In this document: positions 1 through 64,000 of the stretch, piece after piece
Layout: the number at the start of each line of letters is the position of its first letter
Numbering within the stretch: the stretch's first letter is position 1
NCBI GenBank assembly: GCA_949130485.1
Contig: OX422183.1
Location: 29,369,316 to 29,433,315, forward strand
Origin: Agelas oroides
Lineage: Eukaryota; Porifera; Demospongiae; Agelasida; Agelasidae
DNA length: 64,000 nucleotides
Direction of reading: 5' to 3'
The notes under the pieces: model-generated
The model's database searches: none
Told to the model about the DNA's origin: nothing
What the model saw: the letters and a program-made list of their open reading frames with translations, nothing else
Made by a program: the position numbers and the translations under genes

Positions 1-520
1 ATAAATGGCATGCCAATCACTCCAGCTTGTTGAATTCCCTGAACTGGCAGCCCCTTGAGATCCGCAGTAGGTTAATTAAACTTAAGGTCTGCTATAATAT
101 ACTTAATAATTATTCTTGTATACCCTCTTCTGTTTTTACCCCACACCCTTATTCTGGTTTACGTCATTTTCATGACAGAATGCTCCTCAGACCAAAATAC
201 CAAGACCTACTCACACAGATTCTCTTTTTTTATTGATATTGTACCTATTTTGGAATTCTTTACCCGCTGATGTAATTAGAAGTCTCTCACCCAGGTCTTT
301 CAAGACCAAAATTTCTTGCTTTGTACTCCTAACATTACCATTCCTTTCTTTTCTCTTCCTGTATTGTATTGTATCTCTACTTTTGTGTCTCTCTGTATAC
401 TTGTCCTCTACTATTACTTACTTCTCCTGTTACCTATTTGTTGTATCACCTGGAACGACACTTGTTATTAGCTTTAGTAGCTACCATGTCTGACCGGTTG
501 CATTACCATGCATAAACATT
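1..520 (+). mobile_element. 3' end of a non-LTR retrotransposon (LINE), frameshifted
   Basis: Frame 3 from the first base encodes a stretch with LLNSLNWQPLEIRSRLIKLK, followed after a frameshift near 228-236 (in a T run) by FWNSLPADVIRSLSPRSFKT. This is the typical C-terminal tail of LINE reverse-transcriptase ORF2 proteins (L.WP.L..RR...L, then WNSLP..V..). The reverse transcriptase core would lie left of the window. A non-coding tail with TGTAT repeats follows to about 520. The frame break indicates an inactive copy. The clade (CR1, L2 or jockey-like) cannot be settled from this piece. Confidence 0.72.
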
Positions 521-541
521 TTTAAAGAAAATAAATAGGTT

Positions 542-558
542 GGGGGGGGGGGGGGGGG
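542..558. repeat. poly-G run (17 bases)
   Basis: Seventeen consecutive G bases directly after the LINE tail. The length may be unreliable in any assembly. Confidence 0.9.
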
Positions 559-725
559 CAACAGGGGCAGTTTAAAAAAAAAATGTATACGTACCTGATA
601 GAGACCAAAGCAGTTCACTTTTCTGCATTTCCAGCTCTTTTCTATTTAACACTGGTATTTGTCCAGAGGAGGTTGGAAGCTAGTAATTAGCGACTTATGC
701 GATCGCGCGCACGAGGTAGCTATGT

Positions 726-1071
726 GAATGACGTAATCACACGGACTGCCATAGAGGCCCATAGTAAAGGTGAAAACGATTTACACAAACAGCTCTTGTT
801 TGTTTGGAACAAAACTCGCTCAGTGGATACTGTCAGGTGAGCTCTAGATCGACCGCTATGGCATTTTATGACGCGCAAAATTTTCCGCGGGGATTCCCAA
901 GGAAACACTCAAATGCTTCGCGTATAAGGAAGAGCTATAGCGGTCGATCTAGAGCTCACCTGGCAGCATCTACTGAGTGAGTTTCGTCCCAAACAAATGA
1001 TAGCTGTTTGTGTGAATCGATTTCACCTTTCACTATGGGCCTCTATGGCAGCCTGTATGATTACGTCATTC
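726..1071. mobile_element. palindromic MITE-like element
   Basis: Arms 726-859 and 937-1071 are inverted copies with scattered mismatches, separated by about 77 bases. The outer ends read GAATGACGTAATCA and TGATTACGTCATTC. No open frame spans it and no clear target-site duplication is visible. Confidence 0.75.
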
Positions 1072-1165
1072 CTCCTGGATATTGTCCACCATTTTGATAC
1101 GGTCAACCACTTGGATACGGTGGAGACCGGGCATATGCGGACTCCAAGCACGTGTTCGCCTTCAC

Positions 1166-1224
1166 CAGCCTCCTCGTTCCCAGGATTGCGAAAAGCTGGG
1201 CGGGGGCCTGGGAACGAGGCTATA
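1166..1224. mobile_element. short MITE, TAGCCTCGTTCCCAGG family, degenerate left end
   Basis: CTCGTTCCCAGG at 1172-1183 faces GGCCTGGGAACGAGGCTA on the right. The left end carries an extra three bases. Flanks CGCCTTCAC (1157-1165) and CGCATTCAC (1225-1233) match at 8 of 9 positions, consistent with the 9-bp duplications of the other copies. Confidence 0.6.
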
Positions 1225-1324
1225 CGCATTCACGAGACTACCACAGGTGAGTGAAATATGTCATAAAACCCGAACGCTCCTACGCGCATATGATGCAGGA
1301 TTTTAGGACAAGCAATCAGTGCAA

Positions 1325-1526
1325 CATATTTTGTGAACGTTTACGTGAACACATAACGTTATCGCACTCCAGTACATATTTTGTGAACGTTTACGTGAAC
1401 ACATAACGTTATCGCACTCCAGTACATATTTTGTGAACGTTTACGTGAACCGTGACATAACGTTACCGCACTCCAGTACATATTTTGTGAACGTTTACGT
1501 GACCACATAACGTTATCGCACTCCAG
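1325..1526. repeat. 50-bp tandem repeat, four copies
   Basis: Units start at 1325, 1375, 1425 and 1478, each opening CATATTTTGTGAACGTTTAC. The third unit is 53 bases long because of a small insertion. Confidence 0.93.
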
Positions 1527-1780
1527 AATAAAAAGGTTCAACGGTTATTGCTACTGACCAGAGCAAGTATGCACATTACAATAATACAGAAGTGAGTGAG
1601 AAACAATAAAAGACTTGATAATGATTTGTTGAATACAAAAATACTGGACTGCGCACATGCAGAGTATGCATGCACATGTCAAGCCACACCCCTTCACTGA
1701 ACTTCAGTCTACAGTCGGCAGTTGCTAACTTCGTATCAGTTTGCCTTGGAGGGTTCACAGAGAGAAACTATACTCATGCT

Positions 1781-1864
1781 TAGCCTCGTTCCCAGGCCGT
1801 TCCCGGCTCCAGTTTTGATCGCTTGCAGTATAAAAACGGAGGGGAAGGCCTGGGAACGAGGCTA
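1781..1864. mobile_element. 84-bp MITE with perfect 9-bp target duplication
   Basis: Terminal inverted repeats TAGCCTCGTTCCCAGGCC and GGCCTGGGAACGAGGCTA. The flanks at 1772-1780 and 1865-1873 are both ACTCATGCT, an exact 9-bp target-site duplication. The element is non-coding. A 9-bp duplication fits Mutator-like elements among known superfamilies, but no transposase of this family is visible here. Confidence 0.88.
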
Positions 1865-2159
1865 ACTCATGCTAACTGGTACACTAAAGTTGGACCCGGC
1901 TCTGAAAGCCTAACTGATGCAACGCTGTTGTGGGCTAAGAATTCTTCTTGGCAAAACTTTTATGTAGGATGCCGCCGATCTGTCCACTACTGTTTACCTG
2001 GGTAAGTGGTAATTGTCGAGGACCTTAACAGAACAAGGGTACTAACCTTAGAACACAGGCGAGTAGTGTAGGCTTTGATAGGCAGTTATGTAGCTTGATT
2101 GATGAATTAATGTTATACTGTTGTCCTAAAAGCTTGACGACTTACCTCGATATATTCCC

Positions 2160-2455
2160 TTGATGTGAACACATTTGCTTCATTTCAACATAATTATTTG
2201 CTTCATGTGAACATATTTCCTTCATGTTAACACATTTGCTTCATGTGAACATATTTGCTTCATGTGAACATATTATTCCCTTCATGTGAACATATTCCCT
2301 TCATGTGAACATATTTGCTTCATGTGAACATATTTGCTTCATGTGAACAATCATATTCCCTTCATGTGAACATATTTGCTTCATGTGAACGTTCATGTGA
2401 ACATATTTGCTTCATGTGAACATATTTCCTTCATGTGAACATGTTTTCTTCATGT
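2160..2455. repeat. short-period tandem repeat, about 18-20 bp
   Basis: Repeated units of the form TTCATGTGAACATATTTGC with small indels, about 14 copies. No coding potential. Confidence 0.9.
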
Positions 2456-2459
2456 TAAG

Positions 2460-3815
2460 ATGTTTTAGGTTCATGAACATCTCATAGCTTTCTGAACAAG
2501 ATCTATTAACATGTTCTGGCCATGTATTTCAGGTTATTAATGTGTACCCTCTTCTCTGGCATGCAAACACCTCCTGCATGATGCACAAATTGATGAACAC
2601 TCTGCAGTATGCTTGAACCAGAACATTGTTCATCATGTATACTGCAGAAAACGTCTCCTAAAATCGTGCATGCATGGTATCAGCCTAGCAGCCAGGCATG
2701 TCACCCTGTGGCCACCATGTGCATGTCACCCACTCGGTCCCAACCATGGCGCTTTTACAGCCAAGCCTAGCAGCCATCAGAGGAGGTTGGACATGGTTGA
2801 CTTTTGCTAATTAAATTGATCTTGGATATTGCAAGGTGGAAAGCTTTTTAGCTTTTTCTATGACTGGCCCTAGCCTTGAATCTTGATTTGAAAACTGGGG
2901 CCCATCTCAGTAAAAAGTCGAGAGATCTATAGTCTGTTGAGATATGAAAAATCAATTAGTGTGACCTCAGCCATTTTAATTAGTAAAGTTCAACCGTGTC
3001 CGACCTCCTCTGAGCAGCCACCATGTGCATGTCACCCTGCAGCCACCATGTGCATGTGCATGTCACCCTGCGGGTTGATGCCACCCACCTCGTCCTGTCC
3101 CACCCTTTCTCCTGACGCAGAACCTGAGCATAAGCGCGCAGAGACTATCTTTTCTGCGCAGTGTGCAGTATGATGTAACCAAAAGTGCACTATAGGGTTT
3201 AAAGGTTAATCTCCAAGTTTTGATGACATTGAGCCATAGGCTAATGACCCTTACAACACCAGACGAAAGCTGAAGTTATCTAGTAAGTAAACCTGGTTAG
3301 TAAGGAAACAATTGCAGAAAAATGCCAGCAATAAACAGAAAAAAACTTTATACTAAGGATAAATGAGGAGTTACAACTGGGGGAGGATATAAGGTCGTAC
3401 GTGTAGTTTAATGGGCTGGCTGCATATTGACATTAATCCACTCAGCTTTATGGCATGCAAGGAGCTGAGTGATTCAGGGTGATGTGATCGAGTAAAGGCA
3501 GTCAGTTACGAGAGATGTTTGGGACAGCCGCCGTATGAGAGCTAGCAGTTGTGAAGGCGAGAATACATACCATGGTCTTGTGAAGTTGAGTGCTGTGATC
3601 TGTGTAATTTATGCACTGGTGAAACTTTAGCTAGACATGGCACCCTTCCACTTGCTCAGGCTCACCCCACAATATGCTTTAACCCTAGGACCAATTTTTG
3701 CGTGACAGCAGTCGTGATTTATATACTGACTACTTATATGCTTACTAAGCATATAAGTATAGTCAATATATCAGTGGAGAAGGTATGGATACTTATGTGC
3801 ATAGTTCACACACAG
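2460..3815. other. no gene recognised
   Basis: Contains short repeats of GCCACCATGTGCATGTCACCC at about 2711-2740 and 3015-3070 and a 60-base hairpin at 3716-3775. Otherwise I see only short, unsupported open frames. Confidence 0.6.
3716..3775. repeat. AT-rich hairpin
   Basis: Inverted arms containing CTGACTACTTATATGCTTA and its near complement around a very short loop; likely a small relic palindrome. Confidence 0.6.
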
Positions 3816-3826
3816 TGCACAGAGCT

Positions 3827-4126
3827 TAGCCTGATTCCCAAGCCTTTGTCACCTCCAGTATAGGTATACGCAAATACAGAGGAGGAAGGCCTGGGAAATC
3901 TCGTCGCATGCAGTGATGTCAGGAGAATCAGGTAGACAGAAGGTAGACACATGGAGTCACTGTCTGATTGTAATAATTCATTGATCTGTCCACACAACAA
4001 GCAAGATTGATGCTACCTTCTAACTGAAACCCCTGACATCACTGTATGTGATGAAATCATGCAGGCTTTCTCCATCTTTATTTGCGTACTGGAAATGACC
4101 AAATCCTGGAAACAGGAATGAGGCTA
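3827..4126. mobile_element. 300-bp MITE, same end family, perfect 9-bp target duplication
   Basis: The left end TAGCCTGATTCCCAAGCC and right end GGAATGAGGCTA are diverged inverted repeats, with further arm similarity inside (TACGCAAATA and CAGTGATGTCAGG recur in inverse order). The flanks 3818-3826 and 4127-4135 are both CACAGAGCT. This looks like a long-armed, older relative of the 84-bp and 114-bp copies. It has no coding capacity. Confidence 0.82.
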
Positions 4127-4293
4127 CACAGAGCTCACTCCTGTTGTGCAGTGGGCTTGCCATGTATTTTAATAGATCATCTTATATACGTCTTTTCTAC
4201 CCAAGAGAACCCACATGTTTATGCGTCCAAAATTAACTAGCATATGCATCCTGTATGAAGGTTGCTGTGCGATGTTACATTCATTTCCCCCAT

Positions 4294-4800
4294 ACATGCA
4301 GAGCAGCCAGAAATACATCTCTTCTCCATCACTCAATACTGACTACTTAATACCATACTGATACCATGCTTACTTGTTCTCTTTTCCCTTGATGTGCACA
4401 TACACAATAATACGTTGATTAGCTGGTTAGGGTTTGACTACTGGTGGACCGCCCTGGCCTTTGATTGCCGTTAGGAATGTTCAAACATTCAATTTGAATT
4501 TTAAGCTCAATTTCAACATACAGTGTAAAGATTTCAACCAAGTTGGACCCTTTGATGCGTAGATAGATTGCAGTGCACGCCATCTAGCTCACAAATTCAC
4601 AGCTGTGTACAGTGATTACGTTTGCATCAAATACAGATGGAAAATATTTTTTGGTTGAGAACAGAAACTTAGCTACTTATGAAAGTTGCTCCACAAAGCT
4701 GCCAGAAATACGTCTCTTCTCCATCACTAATTACTGACTACTTATTATCATACTGATACCATGCTTACGTACTTGTTCTCTTTTCTCTTGATGTGCTGTA
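4294..4800. repeat. dispersed direct repeat, two copies about 100 bp each
   Basis: Copies at about 4294-4397 and 4693-4798 share GAAATAC(A/G)TCTCTTCTCCATC and the following 70 bases. A third, poorer match lies at about 35745-35790. Confidence 0.7.
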
Positions 4801-5012
4801 TAGTATCTCTCTGATGCATACTTGTATTTCGCAAAGTTAAATTTTGTAAACACACCCAAAAGTGGTCCCTGGACCGATTTTGTCTGCCAAAATTTGTCCC
4901 CCCGGACCACTTTTGGTTGCCAAAAATGGTCCCCTCTTACCAAATGTGTCGTGTGTGGCAATGGCAGGGATCGAGTCTAAGACTGATTATTATTGCGATG
5001 CAGAGAGTTTAC

Positions 5013-6028
5013 TTAAGGTGGCAGGGAACCCTGTGTTTTCAAGGTCAACAAACCTGGAATCCAAGCTGACAGACTTCTTTGTCTTGTTAAAATTGTAGCG
5101 AATAGTCCGTTTTGGGAGTCTTCATCCGTTCACTGTCCGTAAAATTGGGGATTTTCCCCATTTCCTGTCGGCATTGACATCCAATAATCAGTTTATAATT
5201 AAGTTAGTTAAGATGTGGCCTGGCGGAACCCCTCATGTGGTGGTCGGAACTTTGAAGATAAGCTTAGATCGACTTATAAAAAAAAAAAAAGAAAAAAAAA
5301 AAAGAAGGAGTTTAGTAGAGTGCTGTGAGTGTCAGTAGCTGTGAGTAGTGCGTAGTGCCTGCTTGTGAAAGCAAGCTTGTGTCTACAAGCAGCAGAAAGG
5401 CCACAGTGGCCAAGACTGTACTCATTGGTCAGGCCCAGGTCTTGCGATCGTATGCCAAGCCTAGTAGGTGATCGTGGCCCGGTGCTTCGAGTGCTGGGCT
5501 GGGCTTTAACTAGAATGCGCAATATATCGTTGGTACTACGTTGCCATTGACAGGAAAGCTGAACGGTGTTTGTGTGTGGAACAGAGCCGTGAGTTGTTTA
5601 GCGACATAAGGGGGAGAGGTGGGGCTAGTAATGCTTGCTTGCACTCGTGAATGAGCCCCTCCCGTAGACAAGCTGTGAATTTTTTGAAATGTGCATTCAT
5701 TTTGGTGCAGTCAAAGTTGTCCATTCCAAGAGTAGTGACAAACATGAGTCTAGCCTGACTTTGGGAGTAGCTCTGAACAAAGCTGGCACAGAATGATTTG
5801 AGATACATTGGTAGTTAGGACGCTACCTACAGTGAGCATGTAGATGAGTGGCAATTTTGGCTCATGAATATATTAATAAGCTACTAAAACCCATTTTTAA
5901 AATTAGGCAACGCAAGATTGCCCTAAACCAAACCCTAACCCTGAAACTAGGAGCAACACTGCTCCTGACTGTAACCCAGGTTTATGTTTTCGTTAACCTC
6001 CGCCGGGTGACTTCCCCTGCCACGTTAA
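5013..6028 (+). mobile_element. TTAA-flanked non-autonomous DNA transposon, copy A
   Basis: Bounded by TTAA (5013-5016 and 6025-6028), opening GGTGGCAGGG and closing CCCCTGCCACG. A second copy lies in opposite orientation at 9088-10118. TTAA duplication is typical of piggyBac and Kolobok. There is no transposase; a reading frame of about 85 codons (complement of 5536-5808) is preserved in both copies. Confidence 0.85.
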
Positions 6029-6064
6029 AATAGAACAGGAAAATTAAACTATTAATAACTCATG

Positions 6065-7105
6065 CTACATCTCTCTCCTTGGAGAGAACCTGTCCAGTGG
6101 CCTAACCAGGGTTCCAGTCTGAGATCGAGTTACGATTCGATTCTGCATTGACATAGGATCTGATATCTCAGGTTCGGTCTTCTCAGATTCGGGATCTGGG
6201 ACCACTTGAAGGTGTGACCAATTTCTCCGTAGTCTCCCTGCCGAAGTATCCACTAGGTATTGTTAGCATGAGCAACAACTCTTCCCTTCTGTGTCCTCTG
6301 GAATATTGGGCATCTCACTTGTCCGGTAATGACGGCATAATCTCTCTTCTGCTTCTTCTTGAAGTCCCTATCCTTCTCACGGAATTCTGTACTGAGATGG
6401 AACCTCGAACCTTCCAGTATGGAGTGATGCTGATGTCTAAAGTACGTTTCTCAGGCCAACTGGATTGACAGTATTCAATGACTTTTGTGCAAATAGAGTC
6501 CTCCGCTTGGGCTCTTCGATAAATTTCCAGTTGCCGTGACATTGCAGGTAGTGACTGAATAACACCGTCCACAAAGGCTTCAACCTCTGCCGGAAATTCG
6601 GTGGTTTCCTCCTCCTCTGTATCTAATGAAGCTCGGGACAGCATGTCTGCTGTGTATAATAGCTTGGACTGTGTAATCAAATCTGGCCATACATAGCCTG
6701 AATCGAAGGATGCGGGGAGGCAGGTCATCCAAATGTTTCGAGTTGAGCGGGCTTGTGGTCAGATTCTATCAGGAAAGTTCGGCCCTGGACATAGTTGGAA
6801 AACAGCTCACAGGCCTAAGTTGCTGCCAACGCCTCCTTTTCTATTTGGGCATATCTTTTCTCTGTTTCTGTCATAGCCCTAGAAGTGTATGCCACTAGGC
6901 TGAGTCTGACTGTTGAAGAAGAACGGCCCCAAGGCCGTGAGAAAAAGCATCTGCGGACACTTTTGTGGGAGCTTCTGGATTGTACAAACGCAACACTGCA
7001 GGTCGTGTTAGTTCCTGCTCGATGTCCATGAAGGATTTCTCCTAGGGTGGGCCCCAGCTCCAAACCTGTTTTGTGCTTATCAGTTCCCAAAGGGGTTGAT
7101 ACAAA
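6065..7105 (-). pseudogene. pol: Ty3/gypsy retrotransposon pol remnant
   Basis: On the minus strand, from 7105 downward, the frames encode the end of reverse transcriptase (ELISTKQVWSWG), an in-frame stop, then RNase H (KVSADAFSHGLGAVLLQQ, then TSRAMTETEKRYAQIEKEA after a frameshift). A segment near 6310-6728 matches the usual linker and integrase N-terminal region (AEDSICTKVIEYCQ, ITPYWKVRGSISVQN). The last piece, 6065-6253, ends RIVTRSQTGTLVRPLDRFSP, resembling the integrase C-terminal tail. The integrase catalytic core between the last two pieces is missing, so the copy is internally deleted as well as frameshifted and truncated at its 5' side. TTAA copy A lies 37 bases beyond its end. Confidence 0.85.
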
Positions 7106-8944
7106 CTGTCACACCCATTTGTCTACCTACCAATATCTCATATCACCGTGCACAGGCAGTGTGAGATGGTGAAACAATGTGCAAAGTTAAGTGTAGGTGC
7201 CAGAAAGAGCTGAAATCTGGAGTCCAAAGTTCAGAAGATGACCCTATATGCAGTCATACTCATGGTCAAAGGTGAAACTATGTTACTTATAAAACAACCA
7301 TTAGGTGAAACTACATACATCTACCATGCATGCACAGGTAGTAGTTTACATGTATGTGGTAGACCTCAAAGAAACAGTGAGGTTACTTGTAGATGACCAT
7401 ATATGGTAATCTGATGCAAGATACCCACGACTTGTGCTTCATTGTAGATAGCTGACTATAGCTACCGAGCACTTGTATTGTCATCATTCTGGTAAGTTAC
7501 CAACCTGACTGTTTCAAGAGTAAGTGGGATGATGAATGGAGATGGCATACACATGGCTTTATCATATCAATGGGCATTTTTCCAAACAAAGATCTTTTAA
7601 CAGTGCATTGATGGACATCTGAGATTGGGCTATTCCATTTAATGTTCACACACCCTCCATGGATTCTAAATTCTGTCTGTCACTGGGTAGTCCTTCAATG
7701 GCTAAAACAGTGACTTCTTGGGGATTGCTGGCTGCTTGTGTATGCATCCATCACAGGATAGGAAATGAGAAAATAATGATTGCACAAGGTTATTGTCACA
7801 GGTTTTGAGTCTGTCAAGCTGGACTACAACATTTTTGTCCACATTCACAAGAGTAGGCTATGTACCTATGTGATTATAGGATAATGGCTCAATGTGAGAG
7901 ACACAGGGGTCAACATGGTTTAGTGAAACAAGGTATATCTCCTGAAGAGCTTGAAGATTGGGTAGACAGACACCTATGTAAGCTTCAGATTGATGTCAAG
8001 CAACTACGAATTTAAAGCAGAAATATTTAAAGTGTGCCATGAAACATCTGTCCATTAAGGCCACTAAAAAGTACCCAACAAAACTCAACAGACAAAGAAG
8101 AAGTGGCTGATGCTGAATGTATTCGTCCCTAAAAGAAATATGTTGTTCAGCAATCAAAATTGACGAACATACATCAGGAAGGCAAGGGGTCACCAAGTTC
8201 AGTAATGAACTTCCTAAGTCATACCATGAAAGTCAGAATGTGCTACTCAAGCTCGAAAATATATAATTGGGAAGATATAAACCAAACAACAGAGGAGGTC
8301 GATGGGTAGATACGACAAAAGATCGTGAACTAACAACTAAAGAGTTTTGTATACTCATTGATTCTTTAACTGAAGTGTGGAAGGTTAAAGTTGATAAACA
8401 TAGGCGAGCAGTTGAGGAGACTTCCTTGGAATGTGCACAACATGACAAATGAATTATAAGACCAATCATGCATGCAGTTGTAAAAACATGTAGACATCGA
8501 ATATTACTGCAACACATCAGAGAGAATGATTTATGCACAGAAGACGGCTGGAAGGATTGGCGAAAGCATACACTTGTTATTGTTGCATTTGCAGCATATG
8601 CAACCATTTTGGATATCTACTACCACAAGCGTTTGATGTTTGTGGACATTGCAAATACATGATTTGGTGATAATTACCGGTATGACTTTAATAATGTGAT
8701 TCACATACATGCATTATGAATGCAATTCACTAACTGCCCTAATTACATGTACATGCACATGTAAAATTATTGTGGATGGGTTTTGAGTAGAGCTGGGAAT
8801 GGATTGATACTCTGAAAGTGCTGGTAATTATCACGAGCTCAAATTGATTACAAATCGGCTGTAGTAATTAGTCCTACTACATGTAAGTTAAAAGAAACTG
8901 TTCCCATTTGATGATGAACAAGGCCTCCCACTACCATTGATTAG
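7106..8944 (+). other. no recognised gene; broken open frames
   Basis: Short plus-strand frames at 7885-8013 (43 codons from ATG), 8267-8452 and 8468-8662 read like fragments of one decayed coding sequence because they are lysine/glutamate-rich, end to end and separated by stops. No family is recognised and no consistent exon structure was found. Confidence 0.35.
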
Positions 8945-9087
8945 TCATCACATCTGCTGAATTTAACATACTCTTAACACTAACACTGAATACCAAGTTG
9001 AAGGTACTAAGCTCCCTTCTTGTCCACCCTCAAGGTGAGGAAAAGTTGTGATATTTTAAAGATTATTTGGTTGCTTCTAAGGAGAGT

Positions 9088-10118
9088 TTAAGGTGGCACG
9101 GTCGTCACTCGGCGGAGGTTAACGAAAACATAAACCTGGGTTACAGTCAGGACCAGGGTTACTCCTAGTTCCAGGATTAGGGTTTGCTTTAGGGCAATCT
9201 TGCTTTGCCTAATTTTAAAAAGGGTTTTAGTAGCTCATTAATATATTCATGAACCCCAAATTGCCACTCGATGGACGCATCTACACGCTCACTGTAGGTA
9301 GCGTCCCAACCACCAATGTATCTCAAAACAATCTATGCCAGCTTTTGTTCAAAGCTACTCTCAAAGTCAGGCTAGACTCATGTTTGTCACTACTCTTGGA
9401 ATGGACAACTTTGACTGCACCAAAATGAATGCACATTTTAAAAAATTCACAGCTTGTCTACAGGAGGGGCTCATTCACGAGTGGAAGCAAGCATTACTAG
9501 CCCCACCTCTCTCCCTTATGTCGCTAAACAACTCACGGCTCTGTTCCACACACAGCCACCGTTCAGCTCCCTTGGCTGTCAGACTGTAGCACCAACGATA
9601 AATTGCGTATTCTAGTTAAAGCCCATCCCAGCACTTGAAGCACCTGGCCACGGTCACCAACTAGGCTAGGCATACGGCCGCGAGACTTGGGCCTACTCAA
9701 CAAACACAGTCTTGGCCACTGTGGCCTTTCTGCTTCTTCTAGACGCAAGCTTGCTTTCACAAGCAGACATTACGCACTACTCACAGCTACTGACACTACA
9801 GCACTCTACTAAACTCCTTCTTTTTTTTCTCTTTTTTTTATTTTTTTATTTTTTTAAGTCGATCTAAGCTTATTTTCAAAGTTCCGACCACCACATGAAG
9901 GGTGCCGCCAGGCCACATCTTAACTAACTTAATTATAAACTGATTATTGGATGGCAATGCCGACAGGAAACGGGGAAAATCCCCAATTTTACGGACCGTG
10001 AACGGTTTGAGACTCTCAAAATGGACTGTGCGCTAAAATTTTAACAAGACAAAGAAGTCTATCAGCTTGGATTCCAGGTTTGTTGACCTTAAAAATCCAG
10101 GGTACTGTGCCACCTTAA
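9088..10118 (-). mobile_element. TTAA-flanked non-autonomous DNA transposon, copy B
   Basis: Inverse-orientation copy of 5013-6028, bounded by TTAA at 9088-9091 and 10115-10118 with GGTGGCAC and GTGCCACC ends. It is inserted in the duplicated gene-2 segment, whose 45-kb counterpart lacks it. The frame at 9335-9589 encodes nearly the same peptide as in copy A. Confidence 0.87.
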
Positions 10119-10569
10119 CTGGCTATGCTCAAGCAAAAACTTTCTATTCTGCATCATCTGTTATTTTAGCAAAATAAAATTTATCTATATAGCTGCACAT
10201 AATTTATTAACCGGAGGTCAAAGGTCAAGAGTACACCTTCCTGTATTCTTGTATTGTGGCTGGAAAACACAAATGTTCCAACTCACTGTTATCTATGTAT
10301 ATGTGTAGCCTAAGCCTTCTTTATTAGTGTGCCTTTGTCTCCAACACTGATACCTCTCAGTTGATAGCAAGTCAACCAACTTCTGCAGTTTTATAAGTTC
10401 AAGCTCCTAACATGCAGTAATGCCTGCAGTAGTGGCAGCAAAGTCAGTGATTGAATTGTCTGAGGAAGCAAACTCAACATCAGAATTGTAAATCACACTA
10501 AGCTTAACCTATTGTCACCGTACATCTATCTGTATTCGTGGTGGACGTTTTTTCTTTGTTGTTAATCAG

Positions 10570-10665
10570 AACCTGTACAAGGCAGCTGAAATGAGCCAGA
10601 TTAGCAGTTATTATTTTGTTGTTGTTGAGAGTGGAGCTGGTGTCAACATCAAAAATGCTAAGAAG
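10570..10665 (+). pseudogene. orphan ankyrin-repeat exon
   Basis: Between TTAATCAG and GTGAGT sits one open phase-0 exon of 32 codons: NLYKAAEMSQISSYYF followed by GAGVNIKNAKK. It is the duplicate of the first ankyrin exon of receptor gene 2 (45681-45773). No neighbouring ankyrin exon follows, so it is probably a non-functional duplicate. Confidence 0.8.
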
Positions 10666-10967
10666 GTGAGTATATACAACTATTGATTTGATAAGTTCAC
10701 TTAGCCCACTTTCCACCTGAGAAAGGGCTCTCTATTCCTACATATATAATTACACATTCACTGCTCATTCCCCAGCTCCAAAGTGGGTATCAAATCTCAG
10801 GCAACTCACTATTTACTTACCTGTGTAGCTGGAAAACGCTCATGCCGATTGATCTCATGAGACTGCCATCCTTCAACCTCCTTCTAGAACTAGCTATACC
10901 CTCAAAATCTTTAACAGTGCCTAGCATAGGGGCAAGGGGGGTAACTGCCCCCCCCAGAGAACTTGAG

Positions 10968-12117
10968 TTAATGGCCGATTTGCACTATAGGATCACGTGA
11001 TACAGCTGGGGGTCAGGCCCGCGGAATCGCCATTGAAAACGTATGGTGAGTGCTGACAGCGCGGCATAAAGTCAGCTGCCGTTCGTGATCGAGAAGATAG
11101 ATGGAAAACATACTTTATGTGGCTGTTCTAGGGTGGATTACCTTGACTGTGAACATTATATGAACCAATCTTGGGATGCCAGCGGACTCAGGTGAGCCAA
11201 AAAGCCGTGAAAGCCTGGCTGCTAGCCTTTCTGTACACGTTATTAATGGGCGGGTGCAGAGAGATGAAGCCAGTTTCAGCTGCTGTACAAACAGCTTTTC
11301 AAATCTAGCTAGTTACTGTTGGCATTAGAGTTCCTGTGTGGAGTCATCTGCAAGAAATATGATTCCCCACTGCGTACTACTTTATAGATGTCATTGTGTC
11401 TATGTAGGTACACTGATTTCCTGATGAAACAGGCTTATCATGAGAGTGGACAGTGGGGGAGCTAACCATCCATGAATGGGGTTGACAAAGACCACACAGA
11501 CCTGAGTTATGATTGGACGTTCCAGCTTCTGTGGACCACTTGGCGCTTTGTAGCATTAATACTTGTATGTACTGTTTCCAAGCACTGTGATACTTGTTCT
11601 AGCCTCTCTTCCTGTGCACAGCTTGACTCTGGTTGTGTATGTGCTTGTAGTTGTGTGGGGATGTGTGTTGTAGGTGTGTGAGTCATTAAAATTTGAGGGT
11701 GGGACTCTGATGGTCATGGTTCCGCGACAGTACTTTCAACTTAGTAACTGTGTGGGTCCTGCTGTGCAGTTGAACCGTGGGAACATCTTCTTCGCTAGCT
11801 GTCGAAGTATAAGTCGCGCAAGTCGGTTTTTATTCGGTCTAGCCGCTGTTCTGAAATCATGGCAGTAGAATTTGCCGTGTTTTTGCCGCTTACGAAGAGC
11901 TTCAACGCATTGGCTATATACTGTAGCAGAGCTTATAGTATCTGCAATAGATAATCTAAAAACGATGACTGGAGGACACACTGTACACGAGCGGCAAGCT
12001 ATTTTATAGACCACGGTAGTCATTTCCCATACATTTTGTACGGAGAACGAGAAGGAGCTGACCCCCAGAGGGGCGTGGCAGTAATCACGTGATCCTATAA
12101 TGCAAATCGGCCATTAA
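10968..12117. mobile_element. TTAA-flanked DNA transposon with 29-bp terminal repeats
   Basis: TTAA at 10968-10971 and 12114-12117. The ends TGGCCGATTTGCACTATAGG and its near-exact complement are followed inward by ATCACGTGAT on both sides. The interior is about 1.1 kb. An open frame of 95 codons on the minus strand (11736-12023) is not recognised. This is a different family from copies A and B. Confidence 0.88.
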
Positions 12118-12172
12118 TTCCGCACTTACTGACTGTGCTTACCGATGGCTGTGTTACTGTTTTACTGTTCGC

Positions 12173-12285
12173 TAGTCTCGCAAGCCAGACCCACGTGCAC
12201 CAATCTCAGCGCGGATCGCTTCGAGTATACGTTCCCCGTGCGCTATACTGAAAGCGATCCGCGCTGTGGTTGATTGGGTCTAAGC
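12173..12285. mobile_element. short hairpin MITE
   Basis: Opens TAGTCTCGCAAGCCAGACCC. An inner inverted repeat AGCGCGGATCGCTT / AAGCGATCCGCGCT forms a strong hairpin. The right end is degenerate. A similar end (GTCTGGCTTGTGAGACTA) occurs at about 56993-57010. Confidence 0.55.
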
Positions 12286-12289
12286 TAAC

Positions 12290-12470
12290 TGGACTGTTGA
12301 GAGCCTAGTGGTGACTATGCAGTGGGTTTCAAATCTTAATAATGCGTACTATCACACGACCAGTCATCTATGCGTGCATGCGTTGACTTGTGCATGCATA
12401 CCAGTACTATGGTATAGGCATACTGGATAAAATAGACCTATAGACCCTAGCCGATGGAGATGGTTTCCAG
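12290..12470. repeat. interspersed repeat, inverse copy at 22170-22320
   Basis: TGGGTTTCAAATCTTAATAA, CACGACCAGTC and GATGGAGATGGTTTCC here reappear as complements at 22170-22320 in inverse order. No coding. Confidence 0.65.
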
Positions 12471-12574
12471 TGTTTCAGTAGCTCAGCAAGCAATAGTTTC
12501 AGAATTCTCTGCACTGTTTCATCACCTAGCTAGAGTAAGTTAGCAATCATCGGACGACAGGTATATTCGGACAC

Positions 12575-12973
12575 TCAAACGCGGAGGGAAAACTGCGTAA
12601 ACATTCGGCGATACCACAAGACTGTAGCTGAGGTACGTGGTACCTGGTGTACCAAAAATGACGCCCGCGCATTGTTTCCTGTTGGCGCTAGAAACGATAA
12701 AATGGCCGTCCGAAAAACATCAATATTCGGAAAAGTGTATGTATTTGCAGACACTGTTGTTTGTGCCTTCTCTGAAGCTGCTTTTCGAGAGATTTTAGCA
12801 TCGATACGATGCCCAAAGACCTCCCCAATTCGCAATATATTTTGGTAGCGGTAGCTGCTTTGAACACTCAGGGGCGCAGCTGAACATGGACCAGTCCGAT
12901 TCGATCGATATCGGACGGTGAAATTTGTCATTTCTTGCTGTGTTGTCTCCAAACAAGTTGAAGTCTCCACCAT
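12575..12973 (-). CDS. unrecognised 132-codon frame in left arm of foldback
   Basis: Open from an ATG just inside the arm and running outward; it begins MVETSTCLETTQQE. It is the mirror of 13230-13628. I recognise no domain, and it may never be expressed. Confidence 0.25.
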   Translation of the reverse strand: MVETSTCLETTQQEMTNFTVRYRSNRTGPCSAAPLSVQSSYRYQNILRIGEVFGHRIDAKISRKAASEKAQTTVSANTYTFPNIDVFRTAILSFLAPTGNNARASFLVHQVPRTSATVLWYRRMFTQFSLRV

Positions 12974-13229
12974 ATTAGCATCAGTAGAATCTACAGGCTC
13001 TTGGCTACATGCTGGTATTTGTCCAGAGTTTGTGCGTTGAGTAGTTCTCGAGATATAAATATATTAAATTTTCATGTTTCTTTCCATAAACTACGCTGGT
13101 TGATTTATGTGCAGCATAAATAGGTGAGTTCAAACGATATCGTGCAATATCTCGAGAACTACTCAACGCACAAACTCCGGACAAGTACCAGCATGTAGCC
13201 AAGAGCCTGTAGATTCTACTGATGCTAAT

Positions 13230-13628
13230 ATGGCGGAGACTTCAACTTGTTTGGAGACAACACAGCAAGAAATGACAAATTTCACCGTCCGATATCGATC
13301 GAATCGGACTGGTCCATGTTCAGCTGCGCCCCTGAGTGTTCAAAGCAGCTACCGCTACCAAAATATATTGCGAATTGGGGAGGTCTTGGGGCATCATATC
13401 GATGCTAAAATCTCTCCAAAAGCAGCTTCAGAGAAGGCACAAACAACAGTGTCTGAAAATACATACACTTTTCCGAATATTGATGCTTTTCGGACGGCCA
13501 TTTTATCGCTTCTAGCGCCAACAGGAAACAATGCGCGGGCGTCATTTTTGGTACACCAGGTACCACGTACCTCAGCTACAGTCTTGTGGTATCGCCGAAT
13601 GTTTACGCAGTTTTCCCTCCGCGTTTGA
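13230..13628 (+). CDS. unrecognised 132-codon frame in right arm of foldback
   Basis: Twin of the frame on the opposite arm, beginning MAETSTCLETTQQE. The two frames differ by seven substitutions, all of which change the amino acid, so there is no sign of purifying selection since the arms separated. Confidence 0.25.
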   Translation: MAETSTCLETTQQEMTNFTVRYRSNRTGPCSAAPLSVQSSYRYQNILRIGEVLGHHIDAKISPKAASEKAQTTVSENTYTFPNIDAFRTAILSLLAPTGNNARASFLVHQVPRTSATVLWYRRMFTQFSLRV

Positions 13629-13678
13629 GTGTCCGAATATACCTGTCGTCCGATGATTGCTAACTTACTCTATCACCC

Positions 13679-13785
13679 TAGCCTCGTGCAAAGCCCTCTG
13701 CCATTTTTTTTGTTCTCCTTTGTCCATTCAATGTAATCCCCAGAAGCGAGAGTGGTTAAAAATGGGGAATGCCTGGGAAACACTT
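13679..13785. mobile_element. degenerate MITE, TAGCCTCG end family
   Basis: Begins TAGCCTCGTGCAAAGCC directly beside the foldback element, and GCCTGGGAAACAC on the right looks like a decayed partner end. No target duplication was found. Confidence 0.4.
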
Positions 13786-13959
13786 ATCATGTGATGTGGA
13801 TGCGAGCAGACATGGGTCGGAGGTAGGGAGGCCAGGGTTAAGGTTGTGGTCCAATTCCACTCTTTCTCCATGCACTACAGCATATGCCATACCATGCCTG
13901 CTACTCCGGTACTATGGCTACCAGAGCAGCTGCTGTTCAACACTTTCACTCTCACACGT

Positions 13960-13961
<2 letters not shown>

Positions 13962-14030
<69 letters not shown>
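13962..14030. repeat. (GT)n microsatellite
   Basis: About 34 GT units. Confidence 0.97.
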
Positions 14031-14031
<1 letters not shown>

Positions 14032-14200
14032 AACTTAATTCATACGTCATCACCATATGTACAATGCAATAGGGTAAAGTTGCCAAATAGGATACCTCAA
14101 AGAACACAAACTAAGGTAGAAGTGATAATGTGATATAAGAACATACATTATCTAAGAAGAAAAATTGTAAATCTGGATACTGCATGTGCATAGTAGTAAG

Positions 14201-14496
14201 TCAGTATTGATAGGCTTCATTTGTCTTCATTTCAATACCAGTCTTTACTGGTCTGTAGGCTATGCTCTCACTCAGTTCAATCACCTCCTCATACTCTGGA
14301 CCTGTTTGTTGCAGTGGATTGCAAGGTGATACTGGCTGCCGTGGTTTGGAGGATGATTTGGAGTTTTGGGAACGGTGCTTACTGATACAGTGGTACAATA
14401 GAGCTCCAGCAAGGACACCAGCTATGAAAAACACCACTGCAGTACCTGGAAATGCAATTCCAACAGCTGCACCAGTAGTGAGTGGCTCCACCACAT
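14201..14496 (-). CDS. gene 1 exon 7: transmembrane segment and cytoplasmic tail
   Basis: After ADVVEPLTTG comes a hydrophobic segment (GTAVVFFIAGVLAGALLYHC), a basic stop-transfer stretch (SKHRSQ) and a tail of about 60 residues rich in S, P and Y. The tail contains YEEV, then IAYRPV (fits the ITIM consensus I/V/L/S-x-Y-x-x-I/V/L), and ends NEAYQY. YEEV and YRPV are eight residues apart, a spacing seen in ITAMs, though ITAMs normally use I/L. The acceptor is a tandem AAGCAG, so the exon may begin at 14499 or 14496. Confidence 0.83.
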
Positions 14497-17400
14497 CTGC
14501 TTGAGGAGAGAAGTATATATGGTTTTTAGCATACAACAATTGTAATATTGTAGTATCAAGATGTCCTACTGTTACTGCTAAGCTCAAGGCAAGTCCGAGA
14601 ATAAGCAAGGCCGTAGACAAGTGGATGCTTGGGGGTCCTGAAGCACCCCCCAAATTTTTGGTATGTCTAAGTGAAGAGTATATCATGAACTAGCTATACA
14701 GTCATCAAGTGTTTTAGAAAGAAAAGGAGTGATACTGCTACCAGACGTTGGAACTGATCTGACCATAGCCAGACCATTATCAGGTGATTTTCCTTGGTGC
14801 TATCCGTGTTCGTCTTTTGTATGTTCTCGCTCTCAGACTGAAGAGCAATTCAATTCCGGTAGATTAACTGATGCCTTGATCGGTTGTAGTCATGCAAAAG
14901 AACACACAGGAACCTTCAGGTTGGAGGTATATTGCATTGTAGCTACCTGTTTGCAGCTGAAGATTGGCGAGAGCATTTCCTGACTGCTAAAGAGTAGGTC
15001 TAAAAATTTCATAACTATGTTTTAGTCCGTTGCATCAGAACATGCATGCTCAGAATCATCATCAGAAGACGGACTTTACAAAATTTTCCTGGGGGAGCAA
15101 GCCCCCAGACCCCCCCCCTCTGTGGCTGTGCACATAGCACACAGCACATAGCGCACAGCACACAACTTCTTATGATGTGCAGTGAAAGTTAGCACCCCCA
15201 AACTAAAAACCTTGTCTACAGTCATGACAAGGAACATACTAAATTAATGTTAGCAGCAAAAATCAAAAGGTAGCAGAAAAGACCCAGAGATTCAGATAGC
15301 TATTGAAGTTGTATCCATTGGGGTTGAAATGACAAGGCTAATTGCTATGCTTAACTTAGAATGCTCTTGAAGTTTTTTATTCAGTAACGGAAAGGCTGAA
15401 TGGTGAATGGTATGCTAAACTTTAGTATTTTGATCATTGACACATAGAAAAACCTTGTACAAAATCACTGATTCACGAGGCTAATAATTTCTCAAGGTAC
15501 ACAGAAAGAGCCCCAGGTACTTGGTTTACTGCATGGTCTCAAATGTGGGTAGTTTGCTCAGTAGTGCAGAAAAGCGAGAGAAACCTCAGCGTTTGAGTCC
15601 CAGGACTACTAGTTCCCTTATTCACTTGGTTTAGGAACACACTCTCACTTGAGCATTTGAAACTAAAATCTAGGGAGCTAGTGCTAAAAACTTGTTAGGA
15701 CAATGATTAACAGTCACAGAAATGAAGACATTTTACCGTCTTGTTCTAGATCTTGAAAGCACTGAGGTATACTGCCATTCCAAACACCATCACTCTGGCA
15801 CACCCTTGCTGTTCCACCATCCTGGTGAAAGCCATCATCGCAGCTGTAGACTGCCTCTGACCCTGCAGTATTTCTGCTGTAGCAGACCACACCATTAGGG
15901 ATGTTTGAACACTGTTTGACAGCATTGGTTGGAGTCAGGTCTGTGAATGAACATCCTGTGTACAAATTGTCATAATAAACCAAGTACATACCATATACAG
16001 TTTTTCCTACTATTACTTCTTGCATGTAGCTTCTGACTCCAATTTGGTTATCATTATGTGGAGTCAGTACCTGCAAGAAATTATTGAATTAAACAAAGCC
16101 TGGTATGGCATGACCCTATATACCATATACCTTATTTGACAGTGTACATATAATCTAGCCTCGTTCTCAGGCACTCCTCACTAACCAAACAATTGCAAGA
16201 GTTTAGACAATCAGGATGGTGTAATATCTGTGCATGATTGCTCTTGCTTTTGTGCCCTGGCTGAAGAAGAATCCTATCACACTAAATGAACATAGGTAGT
16301 CTACAGTATTCTACCTAAGAAACTGAAAAAGCATAGTGGTATGAATAAAGCAGTGCATGAACATGAGTATCAAATGTGTATTTGAAATTTTGAATATGCC
16401 GCTGATGATTACCCATGTTCTAAGACCAGTGATGTACAGCACACAAGCCCTTACTGGATCAGGAGAGGCATAGTTGAGACTAAGGGAACGTAAACACTCC
16501 CTCTCTACTCCAGACTCAAAATAGTGTTGAGGGGATAAAATACAAGCAAAATTGTTGCCTACATGCTAGATAGGTATAGCTACACCTCTGTGAGAAGGCA
16601 GGGATGATTGCTAAAAACACCAAAGCACAAGTTTGTTGCTCTTTCTAATAATTATAGAGATCATGCAAAACTATAAGGTCAAACTATCATGTTATATATT
16701 CACATACTGTATCCTGGTGTTGTGAAGGTCCCTTGCATGACTACAGTAACATCTCCACTAACTGCAGATACAGTGTAGTAGTACACAGTTGAGGAGTTCA
16801 GTCGTTCTCTCAGTACCACACTGACAGAGTCTCCTGCTGCACCAGACTCAGCAGACTCAGCAAAATATGGCAGGTTCATGTAGGTTCGGTCAGTCCCATA
16901 GTACACTTGACAGTGAGCAGATCCAGTGAAGCCACACAGAAATATACAGATAATAGTTGCATTGTTGGGGGAATGTACATCTGCTATTCTTCCAGCTATG
17001 AAGTTGCTGGTTGTGCCTACAAGAAGGAAGAAATTAAAACATTACCTATACATCAGTTTTGTTTCATCTATAGCCACCAAGTTACATCAGTCTTGAAACT
17101 TACACATAAATAGCAGTTAGTGCAAGACAGGGATTTGCAAACATAGTATGCCTGATGTAAAATTTTGATAAGCAAGAAACTGTTTGCAGTGAAGACAAAA
17201 CTAGTACAATGTGTTAAAATGCCCATGTCATAGTCTTTTATAATAAGGGTGAGCAATTACAAAACCCTATTGGATTTTGGTTATAGGGTACATACATGAA
17301 TAAATAAATGGTTCTGCAAGTGTATAGAACCAATAATGCATGGGTCAAACACTTGCACTACCTCAGTTCCTGCTGTTACTGTTAAAACTCTAAAAACTGA

Positions 17401-20135
17401 TCTTTAAATGACACATCCACATCACTCATCTTCCAAGTGCTGGTATTACGACAGGACTCATCAGGCCTCCCAGTGACTCAATGTGCATTGAATCAAACAT
17501 AACACTTAACTCACTGATAGGTTGTGTTGTACATGATCTTGTACCTCCCACTTCCACTACATTCTCAGCAACCACTGACACATGGTCATAGCTTGAGGGA
17601 GGATTTGAGGGTGGCTGAAAGGTGTGGCTACATTGCCCAGCTGTGCAACTTGCAATGTTCACATTCTCAGTATTCACTAGAGATCCAGTCTGGAAACTGA
17701 TCTTGTACTGTGTGATGTTGCCTTTTTGGCCTGGACATGTTTCCCTTGCATCCACTGGATTCTTGAAGAACAGTATCAGACTTATTATAATAATACGACA
17801 TGTGATTCAATATGGCAAAAAAAAATCAATTCTGAGAAGTTACGGTTTGATCCAATATAGTGCAAGCGATTATCAAATAATTATTAGTAAATCAAATTTA
17901 GCGCATAATTAGAAATGTAGTCTCTTCAGCTTTCGCAGCCAGTTTATTTTGTGACACGATAGTGCAATCAAGACACGTTCCAATAGAAAACTAGTCCAAT
18001 GCCTTTAGAAAAGGGCTGTTGTTGCCACTGTGTGCCGACAGCTTCACTTTGAAGTTTTAACATCAAAATATCTATAAATGAACACATTACTGTTATTCAA
18101 ACTTGTCATGACTTACTGGTACAGTATCCCAGATGCTCCTGATGAACAGAAGCCTCTTTGGTGATTGGTTGTATGATACTGTTACATTACAGCTGCCAGG
18201 AGCTGCAGGAACTGTAACAGAAATTAAAGTATAGGAATGTAGCTGCTATAGTGTAAGGGCTAAAGTATATGAGAGGTATCAACAGTGCATAATATATTTA
18301 CGTAGGTACACCACAAAGTTTTTATATTAATTTTGTATTATTATGAGACTAACCTCACCCCAAGTGGAAAGAAAAGAGAGGCTTCAATGCAGGTGGCTTG
18401 AATGCAGGTGGACAAATCAGCTTGTCCTGCCATAAAGAAATCATTAAGCTAACCCACTAGCTATGGTTAGTATGGAAGTCTGGCTAGATTAGGGCAAAAG
18501 TGGAACATGGAAAAGGGAATCAGAGTTAGGTGTACAATCCACTCAGGGGACTAAAGGCCTGGGTCTGTTTTTCGCGTGCACGCACCGAGATTTTGTGTGC
18601 ACGCCGCGTGTGGTTCTGTGGTTTGCGTAATAATCACATGACCTAGATGATTAGTTATGGACATGTTTTAGCAGTTGTTTCTGCTTTGTTGCTTCGTTGC
18701 TCCTTTGCACCGACTGGTGAAATGATAATGAGAGTGAAATTGTCGAAACCTACGTTAGGTGACTGTAGTATAAACAGAAGGCTGACCAATACCGAAAAAG
18801 GAAGGTGGTGGTTCAAGAAAAAAGTGGTCAGGCCAACACCTAGGTGGCATTGGCGGCTGGGCCAGTTTCAGAACCTTTTGAATATTTGAGCCTTAGGTGT
18901 GCAAAAACACCTAATATGCCTTTTCTCCGGAAGGATAAATGTCTCTGGTCAGCCCCCATGCAAAATTGACTGGTGCTAGTATCCAGTTCTGTAGTCATAA
19001 CAGACAGTACATGTACATTGGTACTTCTGGTCTACCAAAATCCAGCTTAAGAGACAAATTCTGTCAATGGAACAAATGATAATAAGTGGACCACATGCAA
19101 GCCTATAGTCTTTACATTGATACATACTTTGAGGAGTAATTGTCAGGGGCTCACTCATATGTCCCTTCTGACTCCTGCAGTTGACACCACATACTGTGAT
19201 GTTGTACTCATAGCCTGCCATAAAACCAGTCAGTTCATACTGTGTGACACTGGCAGTGGTGATGTTCAGAAGTCCTCCATATGGGGTCTGGGGAGCATTA
19301 GTGGTAATGTTGATGAAATAGAAATCAGCATTGTCTCCACCACTCAGAGTCCAGTTCACAGTGACGTTCACAGCTCCACTGGCATGTTTAGAGAGTCCAA
19401 TACAGGTGAGGGTGGGGAGAGAGGGAGAGCCTGAAGAAATGAGTCATCTTAGAGGTAAAGCATCGTACAGTCCACGAAGTAAATTATGTACAACTATCTA
19501 CTTACTCTATCTTTACACAGGAATCAGATTTACACTTTCTAATATGTGGCTATGTGTATGGCATAGGTCTTTATATGTTCAGCATACTGAACACCTGCCA
19601 CAGCTCTCTTCATTGTTTCAAACAGTGGAGCAGTTAATGTTTCCCTCAGATAGCTAGTCAAGTCTCAGGTAATCATATTATCAAAAATGGTCACTTATCC
19701 ACCAAATTTGTATAGTGATAGTGCTATAAGTTAGCCATCCTACAAAAAGAAAAGTTATTAAGTTATTATATAAGACATCCTGACCTAATATCTGGAGGGC
19801 ACTGTCTCCAATTTTGTTTCCAGGGTCTACATTGTTGGCTGGTCCATAACACTCAACCAGTATACCATTCAGTGCAGGGGTTGCAGTGCCACTCAATGTT
19901 GATGAGAATGAAGTAGCAGTTGTTGCAAACCCACTCCCAGACCTTGCTGTGAAGACACCTTCTGGCGAGCAGTGATAAGAGGATGTTGATCTATGTACCA
20001 GAGTACATCTAAAGCTATCACTACTGTTCACTCTCCAGATGGTGAACCCATTCATGTCCCCAGTAACGGTACAATTGAAGGTGAAGGTATCACCGGGACA
20101 GGTAGGAGCTGTAATCAACTGGCCGGTAACAATAC
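14201..20135 (-). CDS. receptor gene 1: Ig-like / FN3 / sushi transmembrane protein with tyrosine-motif tail
   Basis: Seven exons on the minus strand, in coding order: 20135-19785 (Ig-like), 19430-19128 (FN3), 18211-18117 and 17761-17515 (second FN3, split by a phase-0 intron), 17016-16708 (third FN3-like), 15940-15737 (sushi), 14496-14201 (transmembrane segment, tail, TGA stop). All have GT-AG borders. Modules are bounded by phase-1 introns and phases agree throughout, giving about 600 codons. The signal-peptide exon was not found. Every extracellular exon has a same-phase partner in receptor gene 2, with the third FN3 exon exactly 309 bases in both. The product should be a type I cell-surface protein; ligand and partners are unknown. 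A role in adhesion or recognition is inference from the modules. Confidence 0.85.
15737..15940 (-). CDS. gene 1 exon 6: sushi (CCP) domain
   Basis: 68-codon phase 1-1 exon. Cysteines fit the sushi pattern: QCSNIPNGVVC, YSCDDGF, RVCQSDGVWNGSIPQC. Aligns with gene 2 exon 41767-42015. Confidence 0.87.
16708..17016 (-). CDS. gene 1 exon 5: FN3-like module
   Basis: 103-codon phase 1-1 exon. NSSTVYYYTVSAVSG near its end is the usual FN3 F/G strand signature. Includes AHCQVYYGTDRTYMNLPY, shared with gene 2. Confidence 0.82.
17515..17761 (-). CDS. gene 1 exon 4: second half of FN3 module 2
   Basis: Phase 0 to 1. Starts NPVDARETCPGQKGNITQYK and ends near YDHVSVVAENVVEVGG, typical FN3 strands. Donor GTGAGT. 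Confidence 0.84.
18117..18211 (-). CDS. gene 1 exon 3: first half of FN3 module 2
   Basis: 95-base exon between CTGTTACAG and GTAAGT, phase 1 to 0, coding VPAAPGSCNVTVSYNQSP and ending IWDTVP. Same length and phase as gene 2 exon 38476-38570. Confidence 0.82.
19128..19430 (-). CDS. gene 1 exon 2: FN3 module 1
   Basis: 101-codon phase 1-1 exon. NVTVNWTLSGGDNADFYFIN and YEYNITVCGVN fit the B/C and F strands of fibronectin III. Acceptor TTTCTTCAG is shared with gene 2. Confidence 0.86.
19785..20135 (-). CDS. gene 1 exon 1 found: Ig-like domain
   Basis: 117-codon phase 1-1 exon. PGDTFTFNCTVTG, then TIWRV, then VECYGPANNV give the Cys-Trp-Cys order of an Ig-like fold. The acceptor TTTTTGCATAG aligns with the gene 2 acceptor. 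No in-frame ATG lies directly upstream, so the leader peptide is on an unseen exon. Confidence 0.83.
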
Positions 20136-21944
20136 CTATGCAAAAAAAGTGAATAAACTTTAACAACAATAGCGACTGTTGACATGGTCCCAGGAAAGTA
20201 GTACAACGAGATCAGTATTAATTAGTTGCACCAATACTTTATAGGGGTGAACATGGCTCAATTCTTTGATTTGCTGACAGTTTTGTTCAACTCAAATGTA
20301 AGATACACGATTTATTACATGGGCCTGATTACCATTCTCACAACTCTGCCCATAGGTCGAAAATCAATCATAAGGCGTGAACAGAAATGGTACAGAGAAA
20401 AGTCACAACTCAATCAAAGAAATGCCAGTTGGAGTCACTTCAAGAAAAGGAAAGAGAAAGTAAAAAGTTGCTAAGGCACACACAGCCAAACTAGAGACTT
20501 GAAGCTGAAGCCTTGCCACAGACCATGTAAAGCAGGAGAGAAATCCTTAACTCAATTTAAGTGACATGTAAGGGTTGGGTTGTAGTTACGGTTAGGTGTG
20601 GGAGAAAATAGATACACTGGTGTGTTGGTCTCAGCCACAACTACTTCAGCTATATGATGGGCTGGACCAGAGTGAGTTTAGATCTTTAGTTGGAAGTAGA
20701 TAACTGGCTTGAAAAGTTTAGTTTACACTTTTCTGTTTGAACAGAGATACTCCATGTGAATGTGTACTGCATACCACTGTACATCTACATTTTGTTCACC
20801 CTAATAACTATAACACTAAGTCAATTGTTGCATTATATAGAAAGTAGCTATGGGGTAAGTGGTGCTCTGCTAGTTTCATAAGTGCTTATGAGAACACATC
20901 GAATTAGTTGTGTTGTTGACATTTCAAAGTTTGCTTTTTTTTTTTTTTACCTGCCTGTTGTAGCAAGTACAAAGAGAGAAACACAGCAATTGTCCAAGAG
21001 TACTCCTGCACACCTATGGGGGAAATACATGACATGCAAGGTCAAAGGTCATTATGCACTAACTGTTGGTAATGTATGCTCATACTCTTATTCACAAATT
21101 ATTTGTCAGTGTTATAGTGAGACTGTTGTAACAATTATAGTTACAGAATTTGGGGAAGCTGTGAATCCTTGGTCATCATGTGCATAACAGGAAGTATGCC
21201 TAATGTTGGTACTAAGATGAACACAGGAGACCATGTACACTGATGATCGATGTGTTTACAAAGCTCTAGTCCGTCAAACAGCACTGCAGAGCTATGTACA
21301 TTCGGATCAGACTATGCAGGTTACTACTTGGATGAAACATTTAAGCATCTAGTATCACTTTGAGACAGTCTAAGGTCAGAGCATCCCCATTGCCTTTGTT
21401 AAGCAGATCAAGTGTGTGCACAGACCTCAATTGCAGAGCTGGTATGCTATTGCATCATCAATTTATTATGGCCTAAGTGCTTCGACCATGACCACAGTGA
21501 GTTTATCCTCTGATTTTGTGCAGTGGATGGTTATCACCACTTCCGTAGAGAGGGAAGGATTTGGTGAACTGAGAATACAAGTCTATTTTACTAGATTGCA
21601 TCTTAAAATACCTGTAGCTACACCTCTCCAAAAGTGTGTTGCTAGAATGTTTTAAAAGTCCCTGTAATAATGGGTCTTGATTCTCTGTTCCTATTTCATT
21701 ATTACTATGATGTAATGTATGATCTTACAAAATACTGTAGCTAACACGATTTACCATATACAATGGCATGGGACACAACTTATGTGCACAGTTCACCAGA
21801 TCCTTCCATTCGTTTATATTGTCTAGTATGTCTGTGGATAGTGAGATGTAATGGCCTTACGTAGTGAATAACTTACACTGTATGTTATTAAATGTGCAAT
21901 GATTATAGTAACATGAACAGGGCCGTACTTCACTTTTTTTATCT

Positions 21945-21977
<33 letters not shown>
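21945..21977. repeat. poly-G run (33 bases)
   Basis: Thirty-three consecutive G bases, able to form a G-quadruplex and prone to length error. Confidence 0.95.
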
Positions 21978-21979
<2 letters not shown>

Positions 21980-22469
21980 AGGTTATTAGCTGAAGTAGAG
22001 AATGTGCCTGCCCTGCAGTCTTTCACTCTAGGGGGGTGTGGGGGCATGCTCCCCCAGAAAATTTTAGGTGCTCTGAGGCGCATTCAGGCACATTCTGAGG
22101 CATACAGAGAAGGGACACAGGGCTTCTTGAGTAGAGGCTCATCAAAAATCATCATCACTTGCTGAGTTACTGGAACTGGAAACCATCTCCATTAGCTAGG
22201 GTCAATACCGAGAGCATGCACAATGCATGCACGCATAGCTGACTGGTCGTGTGATTATTAAGGATTTGAAAGCCACTGCCTTCAGTCAGCACTTGGCAGT
22301 TAACAGTCCAGCAAGCCCCTATGCTAGATACGGCCTTGACATTGAAAGTAGACATGGATTATAATTGATTACCAACACCTTCAGTTGCATGTGCACACTT
22401 CATGCGCTTTGGCATATGCGCAATACTACAGACCTAAGTAGTCCATTTTAGTACTTGAAATTGCACTGG

Positions 22470-22690
22470 GGATTTAGTGTATCGTCAGGATGATTTAGTA
22501 AATTACACCAAAGATTTAGTGTACTATAGGGATGATTTAGTAAATAGCACTAAATATTTAGTACATCATGGGGACAATTTAGTAAATCCTGCTGATGGTT
22601 TAGTAATTTGTGCCTTCATTTAGTTCAAAACGTAATGGTTTCACTCAATGTGACAATTGTGTGATGATTTAGTAAATAGTAAATAAACTT
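22470..22690. repeat. GATTTAGTAAAT tandem repeats
   Basis: Irregular units containing GATTTAGTAAAT or ATTTAGT(A/G)TA every 30-40 bases. Confidence 0.7.
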
Positions 22691-23390
22691 GCATATTATT
22701 TACATTTTGCACAAATAGCACATTCACATTGGCACAAATGGCACCCCATTTATGGACAACCATTTAGAATGTAAAGTAACTAGCTGGACCCAGTGGAGAA
22801 ATGGATGGATTCTGAGAAGTGGTTAGCTAGTTCCAGTTGTTTCTCATGATCACACCACGCTACTCACTGGAAACTGGCTTAGCAAAATAACAAGTTTGGT
22901 TACTAGCTAATGTTCTGTACTTTGGATCCGCAACTGTGGGAATTTAGCTAGTAGACAAAGTGAAGCTTCGCTATTTTCGGATGGCGGGGTAATCCTGACA
23001 GTTGAGCCGATACCTCCGTGCACATGGCAGGCCTGCCACATGCACAGTAGTTTCCTGAGGTTTTGAATTTGCCGAAATATCTTTGATATACGTTACCTAT
23101 AGTACTGGTCGCATTAGCCCCCCCATTTTACTTTACGTCTAATCGTTGCACTAGTCATATAAATTATCAGCTAACTTTCTGTTGAAAGCTTTAACAGACT
23201 TACCCATATCCCTCCTTTTCTTTTAGCAGCCAGAGTATAATTAATTGGTGATCTTTGACCTGAAACGCCGCGGTTAGATTTGAGATACGTAAGTTCACTG
23301 CTCAGTACGAGGCCGTAGCCACCGGTCAGGTTAGTCCAGTTTCGACTTTTTTTCCCTCACTGATGGTTTGCTTAGCGCGTAGATAGGTAT

Positions 23391-23749
23391 ACCGTATAGC
23401 GGGAAATTTTCGCGAGGTCCAAATCTTCACGATTTTCGCGACACACGACCAAACCGCGAAATAATTGCGAAAATTTCAACTTTTTGCATGAACATTTGAA
23501 CTCGTGGAAAATTTCGCGCATGCGTTTTGTGCGCTAGTCTCGCTCGATCTGACGATGGCACTGTATTGCTATTTCACACCGGCAGACGACGTCCTACCCT
23601 CTCCCACGGGAGATCTTTCGTCCTCTGTTAGCCTGGCGACGATAAAGGGGCGTGGTCAATAGCTCGCGCTAAACGCGAAAATTAAAACCGCGAAAAATTT
23701 CTTCTGGGGGGGAAACGGGATTTGGACCAGAAAATTTCCGCTATACGGT
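23391..23749. mobile_element. MITE with ACCGTATAGCGG ends
   Basis: Left ACCGTATAGCGGGAAATTTT and right AAAATTTCCGCTATACGGT are inverted. GGTCCAAATC follows the left end and GATTTGGACC precedes the right end. Interior is GCGAAA-rich and non-coding. Partial relatives begin near 33660 and 39010. Confidence 0.82.
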
Positions 23750-24955
23750 ATTATCTATGCTTAGCGTCACCAGTTAGCGCCATTACTCGGCGGATATCAA
23801 TGCAAAGCCTCCATGCGCGTTGGGAGGTGAAATGTTGAAACTTGCAATATGGCTGCGAGCAGTGCGAAAAATCTCTTACTCCCACTCAGTTCTTCTGAGT
23901 GATTAGTCTCGAAAGTCTCATTTGAAAAAGGTGTGGCTTGCAAGATTAGCTAACAATCTGAAAACCGCTGTGCAAAGGCCAGAAAAAGATGTCCATGAAA
24001 CTCTGTCGTCTGACCAACGAGAAGCATCGTTTTGGCCCAATAATGGTCTCAGAAGCAATCTCATAGCCTCGAAATTCCAAACAATTTTCTGGAGGACATG
24101 CATGCCCCAAAATCCCCCTAGCTATTTGTAACCTGACCACTTCAAATCTGATAACTAGAGGCTATACGGCCCCCTGTATACTCTCCTGCAGTAACTGCTC
24201 TTTACAAAAAGTGGCAAAACAATTCTCTCAACGGGGTCGTTTGCACACGACCTGACGGTGAATCGAATCCTACATAGTTACCGAATCACACATCATACTT
24301 ATGACACATTTTTACGTCAAACTTTGACCCCTACACAACAACTTCAATACTATAAATGTCTGCACAGATCGTGGCGTTTAGGCCACACAAAGTAGATTCA
24401 CAGTTTATCGTCAGCAAATTTTCTATTTTCCATGAGGGAGGGAGGTCATTATTCATTATAAATTTTCATAGGATAACCACCATGAAAAACATGATGTAAC
24501 ATAAGAAAAACCACAAACAGGAAATCATTACAAACCACAAAATAGAGAAAGAACACAGCAGGAGTAAAGGTGTACACACATAAGAACATGGAAACATCAC
24601 ACCATTTACAATATTAAATACATATGCATGTCTTAGACACACTAAAGTATAATCAGAGAGTCGGTAGACTCTCTATGTAGGGATGGCGGCGACGCGTAAT
24701 ATATGCAATACTTAAGCAAAAGCGGTATAACTTCACCTCAAATGCGCTGAAGCTTATTTAAGCGCCCAGGCTTCCTCTTTGAGTGCCTTTGTGATCAGCA
24801 AAACTCATATAGTTGCCCAAAAGCCACGCGGAAGATAGCTAAACGCAAAAGTGTGCGGTAGCAAAAGTGCCATTTTTCGTCTTCTTTCTTTCTTTCTTTC
24901 TTTGTTCAGACCACTTGTCAAACGACGATAACTCGAAAACGGCTCAGGTACTTAC

Positions 24956-25105
24956 CTTGATTTTAGCACGAAATTGATCCTCGTCAGAGCACGCAGCTTC
25001 CCAACCACTCAGCGACTTCATAGCTTCAATTTTACTGTGGTCAAGAAAGCTGTCCTCAACACTGCCCGGCTGCTGTCCGTTGCGAAGGACGCCATTTTCT
25101 AATCT
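24956..25105 (-). CDS. possible exon inside the 5-kb transposon
   Basis: An open minus-strand stretch coding EDSFLDHSKIEAMKSLSGWE and ending in a good donor (AAG|GTAAGT at 24956/24955). It may belong to a second transposon gene. No partner exon was identified. Confidence 0.3.
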
Positions 25106-25125
25106 TGTACGCATGCGCATATCCA

Positions 25126-25177
25126 GTCTTGTTCCCAAACCAATAACCACGGTCATTGGTTTGGGAACGAGACTAGT
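25126..25177. mobile_element. 52-bp hairpin resembling the TAGCCTCGTTCCCAGG family
   Basis: AGTCTTGTTCCCAAACCAAT faces ATTGGTTTGGGAACGAGACT. It has the family core TCGTTCCCA but no clear 9-bp duplication. Confidence 0.5.
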
Positions 25178-25586
25178 GCACGCGTGAAATCGCGCGCGTT
25201 GACCGGCACGGTCTCTTTTCGTGGTTGTGGGGAAGGCTTGTGGACATCACATAGGTAAGGCGCTGCATTTAGTTGCTTACTTATAGCTGCACTACAAAAT
25301 ACAGCTTTAGTAACGCCGGTCAGCTTTTATGCTCTGTCGGTACAGTTTTCTGTGCTGGTCAGTCGTCATGTGATCGGAAAAACCAGGAAATCGGATTCAC
25401 AAAGGGCTCGAAATCTGGTACAGAGAGTGGTTAGCCCTTTATCGCAATCCAGCTGGTATATTATATGCTTGGAACCACTACTAGACTGTCAATGCTGCTT
25501 CAAGTTCTAGGGTTATGGTTACACTTGACAGAAACATTCTTCTTAGGCTTAGGTCTAACTGTGATTGAGCAAAAAAGTACAGAAAC

Positions 25587-26262
25587 AAGACTTTAAAAAC
25601 ATTCAAAATGTAAAAAGATGTAGGGATGGCATGCCAAAAAGTATGCAAACAAGGTAGGGATGATATAATAGTGAAGGTAAATTTACGAAGGCCTATCCCT
25701 ACATCTTTTTACATTACAGTTGCAAACTAATGTGAAAACGATCCAGGGATGAGGCTTTGTAAATTTACCTTCACTATTATATCATCCCTACCTTCATAGG
25801 CGTGCACAGCAGTAGAGGGTTGGGGGGGCGAAGCATGCACAAAATTTATGATGTGCGGCACCACCACTCAGAGTAGAAGCTGAACGTCCGCTTGACGAAG
25901 GGACTGAGTGGGTTGTTGGTTGTTCGACGTGGATTCCTGGGCTGTTGCTCCTTCAACTGAATCAATGAACTCCTGGGCTGCTGCTCCTTCGACTGGATGA
26001 GTGGACTTCTCTCTGTCTTGAGTTACAAAGACGTACTTTGCTAGCTGTGGCCGTGTAGATAACGTGAGCATAGCATGGCGTCCGCCGGCGTCCGCCCCGC
26101 GACCAGGCCAGACGCCCCACCCCTCAGCTCCCCGGGCGGTTTGGGGGGGCGTACGCCCCCCTCCGTCCCCCCGTAGTACCGCCAGTGCCTACCTTGTTTG
26201 CATACTTTTTGGCATGCCATCCCTACATCTTTTTACATTTTGAATGTTTTCTAAGTCTTTGT
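25587..26262. mobile_element. palindromic MITE, split by a later insertion
   Basis: Left arm (about 25587-25690) and right part (25755-25794 plus 26188-26262) are inverted: AAACATTCAAAATGTAAAAA and ATGTAGGGATGGCATGCC reappear as complements. It lies at the 3' end of the transposase region. Confidence 0.75.
25795..26187. mobile_element. 393-bp hAT-like MITE nested in the palindrome
   Basis: Ends CATAGGCGTG and the complement of CACTGGCGGT, flanked by perfect 8-bp duplications CCTACCTT (25787-25794, 26188-26195), the usual hAT length. GC-rich interior without a transposase. Confidence 0.78.
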
Positions 26263-29200
26263 ACATAGTATGATTTGCAGTACCAAATATGAACTTACAG
26301 ATACATGTTTAGTCCTGCTTTTTCTTGTTGCTTTACCTCTTGTGATTCTGGGTTGAGATTCACATTCCTTGCAGTAAGGAAACGCTCCCTCTTCTATGTC
26401 AGTAACTAGGTTCTCAGTATCACCACAGTGAATACAAAGCATGTCTTCAGGATATGCAGCATAGTACAATCTTTCGATTTCGTCAGAGCAACAGTGGGAG
26501 CGAACTTCCACACATGTCAAATAGTCTGGTAAGTCCACATCATTCAGAGTTGCACCGCAGGAATATGACAAATCACCAACAATTTTCTGAAGTTAATGTT
26601 GCTGATGTAGAGAAAGCTTTCTCTTTGAAAACATCAACCGCCATTTGTTGCACTCCCCACACTGTATAACAACACCGACATTAGTAGCATGTTGTTTTGA
26701 GGTACTGTATGAAAGTGATTTTTGTTTCTTAGCTTTCAGGGATGGACGATCCTTTTCTGTTGTAATTTTTTCATACACTTCACTAAAAGGAAGGTAATGT
26801 CCATCTTCACCGAGAAGAGGATCAGGCAAAAATCTCAAAGCTGAGAATACTGTCGCATCCATACGTAACGGGAGACAGATTTTACAGGATTCTTTTCCAC
26901 ACTTCTTGATGCAAAATGAATAATGTCTCAGTTGACAGCAGTGGTCAAAAAATTCCTTGAGCTTAGGTCTTATAGACTTTGTACTGTCTGACAGTTGCAC
27001 TGTATCATCAATCTGTAACAATACCTCCCAGAAATCTTCGATCTCCTTATCATCAGCACTATCAACAGGAATGAAGTTCTCACCTTTGAGCTGAAGCCTG
27101 CTGGTGATCTCTCGCAAAAGCTGTATTGGAGGCTTCATACTTTCTTTGACCTCTTCTTTGCATTTTGAAGTAGCCTTTCATACTTCCTCAAGGTTATGTG
27201 CATTCTTGACACTTCTTTCGAAATCACTGCTGCCTTCTTTTCTCATGATACCAACACACTGCAAGCCCAAATTAACAATGCTCATTATTCTCTCGACTGG
27301 GTTCTTCCAAGAGTGGCATGGTGCCGTTCTACCAGCAATTAAAAGAACAAGGTTCAAGTTACGAAACAATGCAATGAGGCTCATTTGAACGCTTAAATAG
27401 GTGAGCCTATGATCAGGGCCACCGTCTGTGTACACAAATAAAACAGATTTTGAACCGATTTGTGGAACAAGAATGGAATGCAGCTCTGTAGCATGATGTA
27501 ATGAGCTGGATGGTTCATAAACAGCATCCTTGTATGCAACATAAACCTTGCCTTCATACCAGGAATGCTCAATGCTCTCAGGGATATTGATCAACAATGA
27601 AACACTTGGAATTATAGAAAATTTGCAGAAGTCATGATCCCCAACTTCAAATGACTCATTCTTGCTTACTACTACATGTCTGCCTCGTTCAGCAGCAGCC
27701 ACCGGATAACCAGGTTCCCCACATTTTATTCGGTGTTTGTCATCAAGGCAAACAAAGGATGACAGATCTTTGTAGGTGATAGCATACTCTCGCATGTACC
27801 GAAATAACGCAGCGCAGTAGTGAGAATCCATATGTTCACGTCTGAACTGTCTCTTCTTTACCATCATCTTTACTGGAAACTGTGATTTGTACTGTGAGGC
27901 AGTCTTTGCACGCGCATTTTTAAGAAAAAACTGAAGGCGTACCCACTGTTCGGAGGGTATTGGTTCACCAGGACACATCTTGGATACTTCATCAATTAAA
28001 TCTCTCACTGAAATAGCTTTTGCCATGTATGTTACCAAACCATGGCGATGATCTTGTACTGCTGTAGATTCATTGCGATATAGCTTCATTTTTTCCCAAA
28101 AAGATGCAAATTTGTCACCCTTGTGGCCATTATTTTCCCTCAGGTCAATCAGCAAATCAGGATCTTCCATTTCTAGAGCCTCATGTAATCTTGCATCCAA
28201 TTCTTTTTCAGAAGTAGTTAAACTGGCACTTTGATCTCCAGTTGCTTGTCTGTAGAATTCTCGAAGAAGCGATAAGTTTGAAGAGCGTGAAATCAACCCA
28301 AATCGAGATATTAATTGCTTCTTGAGGTAATGATGATGATAGACGGGTGCATCTGTCTGAACCTTGGACACAAGACGCTGATTCTCTAGCTTGCAAAGCT
28401 GTTTCCATGGTAACATGTGGTGGTAGACCCCATAAAAAGTGATAGTTACCAATTGGACTTCCTACTGAATATGTGCATAGTACACATGCCTTAGATAATC
28501 CATTTTTCAGATGTTGGATGTACATGTATCGCTTTTTGCGGTCCACAGGGACAAAGTCGCCAACACAAATCATCTCATAGGGCTGCTTGCCACAAATCTC
28601 ATCATTTATTTGTTTGAGAGAATCATGAGGAGTAGGATTAATCAGTAGAAGAATGATGGATGTGTTTTCTGCAACAGGTGACTGGTCGCTACGATTATGA
28701 TCACTTAGCCTGCTCTTTCAAGTAGCTGATATATTGATCCAATGACTTGGCTAAGGCTTCTGTAGCATCTTTTATTGGTTTCCACTGATTTGTACTCATC
28801 CAAGAATACAATAAAGCATCGTATAGTGCTGCTGTATGTGAAATGAGTTGGTCACGGCTCAAATTGGTGTGGGTGCATTTACGGTGCTTCGACATTTCTG
28901 GTAAGTTGTAGCCATTGAAGGGACGAAACAGATCAGGAATCACACAACCACGACTTGCAAGAGTATCCTCGTGTCCGTCAAGTTACCACAAAACTGATGT
29001 GAGGGTAGTGACAAAACATTTTCCCGAATTTACTTCTCCCTCGGTCCACTTGAGCCCTTTGCTATCCAATAAAGCAATTAAATCGTTGAAAAGCTTGTCC
29101 TTCTTATTTTTTTCAGTGATTCTTTCTGGTAGTCTTGGCCTACACAGCTGCCTTTGGGTACTTATCATAATTTCATACGCATTCTTTACGGGATCAATGC

Positions 29201-29333
29201 CTGAATGTACCCCAGCCTTCAAAGACTGGAAGAAGTCAGAAAATTTATGACTGGGGTTGCTGACAGTGACAATGGACCACGGGACGACAGTGTGGGTAGG
29301 GGAGACCACGCTTACTGACACCAAATCGGCCAT
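26251..29333 (-). pseudogene. decayed DDE-type transposase-like gene
   Basis: Reads from 29333 down to 26251 in mostly one frame, interrupted by in-frame stops at 28983, 27178 and 26593, and by a frameshift and stop near 28701. The 424-codon central piece (28452-27178) contains CLDDKHRIKCGEPGYP, then FVYTDGGPDHRL, then WKNPVERIMSIVN, which I read as the D, D and E of an RNase H-fold transposase core. Downstream pieces have clustered Cys motifs (KKCGKESCKIC, QCGECNKWR, CIHCGD, PYCKECES) suggesting zinc binding. A possible 67-base intron near 28420-28490 would join the frames there. Similar uncharacterised proteins exist in invertebrate genomes as far as I recall, but I cannot name a family. 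The stops make activity unlikely. Confidence 0.7.
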
Positions 29334-29583
29334 TTTTAGCTATCAGCCTATCTATCTGCTCACTTGACCTTTAACATTCAACCACGTGTTCGTTGTAAGG
29401 TCACGTGATCAAATAATGACATATTCCAAACTGTGAATCTACTTTGTGTGGCCTTAATATCCACAGCCATACTCTGAGATGGCAAGGGAACCCTCTCCCA
29501 TTCGACATGGCAAGTAGAGGCGAAATTTTATTATCGGGACCGATTTATTCTCGGATCCCAGACTTCAAAGATCTAAGCCCGGT

Positions 29584-29697
29584 TAGCCTCGTTCCCAGGC
29601 CCCGCCCAGCTTTCCGTCGCTAATTAATACCAGGCTCTCCCCGCTTTACCGTACTAATAAGCGACGGAAAGCTGGGCGGGGCCTGGGAACGAGGCTA
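29584..29697. mobile_element. 114-bp MITE with perfect 9-bp target duplication
   Basis: Perfect 38-base arms starting TAGCCTCGTTCCCAGGCCCC and ending GGCCTGGGAACGAGGCTA. The flanks 29575-29583 and 29698-29706 are both AAGCCCGGT. The best-preserved copy of the family in this window. Confidence 0.92.
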
Positions 29698-29748
29698 AAG
29701 CCCGGTAACAACAGTGCCAGATCATCGGAGCAACAAGACATGCAGGCG

Positions 29749-30265
29749 CAGTGGCGTAGGAACTGTAGCGGCCATAGCGACTTAATATTCATAACCTGCA
29801 TGCTATAAGTTAGCTCAAGCTAGCCTAGTTCTCTGGGAGCGAGGCTAAGGTCAAGCAGCCTCTTCGTTACATCAGTCTCATATGCAGTTACATGCGTACA
29901 TTTCCGATTAAAGTACACTATAAGGTGATCTAAATCTTGGCAGTGAGATGGCTCGGTACGAAGCTAATGCAGATTTTACAAAGAGACTACTACAAGCGAC
30001 GAAAGCTAGCCGGGCGGTCTCCTGGGAACGATGACGAAGTGAGTATATTCTTTTTTCCACATAAATTGAATATTGTATACTGGAGAGTTGGTAAGGTCTG
30101 AGAACGAGGCTAGAACATTATACACCGTTGAAAAAAGGCTTTATTTTGCAGTCTAAAGGTGCACACTTTGAAAAAATCGCCGCCGCGCTACTTTCCATTT
30201 CTTTAGCAGCGCTTCGCGCGGCACAGCATGGCCTCTACACTTCAAATTTGCTTCCTACGCCTATG
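29749..30265. mobile_element. 517-bp MITE with 5-bp target duplication AGGCG
   Basis: Ends CAGTGGCGTAGGAAC and CTTCCTACGCCTATG. The flanks 29744-29748 and 30266-30270 are both AGGCG. Same family type as 31051-31562 and 57135-57653. The interior has no transposase. Confidence 0.8.
29821..29847. mobile_element. 27-bp minimal member of the TAGCCTCG MITE family
   Basis: TAGCCTAGTTC and GCGAGGCTA with almost nothing between. The flanks AGCTCAAGC and AGGTCAAGC match at 8 of 9 bases. Nested in the 517-bp element. Confidence 0.5.
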
Positions 30266-30519
30266 AGGCGCTGGGATAGTTTTCGATACCCGAGACTGTT
30301 GTAGCACGCGGTGATAGAAAATCATGTCCAGAAATACTCATTAATTGTAAAACAACGAATAACTTTTTTCCGCCTCCTCCGGAAAAGAAAGACAATAGTT
30401 CTCGCCTTTCCATTGGCTTTGCATGCGAGCCCATACCGTGCTGCAGCAGTTACAAAATTTGGCTAGCGACGATATAATACATGGTTATCAGACTTGTCCG
30501 CTAGTAGAATTTTTTTTCC

Positions 30520-30910
30520 GAGAATATGTGCTTGAACGGATGCAATGTTTCGTTTGCTGAATCCAGGGTAGAAGAGTGTTTGGAGTTGAATTTCAGGTAT
30601 GTTGATTATCAAACATTAGCGCACCTATCCTACAGCTCTTATCATTTATGTCTGCTGGATCTCTGTGCGCGCAACAAGAGCGAAACGTTTCTTAAGTGTC
30701 CGAGTATCAATTAACGCCTCTAAAAGGCCTAAGGCTGGTCGACGTCGTGAGAGAGCCAAGTCTCTCTCTCGTGTGTGGTGCAAGGCTGTTAAAGACGGAA
30801 AAGATGAAGCAATCCTCCGGGAGTGTCTGACTCAGTGCACTTTTCCTTTCCAGTCCGGGCAAATCGGATCCGCTAGCGATTTTGATCCGCTTCCGGATCA
30901 ATTTTACTAG
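30520..30910 (+). other. open frames of unknown origin
   Basis: Two overlapping plus-strand frames, 30526-30714 and 30665-30910. The second is basic (RPKAGRRRERAKSLSRVW) and ends FDPLPDQFY. No family recognised and no splice context found. Confidence 0.25.
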
Positions 30911-31050
30911 CGTCCTTCGGCGCGAAATCGAAACTGACTTACAGTATGATGTCATGTATCATTAGCGTCGTTCCCAGTTAATGTTTATGGATAAATATGC
31001 GTGTAAAAATACTCTGCATTTGCTGCAAAAGATTCATTCGCTAGCTACTA

Positions 31051-31562
31051 CAGGGCCGTAGGAGCAGGTCCGGCAGGTCCGGCGGCCGCCGGACCAATAT
31101 TCTGGCAACCAACCCGCGCAAAAATGCCGTATGAGCTTCGGCGGGTTGTTCAATTCTTGCTCCAAGAGTAGCTACGCTAGCAGGGAGCTCGGATGACAGC
31201 TGTCATCCACAAGATTTCTGTTGGGGCTGGAGGCAAGCACGCTTTGTCGCCTGAAGAAAGTCCCCGTCGAAGCGTAAGTTTTGTGAAGCTACAATAGACC
31301 GCGAATATGTGTGCTATTACGGCGGCGAAGACAATAAAGAACGGCTCATTTTCAAGCGTAACTGCTGCAACCGAATCGTTAGGACTCAGCGACAACGGCT
31401 TCAATGCGGCCTAAAAAGTAATTTGAGAGCAGTAACATTCTAGGGGTGGGATACCGGGCCGCGGGTGGGGGGGAGGCGAAGTGGGCGTGCCCCAGAATAT
31501 TATGCGCGCGCTTTGCGCTGTAATACGGCCGGACCATTTCAAATTTGCTTCCTACGGGCCTG
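31051..31562. mobile_element. 512-bp MITE with 5-bp target duplication TACTA
   Basis: Ends CAGGGCCGTAGGAGC and GCTTCCTACGGGCCTG. TACTA on both sides (31046-31050, 31563-31567). GC-rich interior with CCGGCCGC-type motifs. Confidence 0.8.
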
Positions 31563-31569
31563 TACTAAC

Positions 31570-32500
31570 AGGTTCTGGTCTACCTGCAAAAAAGCGAGAA
31601 GTATCTACAATGAGTGTAAGTCTTCTAGCTGACATTCACCGTTGTATTGGGCGTGTGAGTCAAGCGGAAGTTGTATATTAAAACTGTTGGAGGTCTCTTT
31701 AGCCCCGGTCCTTTTCAGGCAGTAAGTATGGTCTCGGTAGTTAGTTAGACCACAGAAGAAGTGCTTAATGGTGATACGTAGGGCTGCTGTTGTTGTTAGC
31801 GCCTGCATAAATGAGCTATAGGGTAAAAGCCTGCCAGAGCCCAAGTTATAAACTCTAAAGGGTTACTGGAGGGTTTTTATTAAGGCTAACTTAAAATGAG
31901 TTTTTAAAACAGTGTGTGCAACTCCCCTGCTCTGGATAGCTACACGCATCATTTGTGCAGTTTGATGTTGGCAATCAGTCAGGCATGAATATCGTAAGGA
32001 TTCGTAAACGTTGGTAGCTGAAGTAAAAAGGCAGGGCTTTTGCTATGGCCATGAACGGTGAAACAAAACGAGACAAAACAATAGCTAGAGCAACACGAAA
32101 TGGTGCACTTCTGTTCAAAATATAACTTGCTGGTATTCACACAGACTATGTACAGTTAGAGGTCAACAGTAAATCTGCATCAAGAAAGAGTCATGCCGAG
32201 TGGTTTCTCTGACTCCTAACGTTTTAGAGCATCTTGCCTTACCTGTAAATAATTGCATTTCTGATGAACTACGTAGAGGAAAGCAACTGTTTTCTAAACC
32301 TCACTTTCCTATCCTTTTGTTACATGATTCCAAATGCATGTAAACACATAGGTACAAAGAATATTTAAGAAGATTTAAAAGAGGTGTTAAAAAGGTTTTG
32401 TGGCACCATACCATATACAGCAACTGGGTTCTACACCATTAATTTTGTAGTGTATGTTATTCCTAATAATGACATGATAGGTTAACTCTCTTATCCACAG
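31570..32500. other. no gene recognised; expected 5' end of receptor gene 2
   Basis: The initiating exon of receptor gene 2 should lie here or further left. ATGAGCTATAGG followed by GTAAAA near 31811 is one weak phase-0 candidate. I see no clear promoter motif. Confidence 0.3.
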
Positions 32501-32552
32501 GTTCTTCTTCTATCACAGTCTCTCATACTTGCCATACTTATACACTGCCCAG
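32501..32552 (+). CDS. gene 2 leader exon (signal-peptide core)
   Basis: Between TTATCCACAG and GTGAGA lies an open 52-base exon coding VLLLSQSLILAILIHCPG, a hydrophobic core ending in a plausible cleavage region. Phase 0 to 1, so it joins exactly to the phase-1 Ig exon at 34860. It has no ATG, so a small upstream exon is required. Confidence 0.55.
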
Positions 32553-35500
32553 GTGAGAATAAGAATTAATTAACATGCTCATTGTAACTCGACAACTTTT
32601 ATATCCAATTAAGTGCAATTCATCAGCATGGTCAGCCTCGTCCCCAGGCCCCTTCCCCCCTCCTCCCCTCCCCCCTCCCCCGGCCCCCCACTTATGGTTT
32701 CATCTCTCTTGTATAAAGCATAACTAGTAAGAATACAATGAATACTGTCTAGAGTAAATATCATACATGAATATATTCAAACTTCCACCCATTGTTTGAC
32801 ACAAACATGCATGCAATAACAAAATGACAATATAGGCATTGTATGCCAAAAGGTAGGGATGATGTAAAAGGGATGGTAAACATACAAAGTCCCATCCTTA
32901 CATCACCCTTTACAGTTATGTTTCCTGCAGTGAGTGATTTTCGCACTTGTGGTTTGATCTCTCTTGTTTTTGATGTCCAACAATACGCGAATGGTATACT
33001 GCCTAGAGTGAATATCACTCACTAGTACTCAGAGTTCCACTCAGTGTCTGACACAAACATGCAATAAAAAATTTCAATGAAAAACAATGTAGGGATGGTA
33101 TGCTAAAAGTATACAAACAAGGTAGGGATGATGCAAAAGTGATGATCAACATACAAAGTCCCATCCTTACATCTTTTTCACCCTATACAGTTATATTTCC
33201 TGCACTACAGAGAGTGATTTTCACTAGCACTTGTGGTTTAATCTCTCTTGTTTTCAATATCCCAATAAAGCATAAATAGTAAGAATACAATGAGTACTGC
33301 CCAGAGTAAATATCAGACATGAATATATTCAAAGTTCCACCCATTGTCTGACACAAACATGCAATAACAAAATGAACCAAAATAACAATGAGAAACAACA
33401 TAATTTATATAATGCCAAAAAGTATACAAACAAGGTAGGGATGATGCAAAAGTGATGATCAACATACAGAGTCCCATCCTTACATCTTTTTCACCCTATA
33501 GAGTTATGTTTCCTGCACTGCAGTGCGTAATTTTCGCACTTATGGTTTCATCTTTTGTGTTCCAAAGTATGAATATTAAAATCTGCCTAGAGTGAATATC
33601 ACTCACTTTCAGAGTTCCACCCATTGTCTGACACTAACATGCAACGCCACAATGAATACCGTATAACTGGAAAAATTGGCGGTCAAGCTTTAAATTTGGT
33701 GGTTTGGCTCCAAACCGGGGGTAAAATAATATTCTGGGGGAATTTAGAATTGGCGGTGGCGCCCCACCACCGTATTACGATATCATCATATTGCAACGTT
33801 CAAAGTAGGCGGAGAGTAGGTGAGCAGCTGCACTGACTGTCAGAGTGAAAATAGCAATAGAGTGCACTGACTGTCAGAGTGAAAATATATAGCAATAGAG
33901 AACTACAAATTGGATTTGTAATAAAGGACACCACCTTTATCATGTGTATAGTCGTTGTACTTGCCCCCGTTGTCGGTGTCTTGGCCTTGGAAGATTAGCG
34001 TAGTAGGCTGTCTTTCACGCGTTCATTCACTAGCTTGATCTCTTTGTCAGTGATCTGTTCATCAGGGAGCGTTGCCGGCTCTCGCTTGAGGTAGTTGAAC
34101 AATGCCATCAGTTTGCAAACTTACATGAAGTAAAACAACAGTGTGCTAGCGCCGAGCTTGCTACAGCTGGCATAGAGGGGCGGGCCGAACGTTTTAGGAT
34201 TCACTTTCGACTTAGTCTCTGGACGGCAATGCATCTGCGCGTGCGCCGTACCACACCCTTTAGACCCTTGAGAAGGGCGTGTTGCGAGAAAAACGACTGC
34301 CAAGAACGACTGCAGTTGGAAACAGAACTATTCCTCAGATGATTTTTAACGACAAAGAACTTTAGCCTATAACTACAATGTACTTTCCAGTGAACTGTGA
34401 ACAAGACTGGAAAGTATTTGGCCACTGTTCAAGTTCTGTTGTCTCCTCCTAATAATTGCACTAACATAAAAATTTGCACTCTCTCCATGGCTCCACCCAC
34501 AGTCTGACCAAATCATCAACACACACAAAAACAAGTGAAATCTTTATGTATGGATTTGTCCTGGGACCACTTCAATTTCAACCCCCTCCTCCCCCTGTGT
34601 GCAAAAAATCAGACTGTAAGATCCTATAATATAATGTCTGTGTGTTCAAAAATGAACTCAAAAGTATGGCATTAAAAAACTAGGACTTTGGATTCAGCGT
34701 TTCTGAAATCCTTTACTGTGCATGTAAATCAAGATGACACCACAGAACTGTAAGTAAAACTTAGACATGTGTAGCTAAGAACTTGGGGATTAAGTAAAAG
34801 GGAGGCATATACTTGAGGGAGTATCTTAGCAATTGTCTATGATGTCTATTTCTCTCCAGGTGATGTTGCTGGACAGTTCACACCAGCTCCCGCCACCCGT
34901 CCTGGTGATACCTTCACCTTCAGGTGCACTGTTACTGGGAGCATGAATGGTGTCACAACCTGGAAAGTGGCTGGGAGCAGTGAATGTACTCTGGTACATA
35001 CATCAACGTTCCCCTCTGTTTGTGGTCTGAGTGATGCCTTCACATCTCAGCCTGGGAATGGTTTTGGAACAAGTGGTCCTTCATTCTCATCAACACTGAG
35101 TGGTACTGCAGTCTCTGCTCTGAATGGTACACCGGTTGAGTGTTTTGGACCAGCCAACAATGTTGACCAGGAAAACATGGTTGGAAACAGTTCCCTCCAG
35201 ATATTAGGTTAGTATCTGTTTATACTGAATGAGTTTGAAGGAGCAGATATTCTTATACAGGTGTATAACACAACCTCAAAATTGTTATGTACATTTGTGG
35301 TGTATGCAAGGATTGACTGGAACATCGCAGCAAAACATGAACAAATTTGGAGCTATATAACTCCAAGGCCATTGCCAAAAACTTTTCGTCTGCTGCCATC
35401 TAGGCAGCTAATGCAAATGCCCAAAGGCCTGACAAGAAAACAAAAGAATAGACAAAAAGTGAAATTTTCATCCGTAAAAAATTTGAGCAAACATATCAAC

Positions 35501-38500
35501 TAAGAAGTATGAGTAATGGTGTGTGTAGGATTCAACACGAAGCAAATCAACTTTGCTTCTCAGACATCCACTGCTGATTTCTGAGTGAAATTCTTTCAGA
35601 TTTATTAATATACAAAGCAACTTTGATTTTTATCTTCGTTTCTACTTTGCTTTTAGCATGATTTGTGACATCAGACCACTTGATGCACAGTCAGCTAGAT
35701 AGCAGTACATGCAGTTAGCTCACAATGCACACAGTTCACAGTTACTGATATCATGCTCACTTGCTCTCATTTGCCTTGATATGCTACATACATGGTGAAT
35801 ATACGTACGTAGGATTAACATCTACAGTTTGGGGTAAAACCAAACTTTTTTCATGAGTAAGTGTGTACATAACTATAGGTTTGGAACAAGACTGCGGGTG
35901 AACTGGTCACCAGATATGTAGCCTCAAGTGTAGCTTCTGGGAGATGCATGTGGGGCAATTGCTCTACTAAGCACCTCTAATTTTGTATTTTTGAGCCTAC
36001 CACCACATTTAGCAGTCAACAAAGACTTGCTGGACTAAACATTCAGGTAATAAGGCTAAAAGCTGATTTCTTGCATACATTTCAGGGATGGATCCTTGCT
36101 TTGACACTCCAGATTCAAAACAGCTTTATGGACGGCCATTACAAATCCAGTGTTAGGATCTGTAGCTTAGTGGTGGCATTTCATGCTAGTTTGACATTCT
36201 TTGTGAAACTTCAGTGCACTCATGCACAAGCTGCTAGCTGTGTTTATCAATCAATAAGTCAATAAAATCCGACAACTTTAATAAAAGGCACTGAAAGCCT
36301 ACAGTTGGAGCTTTGTATACTAAATGTTACTTGGCGCAATGTTCTGTGCCAGCAGAAAGGGGGGTGTCTCTAATTGCTGGAATGCAATATGGAATGGAAC
36401 GGTGGAATGGAATATGGAATGGACGGTGAATGTACACAGAACAGCTAAATCATGTAACTGACCCACTGCTCAGTCTAGGCTGAGCTATACCTACTACAGC
36501 TTAGGCTCTTACCTCACTGCAGAGGCTTTATAAGTTAGTCATTGCTGACATATTTTTATTACTGCCTCGTCTGGTACGCGAACAAACTGCTATGTGTAAC
36601 ACTAACTCAGCCTAGTCCCCACTCAGCTCCACACAACCATGAAAAGCTTGGTGGGGGCTGGGAACACTCACCAGATGCTTGAACTTGTACTAGACTAGTG
36701 GCAGCATTGTTTTTTTTTTTGTGGTGAGGTAAGGACCCTAGCTATACCAGCAGAGCACATAAGAATGGCCACCCATTCTTATGCACTCTTGTAACCTAGT
36801 AGGTAGCTTATCCCAGGTAGGGCAGGGCTGCTAGCCTACGCAACGGCATTTTCTAATTTTGATTGTCCATTCCATAGTCCATTCCATTGTTCCATTCCAT
36901 ATTCCATTCCAGCGATTAAAAACACCCGCAGAAATGGTGCGACAAAAGGAAGTGGGCAATTTGAGCAAGACGTGCTGTGCTCATGCATGGCCGCTGTTGT
37001 GGCTGGCTGTAGAAAGGCCTTAGTCAGCACTGGGTGAACCATTTCTCTACTTTGTACAATTGTGCTTAGAAAATGCTCTTCTCACCTTTTAAGGGCACTA
37101 GCTCTGTTTAGCACTGTAGTCACTTTTCTGTATGGACAGGCATTCATTTGTCGAGAGCTCAGACTATTAAAAAGTTGCAAAACAAATGTGGTAAGGGCCA
37201 CATATCTGCACAGAATGGCTTCATAGTTTGTTTAGGTCAAGTACGTACGAAGCACTAGCTTTATCCCAGTAGAAGTCAAAATAATTTCCACTGATGGGAC
37301 CCATAGGCTAAATGTGGGTTGTAGGTAATAAAAAATAGTAGTTAATTGGTTTAAGTGTTTTTATGCAATTTTGCAAATCTGTAGCTTGGCAACCAAATGA
37401 TTGTGAATATTGTACATAAACATTTGCAGAGTAAATAGTGTATAAGAAATACAAATGGTACTGTGCATGTTCAATATCTGAATTTGGTATATACTTTTGT
37501 GTCTGTTTTAGAGCGTACTTGTGCTAGCAAATAATTCAGTAATGCAAACGTGCAATAAAGAGCATTATGGGAGCCATTCTGAGTGTAAGCATAGCAACAG
37601 CTAGCATGGTCTGCAATTGCACATAGCTGCCCATACCAAGTAAGTATCTATATTGTGTGGTACATTTTAATGTGGTACGTTTCAATGGCATTTTAATGGC
37701 AAGCTATTCATATCAAGTTCCTCTAAGCCGTATGCTATGTTATGTATAGGCTTGTGTATAAGGCAAATTGCACGGTTGATTCTCTGACCCAACTGATACG
37801 TACCTACATACATTTGGAACTGCACTGATGAAGCTCACATGCGTTTTGCACTAGTTTCCTGTTGTATGGTTTAACATGTATACCAGGTCCTAAGGTTATG
37901 TAAGAAATGTTAAATTTAAGGTGTCTATTCTTTCATTCATTGCTGGCTCATTTCTTCAGGCCCCCCCTCTGTACCCTCCATCTCTTGTGTTGGCATCTCT
38001 GAAGATGTCAGTGGAGATGTGAATATCACTGTGAGCTGGACACTGAGTGGTGGAGACAGTGCTGATTTCTATTTGATCAGTATTACCACCAATGCTCCCA
38101 ATACCCCCTATAGAGGACATCTCAACATCTCCACTACTAGTGTTACACTGCCACGTAAACTGACTGGCTTTCATGGAGACTATGAGTACAACATTACAGT
38201 ACGTGGTGTCAACTGCGGGAGTCAGGAGGGGAGGGAGAGTGAGCCCCTGACAATCAGACCTCAAGGTAGGTACATTTCTGGACACTACGTGATTAATTGA
38301 GGCAAATCCAAATGCAAGTTGAAAGATGGATTTTCATTTTCCTCTTTTTCTTTTTCACTCTCTATGTGCCATAATATGGATTGATTGAAAATCCTAGCAT
38401 ATATTGAGGGTTTGGGGAGGAGGCTAGTAGTATATGCCCTCCCACTTCATTCATTCATTTTTATTATATTTGCAGTTCCTGCAGCTCCCAGCAGCTGTAA

Positions 38501-41500
38501 CATCACTCTGTTATATGACCAGTCATCACGAAGGTTACAGTCTATTGACACCACCTGGGATTTGATACCAGTATGTCACACAACAGGTTTTGTCTATTTC
38601 CAAGTGATGGGTGTACCTATTACATTGCTAGTTTCAAGAGGTGATTAAATGTAACCAGCACTAGTGAGTGGGTGCTCCAGTGCAGTTATGAGATGCAATC
38701 AGGAGGGAAGCATGAGCACCTGCTGTGGTAGGATGAGTCTGAAGATATAGACAAGCCAGGTTGCTTGCAGAATAGCCTCTATAGTATGACTACCTTCTGC
38801 TTGATAACGTTAATCCATGACATTGAAGATGTGTCATGCATTTTTTTTACATATGGCAGCTCACAGACAATAGAAAATTAATGTTTCTGCTCCTAGCTAT
38901 AATACTAACTATATGCAATGGTGAAGACACTGCAAAGAGCTTCAATCAGTGGCAATGTACTATGGTTTATGTACAAGAAAAAGATGTGATCGTGCGTGAA
39001 GCCTCATATACCGTAAATTTTAAATGAGCGCATTCACGAAGATCCTACGAAGCATGTTACTGCCCGAGTGCAGCGTCGGCGACCCGGAGCGAAGACAACT
39101 GAAGTTAAAGCACGTGTGGCAACTTATTTCTGGTTTGTGCTTCTACCGACCATCAACAGCAGGCCGCTCACAGGCGGTACAAAATATGGACAGTGGTTGA
39201 GGTTGCTTCAGGTAGAGCCAGTCATGCATGGCATGAACGGCACTCATAAACGCCAGAAATCCAGCTCATGATTTCATCGTAAAGCTTAGTCTATGCATGT
39301 GTAGCTACATTAGCTGCCATGGCTGGAGAAATGGCTGGCATATGTGATATACTTGGCTATCTCGGTAAGAACTTAGCTACTTGTGTGTTTTGAAATTTGG
39401 CTGTAGTGACAAATCCTGCTATATGCCATGACAAATTAGTAAACCAGCAAGCAAAAATACTTTCAAAGCCTCCTGTGAATGGTAAAATGGATGTGCATGT
39501 AGGAGGATGATTGACTTGATGTATGACATAATATCCTGTATCAGCTTGCTCAGGCTCGCCCCCACAATGTTCTACATTTTCTAGTTATTTTTGTTCTTTG
39601 TTTTGCTTGTAAGTTCAGTGTAATTCAGTAAGTTTCAAACTTCTCCCTAGCTCCAGAATCCAGTGGACCCACAGGGGGCATGTCAAGGCCCAAGAGGAGT
39701 CACCAGACAATACCAGATCAGATACCAAATCGGATCTTTTAAGGTTTATGAGAATGTGAACACTACTGCATGCAGAGCTGAGAGGTGTAACCACACCTAC
39801 AATCTCCTGACTGTTGACAGTGTACCCTCTAGCTATGACAGTGTGTCAGTGGCTGCTGAGAATGTTGTGGGATTTGGAGCTGCAAGAACATGTACAGCAC
39901 AAACTATCAGTGAGTTAAAAACATATGTAGCAATCCATGCAGAGATGAGAAGTGCAGCCACATCTATAATTCCTGCATGAATGTTGACACCCTCAAGCTA
40001 TGACATAATTTGTCAGTAGCTGCCCGAAATGTACTTTGCATCACTTCATTACTTATTTTGTCAGTGCATGTTTTGGTTAACTGTAATATTAGTGCTGGAG
40101 AGCCTGTTTAGTAAGTAGTGAAGCCAGGTAAGACTTTATGGAAAATCTCTGCCTGTTGAGTAGCAGTAAGTGTAGGCCACATCTTTCTACTCACATCACT
40201 CTTGGGAAAGGCAGAAAGAGGTGAAACTAGTTTGTGATCAATAACTTGGCAAAATGTGTCATAGCTGTAAGTAACAAGTGAGTAAATAGGCAAATCACTG
40301 CAAAGTATACTTATGAGAATAAATAAAAAACAAATTACTTACCTAGCAGTGATCAGTTATTTAGACAAACTACTCCAGCCTTAGAGTTGCACACTATCTA
40401 TGCAGGTCAGGTCACTGGACTTGCTGAGCATGAGTACATGACCAATGCTTGTCACTTTGACCTCAGACTGATAACAGTGATAGGGATGTAAAGACGTTAT
40501 TGTTGTACACGGTGTAAATTAGCTTAGTTCATCTGCTACATGTATGTGTGAGTCAAATGGTGTACAAACTTGTGTATGAGTTGCAAAATGTGAAGTGCCG
40601 GCACATGTAGCTACTCTTCTAAGTCTATATTTTTGGTAGAATGACGTCCTTATTTTGTGCATATAGGTACAACCAACAATCTTCTAACTGGAGAATTGGT
40701 AGACCAGAACTCACCCAATGATGCAGTGCTTATGTGCACTTTTCTATGTGAGTTCAATGGCTCTGCTCACTGTCAAGTTCAGTATGGAACTGACCCAACC
40801 TACATGGACCTGCCATACTCTGCTGAGTCTACTGAATCTGGCACAGTAGGGGACTCTGTCGGAGTTGTACTGAGGGAACAACTAAAATCCTCCACTACAT
40901 ATTACTATAATGTGTCTGCAGTTAGTGGATATATTACTGTGATGGTACAAGGAGCCTTCACAACACCACAATACAGTAAGTATTTACATGTCTGATTTAG
41001 TACAAACTATGAAAGGAACATAATCTTTGTGTATACATAATCATGTGCATGGATATATTAGTCTCAGCAATTTAGTTGTTGCTTGTAAAGATAAACATAA
41101 CCTGTCTTGTCAGTCTTGTGTACATATTTAGAAGATTAGTATAATTAAGACTGCCAAGTGTAGTCGAAAAGTTACAATACTGGTGTATTACACTTTCATC
41201 TAGTTATATTTTAGAGCACACCAGTACACCGCTATATGCTGCTAAGTGCACCATGTAGTATGATAATATCAAATGTATGGATGGCCAAAGTACGTAGCTT
41301 TGTGCATGCAAAAACTTTAGAGCTGGAGTTTAGCTACTAATTCAAAGCCTCTCTGTTGAACATTACCTACAGTAGAAACACAAAGCAAAGTCTTCTTACA
41401 TCAATACTCAATAGTCAACTAAAAACGTTTTCAAATGAAAACAAGCACATGTAGGGAATGAATTTTCAAAAAGCTTATGAAACACTCTAACTTCTTTCCT

Positions 41501-44500
41501 AACATGGACAGTGACATCTACATTTCTCATTGATAAGAACACACTGAAATGTTAATTGTGCAACTATTAACCCATCACAATTGCATTAACTAACACGTAC
41601 CAAGTAACAAGCACCACATAGCATGGTTAGATGCATGGTACTAAATGTAGGGATGGTGTAAAAAATATCATAGAGCGTTCCCACCTAGTTAGGTTGCTTA
41701 TTGTGAATCCTACATAAATTTGTTCTTCCTTGAAAACTTTTTGCATTTTCTCATTATGGTATGCAGTGTGCAGTGAAGAAGCTCTTACTGATCAAGGTGG
41801 GACAGCAAACTCTACAAGGTGTACAGACAGAGGACTTGCTAACAGCTTGTCCATCCCTGATGGTTTGGTCTGCTATAATGGAACTACTATAGGATCTAGG
41901 GCAGTGTACATCTGCAATAATGGTTTCATTGTGATGGGGGGTGCGGCCACAAGGGTCTGCCAGAGTGATGCAAATTGGAATGGAAGCACACCCCATTGTA
42001 TCCCAGAGGGAAAAGGTATGTACTCTAGCCAATAACATCCACTTCAGAATGAGTACCGTTTTGTGTCAGGTTTTGTATTGATGTACATTATTTACATGCT
42101 GATAGTGGGGTGTTTGAAGAAATTTGATCATCCAAGCCGCAATGTGATCAAAAACTGGATTACACAAAGGCCTGAGAACAACACCAGTGACAATGGTCAT
42201 TGGATAAGTTTTATATGATACTTGTCCACCTTCTATGCTTTTATCTGAAGCTGACTTGATAAGTTGATATAGGCCTGGAGGAAGAAAGGAAAAAGATGGA
42301 TGAAATTCTTACTTAGCACAAATCGTTTGCCACATTTGCAAGGGAGTACCACAAGGCAAGTAGTGGTGTCAAACTTCGGTAAGTCCTCTCTCTCAGGCTG
42401 GAGAATAAAACATTGTGCATACATGTGCACTTTTGTGGCTTTTCATTCACCATTCATTCATTCATTCATTCATTCATTCATTCATTCATTCATTCATTCA
42501 TTCATTCATTCATTCATTCATTCATTCATTCATTCATTCATTCATTCATTCATTCATTCATTCATTCATTCATTCATTCATTCATTCATTATTCATCATT
42601 ATTTTTTTCTTTCCACCTGGGGTGTAATCTTTTTTTTTACATGTCTGCAATGTCTGTAAAATGATTTGACACTGGATTTTTGGCTGGCATCGTAACCACT
42701 TCTGGATAATTGCTCATGCTACTACCGTAAAGCCTTATCCCTATATGACAAAATGCCAACCCAGGACTGAAATTAGTAAGTGGGGTGTAAACTATAGTGA
42801 TACTTCCTGCAACTGTGTTACTGGTTTAGATTTGCTCATGGCTAAGATACAGGTATAGGCTCACTTGTCTATTTATAACCTAGGACCGTTAGATTTACTG
42901 TTTTAAAACGTACATATCAACCTGACCATCCTTTCTGCTATTCATGTGTGTATGCATGTGTATGCGTGTGTGGGACTTTAGCATGAAGCACATACTGTTG
43001 GTTCAGAAAAAATGTAGATGCCATCGAAGTACCAAGAAAGGGGAAAAGTGTGCATTGTAGCACTTTGTACACACATTCCTGAATTCAGAATCACCTCTTT
43101 GATGACAACTTCCTTTTCCACTGACTTCAATTCTCGTCTTAATTAAAGCATGAAGAGAGTACAACTATAAATACAGTGTCATACCTTTGTTTCGAGGCCA
43201 CTGCCTCAATTTTTATTGCACTGTATTATGTAACAAATGTTTTGAGAGATATGTAGAATGTTGAACAGGTGGGATTCATTTAATAAGAGTTCAGCTGACT
43301 AATGTCAGGAACCAGACAGACCTGGTGTTTACTGACAGGTCGCTAGTTATGAAAGTTTAAAATCTGGGGTGTTACTGGTTACCTAGTGGTGGTTGAACTG
43401 CTGGAGTATGAACCAAAAATGCCACACTAACAGCACAGAGTTTTTAGAGTGTACCAAGCATTGAACATACATTGAGAAGAAGGTTTACCCTGGTGTCTTT
43501 CAGAGGGGATGTTTTTCCTTAATACTGTCTTTAATTGTGCTATTGAGATTTCATGGGTGAACCCTAATCAAGCCAAACCAAATTACAGCATCCCAAAAAA
43601 TCAACTGTAGATAACTTTGTTATCTACAGATCAAATTGGAAGTGTTGTTGGTGGTATCATTGGAGGAGTTGTTGGAGGTTTCATTGGAGTATTGCTGACA
43701 ATCATTGTGATGGTAGTTTTGGTAAGTTATTTATACTTATTTAATTTGATCGGCGGAAAACAGAGAGTAATAATGCTTTCTAAAACCTGCAGCAGATTTA
43801 GTGTGTGCACAAAGTGTACACCATTTTATGACTCGGTTGACTGTTCTGAATACTAGTCAGACACACTTACCACTAAACCACTTGGACCCCTGGCAGAGGA
43901 GCGGAAGACAAGCTATATGAGCAGGATTGCCTAGAGGCCTGCAAGTGGCCTGCACTAGACTGTAAATTAATATCTCATGATGCTCCTGAGCATCAGTGAT
44001 CATTCAACAGCATGATATTTGGAAGATTCACACACACTTTTTTTGTTGTTGTTTGCATGATAAAGCTTTGTCAATGTACAAATCTACAAGTGGGTACTGT
44101 ATCTATCTGCACCATCACTTCACCCTTGCTTCTGCTTTTCACTAGTCCGTACCATGGAAATGTAGAATTAAGAGCTTGACAATGTGGCTATTTCGATGTG
44201 AATTTAGCTGCACCATTTATGAAGTGCTTCTTCCATGCAAGTGCCCACACCCTAAGCTTCCTGTTTCTGCTAAAGCACCCAGTGGTCACTATGGTGCTCA
44301 ATGTGTAATTATTGTACTACTAAATGAATCTCATATTTGTTTGCATTTAGCTAACAAAGAAGAGAATGCATCAGGGGAAAGAGGTAAACAAACCCATGTA
44401 GCATTAGTGTCCATGTACATATATCTTTCTCTCTTTTACTTAGAATGATAGTGTGTGTGTAGGTACTGTATAGGTAATTTGTTTGATATAGGAATGGCAT

Positions 44501-47500
44501 TTTTCTGATTGTGTGCACTACTCCTTCTTCAAAGCCAGTTGAGAGTCTATGGAAAGTGATGCTGATAGGCTAGCTAGTTTATAAATAAAAGACGAAAACA
44601 AAAGCCTGCCAGCACCATCCCAAGTGGGTGGCTATCCTAGTAGATATTTATTAAGTTAGCAGATGGTTCCAGCTCATGGGAATGATCATCATGTCCACAT
44701 GTATTTATAGTTCAATAAAGCATTCCAATTTCAGTTTAGATGTCACATATACTAAGTAAGCCTACAAATTGAAGATAGTTAGTACAATAATACAAATCAT
44801 CCATATTGTGCTCTCTTTGATTTTAGTTACAGGTGGTTGAATTGCCTTCTCAAGCAGAGGTAACAAACCTAAGCAACATTTATTACCTTGTTTGCATGGT
44901 ATTCATGGTTGCTTAGACGACTCACAGTTCTATGTGACCACACATGCAGGGAAACATTATTATGATTGAAGTACTCTGTACACGGGAATGGCAAGGGGTG
45001 TAGTCACTACATAGAAAAACTAATTATTATGCGGAATGACATGACAAATAAGCCAAGGTTTTTTTGCAGGAGGCAAAGAAAGATAAAGCTTTCTCTAAAT
45101 TGCCTGAAGTAAAAAGAGTGCTTAAAAAAAGGAACTTGCTAAAATGGACTTCCCACTGTTGGCTTCATACCAAATTCATAAACGTACACTGCTTTCCCAG
45201 TTGCCAGTTGCATGCAAACAATACAGAACACTCTATTAGAAGGATTCTTCTCCATTATGAGATTACTCATCACTACTGCTGAACTTAACATACTCTTAAC
45301 ACTAATACTGAATACCAAAGTTGAAGATACTAAGCTTCCTTCTTGCCCACCCTGAAGAAAAATTTGTCTTATGTTATCGTGGCTGGCAACACCAAATGTT
45401 CTCTAACTCATTTTAAGCCCTGTTATCTATGTGTAGCCTTAGCCTTCTATGCTAGTGTTCCCCATGTCTCCAACACTGATACCTCCCAGTTGTTAGCAAG
45501 TCTACCAACTTCTGCAGTTTTATATATTTAACATGCAGTAATGCCTGCAAAGTCAGCGATTCAATTGTCTAAGGAAGCAAACTGAACATCAGAATTGTAA
45601 ATCAGTTCCTAACACTAAGCTTAACTTATTGTCACATCTATCTGATTTGTGGTGAATGTTTGTTTCCTGCTGTTTATCAGAACCTGCACAAGGCAGCTGA
45701 AATGGGCCAGATGAGCAGAGTTATATTTTTTGTTAAGGATGGAGCTGGTGTGAACATCAAAGATGCTAAAGAGGTATGTGAAACTGTATTAAACTAGTAT
45801 TGATAATTTCACTTAGTCCAATTTCCAGCCTTCACCTGAGAAAGGGCCCTGTATCCATGCATTATTGTTCCCAAGTACATTCAAGATCACTGCTTACAGC
45901 TACACAGATAAATAAATAGGGAGTTGGCCTGAGTGCCTATATAGGGAGATGCCAGATTTGATACCTACTTTGGAGCTGGGGAATGTACTTATAGTGTGCA
46001 TGCTGATTCATCTCATAAAATGCCAGTCTTCAACCTCCTTCTATACTGTACACACAAAATGTTTAATTGTAGCTAGAGTATGCATGAATACCACTTGAAC
46101 CACAACATCAAGGATGTTGTACGTAAATTAGTCTGTGTGGGCCCATATAGAGAAGGGGGTGGAGACCGAGCATAGAACACGAGACCGAGAGATGCACTCC
46201 CAACGCTAGTGGTAGGCTGGCGAGCTTCAGCGGTGAAGGGCGAGGGGGCGCTTCCGCGAAGTATCTGGCATGTCCATCATCATTGTGGGCGGTCCAAGGT
46301 AGACACTTTCAACTGTAGATAATCAAGTGGCTTAAATAGACTTTAATCTCAATATATCGAATTACGGATGATTCTTCTGAGAATTCTCTGCATATTGTGT
46401 CACCACCTATCACTCCACCTGACCAACCTGACGTTATTGCATGTGGCTAAATCTCCAAGGCCTTCCTTCTCCCTTTTTGCATACTGCAAATGTACAAAAA
46501 CTGGAGTTGGGGGAGGCCTGGAAATGAGGCTAAGTAGGCCTAGCTGTATTGCCTGCACATGCCTTTACCGGCTATTATCGATGTCTCCAAATAAGATAAA
46601 TAGGTGCCACTTTCAAATAATGAACCCTTAAATAGTAGCTACGCAAAAACAAACAGTCAAAAAAACTGTTCTAAATAGTAGCTACAACATATGATTTAGG
46701 AAGTACAGTATATGTATGTATTCTCGTACTAAGCCACATGGGAATGGGTAATTTTGATTTCTACGTGGTCTGGGTATAAGGCTAAGCTTTTTTATTACTG
46801 TATTTTCCTTGAAATAAGGTATGGAATACAATGCTAACGAAAAAGGTGATGTCAACAATGATGTATTGGTGTGTATGAGAATGCATTAGTTTAGTTGGCT
46901 TCACTTCTAGGCACACACAAAAAGGTGTATCATTATCAATACTGTTTCATAATAATATTAGTTCAAAAATGCCTGACAAGTCTGTCAATCTTTAGATCAT
47001 GCTGGCTAGTTATGAAACTGTGTTTAGAGATTTGTATTCTTCTCTCAATTAGAGGACTCCCCTGCACATGGCAGTGAAAGGAGGCCATATGGACATAGTG
47101 GAATACCTTATTAAGAGTGAAGCTGATATCAACATCAAAGATAATAAGGGGGTAAGCACATATATGATGAAGTTATGAATATTTCTGATGTAGAGTGCAT
47201 CAGCCTGCCTCATTATCATTACCAAAGAAATTGTCTACTGTTTATGTATGCTTAATCATTTTAAAACAAATGTAATTCAATCTGCCATGCTGACAAACAA
47301 CAATAGTAACTACATATTTGTTCCATTCTCTCCATCAGTGGACTCCCCTGCACATTGCAGCTAAACAAGGTCAACAGGACATGGTACAATATCTTATTGG
47401 CAAAGATGGTAGTATCAACATCAAAGATAAGGATGGAGTAAGTGAACGCAATGAGGGCAGATTGGTCCTGTTGTTTGAGATAACTTCAACTATTTAATAA

Positions 47501-50500
47501 AGGTTCACTGTTTTAGCATGTGTACAAAATGTAACGAATTTGTGTAATTCTAAACTAATAAAAAGGCAACCAATATAAACCATTCTCTCCATTAGAGAAC
47601 TCCCTTGCATGTGGCAGTTGAAGGAGGCCATTTGGATACAGTGAAATATTTCCTTGAAAAGGGAATGGATATCAACATCAAAGAGTCATTTGGTGTAAGT
47701 CTATAGGAGTACACTACTGAAAAAGTCAAGGGTGCATCAACCACAAAGGGAAGGGGGCAAGTATCTCTGCAAATGGCAAGAATTCTGTTCATGAATTTTT
47801 GACAGCCACTGGTACACTTTGTTGTATGTAAACCTCTCACCTAAATCCACTGCTAGCACTTATCCCTGCCATTGTGCACCCTATGCTTGGTTAGCAAACT
47901 CTCACAAACTTCACCATTGAGTATGTGCATGGAGGTGGTCATAAGCAAAGCCTACTGTAAGTATTTATCTGTGTACAATGCTCATGGCATTTTGGACAAA
48001 CAGGGCATATTACTGCCAGTCATCTACACATGGATGGTAAGCTACACTGCCCCATAGCATCACGCTTTCTCTGTCTCTTCAATTTAAGACTGCTTGTGCA
48101 AAGCAGTTTGCTCTTTGATGTCTAGCATAAATATACCATATCCAGCAACCGCATTTAAGATTTTTTCATTCACATCACTAAGTATGTAAGTTACATGCCC
48201 TCTCGCCACCTTGAGCAAATTGATAAGCCCTTGTGAAGATAGATTAGCACTGCTGACTTCACTTTGAGTGCACCTCATCTCGAGGCACCAATTATGTACA
48301 CTGTTTTATAACAAACAGTAGCAAAATACTAATCATTTTCTCCATCAGTGGACTCCCCTGCATATTGCATCTAGACAAGACCGAAAGGACATAGTGGAAC
48401 ACCTTATTGAGAGAGGAGCTGATATCAACATCCAAGATAGCATTGAGGTACATGAAAGGGTGTTTTTGCATGCATAATTTCTTTACAAATGTGTGTACTT
48501 TTGTTTATCTCTCCATCAGAGGACTCCCTTGCACTGGGCAGCTAAACGATGCCATTTGGATGTAGTGAAAGCCCTCATTCGTAATAAAGCAGATATGAAC
48601 GTGAAAGATGAAGATGGGGTATGTGTATGAGACTACACTGAGGGTAGATTATGAGTAGTGATGTACCCTCATTAGTAAGAACTAGAGATTTTTGCAATTC
48701 TGTCTGTTACACTAATGCAAAAACAATAAATGCTTGCATGTTCATTTTCCTTCTATTAGCGTACTCCCATACATATGGCAGCCAAAGGTGGTGACAGGAG
48801 CATAGTGGTACATCTTGTTGAGAAAGAAGCTGATGTCAACATCACAGATGATACTGGGGTAAACATAGAATTTAGGTCACACAAAATTAATTTCCTGTTT
48901 CTGGTTTCAGCATGCAACCACAGTATTCACACAACCTGCACCTTGTGGATTCACACTTCTGCATTTACACTTATGTACATGCTTCGATACACAAGTTCCT
49001 GCATTTTGCAGTGTCATGCCTGCACTGGATTGTCTGATAATGCATTCTGCTGCTTGTACATTTAAGTTTAAGACACCACTTTTCATTGACATATGTTGCT
49101 TGATCATGTAGAACCAGAAACAGGAAATTAACTTCATTTGGCTTTAGTAGTAATTCCAGTCATCTGAGAAAGGGGCCTGTACCATCATTTATGCACGCAC
49201 AATTATTCAGAATTTTGATGTGTATCATTTGTTACAGCCATCTCACTACCTGCTATAATGGATACGTTTTAGGGTGAACAGTTCCAAAGTAATGATACAA
49301 TAATGCTACAATTTATGTGTAGAAAATTATGCAGGTGTGGAAAAACAGGACTCAGAATTTAATCCTTGTTTATGTGTTCTATCTGTAGTATGCATTTGGG
49401 GGTCTATTTTTTAGGCTTCAATACCTCATGCATGCAACTTAAGCTTCTTAGCATGAATACTTGGTGACTGAGAGTTTGGACTACTTGGATACTGTGTCGT
49501 TTATGTTGAACACACACGTTAAATTTTGACTGATATGCCTACATTTTACATTTTGATGAAGCAGGCATTCCTCCTGCTTGCAAACTTTCATTAGCCACCT
49601 TGACTGTTTTAGCCCCATAACACAGCTCCAGAAAAACCTCAGAAGTAATCACACAACTTCATAATTCTAAAATTACAGGAGAGTGTGAGGTATAGTCTAA
49701 TGCCCAGACCCTTAGTAAGAAAAAGAGAGTCTAGTGATTACACATTGACAGACCATCTGCTAGCTGTTGATATATGATTTGAATTTGCTTGCTCAGCTTC
49801 ATTAAATTGGACATGTGTAAAGTAGGTCTGTGGTGAATATTTGTGGTGAGAAAGCCCAGTAGTTAATTGCCCAATGAGCCAATCAGACTCTTACCTCTGA
49901 AATTACTTCTTACTAAGTGTTAGGGAGCAAGATGAGGTCTGGAGATAGTGCACCACTTTAAAAACATCATCATAGGTGTAAAATCAGTCTGTACACTAAC
50001 CACCCTTCAATCTATCAAAATTACTTTGGTTGATTTTTCAACTGTGTGTTTGAATGTATCTGTTCACCAGAGAACTGCCCTGTATGTAGCCGCTGAAGAA
50101 GGCCAACTGGACGTAGTCAAATACTTTGTTGACGGAGGACTCCACATGGGCATCAATTCTAAATATAATAAGGGGGTAAGTATACTATGTAGTGGTTAAC
50201 CCACAAGCTGCAAGTGTGTATTGCATCTATTAAAACCTGAGGGCATTACACTTAGGAATACATACTTACACAGATAGCACGGGTGAGGGTCGACAAGACA
50301 ATTGTATGCCTTTTACGTATAATGTGCATGGCTTTAGTGAAGCTTTTAGTGAACAAAGTCAATTCATTTCATTATGTACTACGAGATTTTTGTCACTTAC
50401 ATTACAAACCTATGTGGCCCAGGTTGTTGTCCCACAAAGCAAATTACTTCACTACCTTCGCACCAACAATTGCTGATGATTACCCATGATACAAGACCAG

Positions 50501-52692
50501 CAGTGTTGCATTATTTGGATAGCTGTGACATAGTCATTGTGAAGACAGCACGTGAGTCCTCACGTTGAACTATAGGGGGACTTACATTATATAGTATGAA
50601 AGACTACATACTGATACACTGCTGGATTTGTATAGCTTGTGCATTCAGAAGAAAATTTGCAATTCACTTGGCAAGTGTACCAATTTGTGAATCATTTTGG
50701 CTACTCCTGTAACTAGTATGCTTTACAATTTGTTTCTCCCACTTCATCAGAGAACTCTTCTGTTTGGAGCAGCTAAACGAGGCCATAAAGACACAGTGGT
50801 ATACCTTGTTGACAGTGGAGCTGATATCACCCTCAAAGATACTATGGGAGTAAGTACATGTATGTAACTACAGCACTGCTGATTTCATTTTCAGTGAAAA
50901 ATTTATTTAAGAGTGTCAAAAATGCTTTAGTCACAGAGAAAGCCTTTTCTATCGTTGGTCATCAGTCCTCTCCTAACAAAGCATTTGCAATTTTGCCTGA
51001 TGACTCCGCACCTTATAACTCCCACCATGCATCAAGCATGGTTGCTGAGCTTCTTAGTCTGACTGCAGCAGGGTCCTAGGAGGACAAGTACTACAAGTTG
51101 TATTAAACACTGATAATACAACTGTATTAATCAGTCTTGAATTACACTTGTCTGGGATTTGTTGATATCACATTTGCTTATTAAATTCCATGTTTTATTA
51201 GTGAATGTTTCATTCTTTCCATCAGAGGACTCCCCTGGATATAGCAAAAGAAGAAGGTAACGTGAAGATAGTGGAATACCTCAAGAAAGTGTCGAGGGTA
51301 AGTATATAAGACTGTACTGCTGATCCAGGTTAGCAGGTAATAATTACCTTTCATTTGATCCCACTGGTCCTTATAGGCTGCATTGTTGAGAACTTTGATT
51401 AGCTTGTCCATGCCATATAGACAAACGGATTTACTTAAACTTGCACATAATGGCATGGACAAGCTAATCAAAGTTCTCAACAATGCAGCCTATAAGGACC
51501 AGTGGGATCAAATGAAAGGTAATTATTACCTGCTAACCTGGATCAGCATGGTAAGGTCTACTTTCGGAAGACTGCTTAGCACACAAGCTGAGCCGTGAAA
51601 CCTTTGCCTGTACTCAAAATATAACTATAAATGGCTACATAGGTGCTCACTCAGGCTCCCTCCCCATCAATACATTACTTCTTTATTTTTTCACACTAAT
51701 AAGGCTATCCCTGGACTATCTGCACTTCAACTTCATACCATGTATGTAGTAGATGCAGAGGTATATTCTATGTGAAATGTAAAAACCTGCATCTATGAAT
51801 GTACATCACTGCATGGTTGTCGTGAGACTACAATATAGCAGACATCAGATAGCTACATGTGTTCCAGACTGGTGCAACTGTTGAGGTCCAGGCTTCTTAG
51901 TCTCTGCTCCATTATCTCCTCCTTTTTTCAGGCTCTCTGGCTCTCACGTCACTTGAGCCTTTGTTGGCATTAACAAAGCATCTCTGCTAGCTTTTATGCT
52001 GATCCACACCATGTGAACTTGGATGTTTCTGCATCTCTTTCACCCCTTTGTTGTTTATGGTCAATGGTGGTGTGGTCTTTAACACACCAAAATAAGCAGC
52101 AACTGGAATGAATGGTTACATGTGCTATGGCTTTATGTAATGCACATATGTAATCTAACAATAATATTTAACCCAGTGAACAAAAACGTACAAACGGACT
52201 TACAAACAGACAGTGAAATTTTGTATAGACTACATTTAGTATGAGGCTTTTCAGGTTTGCGGACAAGTACCCTGCCTACCAATGTTTTACACACCACTGA
52301 CACTGTACCCCCCCCCCCTCCCACACACACACACACACACACACACAAACACGCACACACGTGCACATCACCACACTATCACACATACATGCACAGAAGC
52401 CACAGGGAGAGGAGGAGGTGGAAGGGACAACAGTATAAGAAATAATGAACATATAATTAAGGTAATTGCAGCCCAGTATGCAAGAGAGAAGATTCATGTA
52501 AACAGAGCAACTATACCAGTAATACAGAAATCACTTGGAATCCAATCTGAGTCCATATTACATAGTGCTATGGTGCACCTAGTGAAGGTCTCGTTCACCA
52601 ACACTGAGTGTGGGAAAGTGGTGCTAAATGGTAAAACTCTTATGGTCTCTGAGTTTGCTCTTTGCTCCTTCATTTATTCATATTTGAAGTAG
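32501..52692 (+). CDS. receptor gene 2: Ig-like / FN3 / sushi transmembrane protein with ankyrin-repeat cytoplasmic region
   Basis: Exons: 32501-32552 (leader core), 34860-35207 (Ig-like), 37960-38265 (FN3), 38476-38570 and 39657-39909 (split FN3), 40667-40975 (FN3-like), 41767-42015 (sushi), 43630-43721 (transmembrane), 44351-44383, 44827-44859 and 45070-45108 (juxtamembrane), ten ankyrin exons 45681-51297, then tentative 51377-51518 and 52472-52692. Extracellular modules use phase-1 introns; after the membrane segment every exon to 51297 is phase 0, and no stop interrupts about 906 codons from 34860 to 51297. The extracellular part parallels receptor gene 1, while the cytoplasmic part is unrelated to that gene. 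It should be a type I surface protein with an intracellular ankyrin scaffold. The start codon exon was not found. That one transcript joins the membrane half to the ankyrin half is inferred from phase continuity and lack of any stop or promoter between them. Confidence 0.75.
32693..33660. repeat. tandem array of 255-310 bp units, about four copies
   Basis: Units starting near 32693, 32948, 33232 and 33541, each with T(A/G)TGGTTT.ATCTCTCTTG. Most units also contain GGTAGGGATGATG... and CCATCCTTACATC, matching the palindromic MITE at 25.6 kb. Lies in the first large intron of receptor gene 2. Confidence 0.85.
33660..34850. other. intron sequence; partial MITE
   Basis: A fragment opening TACCGTATAACTGG (about 33658-33790) is related to the ACCGTATAGC MITE at 23.4 kb. 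The rest shows no supported gene. Confidence 0.45.
34860..35207 (+). CDS. gene 2 Ig-like exon
   Basis: 116 codons, phase 1-1, acceptor TTTCTCTCCAG. PGDTFTFRCTVTG, TTWKVAG and VECFGPANNVD parallel gene 1 residue by residue, with the same Cys-Trp-Cys order. Confidence 0.86.
35208..37959. other. intron; contains GGAAT-rich foldback
   Basis: A palindromic element at about 36365-36930 has TGCTGGAATGCAATATGGAA on the left and a matching complement on the right. Nothing else is supported. Confidence 0.55.
37960..38265 (+). CDS. gene 2 FN3 module 1
   Basis: 102 codons, phase 1-1. NITVSWTLSGGDSADFYLI and YEYNITVRGVNCGSQEG match gene 1 exon 19430-19128. Confidence 0.87.
38476..38570 (+). CDS. gene 2 FN3 module 2, first half
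   Basis: 95 bases, phase 1 to 0. VPAAPSSCNITLLYDQSS opens it and TTWDLIP closes it. Donor GTATGT. Confidence 0.83.
38881..38920 (+). other. orphan signal-peptide-like exon in a gene 2 intron
   Basis: ATG-initiated MFLLLAIILTICNG followed directly by a GTGAAG donor in phase 1, the phase needed to join Ig, FN3 or sushi exons of this family. It lies in the phase-0 intron inside FN3 module 2, so joining it to the next exon (39657) would break the frame. Confidence 0.4.
39657..39909 (+). CDS. gene 2 FN3 module 2, second half
   Basis: Phase 0 to 1. NPVDPQGACQGPRGVTRQYQ to DSVSVAAENVVGFG. An alternative acceptor six bases upstream (CCCTAG) would add two residues in frame. Confidence 0.85.
40667..40975 (+). 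CDS. gene 2 FN3-like module 3
   Basis: 103 codons, phase 1-1, same length as in gene 1. Contains AHCQVQYGTDPTYMDLPY and KSSTTYYYNVSAVSG. Confidence 0.86.
41767..42015 (+). CDS. gene 2 sushi (CCP) domain
   Basis: 83 codons, phase 1-1. RCTDRG, IPDGLVC, AVYICNNGF and RVCQSDANWNGSTPHC give the four-cysteine sushi pattern. Fifteen residues longer than the gene 1 exon at its N-terminal side. Confidence 0.87.
42451..42590. repeat. (CATT)n microsatellite
   Basis: About 35 units. Its uninterrupted frames are not genes. Confidence 0.97.
43630..43721 (+). CDS. gene 2 transmembrane exon
   Basis: 92 bases, phase 1 to 0. DQIGSVVGGIIGGVVGGF then IGVLLTIIVMVVL: a single glycine-rich hydrophobic span with GxxxG-like spacing, which in other receptors favours helix packing. 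Donor GTAAGT. Confidence 0.83.
44351..45108 (+). CDS. gene 2 juxtamembrane exons (three short phase-0 exons)
   Basis: 44351-44383 codes LTKKRMHQGKE, with the basic cluster expected just inside the membrane. 44827-44859 codes LQVVELPSQAE. 45070-45108 codes EAKKDKAFSKLPE and ends at a weak GTAAAA donor. All have AG acceptors and keep phase 0, joining the membrane exon to the first ankyrin exon. Confidence 0.6.
45681..51297 (+). CDS. gene 2 ankyrin block: ten repeats, one per exon
   Basis: Exons 45681-45773, 47053-47151, 47339-47437, 47596-47694, 48349-48447, 48520-48618, 48760-48858, 50071-50175, 50751-50849 and 51226-51297, all phase 0. Most are exactly 99 bases (33 residues). Typical content is RTPLHMAVKGGHMDIVEYLI and WTPLHIAAKQGQQDMVQYLI, with DINIKD at the repeat end. 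The first exon (NLHKAAEMGQMSRVI) is a capping-type repeat and the last (RTPLDIAKEEGNVKIVEYL) is shortened. Ankyrin stacks bind proteins; the partner here is unknown. Exon-per-repeat structure fits growth by exon duplication. Confidence 0.9.
48887..49131. mobile_element. 237-bp TTAA-flanked MITE in an ankyrin intron
   Basis: TTAA at 48887-48890 and 49128-49131, ends TTTCCTGTTTCTGGTT and AACCAGAAACAGGAAA. Lies in the intron after the seventh ankyrin exon. Confidence 0.82.
51319..51547. repeat. perfect 97-bp inverted repeat with 35-base spacer
   Basis: 51319-51415 and 51451-51547 are exact reverse complements by eye. The right arm carries coding-like sequence (KLIKVLNNAAYKDQWDQ) and a GTAATT donor. 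Confidence 0.93.
51377..51518 (+). CDS. gene 2 tentative exon across the palindrome
   Basis: Acceptor TCCTTATAG at 51376 and donor GTAATT at 51519, open in phase 0 to 1, so it continues the ankyrin frame. Content from the right arm, LLKLAHNGMDKLIKVLNN, looks like a diverged helical repeat. The first 39 bases are antisense copy of its own 3' end, so the true exon start is uncertain. Confidence 0.35.
52322..52362. repeat. (CA)n microsatellite
   Basis: CA repeat with interruptions, after a short C run. Confidence 0.9.
52472..52692 (+). CDS. gene 2 tentative terminal exon
   Basis: After GTAATTGCAG an open stretch in the needed phase 1 codes AQYAREKIHVNRATIPVIQ and ends LCSFIYSYLK then TAG. No domain recognised. 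Phase agreement with 51377-51518 is the only link. Confidence 0.3.
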
Positions 52693-52816
52693 CTAGTAAA
52701 GTTGCTCACTGCTAAACGTTTTAGCTGCAACTCAAATTTGGTATGACATATTGGGCTGATGATGAGGTATTCAGCCTTGTGAAAAGTATGGATATCATAA
52801 CTCAGTGGATTTTTCT

Positions 52817-52890
52817 GTTTTGTTTTGTTTTGTTTTGTTTTGTTTTGTTTTGTTTTGTTTTGTTTTGTTTTGTTTTGTTTTGTTTTGTTT
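52817..52890. repeat. (TGTTT)n microsatellite
   Basis: About 15 units of the pentamer. Confidence 0.96.
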
Positions 52891-53028
52891 CGTTTTTAAG
52901 CGGTAACTGCATCTCAAGTATAATAGCACAGAAATACACTCCTGAATAAGACTCATCCCAAAGGCAAAATATTGAGATTAAGTTTATTTGAGCCACTCGG
53001 CTGTCTACTGTAAAAGTGTCTATGGCGA

Positions 53029-53230
53029 ACGCGGACCACCCGCAGCAACGATGGACACACCAGCTACTTCGCGGAGGCGCCCTGCTTCCCCGCCCCTCAA
53101 TGCTGAAGCTTGCCAGCCTACTGCTAGTGTCGAGAGCATCTCTCCGCCTCGCGTTCTATGCATGGCGACGCCTTGCGCTTTGCGCTCGGCCCCCACACCC
53201 CCCCCCTCCCCCCCCCCCACCGTAGATGAA
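53029..53230. other. GC-rich island, no gene recognised
   Basis: Markedly GC-richer than its surroundings, with several open frames on both strands that look compositional. Ends in a C-run. Confidence 0.4.
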
Positions 53231-53239
53231 ACCCCGGCA

Positions 53240-55020
53240 GCACTTTGTTGAGTTGCCATGTATTGCAATTAAAAGGGTATTATGGCATCATGGCTAGTTT
53301 GGCCACTGTAAAATCCTGGGTCACTTGGGTCTCAATCATTGGTGGTAATTGTTTGGCCCCATTTAACGGCCATGGATATACCTTAGCTTTAGCACTTGAA
53401 CTATGGACACTTCACTGACAACTGTGAAAGACCAAAATATGTAGTAGGCATATGCAAGCACTTGTATATGGCTGGCTTTTGCCAGTTGTACAAATTTTTC
53501 AATGTGCATCTGAGGGGGTACAAAAGCCAGAGTATAGGAGGCAGATCAATGAAGCCACTGATGGAAGGTCGTGTCAACGCTGTGGTTGCATTCTAAATAG
53601 CGAGTGTCTACAAGTCATTAAACTGTGCACACTGTATGTGTATTGTATTTGTTTCATGCCACTGTTTTTTAAAGGCTATACTAATATTACATGGCCAACT
53701 CATGTCTTATTCACTCCTTGAACTCTGAGGGAGAAGCACTGAGCCCTAAGTTGAGCTATATAGCACTGAGTTTTCAGGCAGTACAGGCTGTGAATAGTTT
53801 GTATGTAGTGTTTCTTGACATTATTTGACAATTGTTTATTTTTGTCTTAACAGGATTGAGTTATATAATTATGAAACACTGTTAGTTACACAGATGTTTG
53901 TATAGTAGACAGTTGGCTAGCTTGACCACATTGATATTTAGTAATATAAATTGTATCGTACTCTGTCACTTTGTACAACGTATATTTTGTAACAACTACT
54001 GTAATTGCACTTCTCATTTATCTTAGATACTAGTTCAGAACTGTAGTGTAATTGTATCATGCTTGAGTTTTCTTGTATACCAATGCAGCAGGTTTGATGC
54101 TTTTTAATTGTTCAGCAGCTCCTGCATATATAGAACGGAAGACATGCAGTCATAAGACGCACGGACATTTCAGAAAAGAGTGCATGATGATGTCTTTTTT
54201 ATTAAAATATCATAAAGAATTGAGAATGTCTGATGGACAGCTGGCTAGCATGTTTATCTGGACTTTGTGGGTGTTCAAATACATGCAAAGTCGTCTACTT
54301 CTGTAGCAAGGACCTACGTGAATGTAAATGCCAGACAATGCCTGCAGACAAATCATGCACACTAAATCAATGCTATTCTTCAACTCCACAGAAAATAATA
54401 GCCTCATTACTATGTAACTTTAAGGTAGCAGGTAGCAATTTTCTCTTCCCAGTGGCAAATTTCTATCTGAAGGACCCTTTTCAAACTTAGTCTCTGCATG
54501 ATGTGTTCTGCTAACAAACTGCGCATGCATGAGTGGGTGAAGTTAAACTCTCAAACTCTAAGCTAACGGGAACAACAGTGCTTACAGTGTTCCTACTAGC
54601 AGCTAAAAATGGCAAAAGCTGCCAAAACTCATAAATATTTTGCAAATGTAAGAGAAACATTCAAAAATGCCAGCAAAATATATATATTAACCCTGCATGC
54701 ATTACACAATGCATATACCAGTGTATACACATATAAACTATTGGCATTTTTTTTTTACAACAACATAGTCTCACAAGCCACAAAGAAAGTAAGGGTCTGG
54801 TCATACTACAACTGTCTCCAAAAAAGATGGTTTTGACTGTTCTGCTAAATCTAGGTAATCCATGACAATGCAATCTAAAAAAAAAAGAGTGATTGCAATT
54901 GGATGCAGCAACATTCTACTATAGTGACAATTCTATTGTTGCAGCATGATCGATCGACTAGATCCTTCCTCATTATGCAAATGGTAGGGTGTGAAGGACT
55001 AACTACTAACATAAGAAGGA
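53240..55020. other. no gene recognised
   Basis: Short frames at 53452-53721 and 54073-54306 have no recognised domain and no consistent splice context. Confidence 0.4.
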
Positions 55021-55024
55021 CGGT

Positions 55025-55428
55025 ATTGGCAAATAAATATCACGTCGATCCTGGTCTGACTTTGTAAATCAGTGACTACCTCGGTTGTAGTAGCAACGTT
55101 TCTATGGAATGGCTTTGCAAAAGATTCACTTTCATTTCTACTGAAATGAATGGTGCATCTTTTGTAACCTATATGTTCACAAGTTCACATCTTCAGAATC
55201 AAACGTTAACTTTAAGAAGAAAAGAAATTGGCAAATAAATATCACGTCGATCCTGGTCTGACTTTGTAAATCAGTGACTACCTCGGTTGTAGTAGCAACG
55301 TTTCTATGGAATGGCTTTGCAAAAGATTCACTTTCATTTCTACTGAAATGAATGGTGCATCTTTTGTAACCTATATGTTCACAAGTTCACATCTTCAGAA
55401 TCAAACGTTAACTTTAAGAAGAAAAGAC
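55025..55428. repeat. 202-bp tandem duplication, two near-identical copies
   Basis: Copies at 55025-55226 and 55227-55428, identical as far as I can read. Each starts ATTGGCAAATAAATATCACG and ends in AAGAAAAG. Recent event or assembly duplication. Confidence 0.92.
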
Positions 55429-55788
55429 AATTTTCGTGTCCATTTGTGCATCTTCACTTCCTGTTTGCATAACAGAGAAAGGAAGCATGGGAGATCTTGT
55501 CATGTGCAGCTATGTCATGTAATATCAGGCAGACAGGTATAGTCTCATGAAGGGGGACTTAGCATTGACCAGTCCCTGAGTACCAAACAAGATGTGTTGA
55601 TGCGGCCTTCAAGGTTTGGACAAGGATAGTCTTGCAACACAGACCGACTCTTGCAAATAGGAAGGGTCTGGTGAACTGTGTTTGCAAGCATATCGACTAC
55701 ACTGTACAGTGTGGTCCAATCATGCTGCAGTACTTTGGTGCATGACACATTACAATGTTTCAGTAGCAACAATGACAAAGACCCAAGT

Positions 55789-56788
55789 ATGGTGGCCGAG
55801 GGGTATAATGGGCTTCACGCGTGCTTTTCGAAATTACTATGGGAAAATTTCAACTGTGATTACAATGCTCAACTTTCAACTGCGATTCAACTTTTCAACA
55901 GCGATTCGTTATTTCTGCTTCCAAAACTCAATCACCATTTTAAATGCTCAACTGCGATTTCAACTTTCAACCGCGATTCGGTTTTTCAACTCTCAACTGC
56001 GATTCCAACTTTCAACTGCGATTCGGTTTTTCAACTCTCAACTGCGATTCCAACTTTCAACCGGGATTTGCATTTTCAGCCTGCTTGATTCCAACTAGTT
56101 GAGAGTTACTAAAATTTTTTTACTAGAATTACTGGACTTTATCCTTACACACGTGGGCCATGGGAGAGATGGTTGGAAGGCTACCTAAAACACATGTGAG
56201 CCGCTTATGGTAGTTAGCTTATCATTCAGCTGAGCCTGTGTTCTTCCAGCCACCTCTCAAAATGGCACGTGGCGAAGTTAAACTGTTTAGTAATTATGTA
56301 TTTAATTCTAATAAATAATTTTGATAATCGTCATTTATAAACTGCAGTTGGAATTACAGTTGGTCACTGAATGCAAATCGCTGTTGAAGTTGGAATCGCA
56401 GCTGAGCGTTGAAAGTCGAATCGCGGTTGAAAGTTATAATCGCAGTTGAGCGTTGAAAAGCTGAATCGCGGTTGAAAGTTAGAATCGCAGTTGAGGGTTG
56501 AAAAGTCGAATCGCAGTTGAGGGTTGAAAAGTCGAATCGCAGTTGAGGGTTGAAAAGTCGAATCGCGGTTGGAATGGCAGTTGAGAGTTGAAAAACAGAA
56601 TCGCGGTTGAAAGTTGAAATCACAGTTGAGCGTTGAAAATGGCGATTGAGATTTGGAAGCAGAAATAACGAATCACTGTTGAAAAGTTGAATCGCAGTTG
56701 AAAGTTGCACGTTGTAATCGCAGTTGAAATTTTCCCTTAGTAATTTCGAAAAGCGCGCGTGAAACCTACTATACCCCTCGGCCACCAT
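55789..56788. mobile_element. 1000-bp foldback element with internal tandem repeats
   Basis: Ends ATGGTGGCCGAGGGGTATA and its complement. Both arms carry many copies of TTTCAACTGCGATT variants in inverse orientation. The flanks ACCCAAGT (55781-55788) and ACCCAAGA (56789-56796) match at 7 of 8 bases, suggesting a hAT-like 8-bp duplication. The open frames inside are repeat-derived. Confidence 0.8.
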
Positions 56789-57134
56789 ACCCAAGACATC
56801 TTCCTCACTACTGCAAGAGCTATAGAAACACATCAAATATACTTCTAGGGAAGCGTCCTTTGCAACAGGTATTTCAAGAGTGCAATATTTGAAATCTGGT
56901 TATGTCATGTAGCTAATTGCATTCCAGTGCAGGGAGACGTGGCTTGTATAAACAGTTCACTAGACCCTTCCCTTTTTGTGAAAGTAGCTGGGTCTGGCTT
57001 GTGAGACTAGACAGACATTACAAGCAAGGGCCTCGAGATTGTTCATGGACATGGGCATGGCCATGTTCTATCTAGCTACCTTCCTTCTACCATGACATCT
57101 GTAGTAACCTGCTACTAGAATGTGGGTTCGGTTT

Positions 57135-57653
57135 CAGTGGCGGATTTAGGGGGTGCAAATGCACCCCCCTTTGGCGGCTAGTAATGTATTTTTGCGTACA
57201 TAACTGCACGAGTCCATCAAATGATTATGCAGCAGTGGCATGCAGTAACAACAACCAGGCACAGTTACACACTCACGTATCAGTTCCTTACTGATCTCCA
57301 GACGTTTGACTAGGCCTAGAGTTGCTTCGAGATATTTAGTTCGGACTTCCAGCTATTTTAAACAACTCACTAGCTAGCTACCAGTCAGTAGTTATGTACG
57401 TAGCTCGTAGGTACTAGGTAGGTAAACATTTCAAATTTTTTTTGTACACTTAATTGGAACGGGACTTTGCCAACACCATGTGGTCTGCGTCTTAGTCTCT
57501 AGCGCTAGACAAGTCACCTTTGTCTAACTTCATTACTCAGGTCAGACAATAATTACGTGTGTCATGAATGCATTCACGTGACCGGAAGTGGGCGTGGCAA
57601 CCAAAATTTTCCGGCCGTGCACCCCCCTTTCTAAATTTCTAGATTCACCACTG
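57135..57653. mobile_element. 519-bp MITE with 5-bp target duplication GGTTT
   Basis: Ends CAGTGGCGGATTTAG and CTAGATTCACCACTG, each with a C-run just inside (GGGGTGCA and TGCACCCC). GGTTT flanks both sides (57130-57134, 57654-57658). Confidence 0.82.
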
Positions 57654-58384
57654 GGTTTCAATCAATGAAATATCTGGGTACAGAAGTGAGACTTACAGAA
57701 ACTAGGGAGACTGAGAGACTAGAGAGAGACTAGAGAGAGACTAGAGAGAGAACTGATAAAACTGTACAAACCCAGACTTGAATACTCATGAATCGAGTGC
57801 ATACATAACTAAATATAGAATAGTAACAATAAAACAGTGACATCACACGACATCCCATGCTTGACGAGCTCTCCAATGCAGGTCTTATCACACCGTATCT
57901 GCATACTAGTAAGCAATCAAATACTGGAGACAATGATGGTTTGGAAATCAGGCTACGTTCATGGGTCAATAAGTTAATTTTGTACAGTGAAACTGTCAAG
58001 CTCTCATTTGCTCTGAGAATAAGCTGTCAAGCAGGCCGAATGGTCAAAGTTTAAGAACCACTGTCTCAGCTGTGACTAGCTACAGTAACTTTGGGGTTGA
58101 CATACTAATTCAATCATTGTGGCACACTTGGCATCTACTGCTCACTTTGCTTGATGCTGTATGAAAGCCTCAGTCTGGCTCCGCGAGACTACATCTTGAT
58201 GCTCCCAATTGGTAGGTGTACAACTCAAAGTTCAAAGTTCACATGCGTTAACGCATGCGCAGTTTGTTAGCAATGCACATGCACGAAATTCGCAACCGGC
58301 CCATCTCCGTGTCAGCACGAGACAAGGTCATGCCTACGGCTCCACCAACCGGATGCGGCATTCAGCCTGTACCTAACAGGAACC

Positions 58385-58391
58385 TATAAAA
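58385..58391 (+). promoter_or_regulatory. TATA-like box of unknown relevance
   Basis: TATAAAA in a GC-richer stretch (58240-58460). Open frame pieces follow at about 58650-58880 but no gene is recognised. Confidence 0.15.
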
Positions 58392-58959
58392 TGCGCCTCC
58401 GTCAGCCAATCAAGTGCGAATTTTGACACCAGATGCGTAGACTGGTTGCTGTTCACCAGGCTCATTTTAACAAAGGCCTGGCTTTGGCCAAGATCATCAA
58501 GTTGAAGTTTGCCTTTGCCCAAAACTAAACTTCCACAAGTTCCTGTAAGTTTTGCTGCTTTTATAGTTTTAATTTTTCTTTTTCTTTACGTGCGTGTGTA
58601 CGTGTGTTTGTCTGTTTGCTTTTTTGTCTGTTTTTTCTCGTATTTATACTTTGGCTAAGTCTTCAGATCCATCAGTTGAATGTGTGGACCAGTCTCTGTC
58701 TGGCGTTGCTTTGGACGATTTGACGAAATTGTAACTATGCAAAGATATGATCCACGAGTTATACCTGCGGCTACAAATATTAGTAGAAGGACGGTCCTGT
58801 AAATGCTCCAATGGTGCCGAAAACCGTCCATCAAAAGAAGTTTCGCTGTCCGACAATTGGCAAAGCATTATTTGTTGTTGTTATTATTATTTTTTTTTTT
58901 GTGTGTGTCGGATTGACCAATACTCTTACACGAATAAAAAGCGATATTAAAGAGGACTC

Positions 58960-60990
58960 AAAGAAAGAAAAAATAAGACACAAAGTTTAATATTAGGGCT
59001 AGCCTTTGAATCAAGTATGCTGAACTATAAGCGACCTTGTTTGTAAATGGCTGGAGTTGCAATCAAGCCGAGTATATGAACTTAGTTCTTCCTAAAATGT
59101 ACACAGCCAACAGAAGGTTATGTCTAAAATGTGTGTTTTTTCTCTAAATGCTCTACAAATTGTAGCTAATCTACAGTGCACTTGTGTATGCTAAATTTCA
59201 TTGTGGAAAGTCACCTCGAACTATTAATTATTCTTCTATGGTATTGCAGCATCAAAAAAGGAAAAAATAAACAATAGTTTCTTGACAGCTATAAACTTGA
59301 GTGGTCCAGGCATTTTTGCACAAGATGCATCATGTAATCCATCAGCACCATTAGTTTCAAAAGTCACTTGAAAAATTTTTGGCCAATTTTTGACACTTAA
59401 CCCTTTTAGGTCCAAGACGAATTAACCAAGAAGTAGCTATGCATGTTTAAGTCTAGCTTTTATGACTGGTGTGTCTCAGATAAATATTCCATTCTAGCAT
59501 AACAGATTTGAAATTGCAGCACTTTAACTTTTCCACGCCAACCACCAAGTCCATGCGGTGGTACAATGCAGCACTGAGAGGCACATCTGACTACAGAATA
59601 GACTGTCTTCAGGTCTACTCTACAAGAATACCAATACATGCAGTCAAATTTTGGACGAGATATATTCATGCAGTCAAAGCTATAACAGGTTTCTGACACT
59701 AGCTTGAAGGGCTCCTATTACTTGGTGGTCAAAGTTCCAGTCAAAGTCTGGTGAATGTAAATGTATTGCTATGATCTAAAGTGAAAGGATCTTGCCTGCT
59801 AGCGTGACTTAGGTGCTACCTTCTCAAAACACTTGTATATAATGCCAGAGGGGGTTTAGAGAGCAGACAAAAATGAGTAAATCACTGTGAGTATCTACGT
59901 ACAGTTTGATCCACCTTTCATTTATCTGCCTTAATTTTTCGGCATCATTGAGCAATTCCATTAGCCAATTCTTCTTCAATGACATTTACAAACATGTGGG
60001 AAATCTATAATCAAGTAGTTTGCTGTTTGGAATTTACAGAATGCAGTAGGACTCCATTATGCTTAACAGTGCATGCAGACAAGAAATAACAAAATATGAT
60101 TGTGTAAACCAGAGGTACCAAAAGTATTACAAAACAACTACCTGGATTGCGCCTGTGAATGAGCATAAGAGACACAATATCTTATTAGCTGCAAGCTCAG
60201 GTGAAATGTTTATATCCATGGACAATCAAGTACTATACATTGATGAGGAGGTTATACTTTCATGGGAAAGTTTGGCAAAGATAGAGCCAAGCGTAAACAT
60301 TCTCTCGGAGCATAAATTGCATAACCTCCAAGTCAAGGTAATAGATCTGGCTTCTACTACAATAATTTGCTATATACTCTAAGAAGTGATTATGTTGTTG
60401 TGACCAAAAATCTGTTATTTTAGTTGCATCAATAAACAGTTGAAATGTACAGAGATACTTCTGTGAGTTGGTTAAGAATTCTTGGATTCCCATAGAGCAT
60501 TGTAGCTTTTGGGGGACAAGTACATAAGTGGTATCACCTGTAAATGAATGTTTGTAGTCCATGCTCTGGGGATTTTACAGTGACTATATTATATCACTGG
60601 AAAAAACTGGAGGTCGATTTAACCCAAAATTGGTTATCTCAGTTGCAGGACCTTGGCCTAAACTGCCTCCCACTTTTCCCACAGTGTAGGGTTACAGCCT
60701 TTGCTACTCAAAGTTCCAATAAGGCATGAATACGTGTGTAGAAGTAAATAATCACTGCCCAAACATTAGCCCATAGTGCATGAATATTTTTCAGAGTTTA
60801 TCCAATAACACATGAATATAGCCTGAGTTCCAGCCCCTTTTGGCAGAAATATGCAATTACAAAATGAAATTCATTTGCAACCTAGTTCACTAGAAACTTT
60901 CACTGGACAAGGGATGTAACCCTAAACCATGGCAAAAGGAGGTGGGCAACCACCTGAAACTAGAATCCAGACTGCAACTGAGGTGACATT
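58960..60990. other. no gene recognised
   Basis: An open frame at 60059-60343 (ending HNLQVK before GTAATA) could be an exon, but no acceptor or partner is evident. The rest has no supported feature. Confidence 0.3.
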
Positions 60991-61039
60991 TCTTGGGTTA
61001 AATCAACCTCCAATTTTATGTATATATATATATAGAGGA

Positions 61040-61140
61040 AAGTGAAAAAGGCCGGCAGCCACCAGGAGTCGAACCCAGGACACCTGGCTTAAGCCGCCAG
61101 TGCTCTGCCACTGAGCTATGGCAACCGGACAACCACCAGC
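61040..61140 (-). mobile_element. tRNA-derived SINE or tRNA-like sequence
   Basis: The minus strand contains a polymerase III A-box-like TAGCTCAGTGGCAGAGC and B-box GGTTCGACTCC at tRNA spacing, with D-arm, T-arm and a CTGGC/GCCAG anticodon stem. The loop GGCTTAA lacks the usual U at position 33, and the acceptor stem is imperfect, so a SINE head is likelier than a working tRNA. A TA-repeat tail lies at 61020-61033. Confidence 0.6.
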
Positions 61141-61292
61141 CCTCACAATCCTCTATATGTACTGCACAGGTGGTACTGAATGCCTCAGTAGCAGTTCTAA
61201 CGGTGTTCTGATGGCACATACTGAGTGGCTGCCGGGTGTGCGACTGAGGCATTCAGTACCACCTGTGCAGTACATATAGAGGATTGTGAGGA
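61140..61292. repeat. inverted repeat beside the SINE
   Basis: CCTCACAATCCTCTATATGT at 61141 returns as its complement ending at 61292, with about 49-base arms. Confidence 0.85.
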
Positions 61293-61602
61293 AAGTGATA
61301 GAGCTTAGAGAAAGGACTATGTGTAGGTGGTACGAGCAGGGCTACCCGAGCCCACAGAATGAGTGCATATATATATATATAGAGGAAAAGGTCACAGATA
61401 CTTACTTTAGTTACCTACCTCACAGTTTTAGATTCCTCATAACAGCTTTATAACCAAACAAGATGATTGTGCTAGCTGGACATTCTTGCCTTGTCATTCA
61501 AATTAGTTTAAATGTGTTTCATCATTCTTCTATGAATTGTTGATCTATCTGATAATGAGAAAGTGCTGTTTTAGGAACTATTTTTGTTTCCCTATCTTTC
61601 AG

Positions 61603-64000
61603 CAACAACAACATAAAAATGGACTCTCCAGAGTCAGTTGCCTTTAGAAGAAAATACCGTACCCTCTTTTATCGTCTGTATGACCCAACAGCGCTAGCTA
61701 TCGAATTGTTCTCTGATGGTGTAATCACAAACCATGGAAAGGATCAAATAACTACAAACCCAAATCTTCTTGAAAAGAGAGTAACATTTTTGAATGAGCT
61801 TGAAAGAAGTATCAAACAACAGCCTAAAAATTTTGATAAAGTTTTGGAAGCACTTAAAGCTGATGCTGCCCTAAGGGAACTTGCTCTACAACTGGATGAG
61901 GTTCGTGAGGAGCAAAAATATTTGTAAGGGAGACCAAGATCGTATTCAGCTCCCCCATCAATCTCTTTAATGCCTAGTGCTGCGATCAAGGTAAGATGCT
62001 AAATTCTGATGCATTGAATATGATCATACCCTTCATTTCTATTCTATTAGGACACTGACACTAGTTCACCCTGTGCCCTTTGTCCAGGAACAGCAGTTAT
62101 CATCCTTAATCCTTGTCGATGCACATATTGTAATGGTAAGGATATAACAGTACCATGAGTATTGTAGTAGCTTTTATTCCCTGAAACCAAGCATCAAAGC
62201 ACTTTTTGGACCATTTTTTGTAATAATAGCAGTTCCAGATGTGGTGTTGAAAATGGCAATTTACTCACTAAATTATACTCATAGCCAGGTCAGGCCTATT
62301 CTCGGGCATCTGTCCTTGAGTTTACGACGTCAAATGTCACATACACATTCATATTAGATTACTTGGGCTAGCTTTGTGTCTATTTCCGTTTGTGTGTTTA
62401 ATACTGATGCCAAGAATGAAAGGAGTATGCAATGTGCAGACAGATAATGTTCCCTATTTCAACAAACTACACCACTGTCTTATTTTGTCAGAGCTCAACC
62501 ATGTAGCAAAAAGTCACCAAGTACACAATAAAGTAAAACATAGGAATGGACCTTTTCTTTCATGTAGCAATAACGAGTTCTATTCTTGTGTTATTTCCTC
62601 AGAGGTCAAAGACATAGTATATAACAGCACACTGTTACTGTAGGTAGCTAGTAGTGATAAGGGAGACTTTTCTGAGCATACTTGATTCAACACCTATTAT
62701 TACACACTGCTAAACCTCTGGACAAACTATGTTGCACTGTCCAACTATGATCTTGTAGGCACACATTTAGTGTAAAAATTATGAATGCTGACATTGTGAT
62801 CTGATTCAGGTTGTATCCGCATGACAACTACAAATTGTGGCCTGTGCAACACTCTTATCATGGAAGCAGAACATCTGAGCAACTGTTCAATTTGCATGCG
62901 AGAAAGTGTGGTTGCTCTTAAACCTTGTGGGTGTACATTTTGCACAGGTAAGGAAGACGTAAATTTACTGAAGTAAACTAACTGCCACCACACACTTACT
63001 AACCAGCTTCCCACAAATAGGCAAGTCATATGCCTTACCTACATTAAACTTAGGCAGATGTATAGTAGCTATATTGGACACAAACTTCAGAACAAGAGCA
63101 GCTATTTGGACAGCTATGGTTTACTTTTACATCAACAGGAAGTTTATTGTAGCTCTTCGTGAAGGTCTCACAAGTGATCAAGTGCAATATGTAAGCAGTA
63201 AGCATATCCACTTAGGCACTAGTTACCCTATAGCAATGTGACTCAATGATCAGAATACTCCACCCCCCCCCCCCCCCACCCTTGTGCACACATACATATT
63301 GCTATAATGTGCTAGACTTCCTGTTGATGTAGGTACATGTACTAGCATAGTCTATAGGTGCATGCCCCTCTAAAGTAAAGGTACTGTAGTACTGCTTCCT
63401 ACTTTCCTGCATTTGGGAGTATGCATTGTACCTGTAATGTCACACACAGTGGCTAGATGTACTAATATGCAAATAACCATGATTGATGTTTTTTTCTTTA
63501 GACTGCAGTGAAAATCTACACAAAATTTGTCCTAACTGCGACACAAGGTTTGAGAACAAGACAATAACGAGTAAGTATTTGTATCACTGTATTAGAGTTA
63601 CTTATGCAGCGATCAGTCATGTTATTAAATTCAATGCTGTAAAGTTTACTGTTGTCTGTGAGGTTGGTCATTTATGGGCTCATAATTTCATGTTATAATT
63701 ACAGGCACCAAGAATTTTCTACACAACCCAAAAGTATCTCCGCTAACTGAAGTTTTTAAGATGGTCTACAGTGACCTCCTCAAAACTGTTTGGGATATCC
63801 CAACCCTTGAAGATCAACTGTCTTCAAAAGGCATTGTGCAAAAAGATCCAAGCTCATTCAAGGTCTTGCCACTGAAGAAAAAAATTAACATTTTGGATAA
63901 AATTGGATCTGTCATCACTGCAAACCCCGAAAAGTTTGAGGAGATCTTGAGCATATTGCAAGCTCATGTTCCCAGGCACATTATTGAGGAAATGAAATCA
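61603..64000 (+). CDS. gene 3 (partial): death-fold (CARD-like) - RING - RING - death-fold protein
   Basis: Exons 61603-61990 (ATG at 61619), 62051-62135, 62810-62947, 63502-63570 and 63705 to beyond the window, with good GT-AG borders and agreeing phases (0, 1, 1, 1). Residues 1-100 form a helical death-fold-like domain (FRRKYRTLFYRLYDPTALA, KRVTFLNELERSIKQQPKNF). Two RING-like fingers follow: CALC, PCRCTYCNGC, NCGLC, and CSIC, PCGCTFCTDC, CPNC. Both have Cys where RING-HC usually has His. A second similar helical domain starts in the last exon (DLLKTVWDIPTLEDQLSSKG). RINGs usually bind E2 enzymes and death-folds assemble signalling complexes, so a cytoplasmic ubiquitin-ligase-like adaptor is inferred. 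An in-frame TAA (61925-61927) lies in exon 1; see findings. Confidence 0.72.
61619..61924 (+). CDS. gene 3 N-terminal death-fold (CARD-like) domain
   Basis: 102 codons from an ATG preceded by CATAAAA. Amphipathic helices ending ALRELALQLDEVREEQKYL, then TAA. The frame reopens after the stop (GRPRSYSAPPSISLMPSAA) to a GTAAGA donor. CARD versus death domain cannot be settled by eye. Confidence 0.65.
62051..63570 (+). CDS. gene 3 tandem RING-like fingers
   Basis: Finger 1 spans exons 62051-62135 and 62810-62947; finger 2 spans 62810-62947 and 63502-63570. Each is interrupted by a phase-1 intron at the same place, just after the T-Y/F-C of the central cysteine cluster, which indicates an internal duplication. 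Confidence 0.75.
63263..63277. repeat. poly-C run
   Basis: Fifteen C bases in an intron of gene 3. Confidence 0.9.
63705..64000 (+). CDS. gene 3 second death-fold-like domain (partial)
   Basis: Opens STKNFLHNPKVSPLTEVFKM and runs open to the window edge. KKINILDKIGSVITANPEKF and FEEILSILQAHVP resemble the helices of the N-terminal domain. Confidence 0.65.

What the first reader, a model, noticed from the sequence alone, without database searches (positions are those of the whole stretch)
14201..52692. Paired divergent receptors: same ectodomain plan, different signalling tails
Genes 1 and 2 share an Ig-FN3-FN3-FN3-sushi-TM order with the same exon phases and near-equal exon lengths (95/95 and 309/309 bases), yet gene 1 ends in a short tyrosine-motif tail and gene 2 continues into ankyrin repeats. 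They lie head to head, 12-15 kb apart. The layout recalls paired receptors of vertebrate immunity, where similar ectodomains feed different signals. That comparison is inference.
Basis: partly seen in the sequence, partly recalled or inferred. Interest (0 to 1): 0.85.

Follow-up and report, generated by a model that had tools for sequence, protein, structure and literature searches.

The report
Opposed receptor pairs, two signalling tails
Two neighbouring genes of an animal, probably a sponge, encode surface receptors with the same outer design but different inner tails, and they belong to a large one-chromosome family in which the two tail types mostly run in opposite directions and share their outermost parts, much like the paired immune receptors of vertebrates and sea squirts.

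Summary
Gene 1 (minus) and gene 2 (plus) both read Ig-FN3-FN3-FN3-sushi-TM across homologous, open, in-phase exons. Gene 1 ends in a tyrosine-motif tail; gene 2 continues into ten ankyrin exons. Two more genes nearby repeat gene 2's plan. The genome shows at least 68 related Ig exons, all on one chromosome. Tail class follows strand: at 18.5-21.5 Mb tyrosine-tail matches are mostly on plus (43:8 of those entered) and ankyrin matches all on minus (0:27); in the window's cluster this is mirrored (0:7, 30:0). Of 8 head-to-head pairs with both tails assigned, 6 are mixed; head-to-head order itself is barely above chance. Genes 1 and 2 are not sisters. The sushi exon tracks tail class (p=3e-5), the Ig exon does not; between classes, synonymous divergence is lower in Ig+FN1 than nearer the membrane, and one FN1 tract is shared across classes. 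This is the exchange signature of paired receptors. Closest analogues: Siglec-11/16, CEACAM, Botryllus FF/FcoR. Species, ligand, signal and expression are inferred or unknown.

The parts
19785..20135 (-). gene 1 Ig exon (351 nt)
   Evidence: open, AG/GT, homologous to gene 2
19128..19430 (-). gene 1 FN3-1 exon (303 nt)
   Evidence: Pfam fn3
18117..18211 (-). gene 1 FN3-2a exon (95 nt)
17515..17761 (-). gene 1 FN3-2b exon (247 nt)
16708..17016 (-). gene 1 FN3-3 exon (309 nt)
   Evidence: not named by Pfam
15737..15955 (-). gene 1 sushi exon (219 nt)
14201..14499 (-). gene 1 TM + tyrosine tail + stop (YEEV, 8 residues, YRPV; IAYRPV fits the recalled ITIM consensus)
   Evidence: 113 matches to this exon in the genome, self included
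34860..35207 (+). gene 2 Ig exon (348 nt)
   Evidence: fold
37960..38265 (+). gene 2 FN3-1 exon (306 nt)
   Evidence: 0.1 bit below the Pfam cut-off
38476..38570 (+). gene 2 FN3-2a exon (95 nt)
39657..39909 (+). gene 2 FN3-2b exon (253 nt)
40667..40975 (+). gene 2 FN3-3 exon (309 nt)
41767..42015 (+). gene 2 sushi exon (249 nt)
   Evidence: tracks tail class in the family
43630..43721 (+). gene 2 transmembrane exon (92 nt, ends in phase 0)
   Evidence: similar TM exons in genes A and B
44351..44383 (+). gene 2 basic juxtamembrane exon LTKKRMHQGKE (33 nt, phase 0)
   Evidence: splice signals only
44827..44859 (+). gene 2 linker exon (33 nt, phase 0)
   Evidence: splice signals only
45070..45108 (+). 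gene 2 linker exon (39 nt, phase 0)
   Evidence: splice signals only
45681..45773 (+). gene 2 first ankyrin exon (93 nt)
   Evidence: read
47053..48858 (+). gene 2 ankyrin exons 2-7, each 99 nt, phase 0: 47053-47151, 47339-47437, 47596-47694, 48349-48447, 48520-48618, 48760-48858
   Evidence: Pfam Ank 1.2e-83
50071..50175 (+). gene 2 ankyrin exon 8 (105 nt)
50751..50849 (+). gene 2 ankyrin exon 9 (99 nt)
51226..51297 (+). gene 2 ankyrin exon 10 (partial repeat, 72 nt)
   Evidence: read
10570..10665 (+). lone open copy (96 nt, phase 0, AG/GT) of gene 2's first ankyrin exon, inside a region 76% alike over 10252-10743
   Evidence: no ectodomain or further ankyrin exon beside it

Best explanation
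Genes 1 and 2 belong to a large receptor family whose detected ectodomain matches all lie on one chromosome of an animal (probably a sponge; inference). The four members read in full share an Ig-FN3-FN3-FN3-sushi-TM body and carry one of two inner tails: a short tyrosine-motif tail or an ankyrin-repeat tail. The two tail classes are mostly encoded on opposite strands and often lie head to head (shown from match maps). The outermost domains (Ig, FN3-1) are exchanged or homogenised between classes while sushi and tail keep their class (shown on four genes, and by rank tests over the family). The likely working (inferred) is that of a paired-receptor system: both classes present related binding faces to related ligands; the tyrosine tail is phosphorylated and recruits SH2 proteins, possibly a phosphatase through IAYRPV; the ankyrin tail docks a different scaffold or effector; the cell integrates the two. 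Head-to-head order would favour joint expression of a pair. Role: recognition of self, non-self or microbes.
For: Exon models open and in phase. Two more genes with the ankyrin plan on the same strand. 68 substantial Ig-exon matches of 75, all 75 on C1, 81 of 81 candidates scored. Tail by strand at 18.5-21.5 Mb: tyrosine tail found behind 20 of 25 plus-strand and 4 of 24 minus-strand Ig exons (Fisher 1.2e-5), ankyrin behind 0 of 25 and 10 of 24 (2.4e-4); mirrored at 27.8-29.45 Mb: tyrosine 0 of 11 plus and 4 of 6 minus (0.006), ankyrin 7 of 11 and 0 of 6 (0.035). The 17 best non-self sushi matches within the clusters all lie on the ankyrin-class strand (24 against 16 matches, p 2.9e-5). Synonymous differences per site (pS), Ig+FN1 against the rest: gene 1-gene 2 0.277/0.453 (p 0.0004), gene 1-gene A 0.284/0.530 (0 of 5000 shuffles). 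A tract of about 95 nt in FN1 of gene A (ankyrin) agrees with gene 1 (tyrosine) at 20 successive informative sites, 0 of 20000 shuffles; outside FN1 gene A agrees with gene 2 at 190 and with gene 1 at 90 sites. dN/dS 0.36-0.52 for four gene pairs.
Against: No RNA, so splicing, co-expression and secretion are unproven; no signal exons found. Tails of 22 of 68 Ig exons are unassigned, 2 of 8 fully assigned pairs are Y/Y, and 4 of 24 proximal minus genes carry a tyrosine tail, against the strand rule. Assignment rests on distance (30 and 90 kb limits); a wrong-strand, wrong-direction control still found a tyrosine tail within 30 kb for 16 of 68. Head-to-head neighbours number 20 against 16.9 expected over all 68 (95% range 13-21), and 16 against 12.2 in the proximal cluster (p 0.03). 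In the window's own cluster 1 of 4 head-to-head neighbours is within 30 kb. Linked duplications are not independent events. The within-class pair gene 2-gene A also shows lower pS in Ig+FN1 (0.282/0.382, p 0.03), so part of the effect is not between classes. The orphan tail copy has MAYRPV, which does not fit the ITIM consensus. No ligand is known.
Confidence: 0.6

Rival explanations
1. Two interleaved tandem arrays in opposite orientation. Strand-tail association and head-to-head neighbours are by-products of local duplication; there is no functional pairing, and exchange of outer domains is ordinary concerted evolution among linked paralogues.
For: Counts of head-to-head neighbours are near random strand order; genes 1 and 2 are not sisters; recent segmental duplication is visible, gene A/gene B 99.0% alike over 13 kb.
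Against: Sharing between classes is concentrated in the outermost exons while sushi is class-specific; 6 of 8 fully assigned pairs are mixed and none is ankyrin/ankyrin; in the proximal cluster 32 of 49 genes lie in head-to-head pairs within 30 kb.
Confidence: 0.25
2. Adhesion or tissue-recognition proteins rather than immune receptors: the ankyrin tail anchors to the cytoskeleton, the tyrosine tail signals adhesion state.
For: Ig-FN3 ectodomains are common in adhesion receptors (recalled), and sponge IgSF work has centred on adhesion (PMC11999971, passages).
Against: Family size, clustering and mosaic outer exons are more usual for non-self recognition (recalled); but the two roles are not exclusive.
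Confidence: 0.3
3. The gene 2 model is wrong: the membrane exons and the ankyrin exons are two genes.
For: No transcript; linkers of 33, 33 and 39 nt rest on splice signals only and were not located in genes A and B; 2 kb from TM to first ankyrin exon.
Against: Genes A and B have the same order, strand and TM type with ankyrin exons behind; ankyrin matches lie on the same strand behind 17 of 68 Ig exons.
Confidence: 0.05

Closest known systems
Botryllus schlosseri fester family (FF) and fester co-receptors (FcoR), fuhc locus (PMC12065747, passages read)
   Same: Large invertebrate multigene families; Ig and sushi domains outside; FcoR tails with ITIM, hemITAM or a Y-x-x-I/L/V core motif; each FF gene lies next to a cognate FcoR.
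   Different: No ankyrin tail and no FN3 domains in the passages read; fester and uncle fester carry no known signalling domain and work with FcoR chains, whereas here both classes carry a tail.
Siglec-11/Siglec-16 and CEACAM1/CEACAM3-type paired receptors (PMC5701461 abstract; PMC5112662 and PMC2832619, start of abstract in the listing)
   Same: Similar extracellular, different cytoplasmic parts; for Siglec-11/16 gene conversion keeps the ligand-binding exon alike.
   Different: Vertebrate, inhibitory against activating; no ankyrin tail (recalled); the animal here is probably not a vertebrate, and no opposing signal was shown.
Xenopus FcR-like (XFL) paired receptors (PMC2413239, passages)
   Same: At least 75 genes, domain shuffling, birth and death, YxxV/L/I motifs in tails.
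   Different: The alternatives there are ITIM tails and adaptor-bound TM regions, not ankyrin.
Hydractinia Alr family in the allorecognition complex (PMC11999971, passages)
   Same: 41 IgSF genes in one invertebrate complex.
   Different: [quoted passage not shown] no ankyrin class mentioned there.

Membership tests
paired receptors | similar ectodomains | tested here: met
   six homologous exons, 50-67% protein identity between genes 1 and 2
paired receptors | different cytoplasmic parts | tested here: met
   tyrosine tail against ankyrin repeats
paired receptors | genomic clustering | tested here: met
   68 Ig exons on C1: 49 at 18.5-21.5 Mb, 17 at 27.8-29.4 Mb, 2 elsewhere
paired receptors | binding exons kept alike by exchange while tails differ | tested here: met
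   four genes read, the rest by match scores; which exon binds ligand is not known
paired receptors | opposing activating and inhibitory signals | not testable with these tools
   needs expression and signalling assays
paired receptors | expression in the same cells | not testable with these tools
   no RNA data
paired receptors (strict: the two partners are closest relatives) | genes 1 and 2 are sister genes | tested here: not met
   rank 39 and rank 32 in each other's Ig lists
ITIM/ITAM receptors | canonical ITIM or ITAM | tested here: inconclusive
   IAYRPV fits (I/V/L/S)xYxx(I/V/L); YEEV-8-YRPV has ITAM spacing but V where L/I is usual (consensuses recalled); the orphan copy has M at -2
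Ig superfamily | Ig fold of the first domain | tested here: inconclusive
   Pfam sub-threshold; model pLDDT 61, best matches antibody V domains at E 6e-3

The most novel reading that the evidence does not exclude
An early-branching animal carries a paired-receptor complex spread over one chromosome: repeated head-to-head units of one tyrosine-tailed and one ankyrin-tailed receptor, whose outermost domains are drawn by gene conversion from one shared pool while the membrane-proximal part and tail stay class-locked. It would be an allorecognition or microbe-sensing complex that evolved independently of the vertebrate leukocyte receptors and the Botryllus fuhc locus, and the first in which ankyrin repeats form one of the two outputs.
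Probability: 0.38. Interest if true: 0.93.

Novelty: new variant of a known kind. Interest (0 to 1): 0.8.

Why it matters
Sponges are long known to tell self from non-self grafts (recalled), but I know of no described receptor complex for it. A clustered family with two alternative intracellular outputs, mostly on opposite strands, and with outer-domain sharing is a concrete, mappable candidate, and it makes directly testable whether paired-receptor logic (same binding face, different signal) arose repeatedly in animals. An ankyrin output was in none of the listings or passages that I saw (searches; passages or abstracts of five papers); most subscription papers are not in that library.

Tried and rejected
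Signal-peptide exons: scans for ATG-hydrophobic-donor exons and blastn of the upstream regions gave no shared candidate. The end of gene 2: the ORF at 52240-52692 has no Pfam hit at its cut-off; the stretch just after the last ankyrin exon holds a perfect 99-nt inverted repeat. Relatives in other collections: none confirmed in GTDB genome contigs or IMG/VR (one scan each). Counting ankyrin-tailed genes by protein search failed, because other ankyrin genes of the genome fill the list (124 of 1537 candidates scored); DNA of the ankyrin blocks worked (each 40 of the candidates scored), while most extra matches come from a dispersed repeat inside the query. Idea dropped: gene 1 and gene 2 as a recent local duplication. 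Idea dropped: tails as splice alternatives of one gene (opposite strands, 14.7 kb apart). FN3-3 fold: model too poor. Death-fold idea for 61559-61927: no support in Pfam or PDB sequences. Corrected on checking: I had called the ankyrin-exon copy near 10.6 kb broken; it is open.

Rows left out before counts: I entered 107 of the 113 tyrosine-tail matches (left out: five further repeats inside two open frames near 20.57 and 20.79 Mb, all minus, which would make 43:13 instead of 43:8, and one on C113) and 61 ankyrin places (of 59 and 68 matches; the others on C1 were overlapping or neighbouring places of the same blocks and, read through by eye, on the same strands; those on C3 and C10 were left out). 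In one search, 40 of the 149 non-self sushi matches, those within the two clusters (150 of 790 candidates scored). From, 68 of 75 matches (left out: seven weak, distant or fragmentary ones, all on C1). Ectodomain searches were capped: 83 of 947 candidates scored, 85 of 974. In the rank tests class was set by the strand rule, not by the tail found.
Full report
What was checked. Both genes were rebuilt exon by exon. All six ectodomain exons of each gene, its TM exon, and gene 1's tail are open, bordered by AG and GT, and join in one frame. Gene 2's TM exon ends in phase 0; three small phase-0 exons (33, 33, 39 nt; LTKKRMHQGKE is a basic, stop-transfer-like stretch) precede ten ankyrin exons, seven of them 99 nt, in phase 0 (first and last read). 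Pfam names sushi, FN3-1 and ankyrin, but the Ig is sub-threshold and FN3-2 and FN3-3 are unnamed; the Ig model is of modest confidence and resembles V domains. Signal exons and the 3' end of gene 2 remain unknown.

The family. The genome holding the window (259.3 Mb, 141 contigs) was searched. All listed ectodomain matches of gene 2 (89) and gene 1 (102) lie on contig C1; both lists are capped, 83 of 947 and 85 of 974 candidates scored. The Ig exon of gene 2 alone gave 75 matches with all 81 candidates scored, all on C1; 68 are substantial: 49 at 18.5-21.5 Mb, 17 at 27.8-29.4 Mb, two outside. The tyrosine tail gave 113 matches, all but one on C1. In fetched sequence next to the window two further genes, A (Ig at C1:29221563) and B (Ig at C1:29295855), repeat gene 2's plan on the same strand, with similar TM exons and nine ankyrin exons each by the scan; their linker exons were not located. 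The ankyrin link is thus replicated in three genes.

Tail follows strand. Assigning to each Ig exon the nearest same-strand tail downstream (tyrosine within 30 kb, ankyrin within 90 kb, no same-strand Ig exon between) gave 29 tyrosine, 17 ankyrin, 22 unassigned and none with both, of 68. At 18.5-21.5 Mb tyrosine tails stand behind 20 of 25 plus genes and 4 of 24 minus genes; ankyrin behind 0 of 25 and 10 of 24. At 27.8-29.45 Mb it is mirrored: tyrosine 0 of 11 plus and 4 of 6 minus; ankyrin 7 of 11 and 0 of 6. By match places, tyrosine tails are 43 plus and 8 minus (13 with the repeats that I left out) in the proximal cluster and 0 and 7 in the distal one; the ankyrin places entered are 0 and 27, and 30 and 0. 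Control: looking for a tyrosine tail on the wrong strand and side finds one for 16 of 68, against 29 the right way. There are 20 adjacent head-to-head Ig pairs; of the 8 with both tails assigned, 6 are mixed, 2 tyrosine/tyrosine, 0 ankyrin/ankyrin. Against a strong reading: the number of head-to-head neighbours is not above random over all genes (20 against 16.9) and only modestly so in the proximal cluster (16 against 12.2, p 0.03; 32 of 49 genes in pairs within 30 kb). Short gaps in such pairs are partly expected, since they exclude the gene bodies. Linked copies are not independent, so p-values overstate.

Not sisters, but sharing outer parts. Gene 1's Ig is rank 39 in gene 2's list and gene 2's rank 32 in gene 1's, self counted as 1. 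Ig similarity to gene 2 or gene 1 does not depend on tail class (p 0.82 and 0.97, class by strand rule). Sushi similarity to gene 2 does: the 17 best non-self matches within the clusters all lie on the ankyrin-class strand (24 against 16 matches, p 2.9e-5; proximal cluster alone 0.003, distal 0.04); this was run for gene 2's sushi only. On four genes read in full, synonymous differences per site are 0.277 (Ig+FN1) against 0.453 (rest) for gene 1-gene 2 (p 0.0004) and 0.284 against 0.530 for gene 1-gene A (0 of 5000); within the ankyrin class 0.282 against 0.382 (p 0.03) for gene 2-gene A and 0.045 against 0.101 (p 0.02) for gene A-gene B. So the outer exons are less diverged in every pair tested; in absolute terms the gap is widest between classes. 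Inside FN1 of gene A a tract of about 95 nt agrees with gene 1 at 20 successive informative sites (0 of 20000 shuffles); outside FN1 gene A agrees with gene 2 at 190 and with gene 1 at 90 sites. Genes A and B show a sharp border: 99.0% identity over 13 kb up to FN1, then 77-95% in the aligned pieces, so exchange or duplication is recent there. The ectodomains are under purifying selection overall (dN/dS 0.36-0.52); four sequences are too few to test sites for diversifying selection.

How it may work. Shown: body plan, two tails, strand rule, sharing of outer exons. Inferred: membrane receptors of one ligand class read out by two pathways. Gene 1's tail holds YEEV and YRPV with eight residues between, and IAYRPV fits the ITIM consensus (recalled), so SH2 docking is likely; an orphan copy of the exon at C1:29087781-29088077 keeps YEEV and YRPV but reads MAYRPV, which does not fit. 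The ankyrin tail would dock a scaffold or effector. Opposing signals are a guess.

Comparison. Siglec-11/16 are kept alike in the ligand-binding exon by gene conversion while their signals differ (PMC5701461, abstract). Botryllus FF genes lie next to cognate FcoR genes, with Ig and sushi outside and tyrosine motifs inside the FcoRs (PMC12065747, passages). This system works like these in layout and exchange; it is not shown to be a member by signal. An ankyrin output was in none of the passages or listings I saw.

Organism. Unnamed. C1 is 32.7 Mb and C2 26.2 Mb, and listed matches lie on contigs numbered up to C23 and on C113; this recalls the freshwater sponge Spongilla lacustris (248.7 Mb, 23 chromosomes, the largest 31.14 and 22.15 Mb; PMC12141999, passages), but sizes differ. 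A demosponge is an inference.

Change on checking. Confidence was lowered slightly (0.62 to 0.60, novel case 0.40 to 0.38) because the orphan tail breaks the ITIM consensus and because of the 16-of-68 control.

Noticed in passing
window 12531-13056 and 13147-13672: 526-nt inverted repeat, 98% complementary, 90 nt apart; very similar ORFs recur in L022:9048-9906, so probably a dispersed foldback element.
   Followed up: partly
window 51318-51416 and 51450-51548: Perfect 99-nt inverted repeat just behind gene 2's last ankyrin exon; it may have overlaid the original 3' exon.
   Followed up: partly
window 26251-29339 (-): Several adjoining ORFs (up to 427 aa) between the two genes; four of them were scanned and none has a Pfam match at cut-off. 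Looks like a repeat-borne coding unit.
   Followed up: partly
window 5013-6029 and 9087-10118: Inverted pair of a 1-kb repeat, 90% alike; the second copy lies between two stretches (8939-9034, 10252-10914) that match gene 2's first-ankyrin-exon region.
   Followed up: no
C1:29086175-29088077 (L035): Orphan tyrosine-tail exon (89% to gene 1) beside an ankyrin-exon match, with no ectodomain match in the 50 kb fetched: resembles window 10-14.5 kb.
   Followed up: partly
C1:19622105-19634744 (one search places): Many FN1-type matches close together on the minus strand, several in long open frames: a tandem array.
   Followed up: no
C1:20904830-20906314 and 20943107-20943931 (one search places): FN1 to FN3 in one open frame (510 and 311 aa): members that seem to lack introns there.
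   Followed up: no
C1:29148398-29162465 (places): Ankyrin block of this family; the nearest Ig-exon match upstream on its strand is 179 kb away.
   Followed up: no
window 61559-61927 (+): Isolated 122-aa ORF, death-fold-like by eye, 9 kb behind gene 2; no Pfam or PDB sequence support.
   Followed up: partly
C3:17578083-17688886 (one search places): Ankyrin matches in open frames of up to 5971 aa, close together.
   Followed up: no
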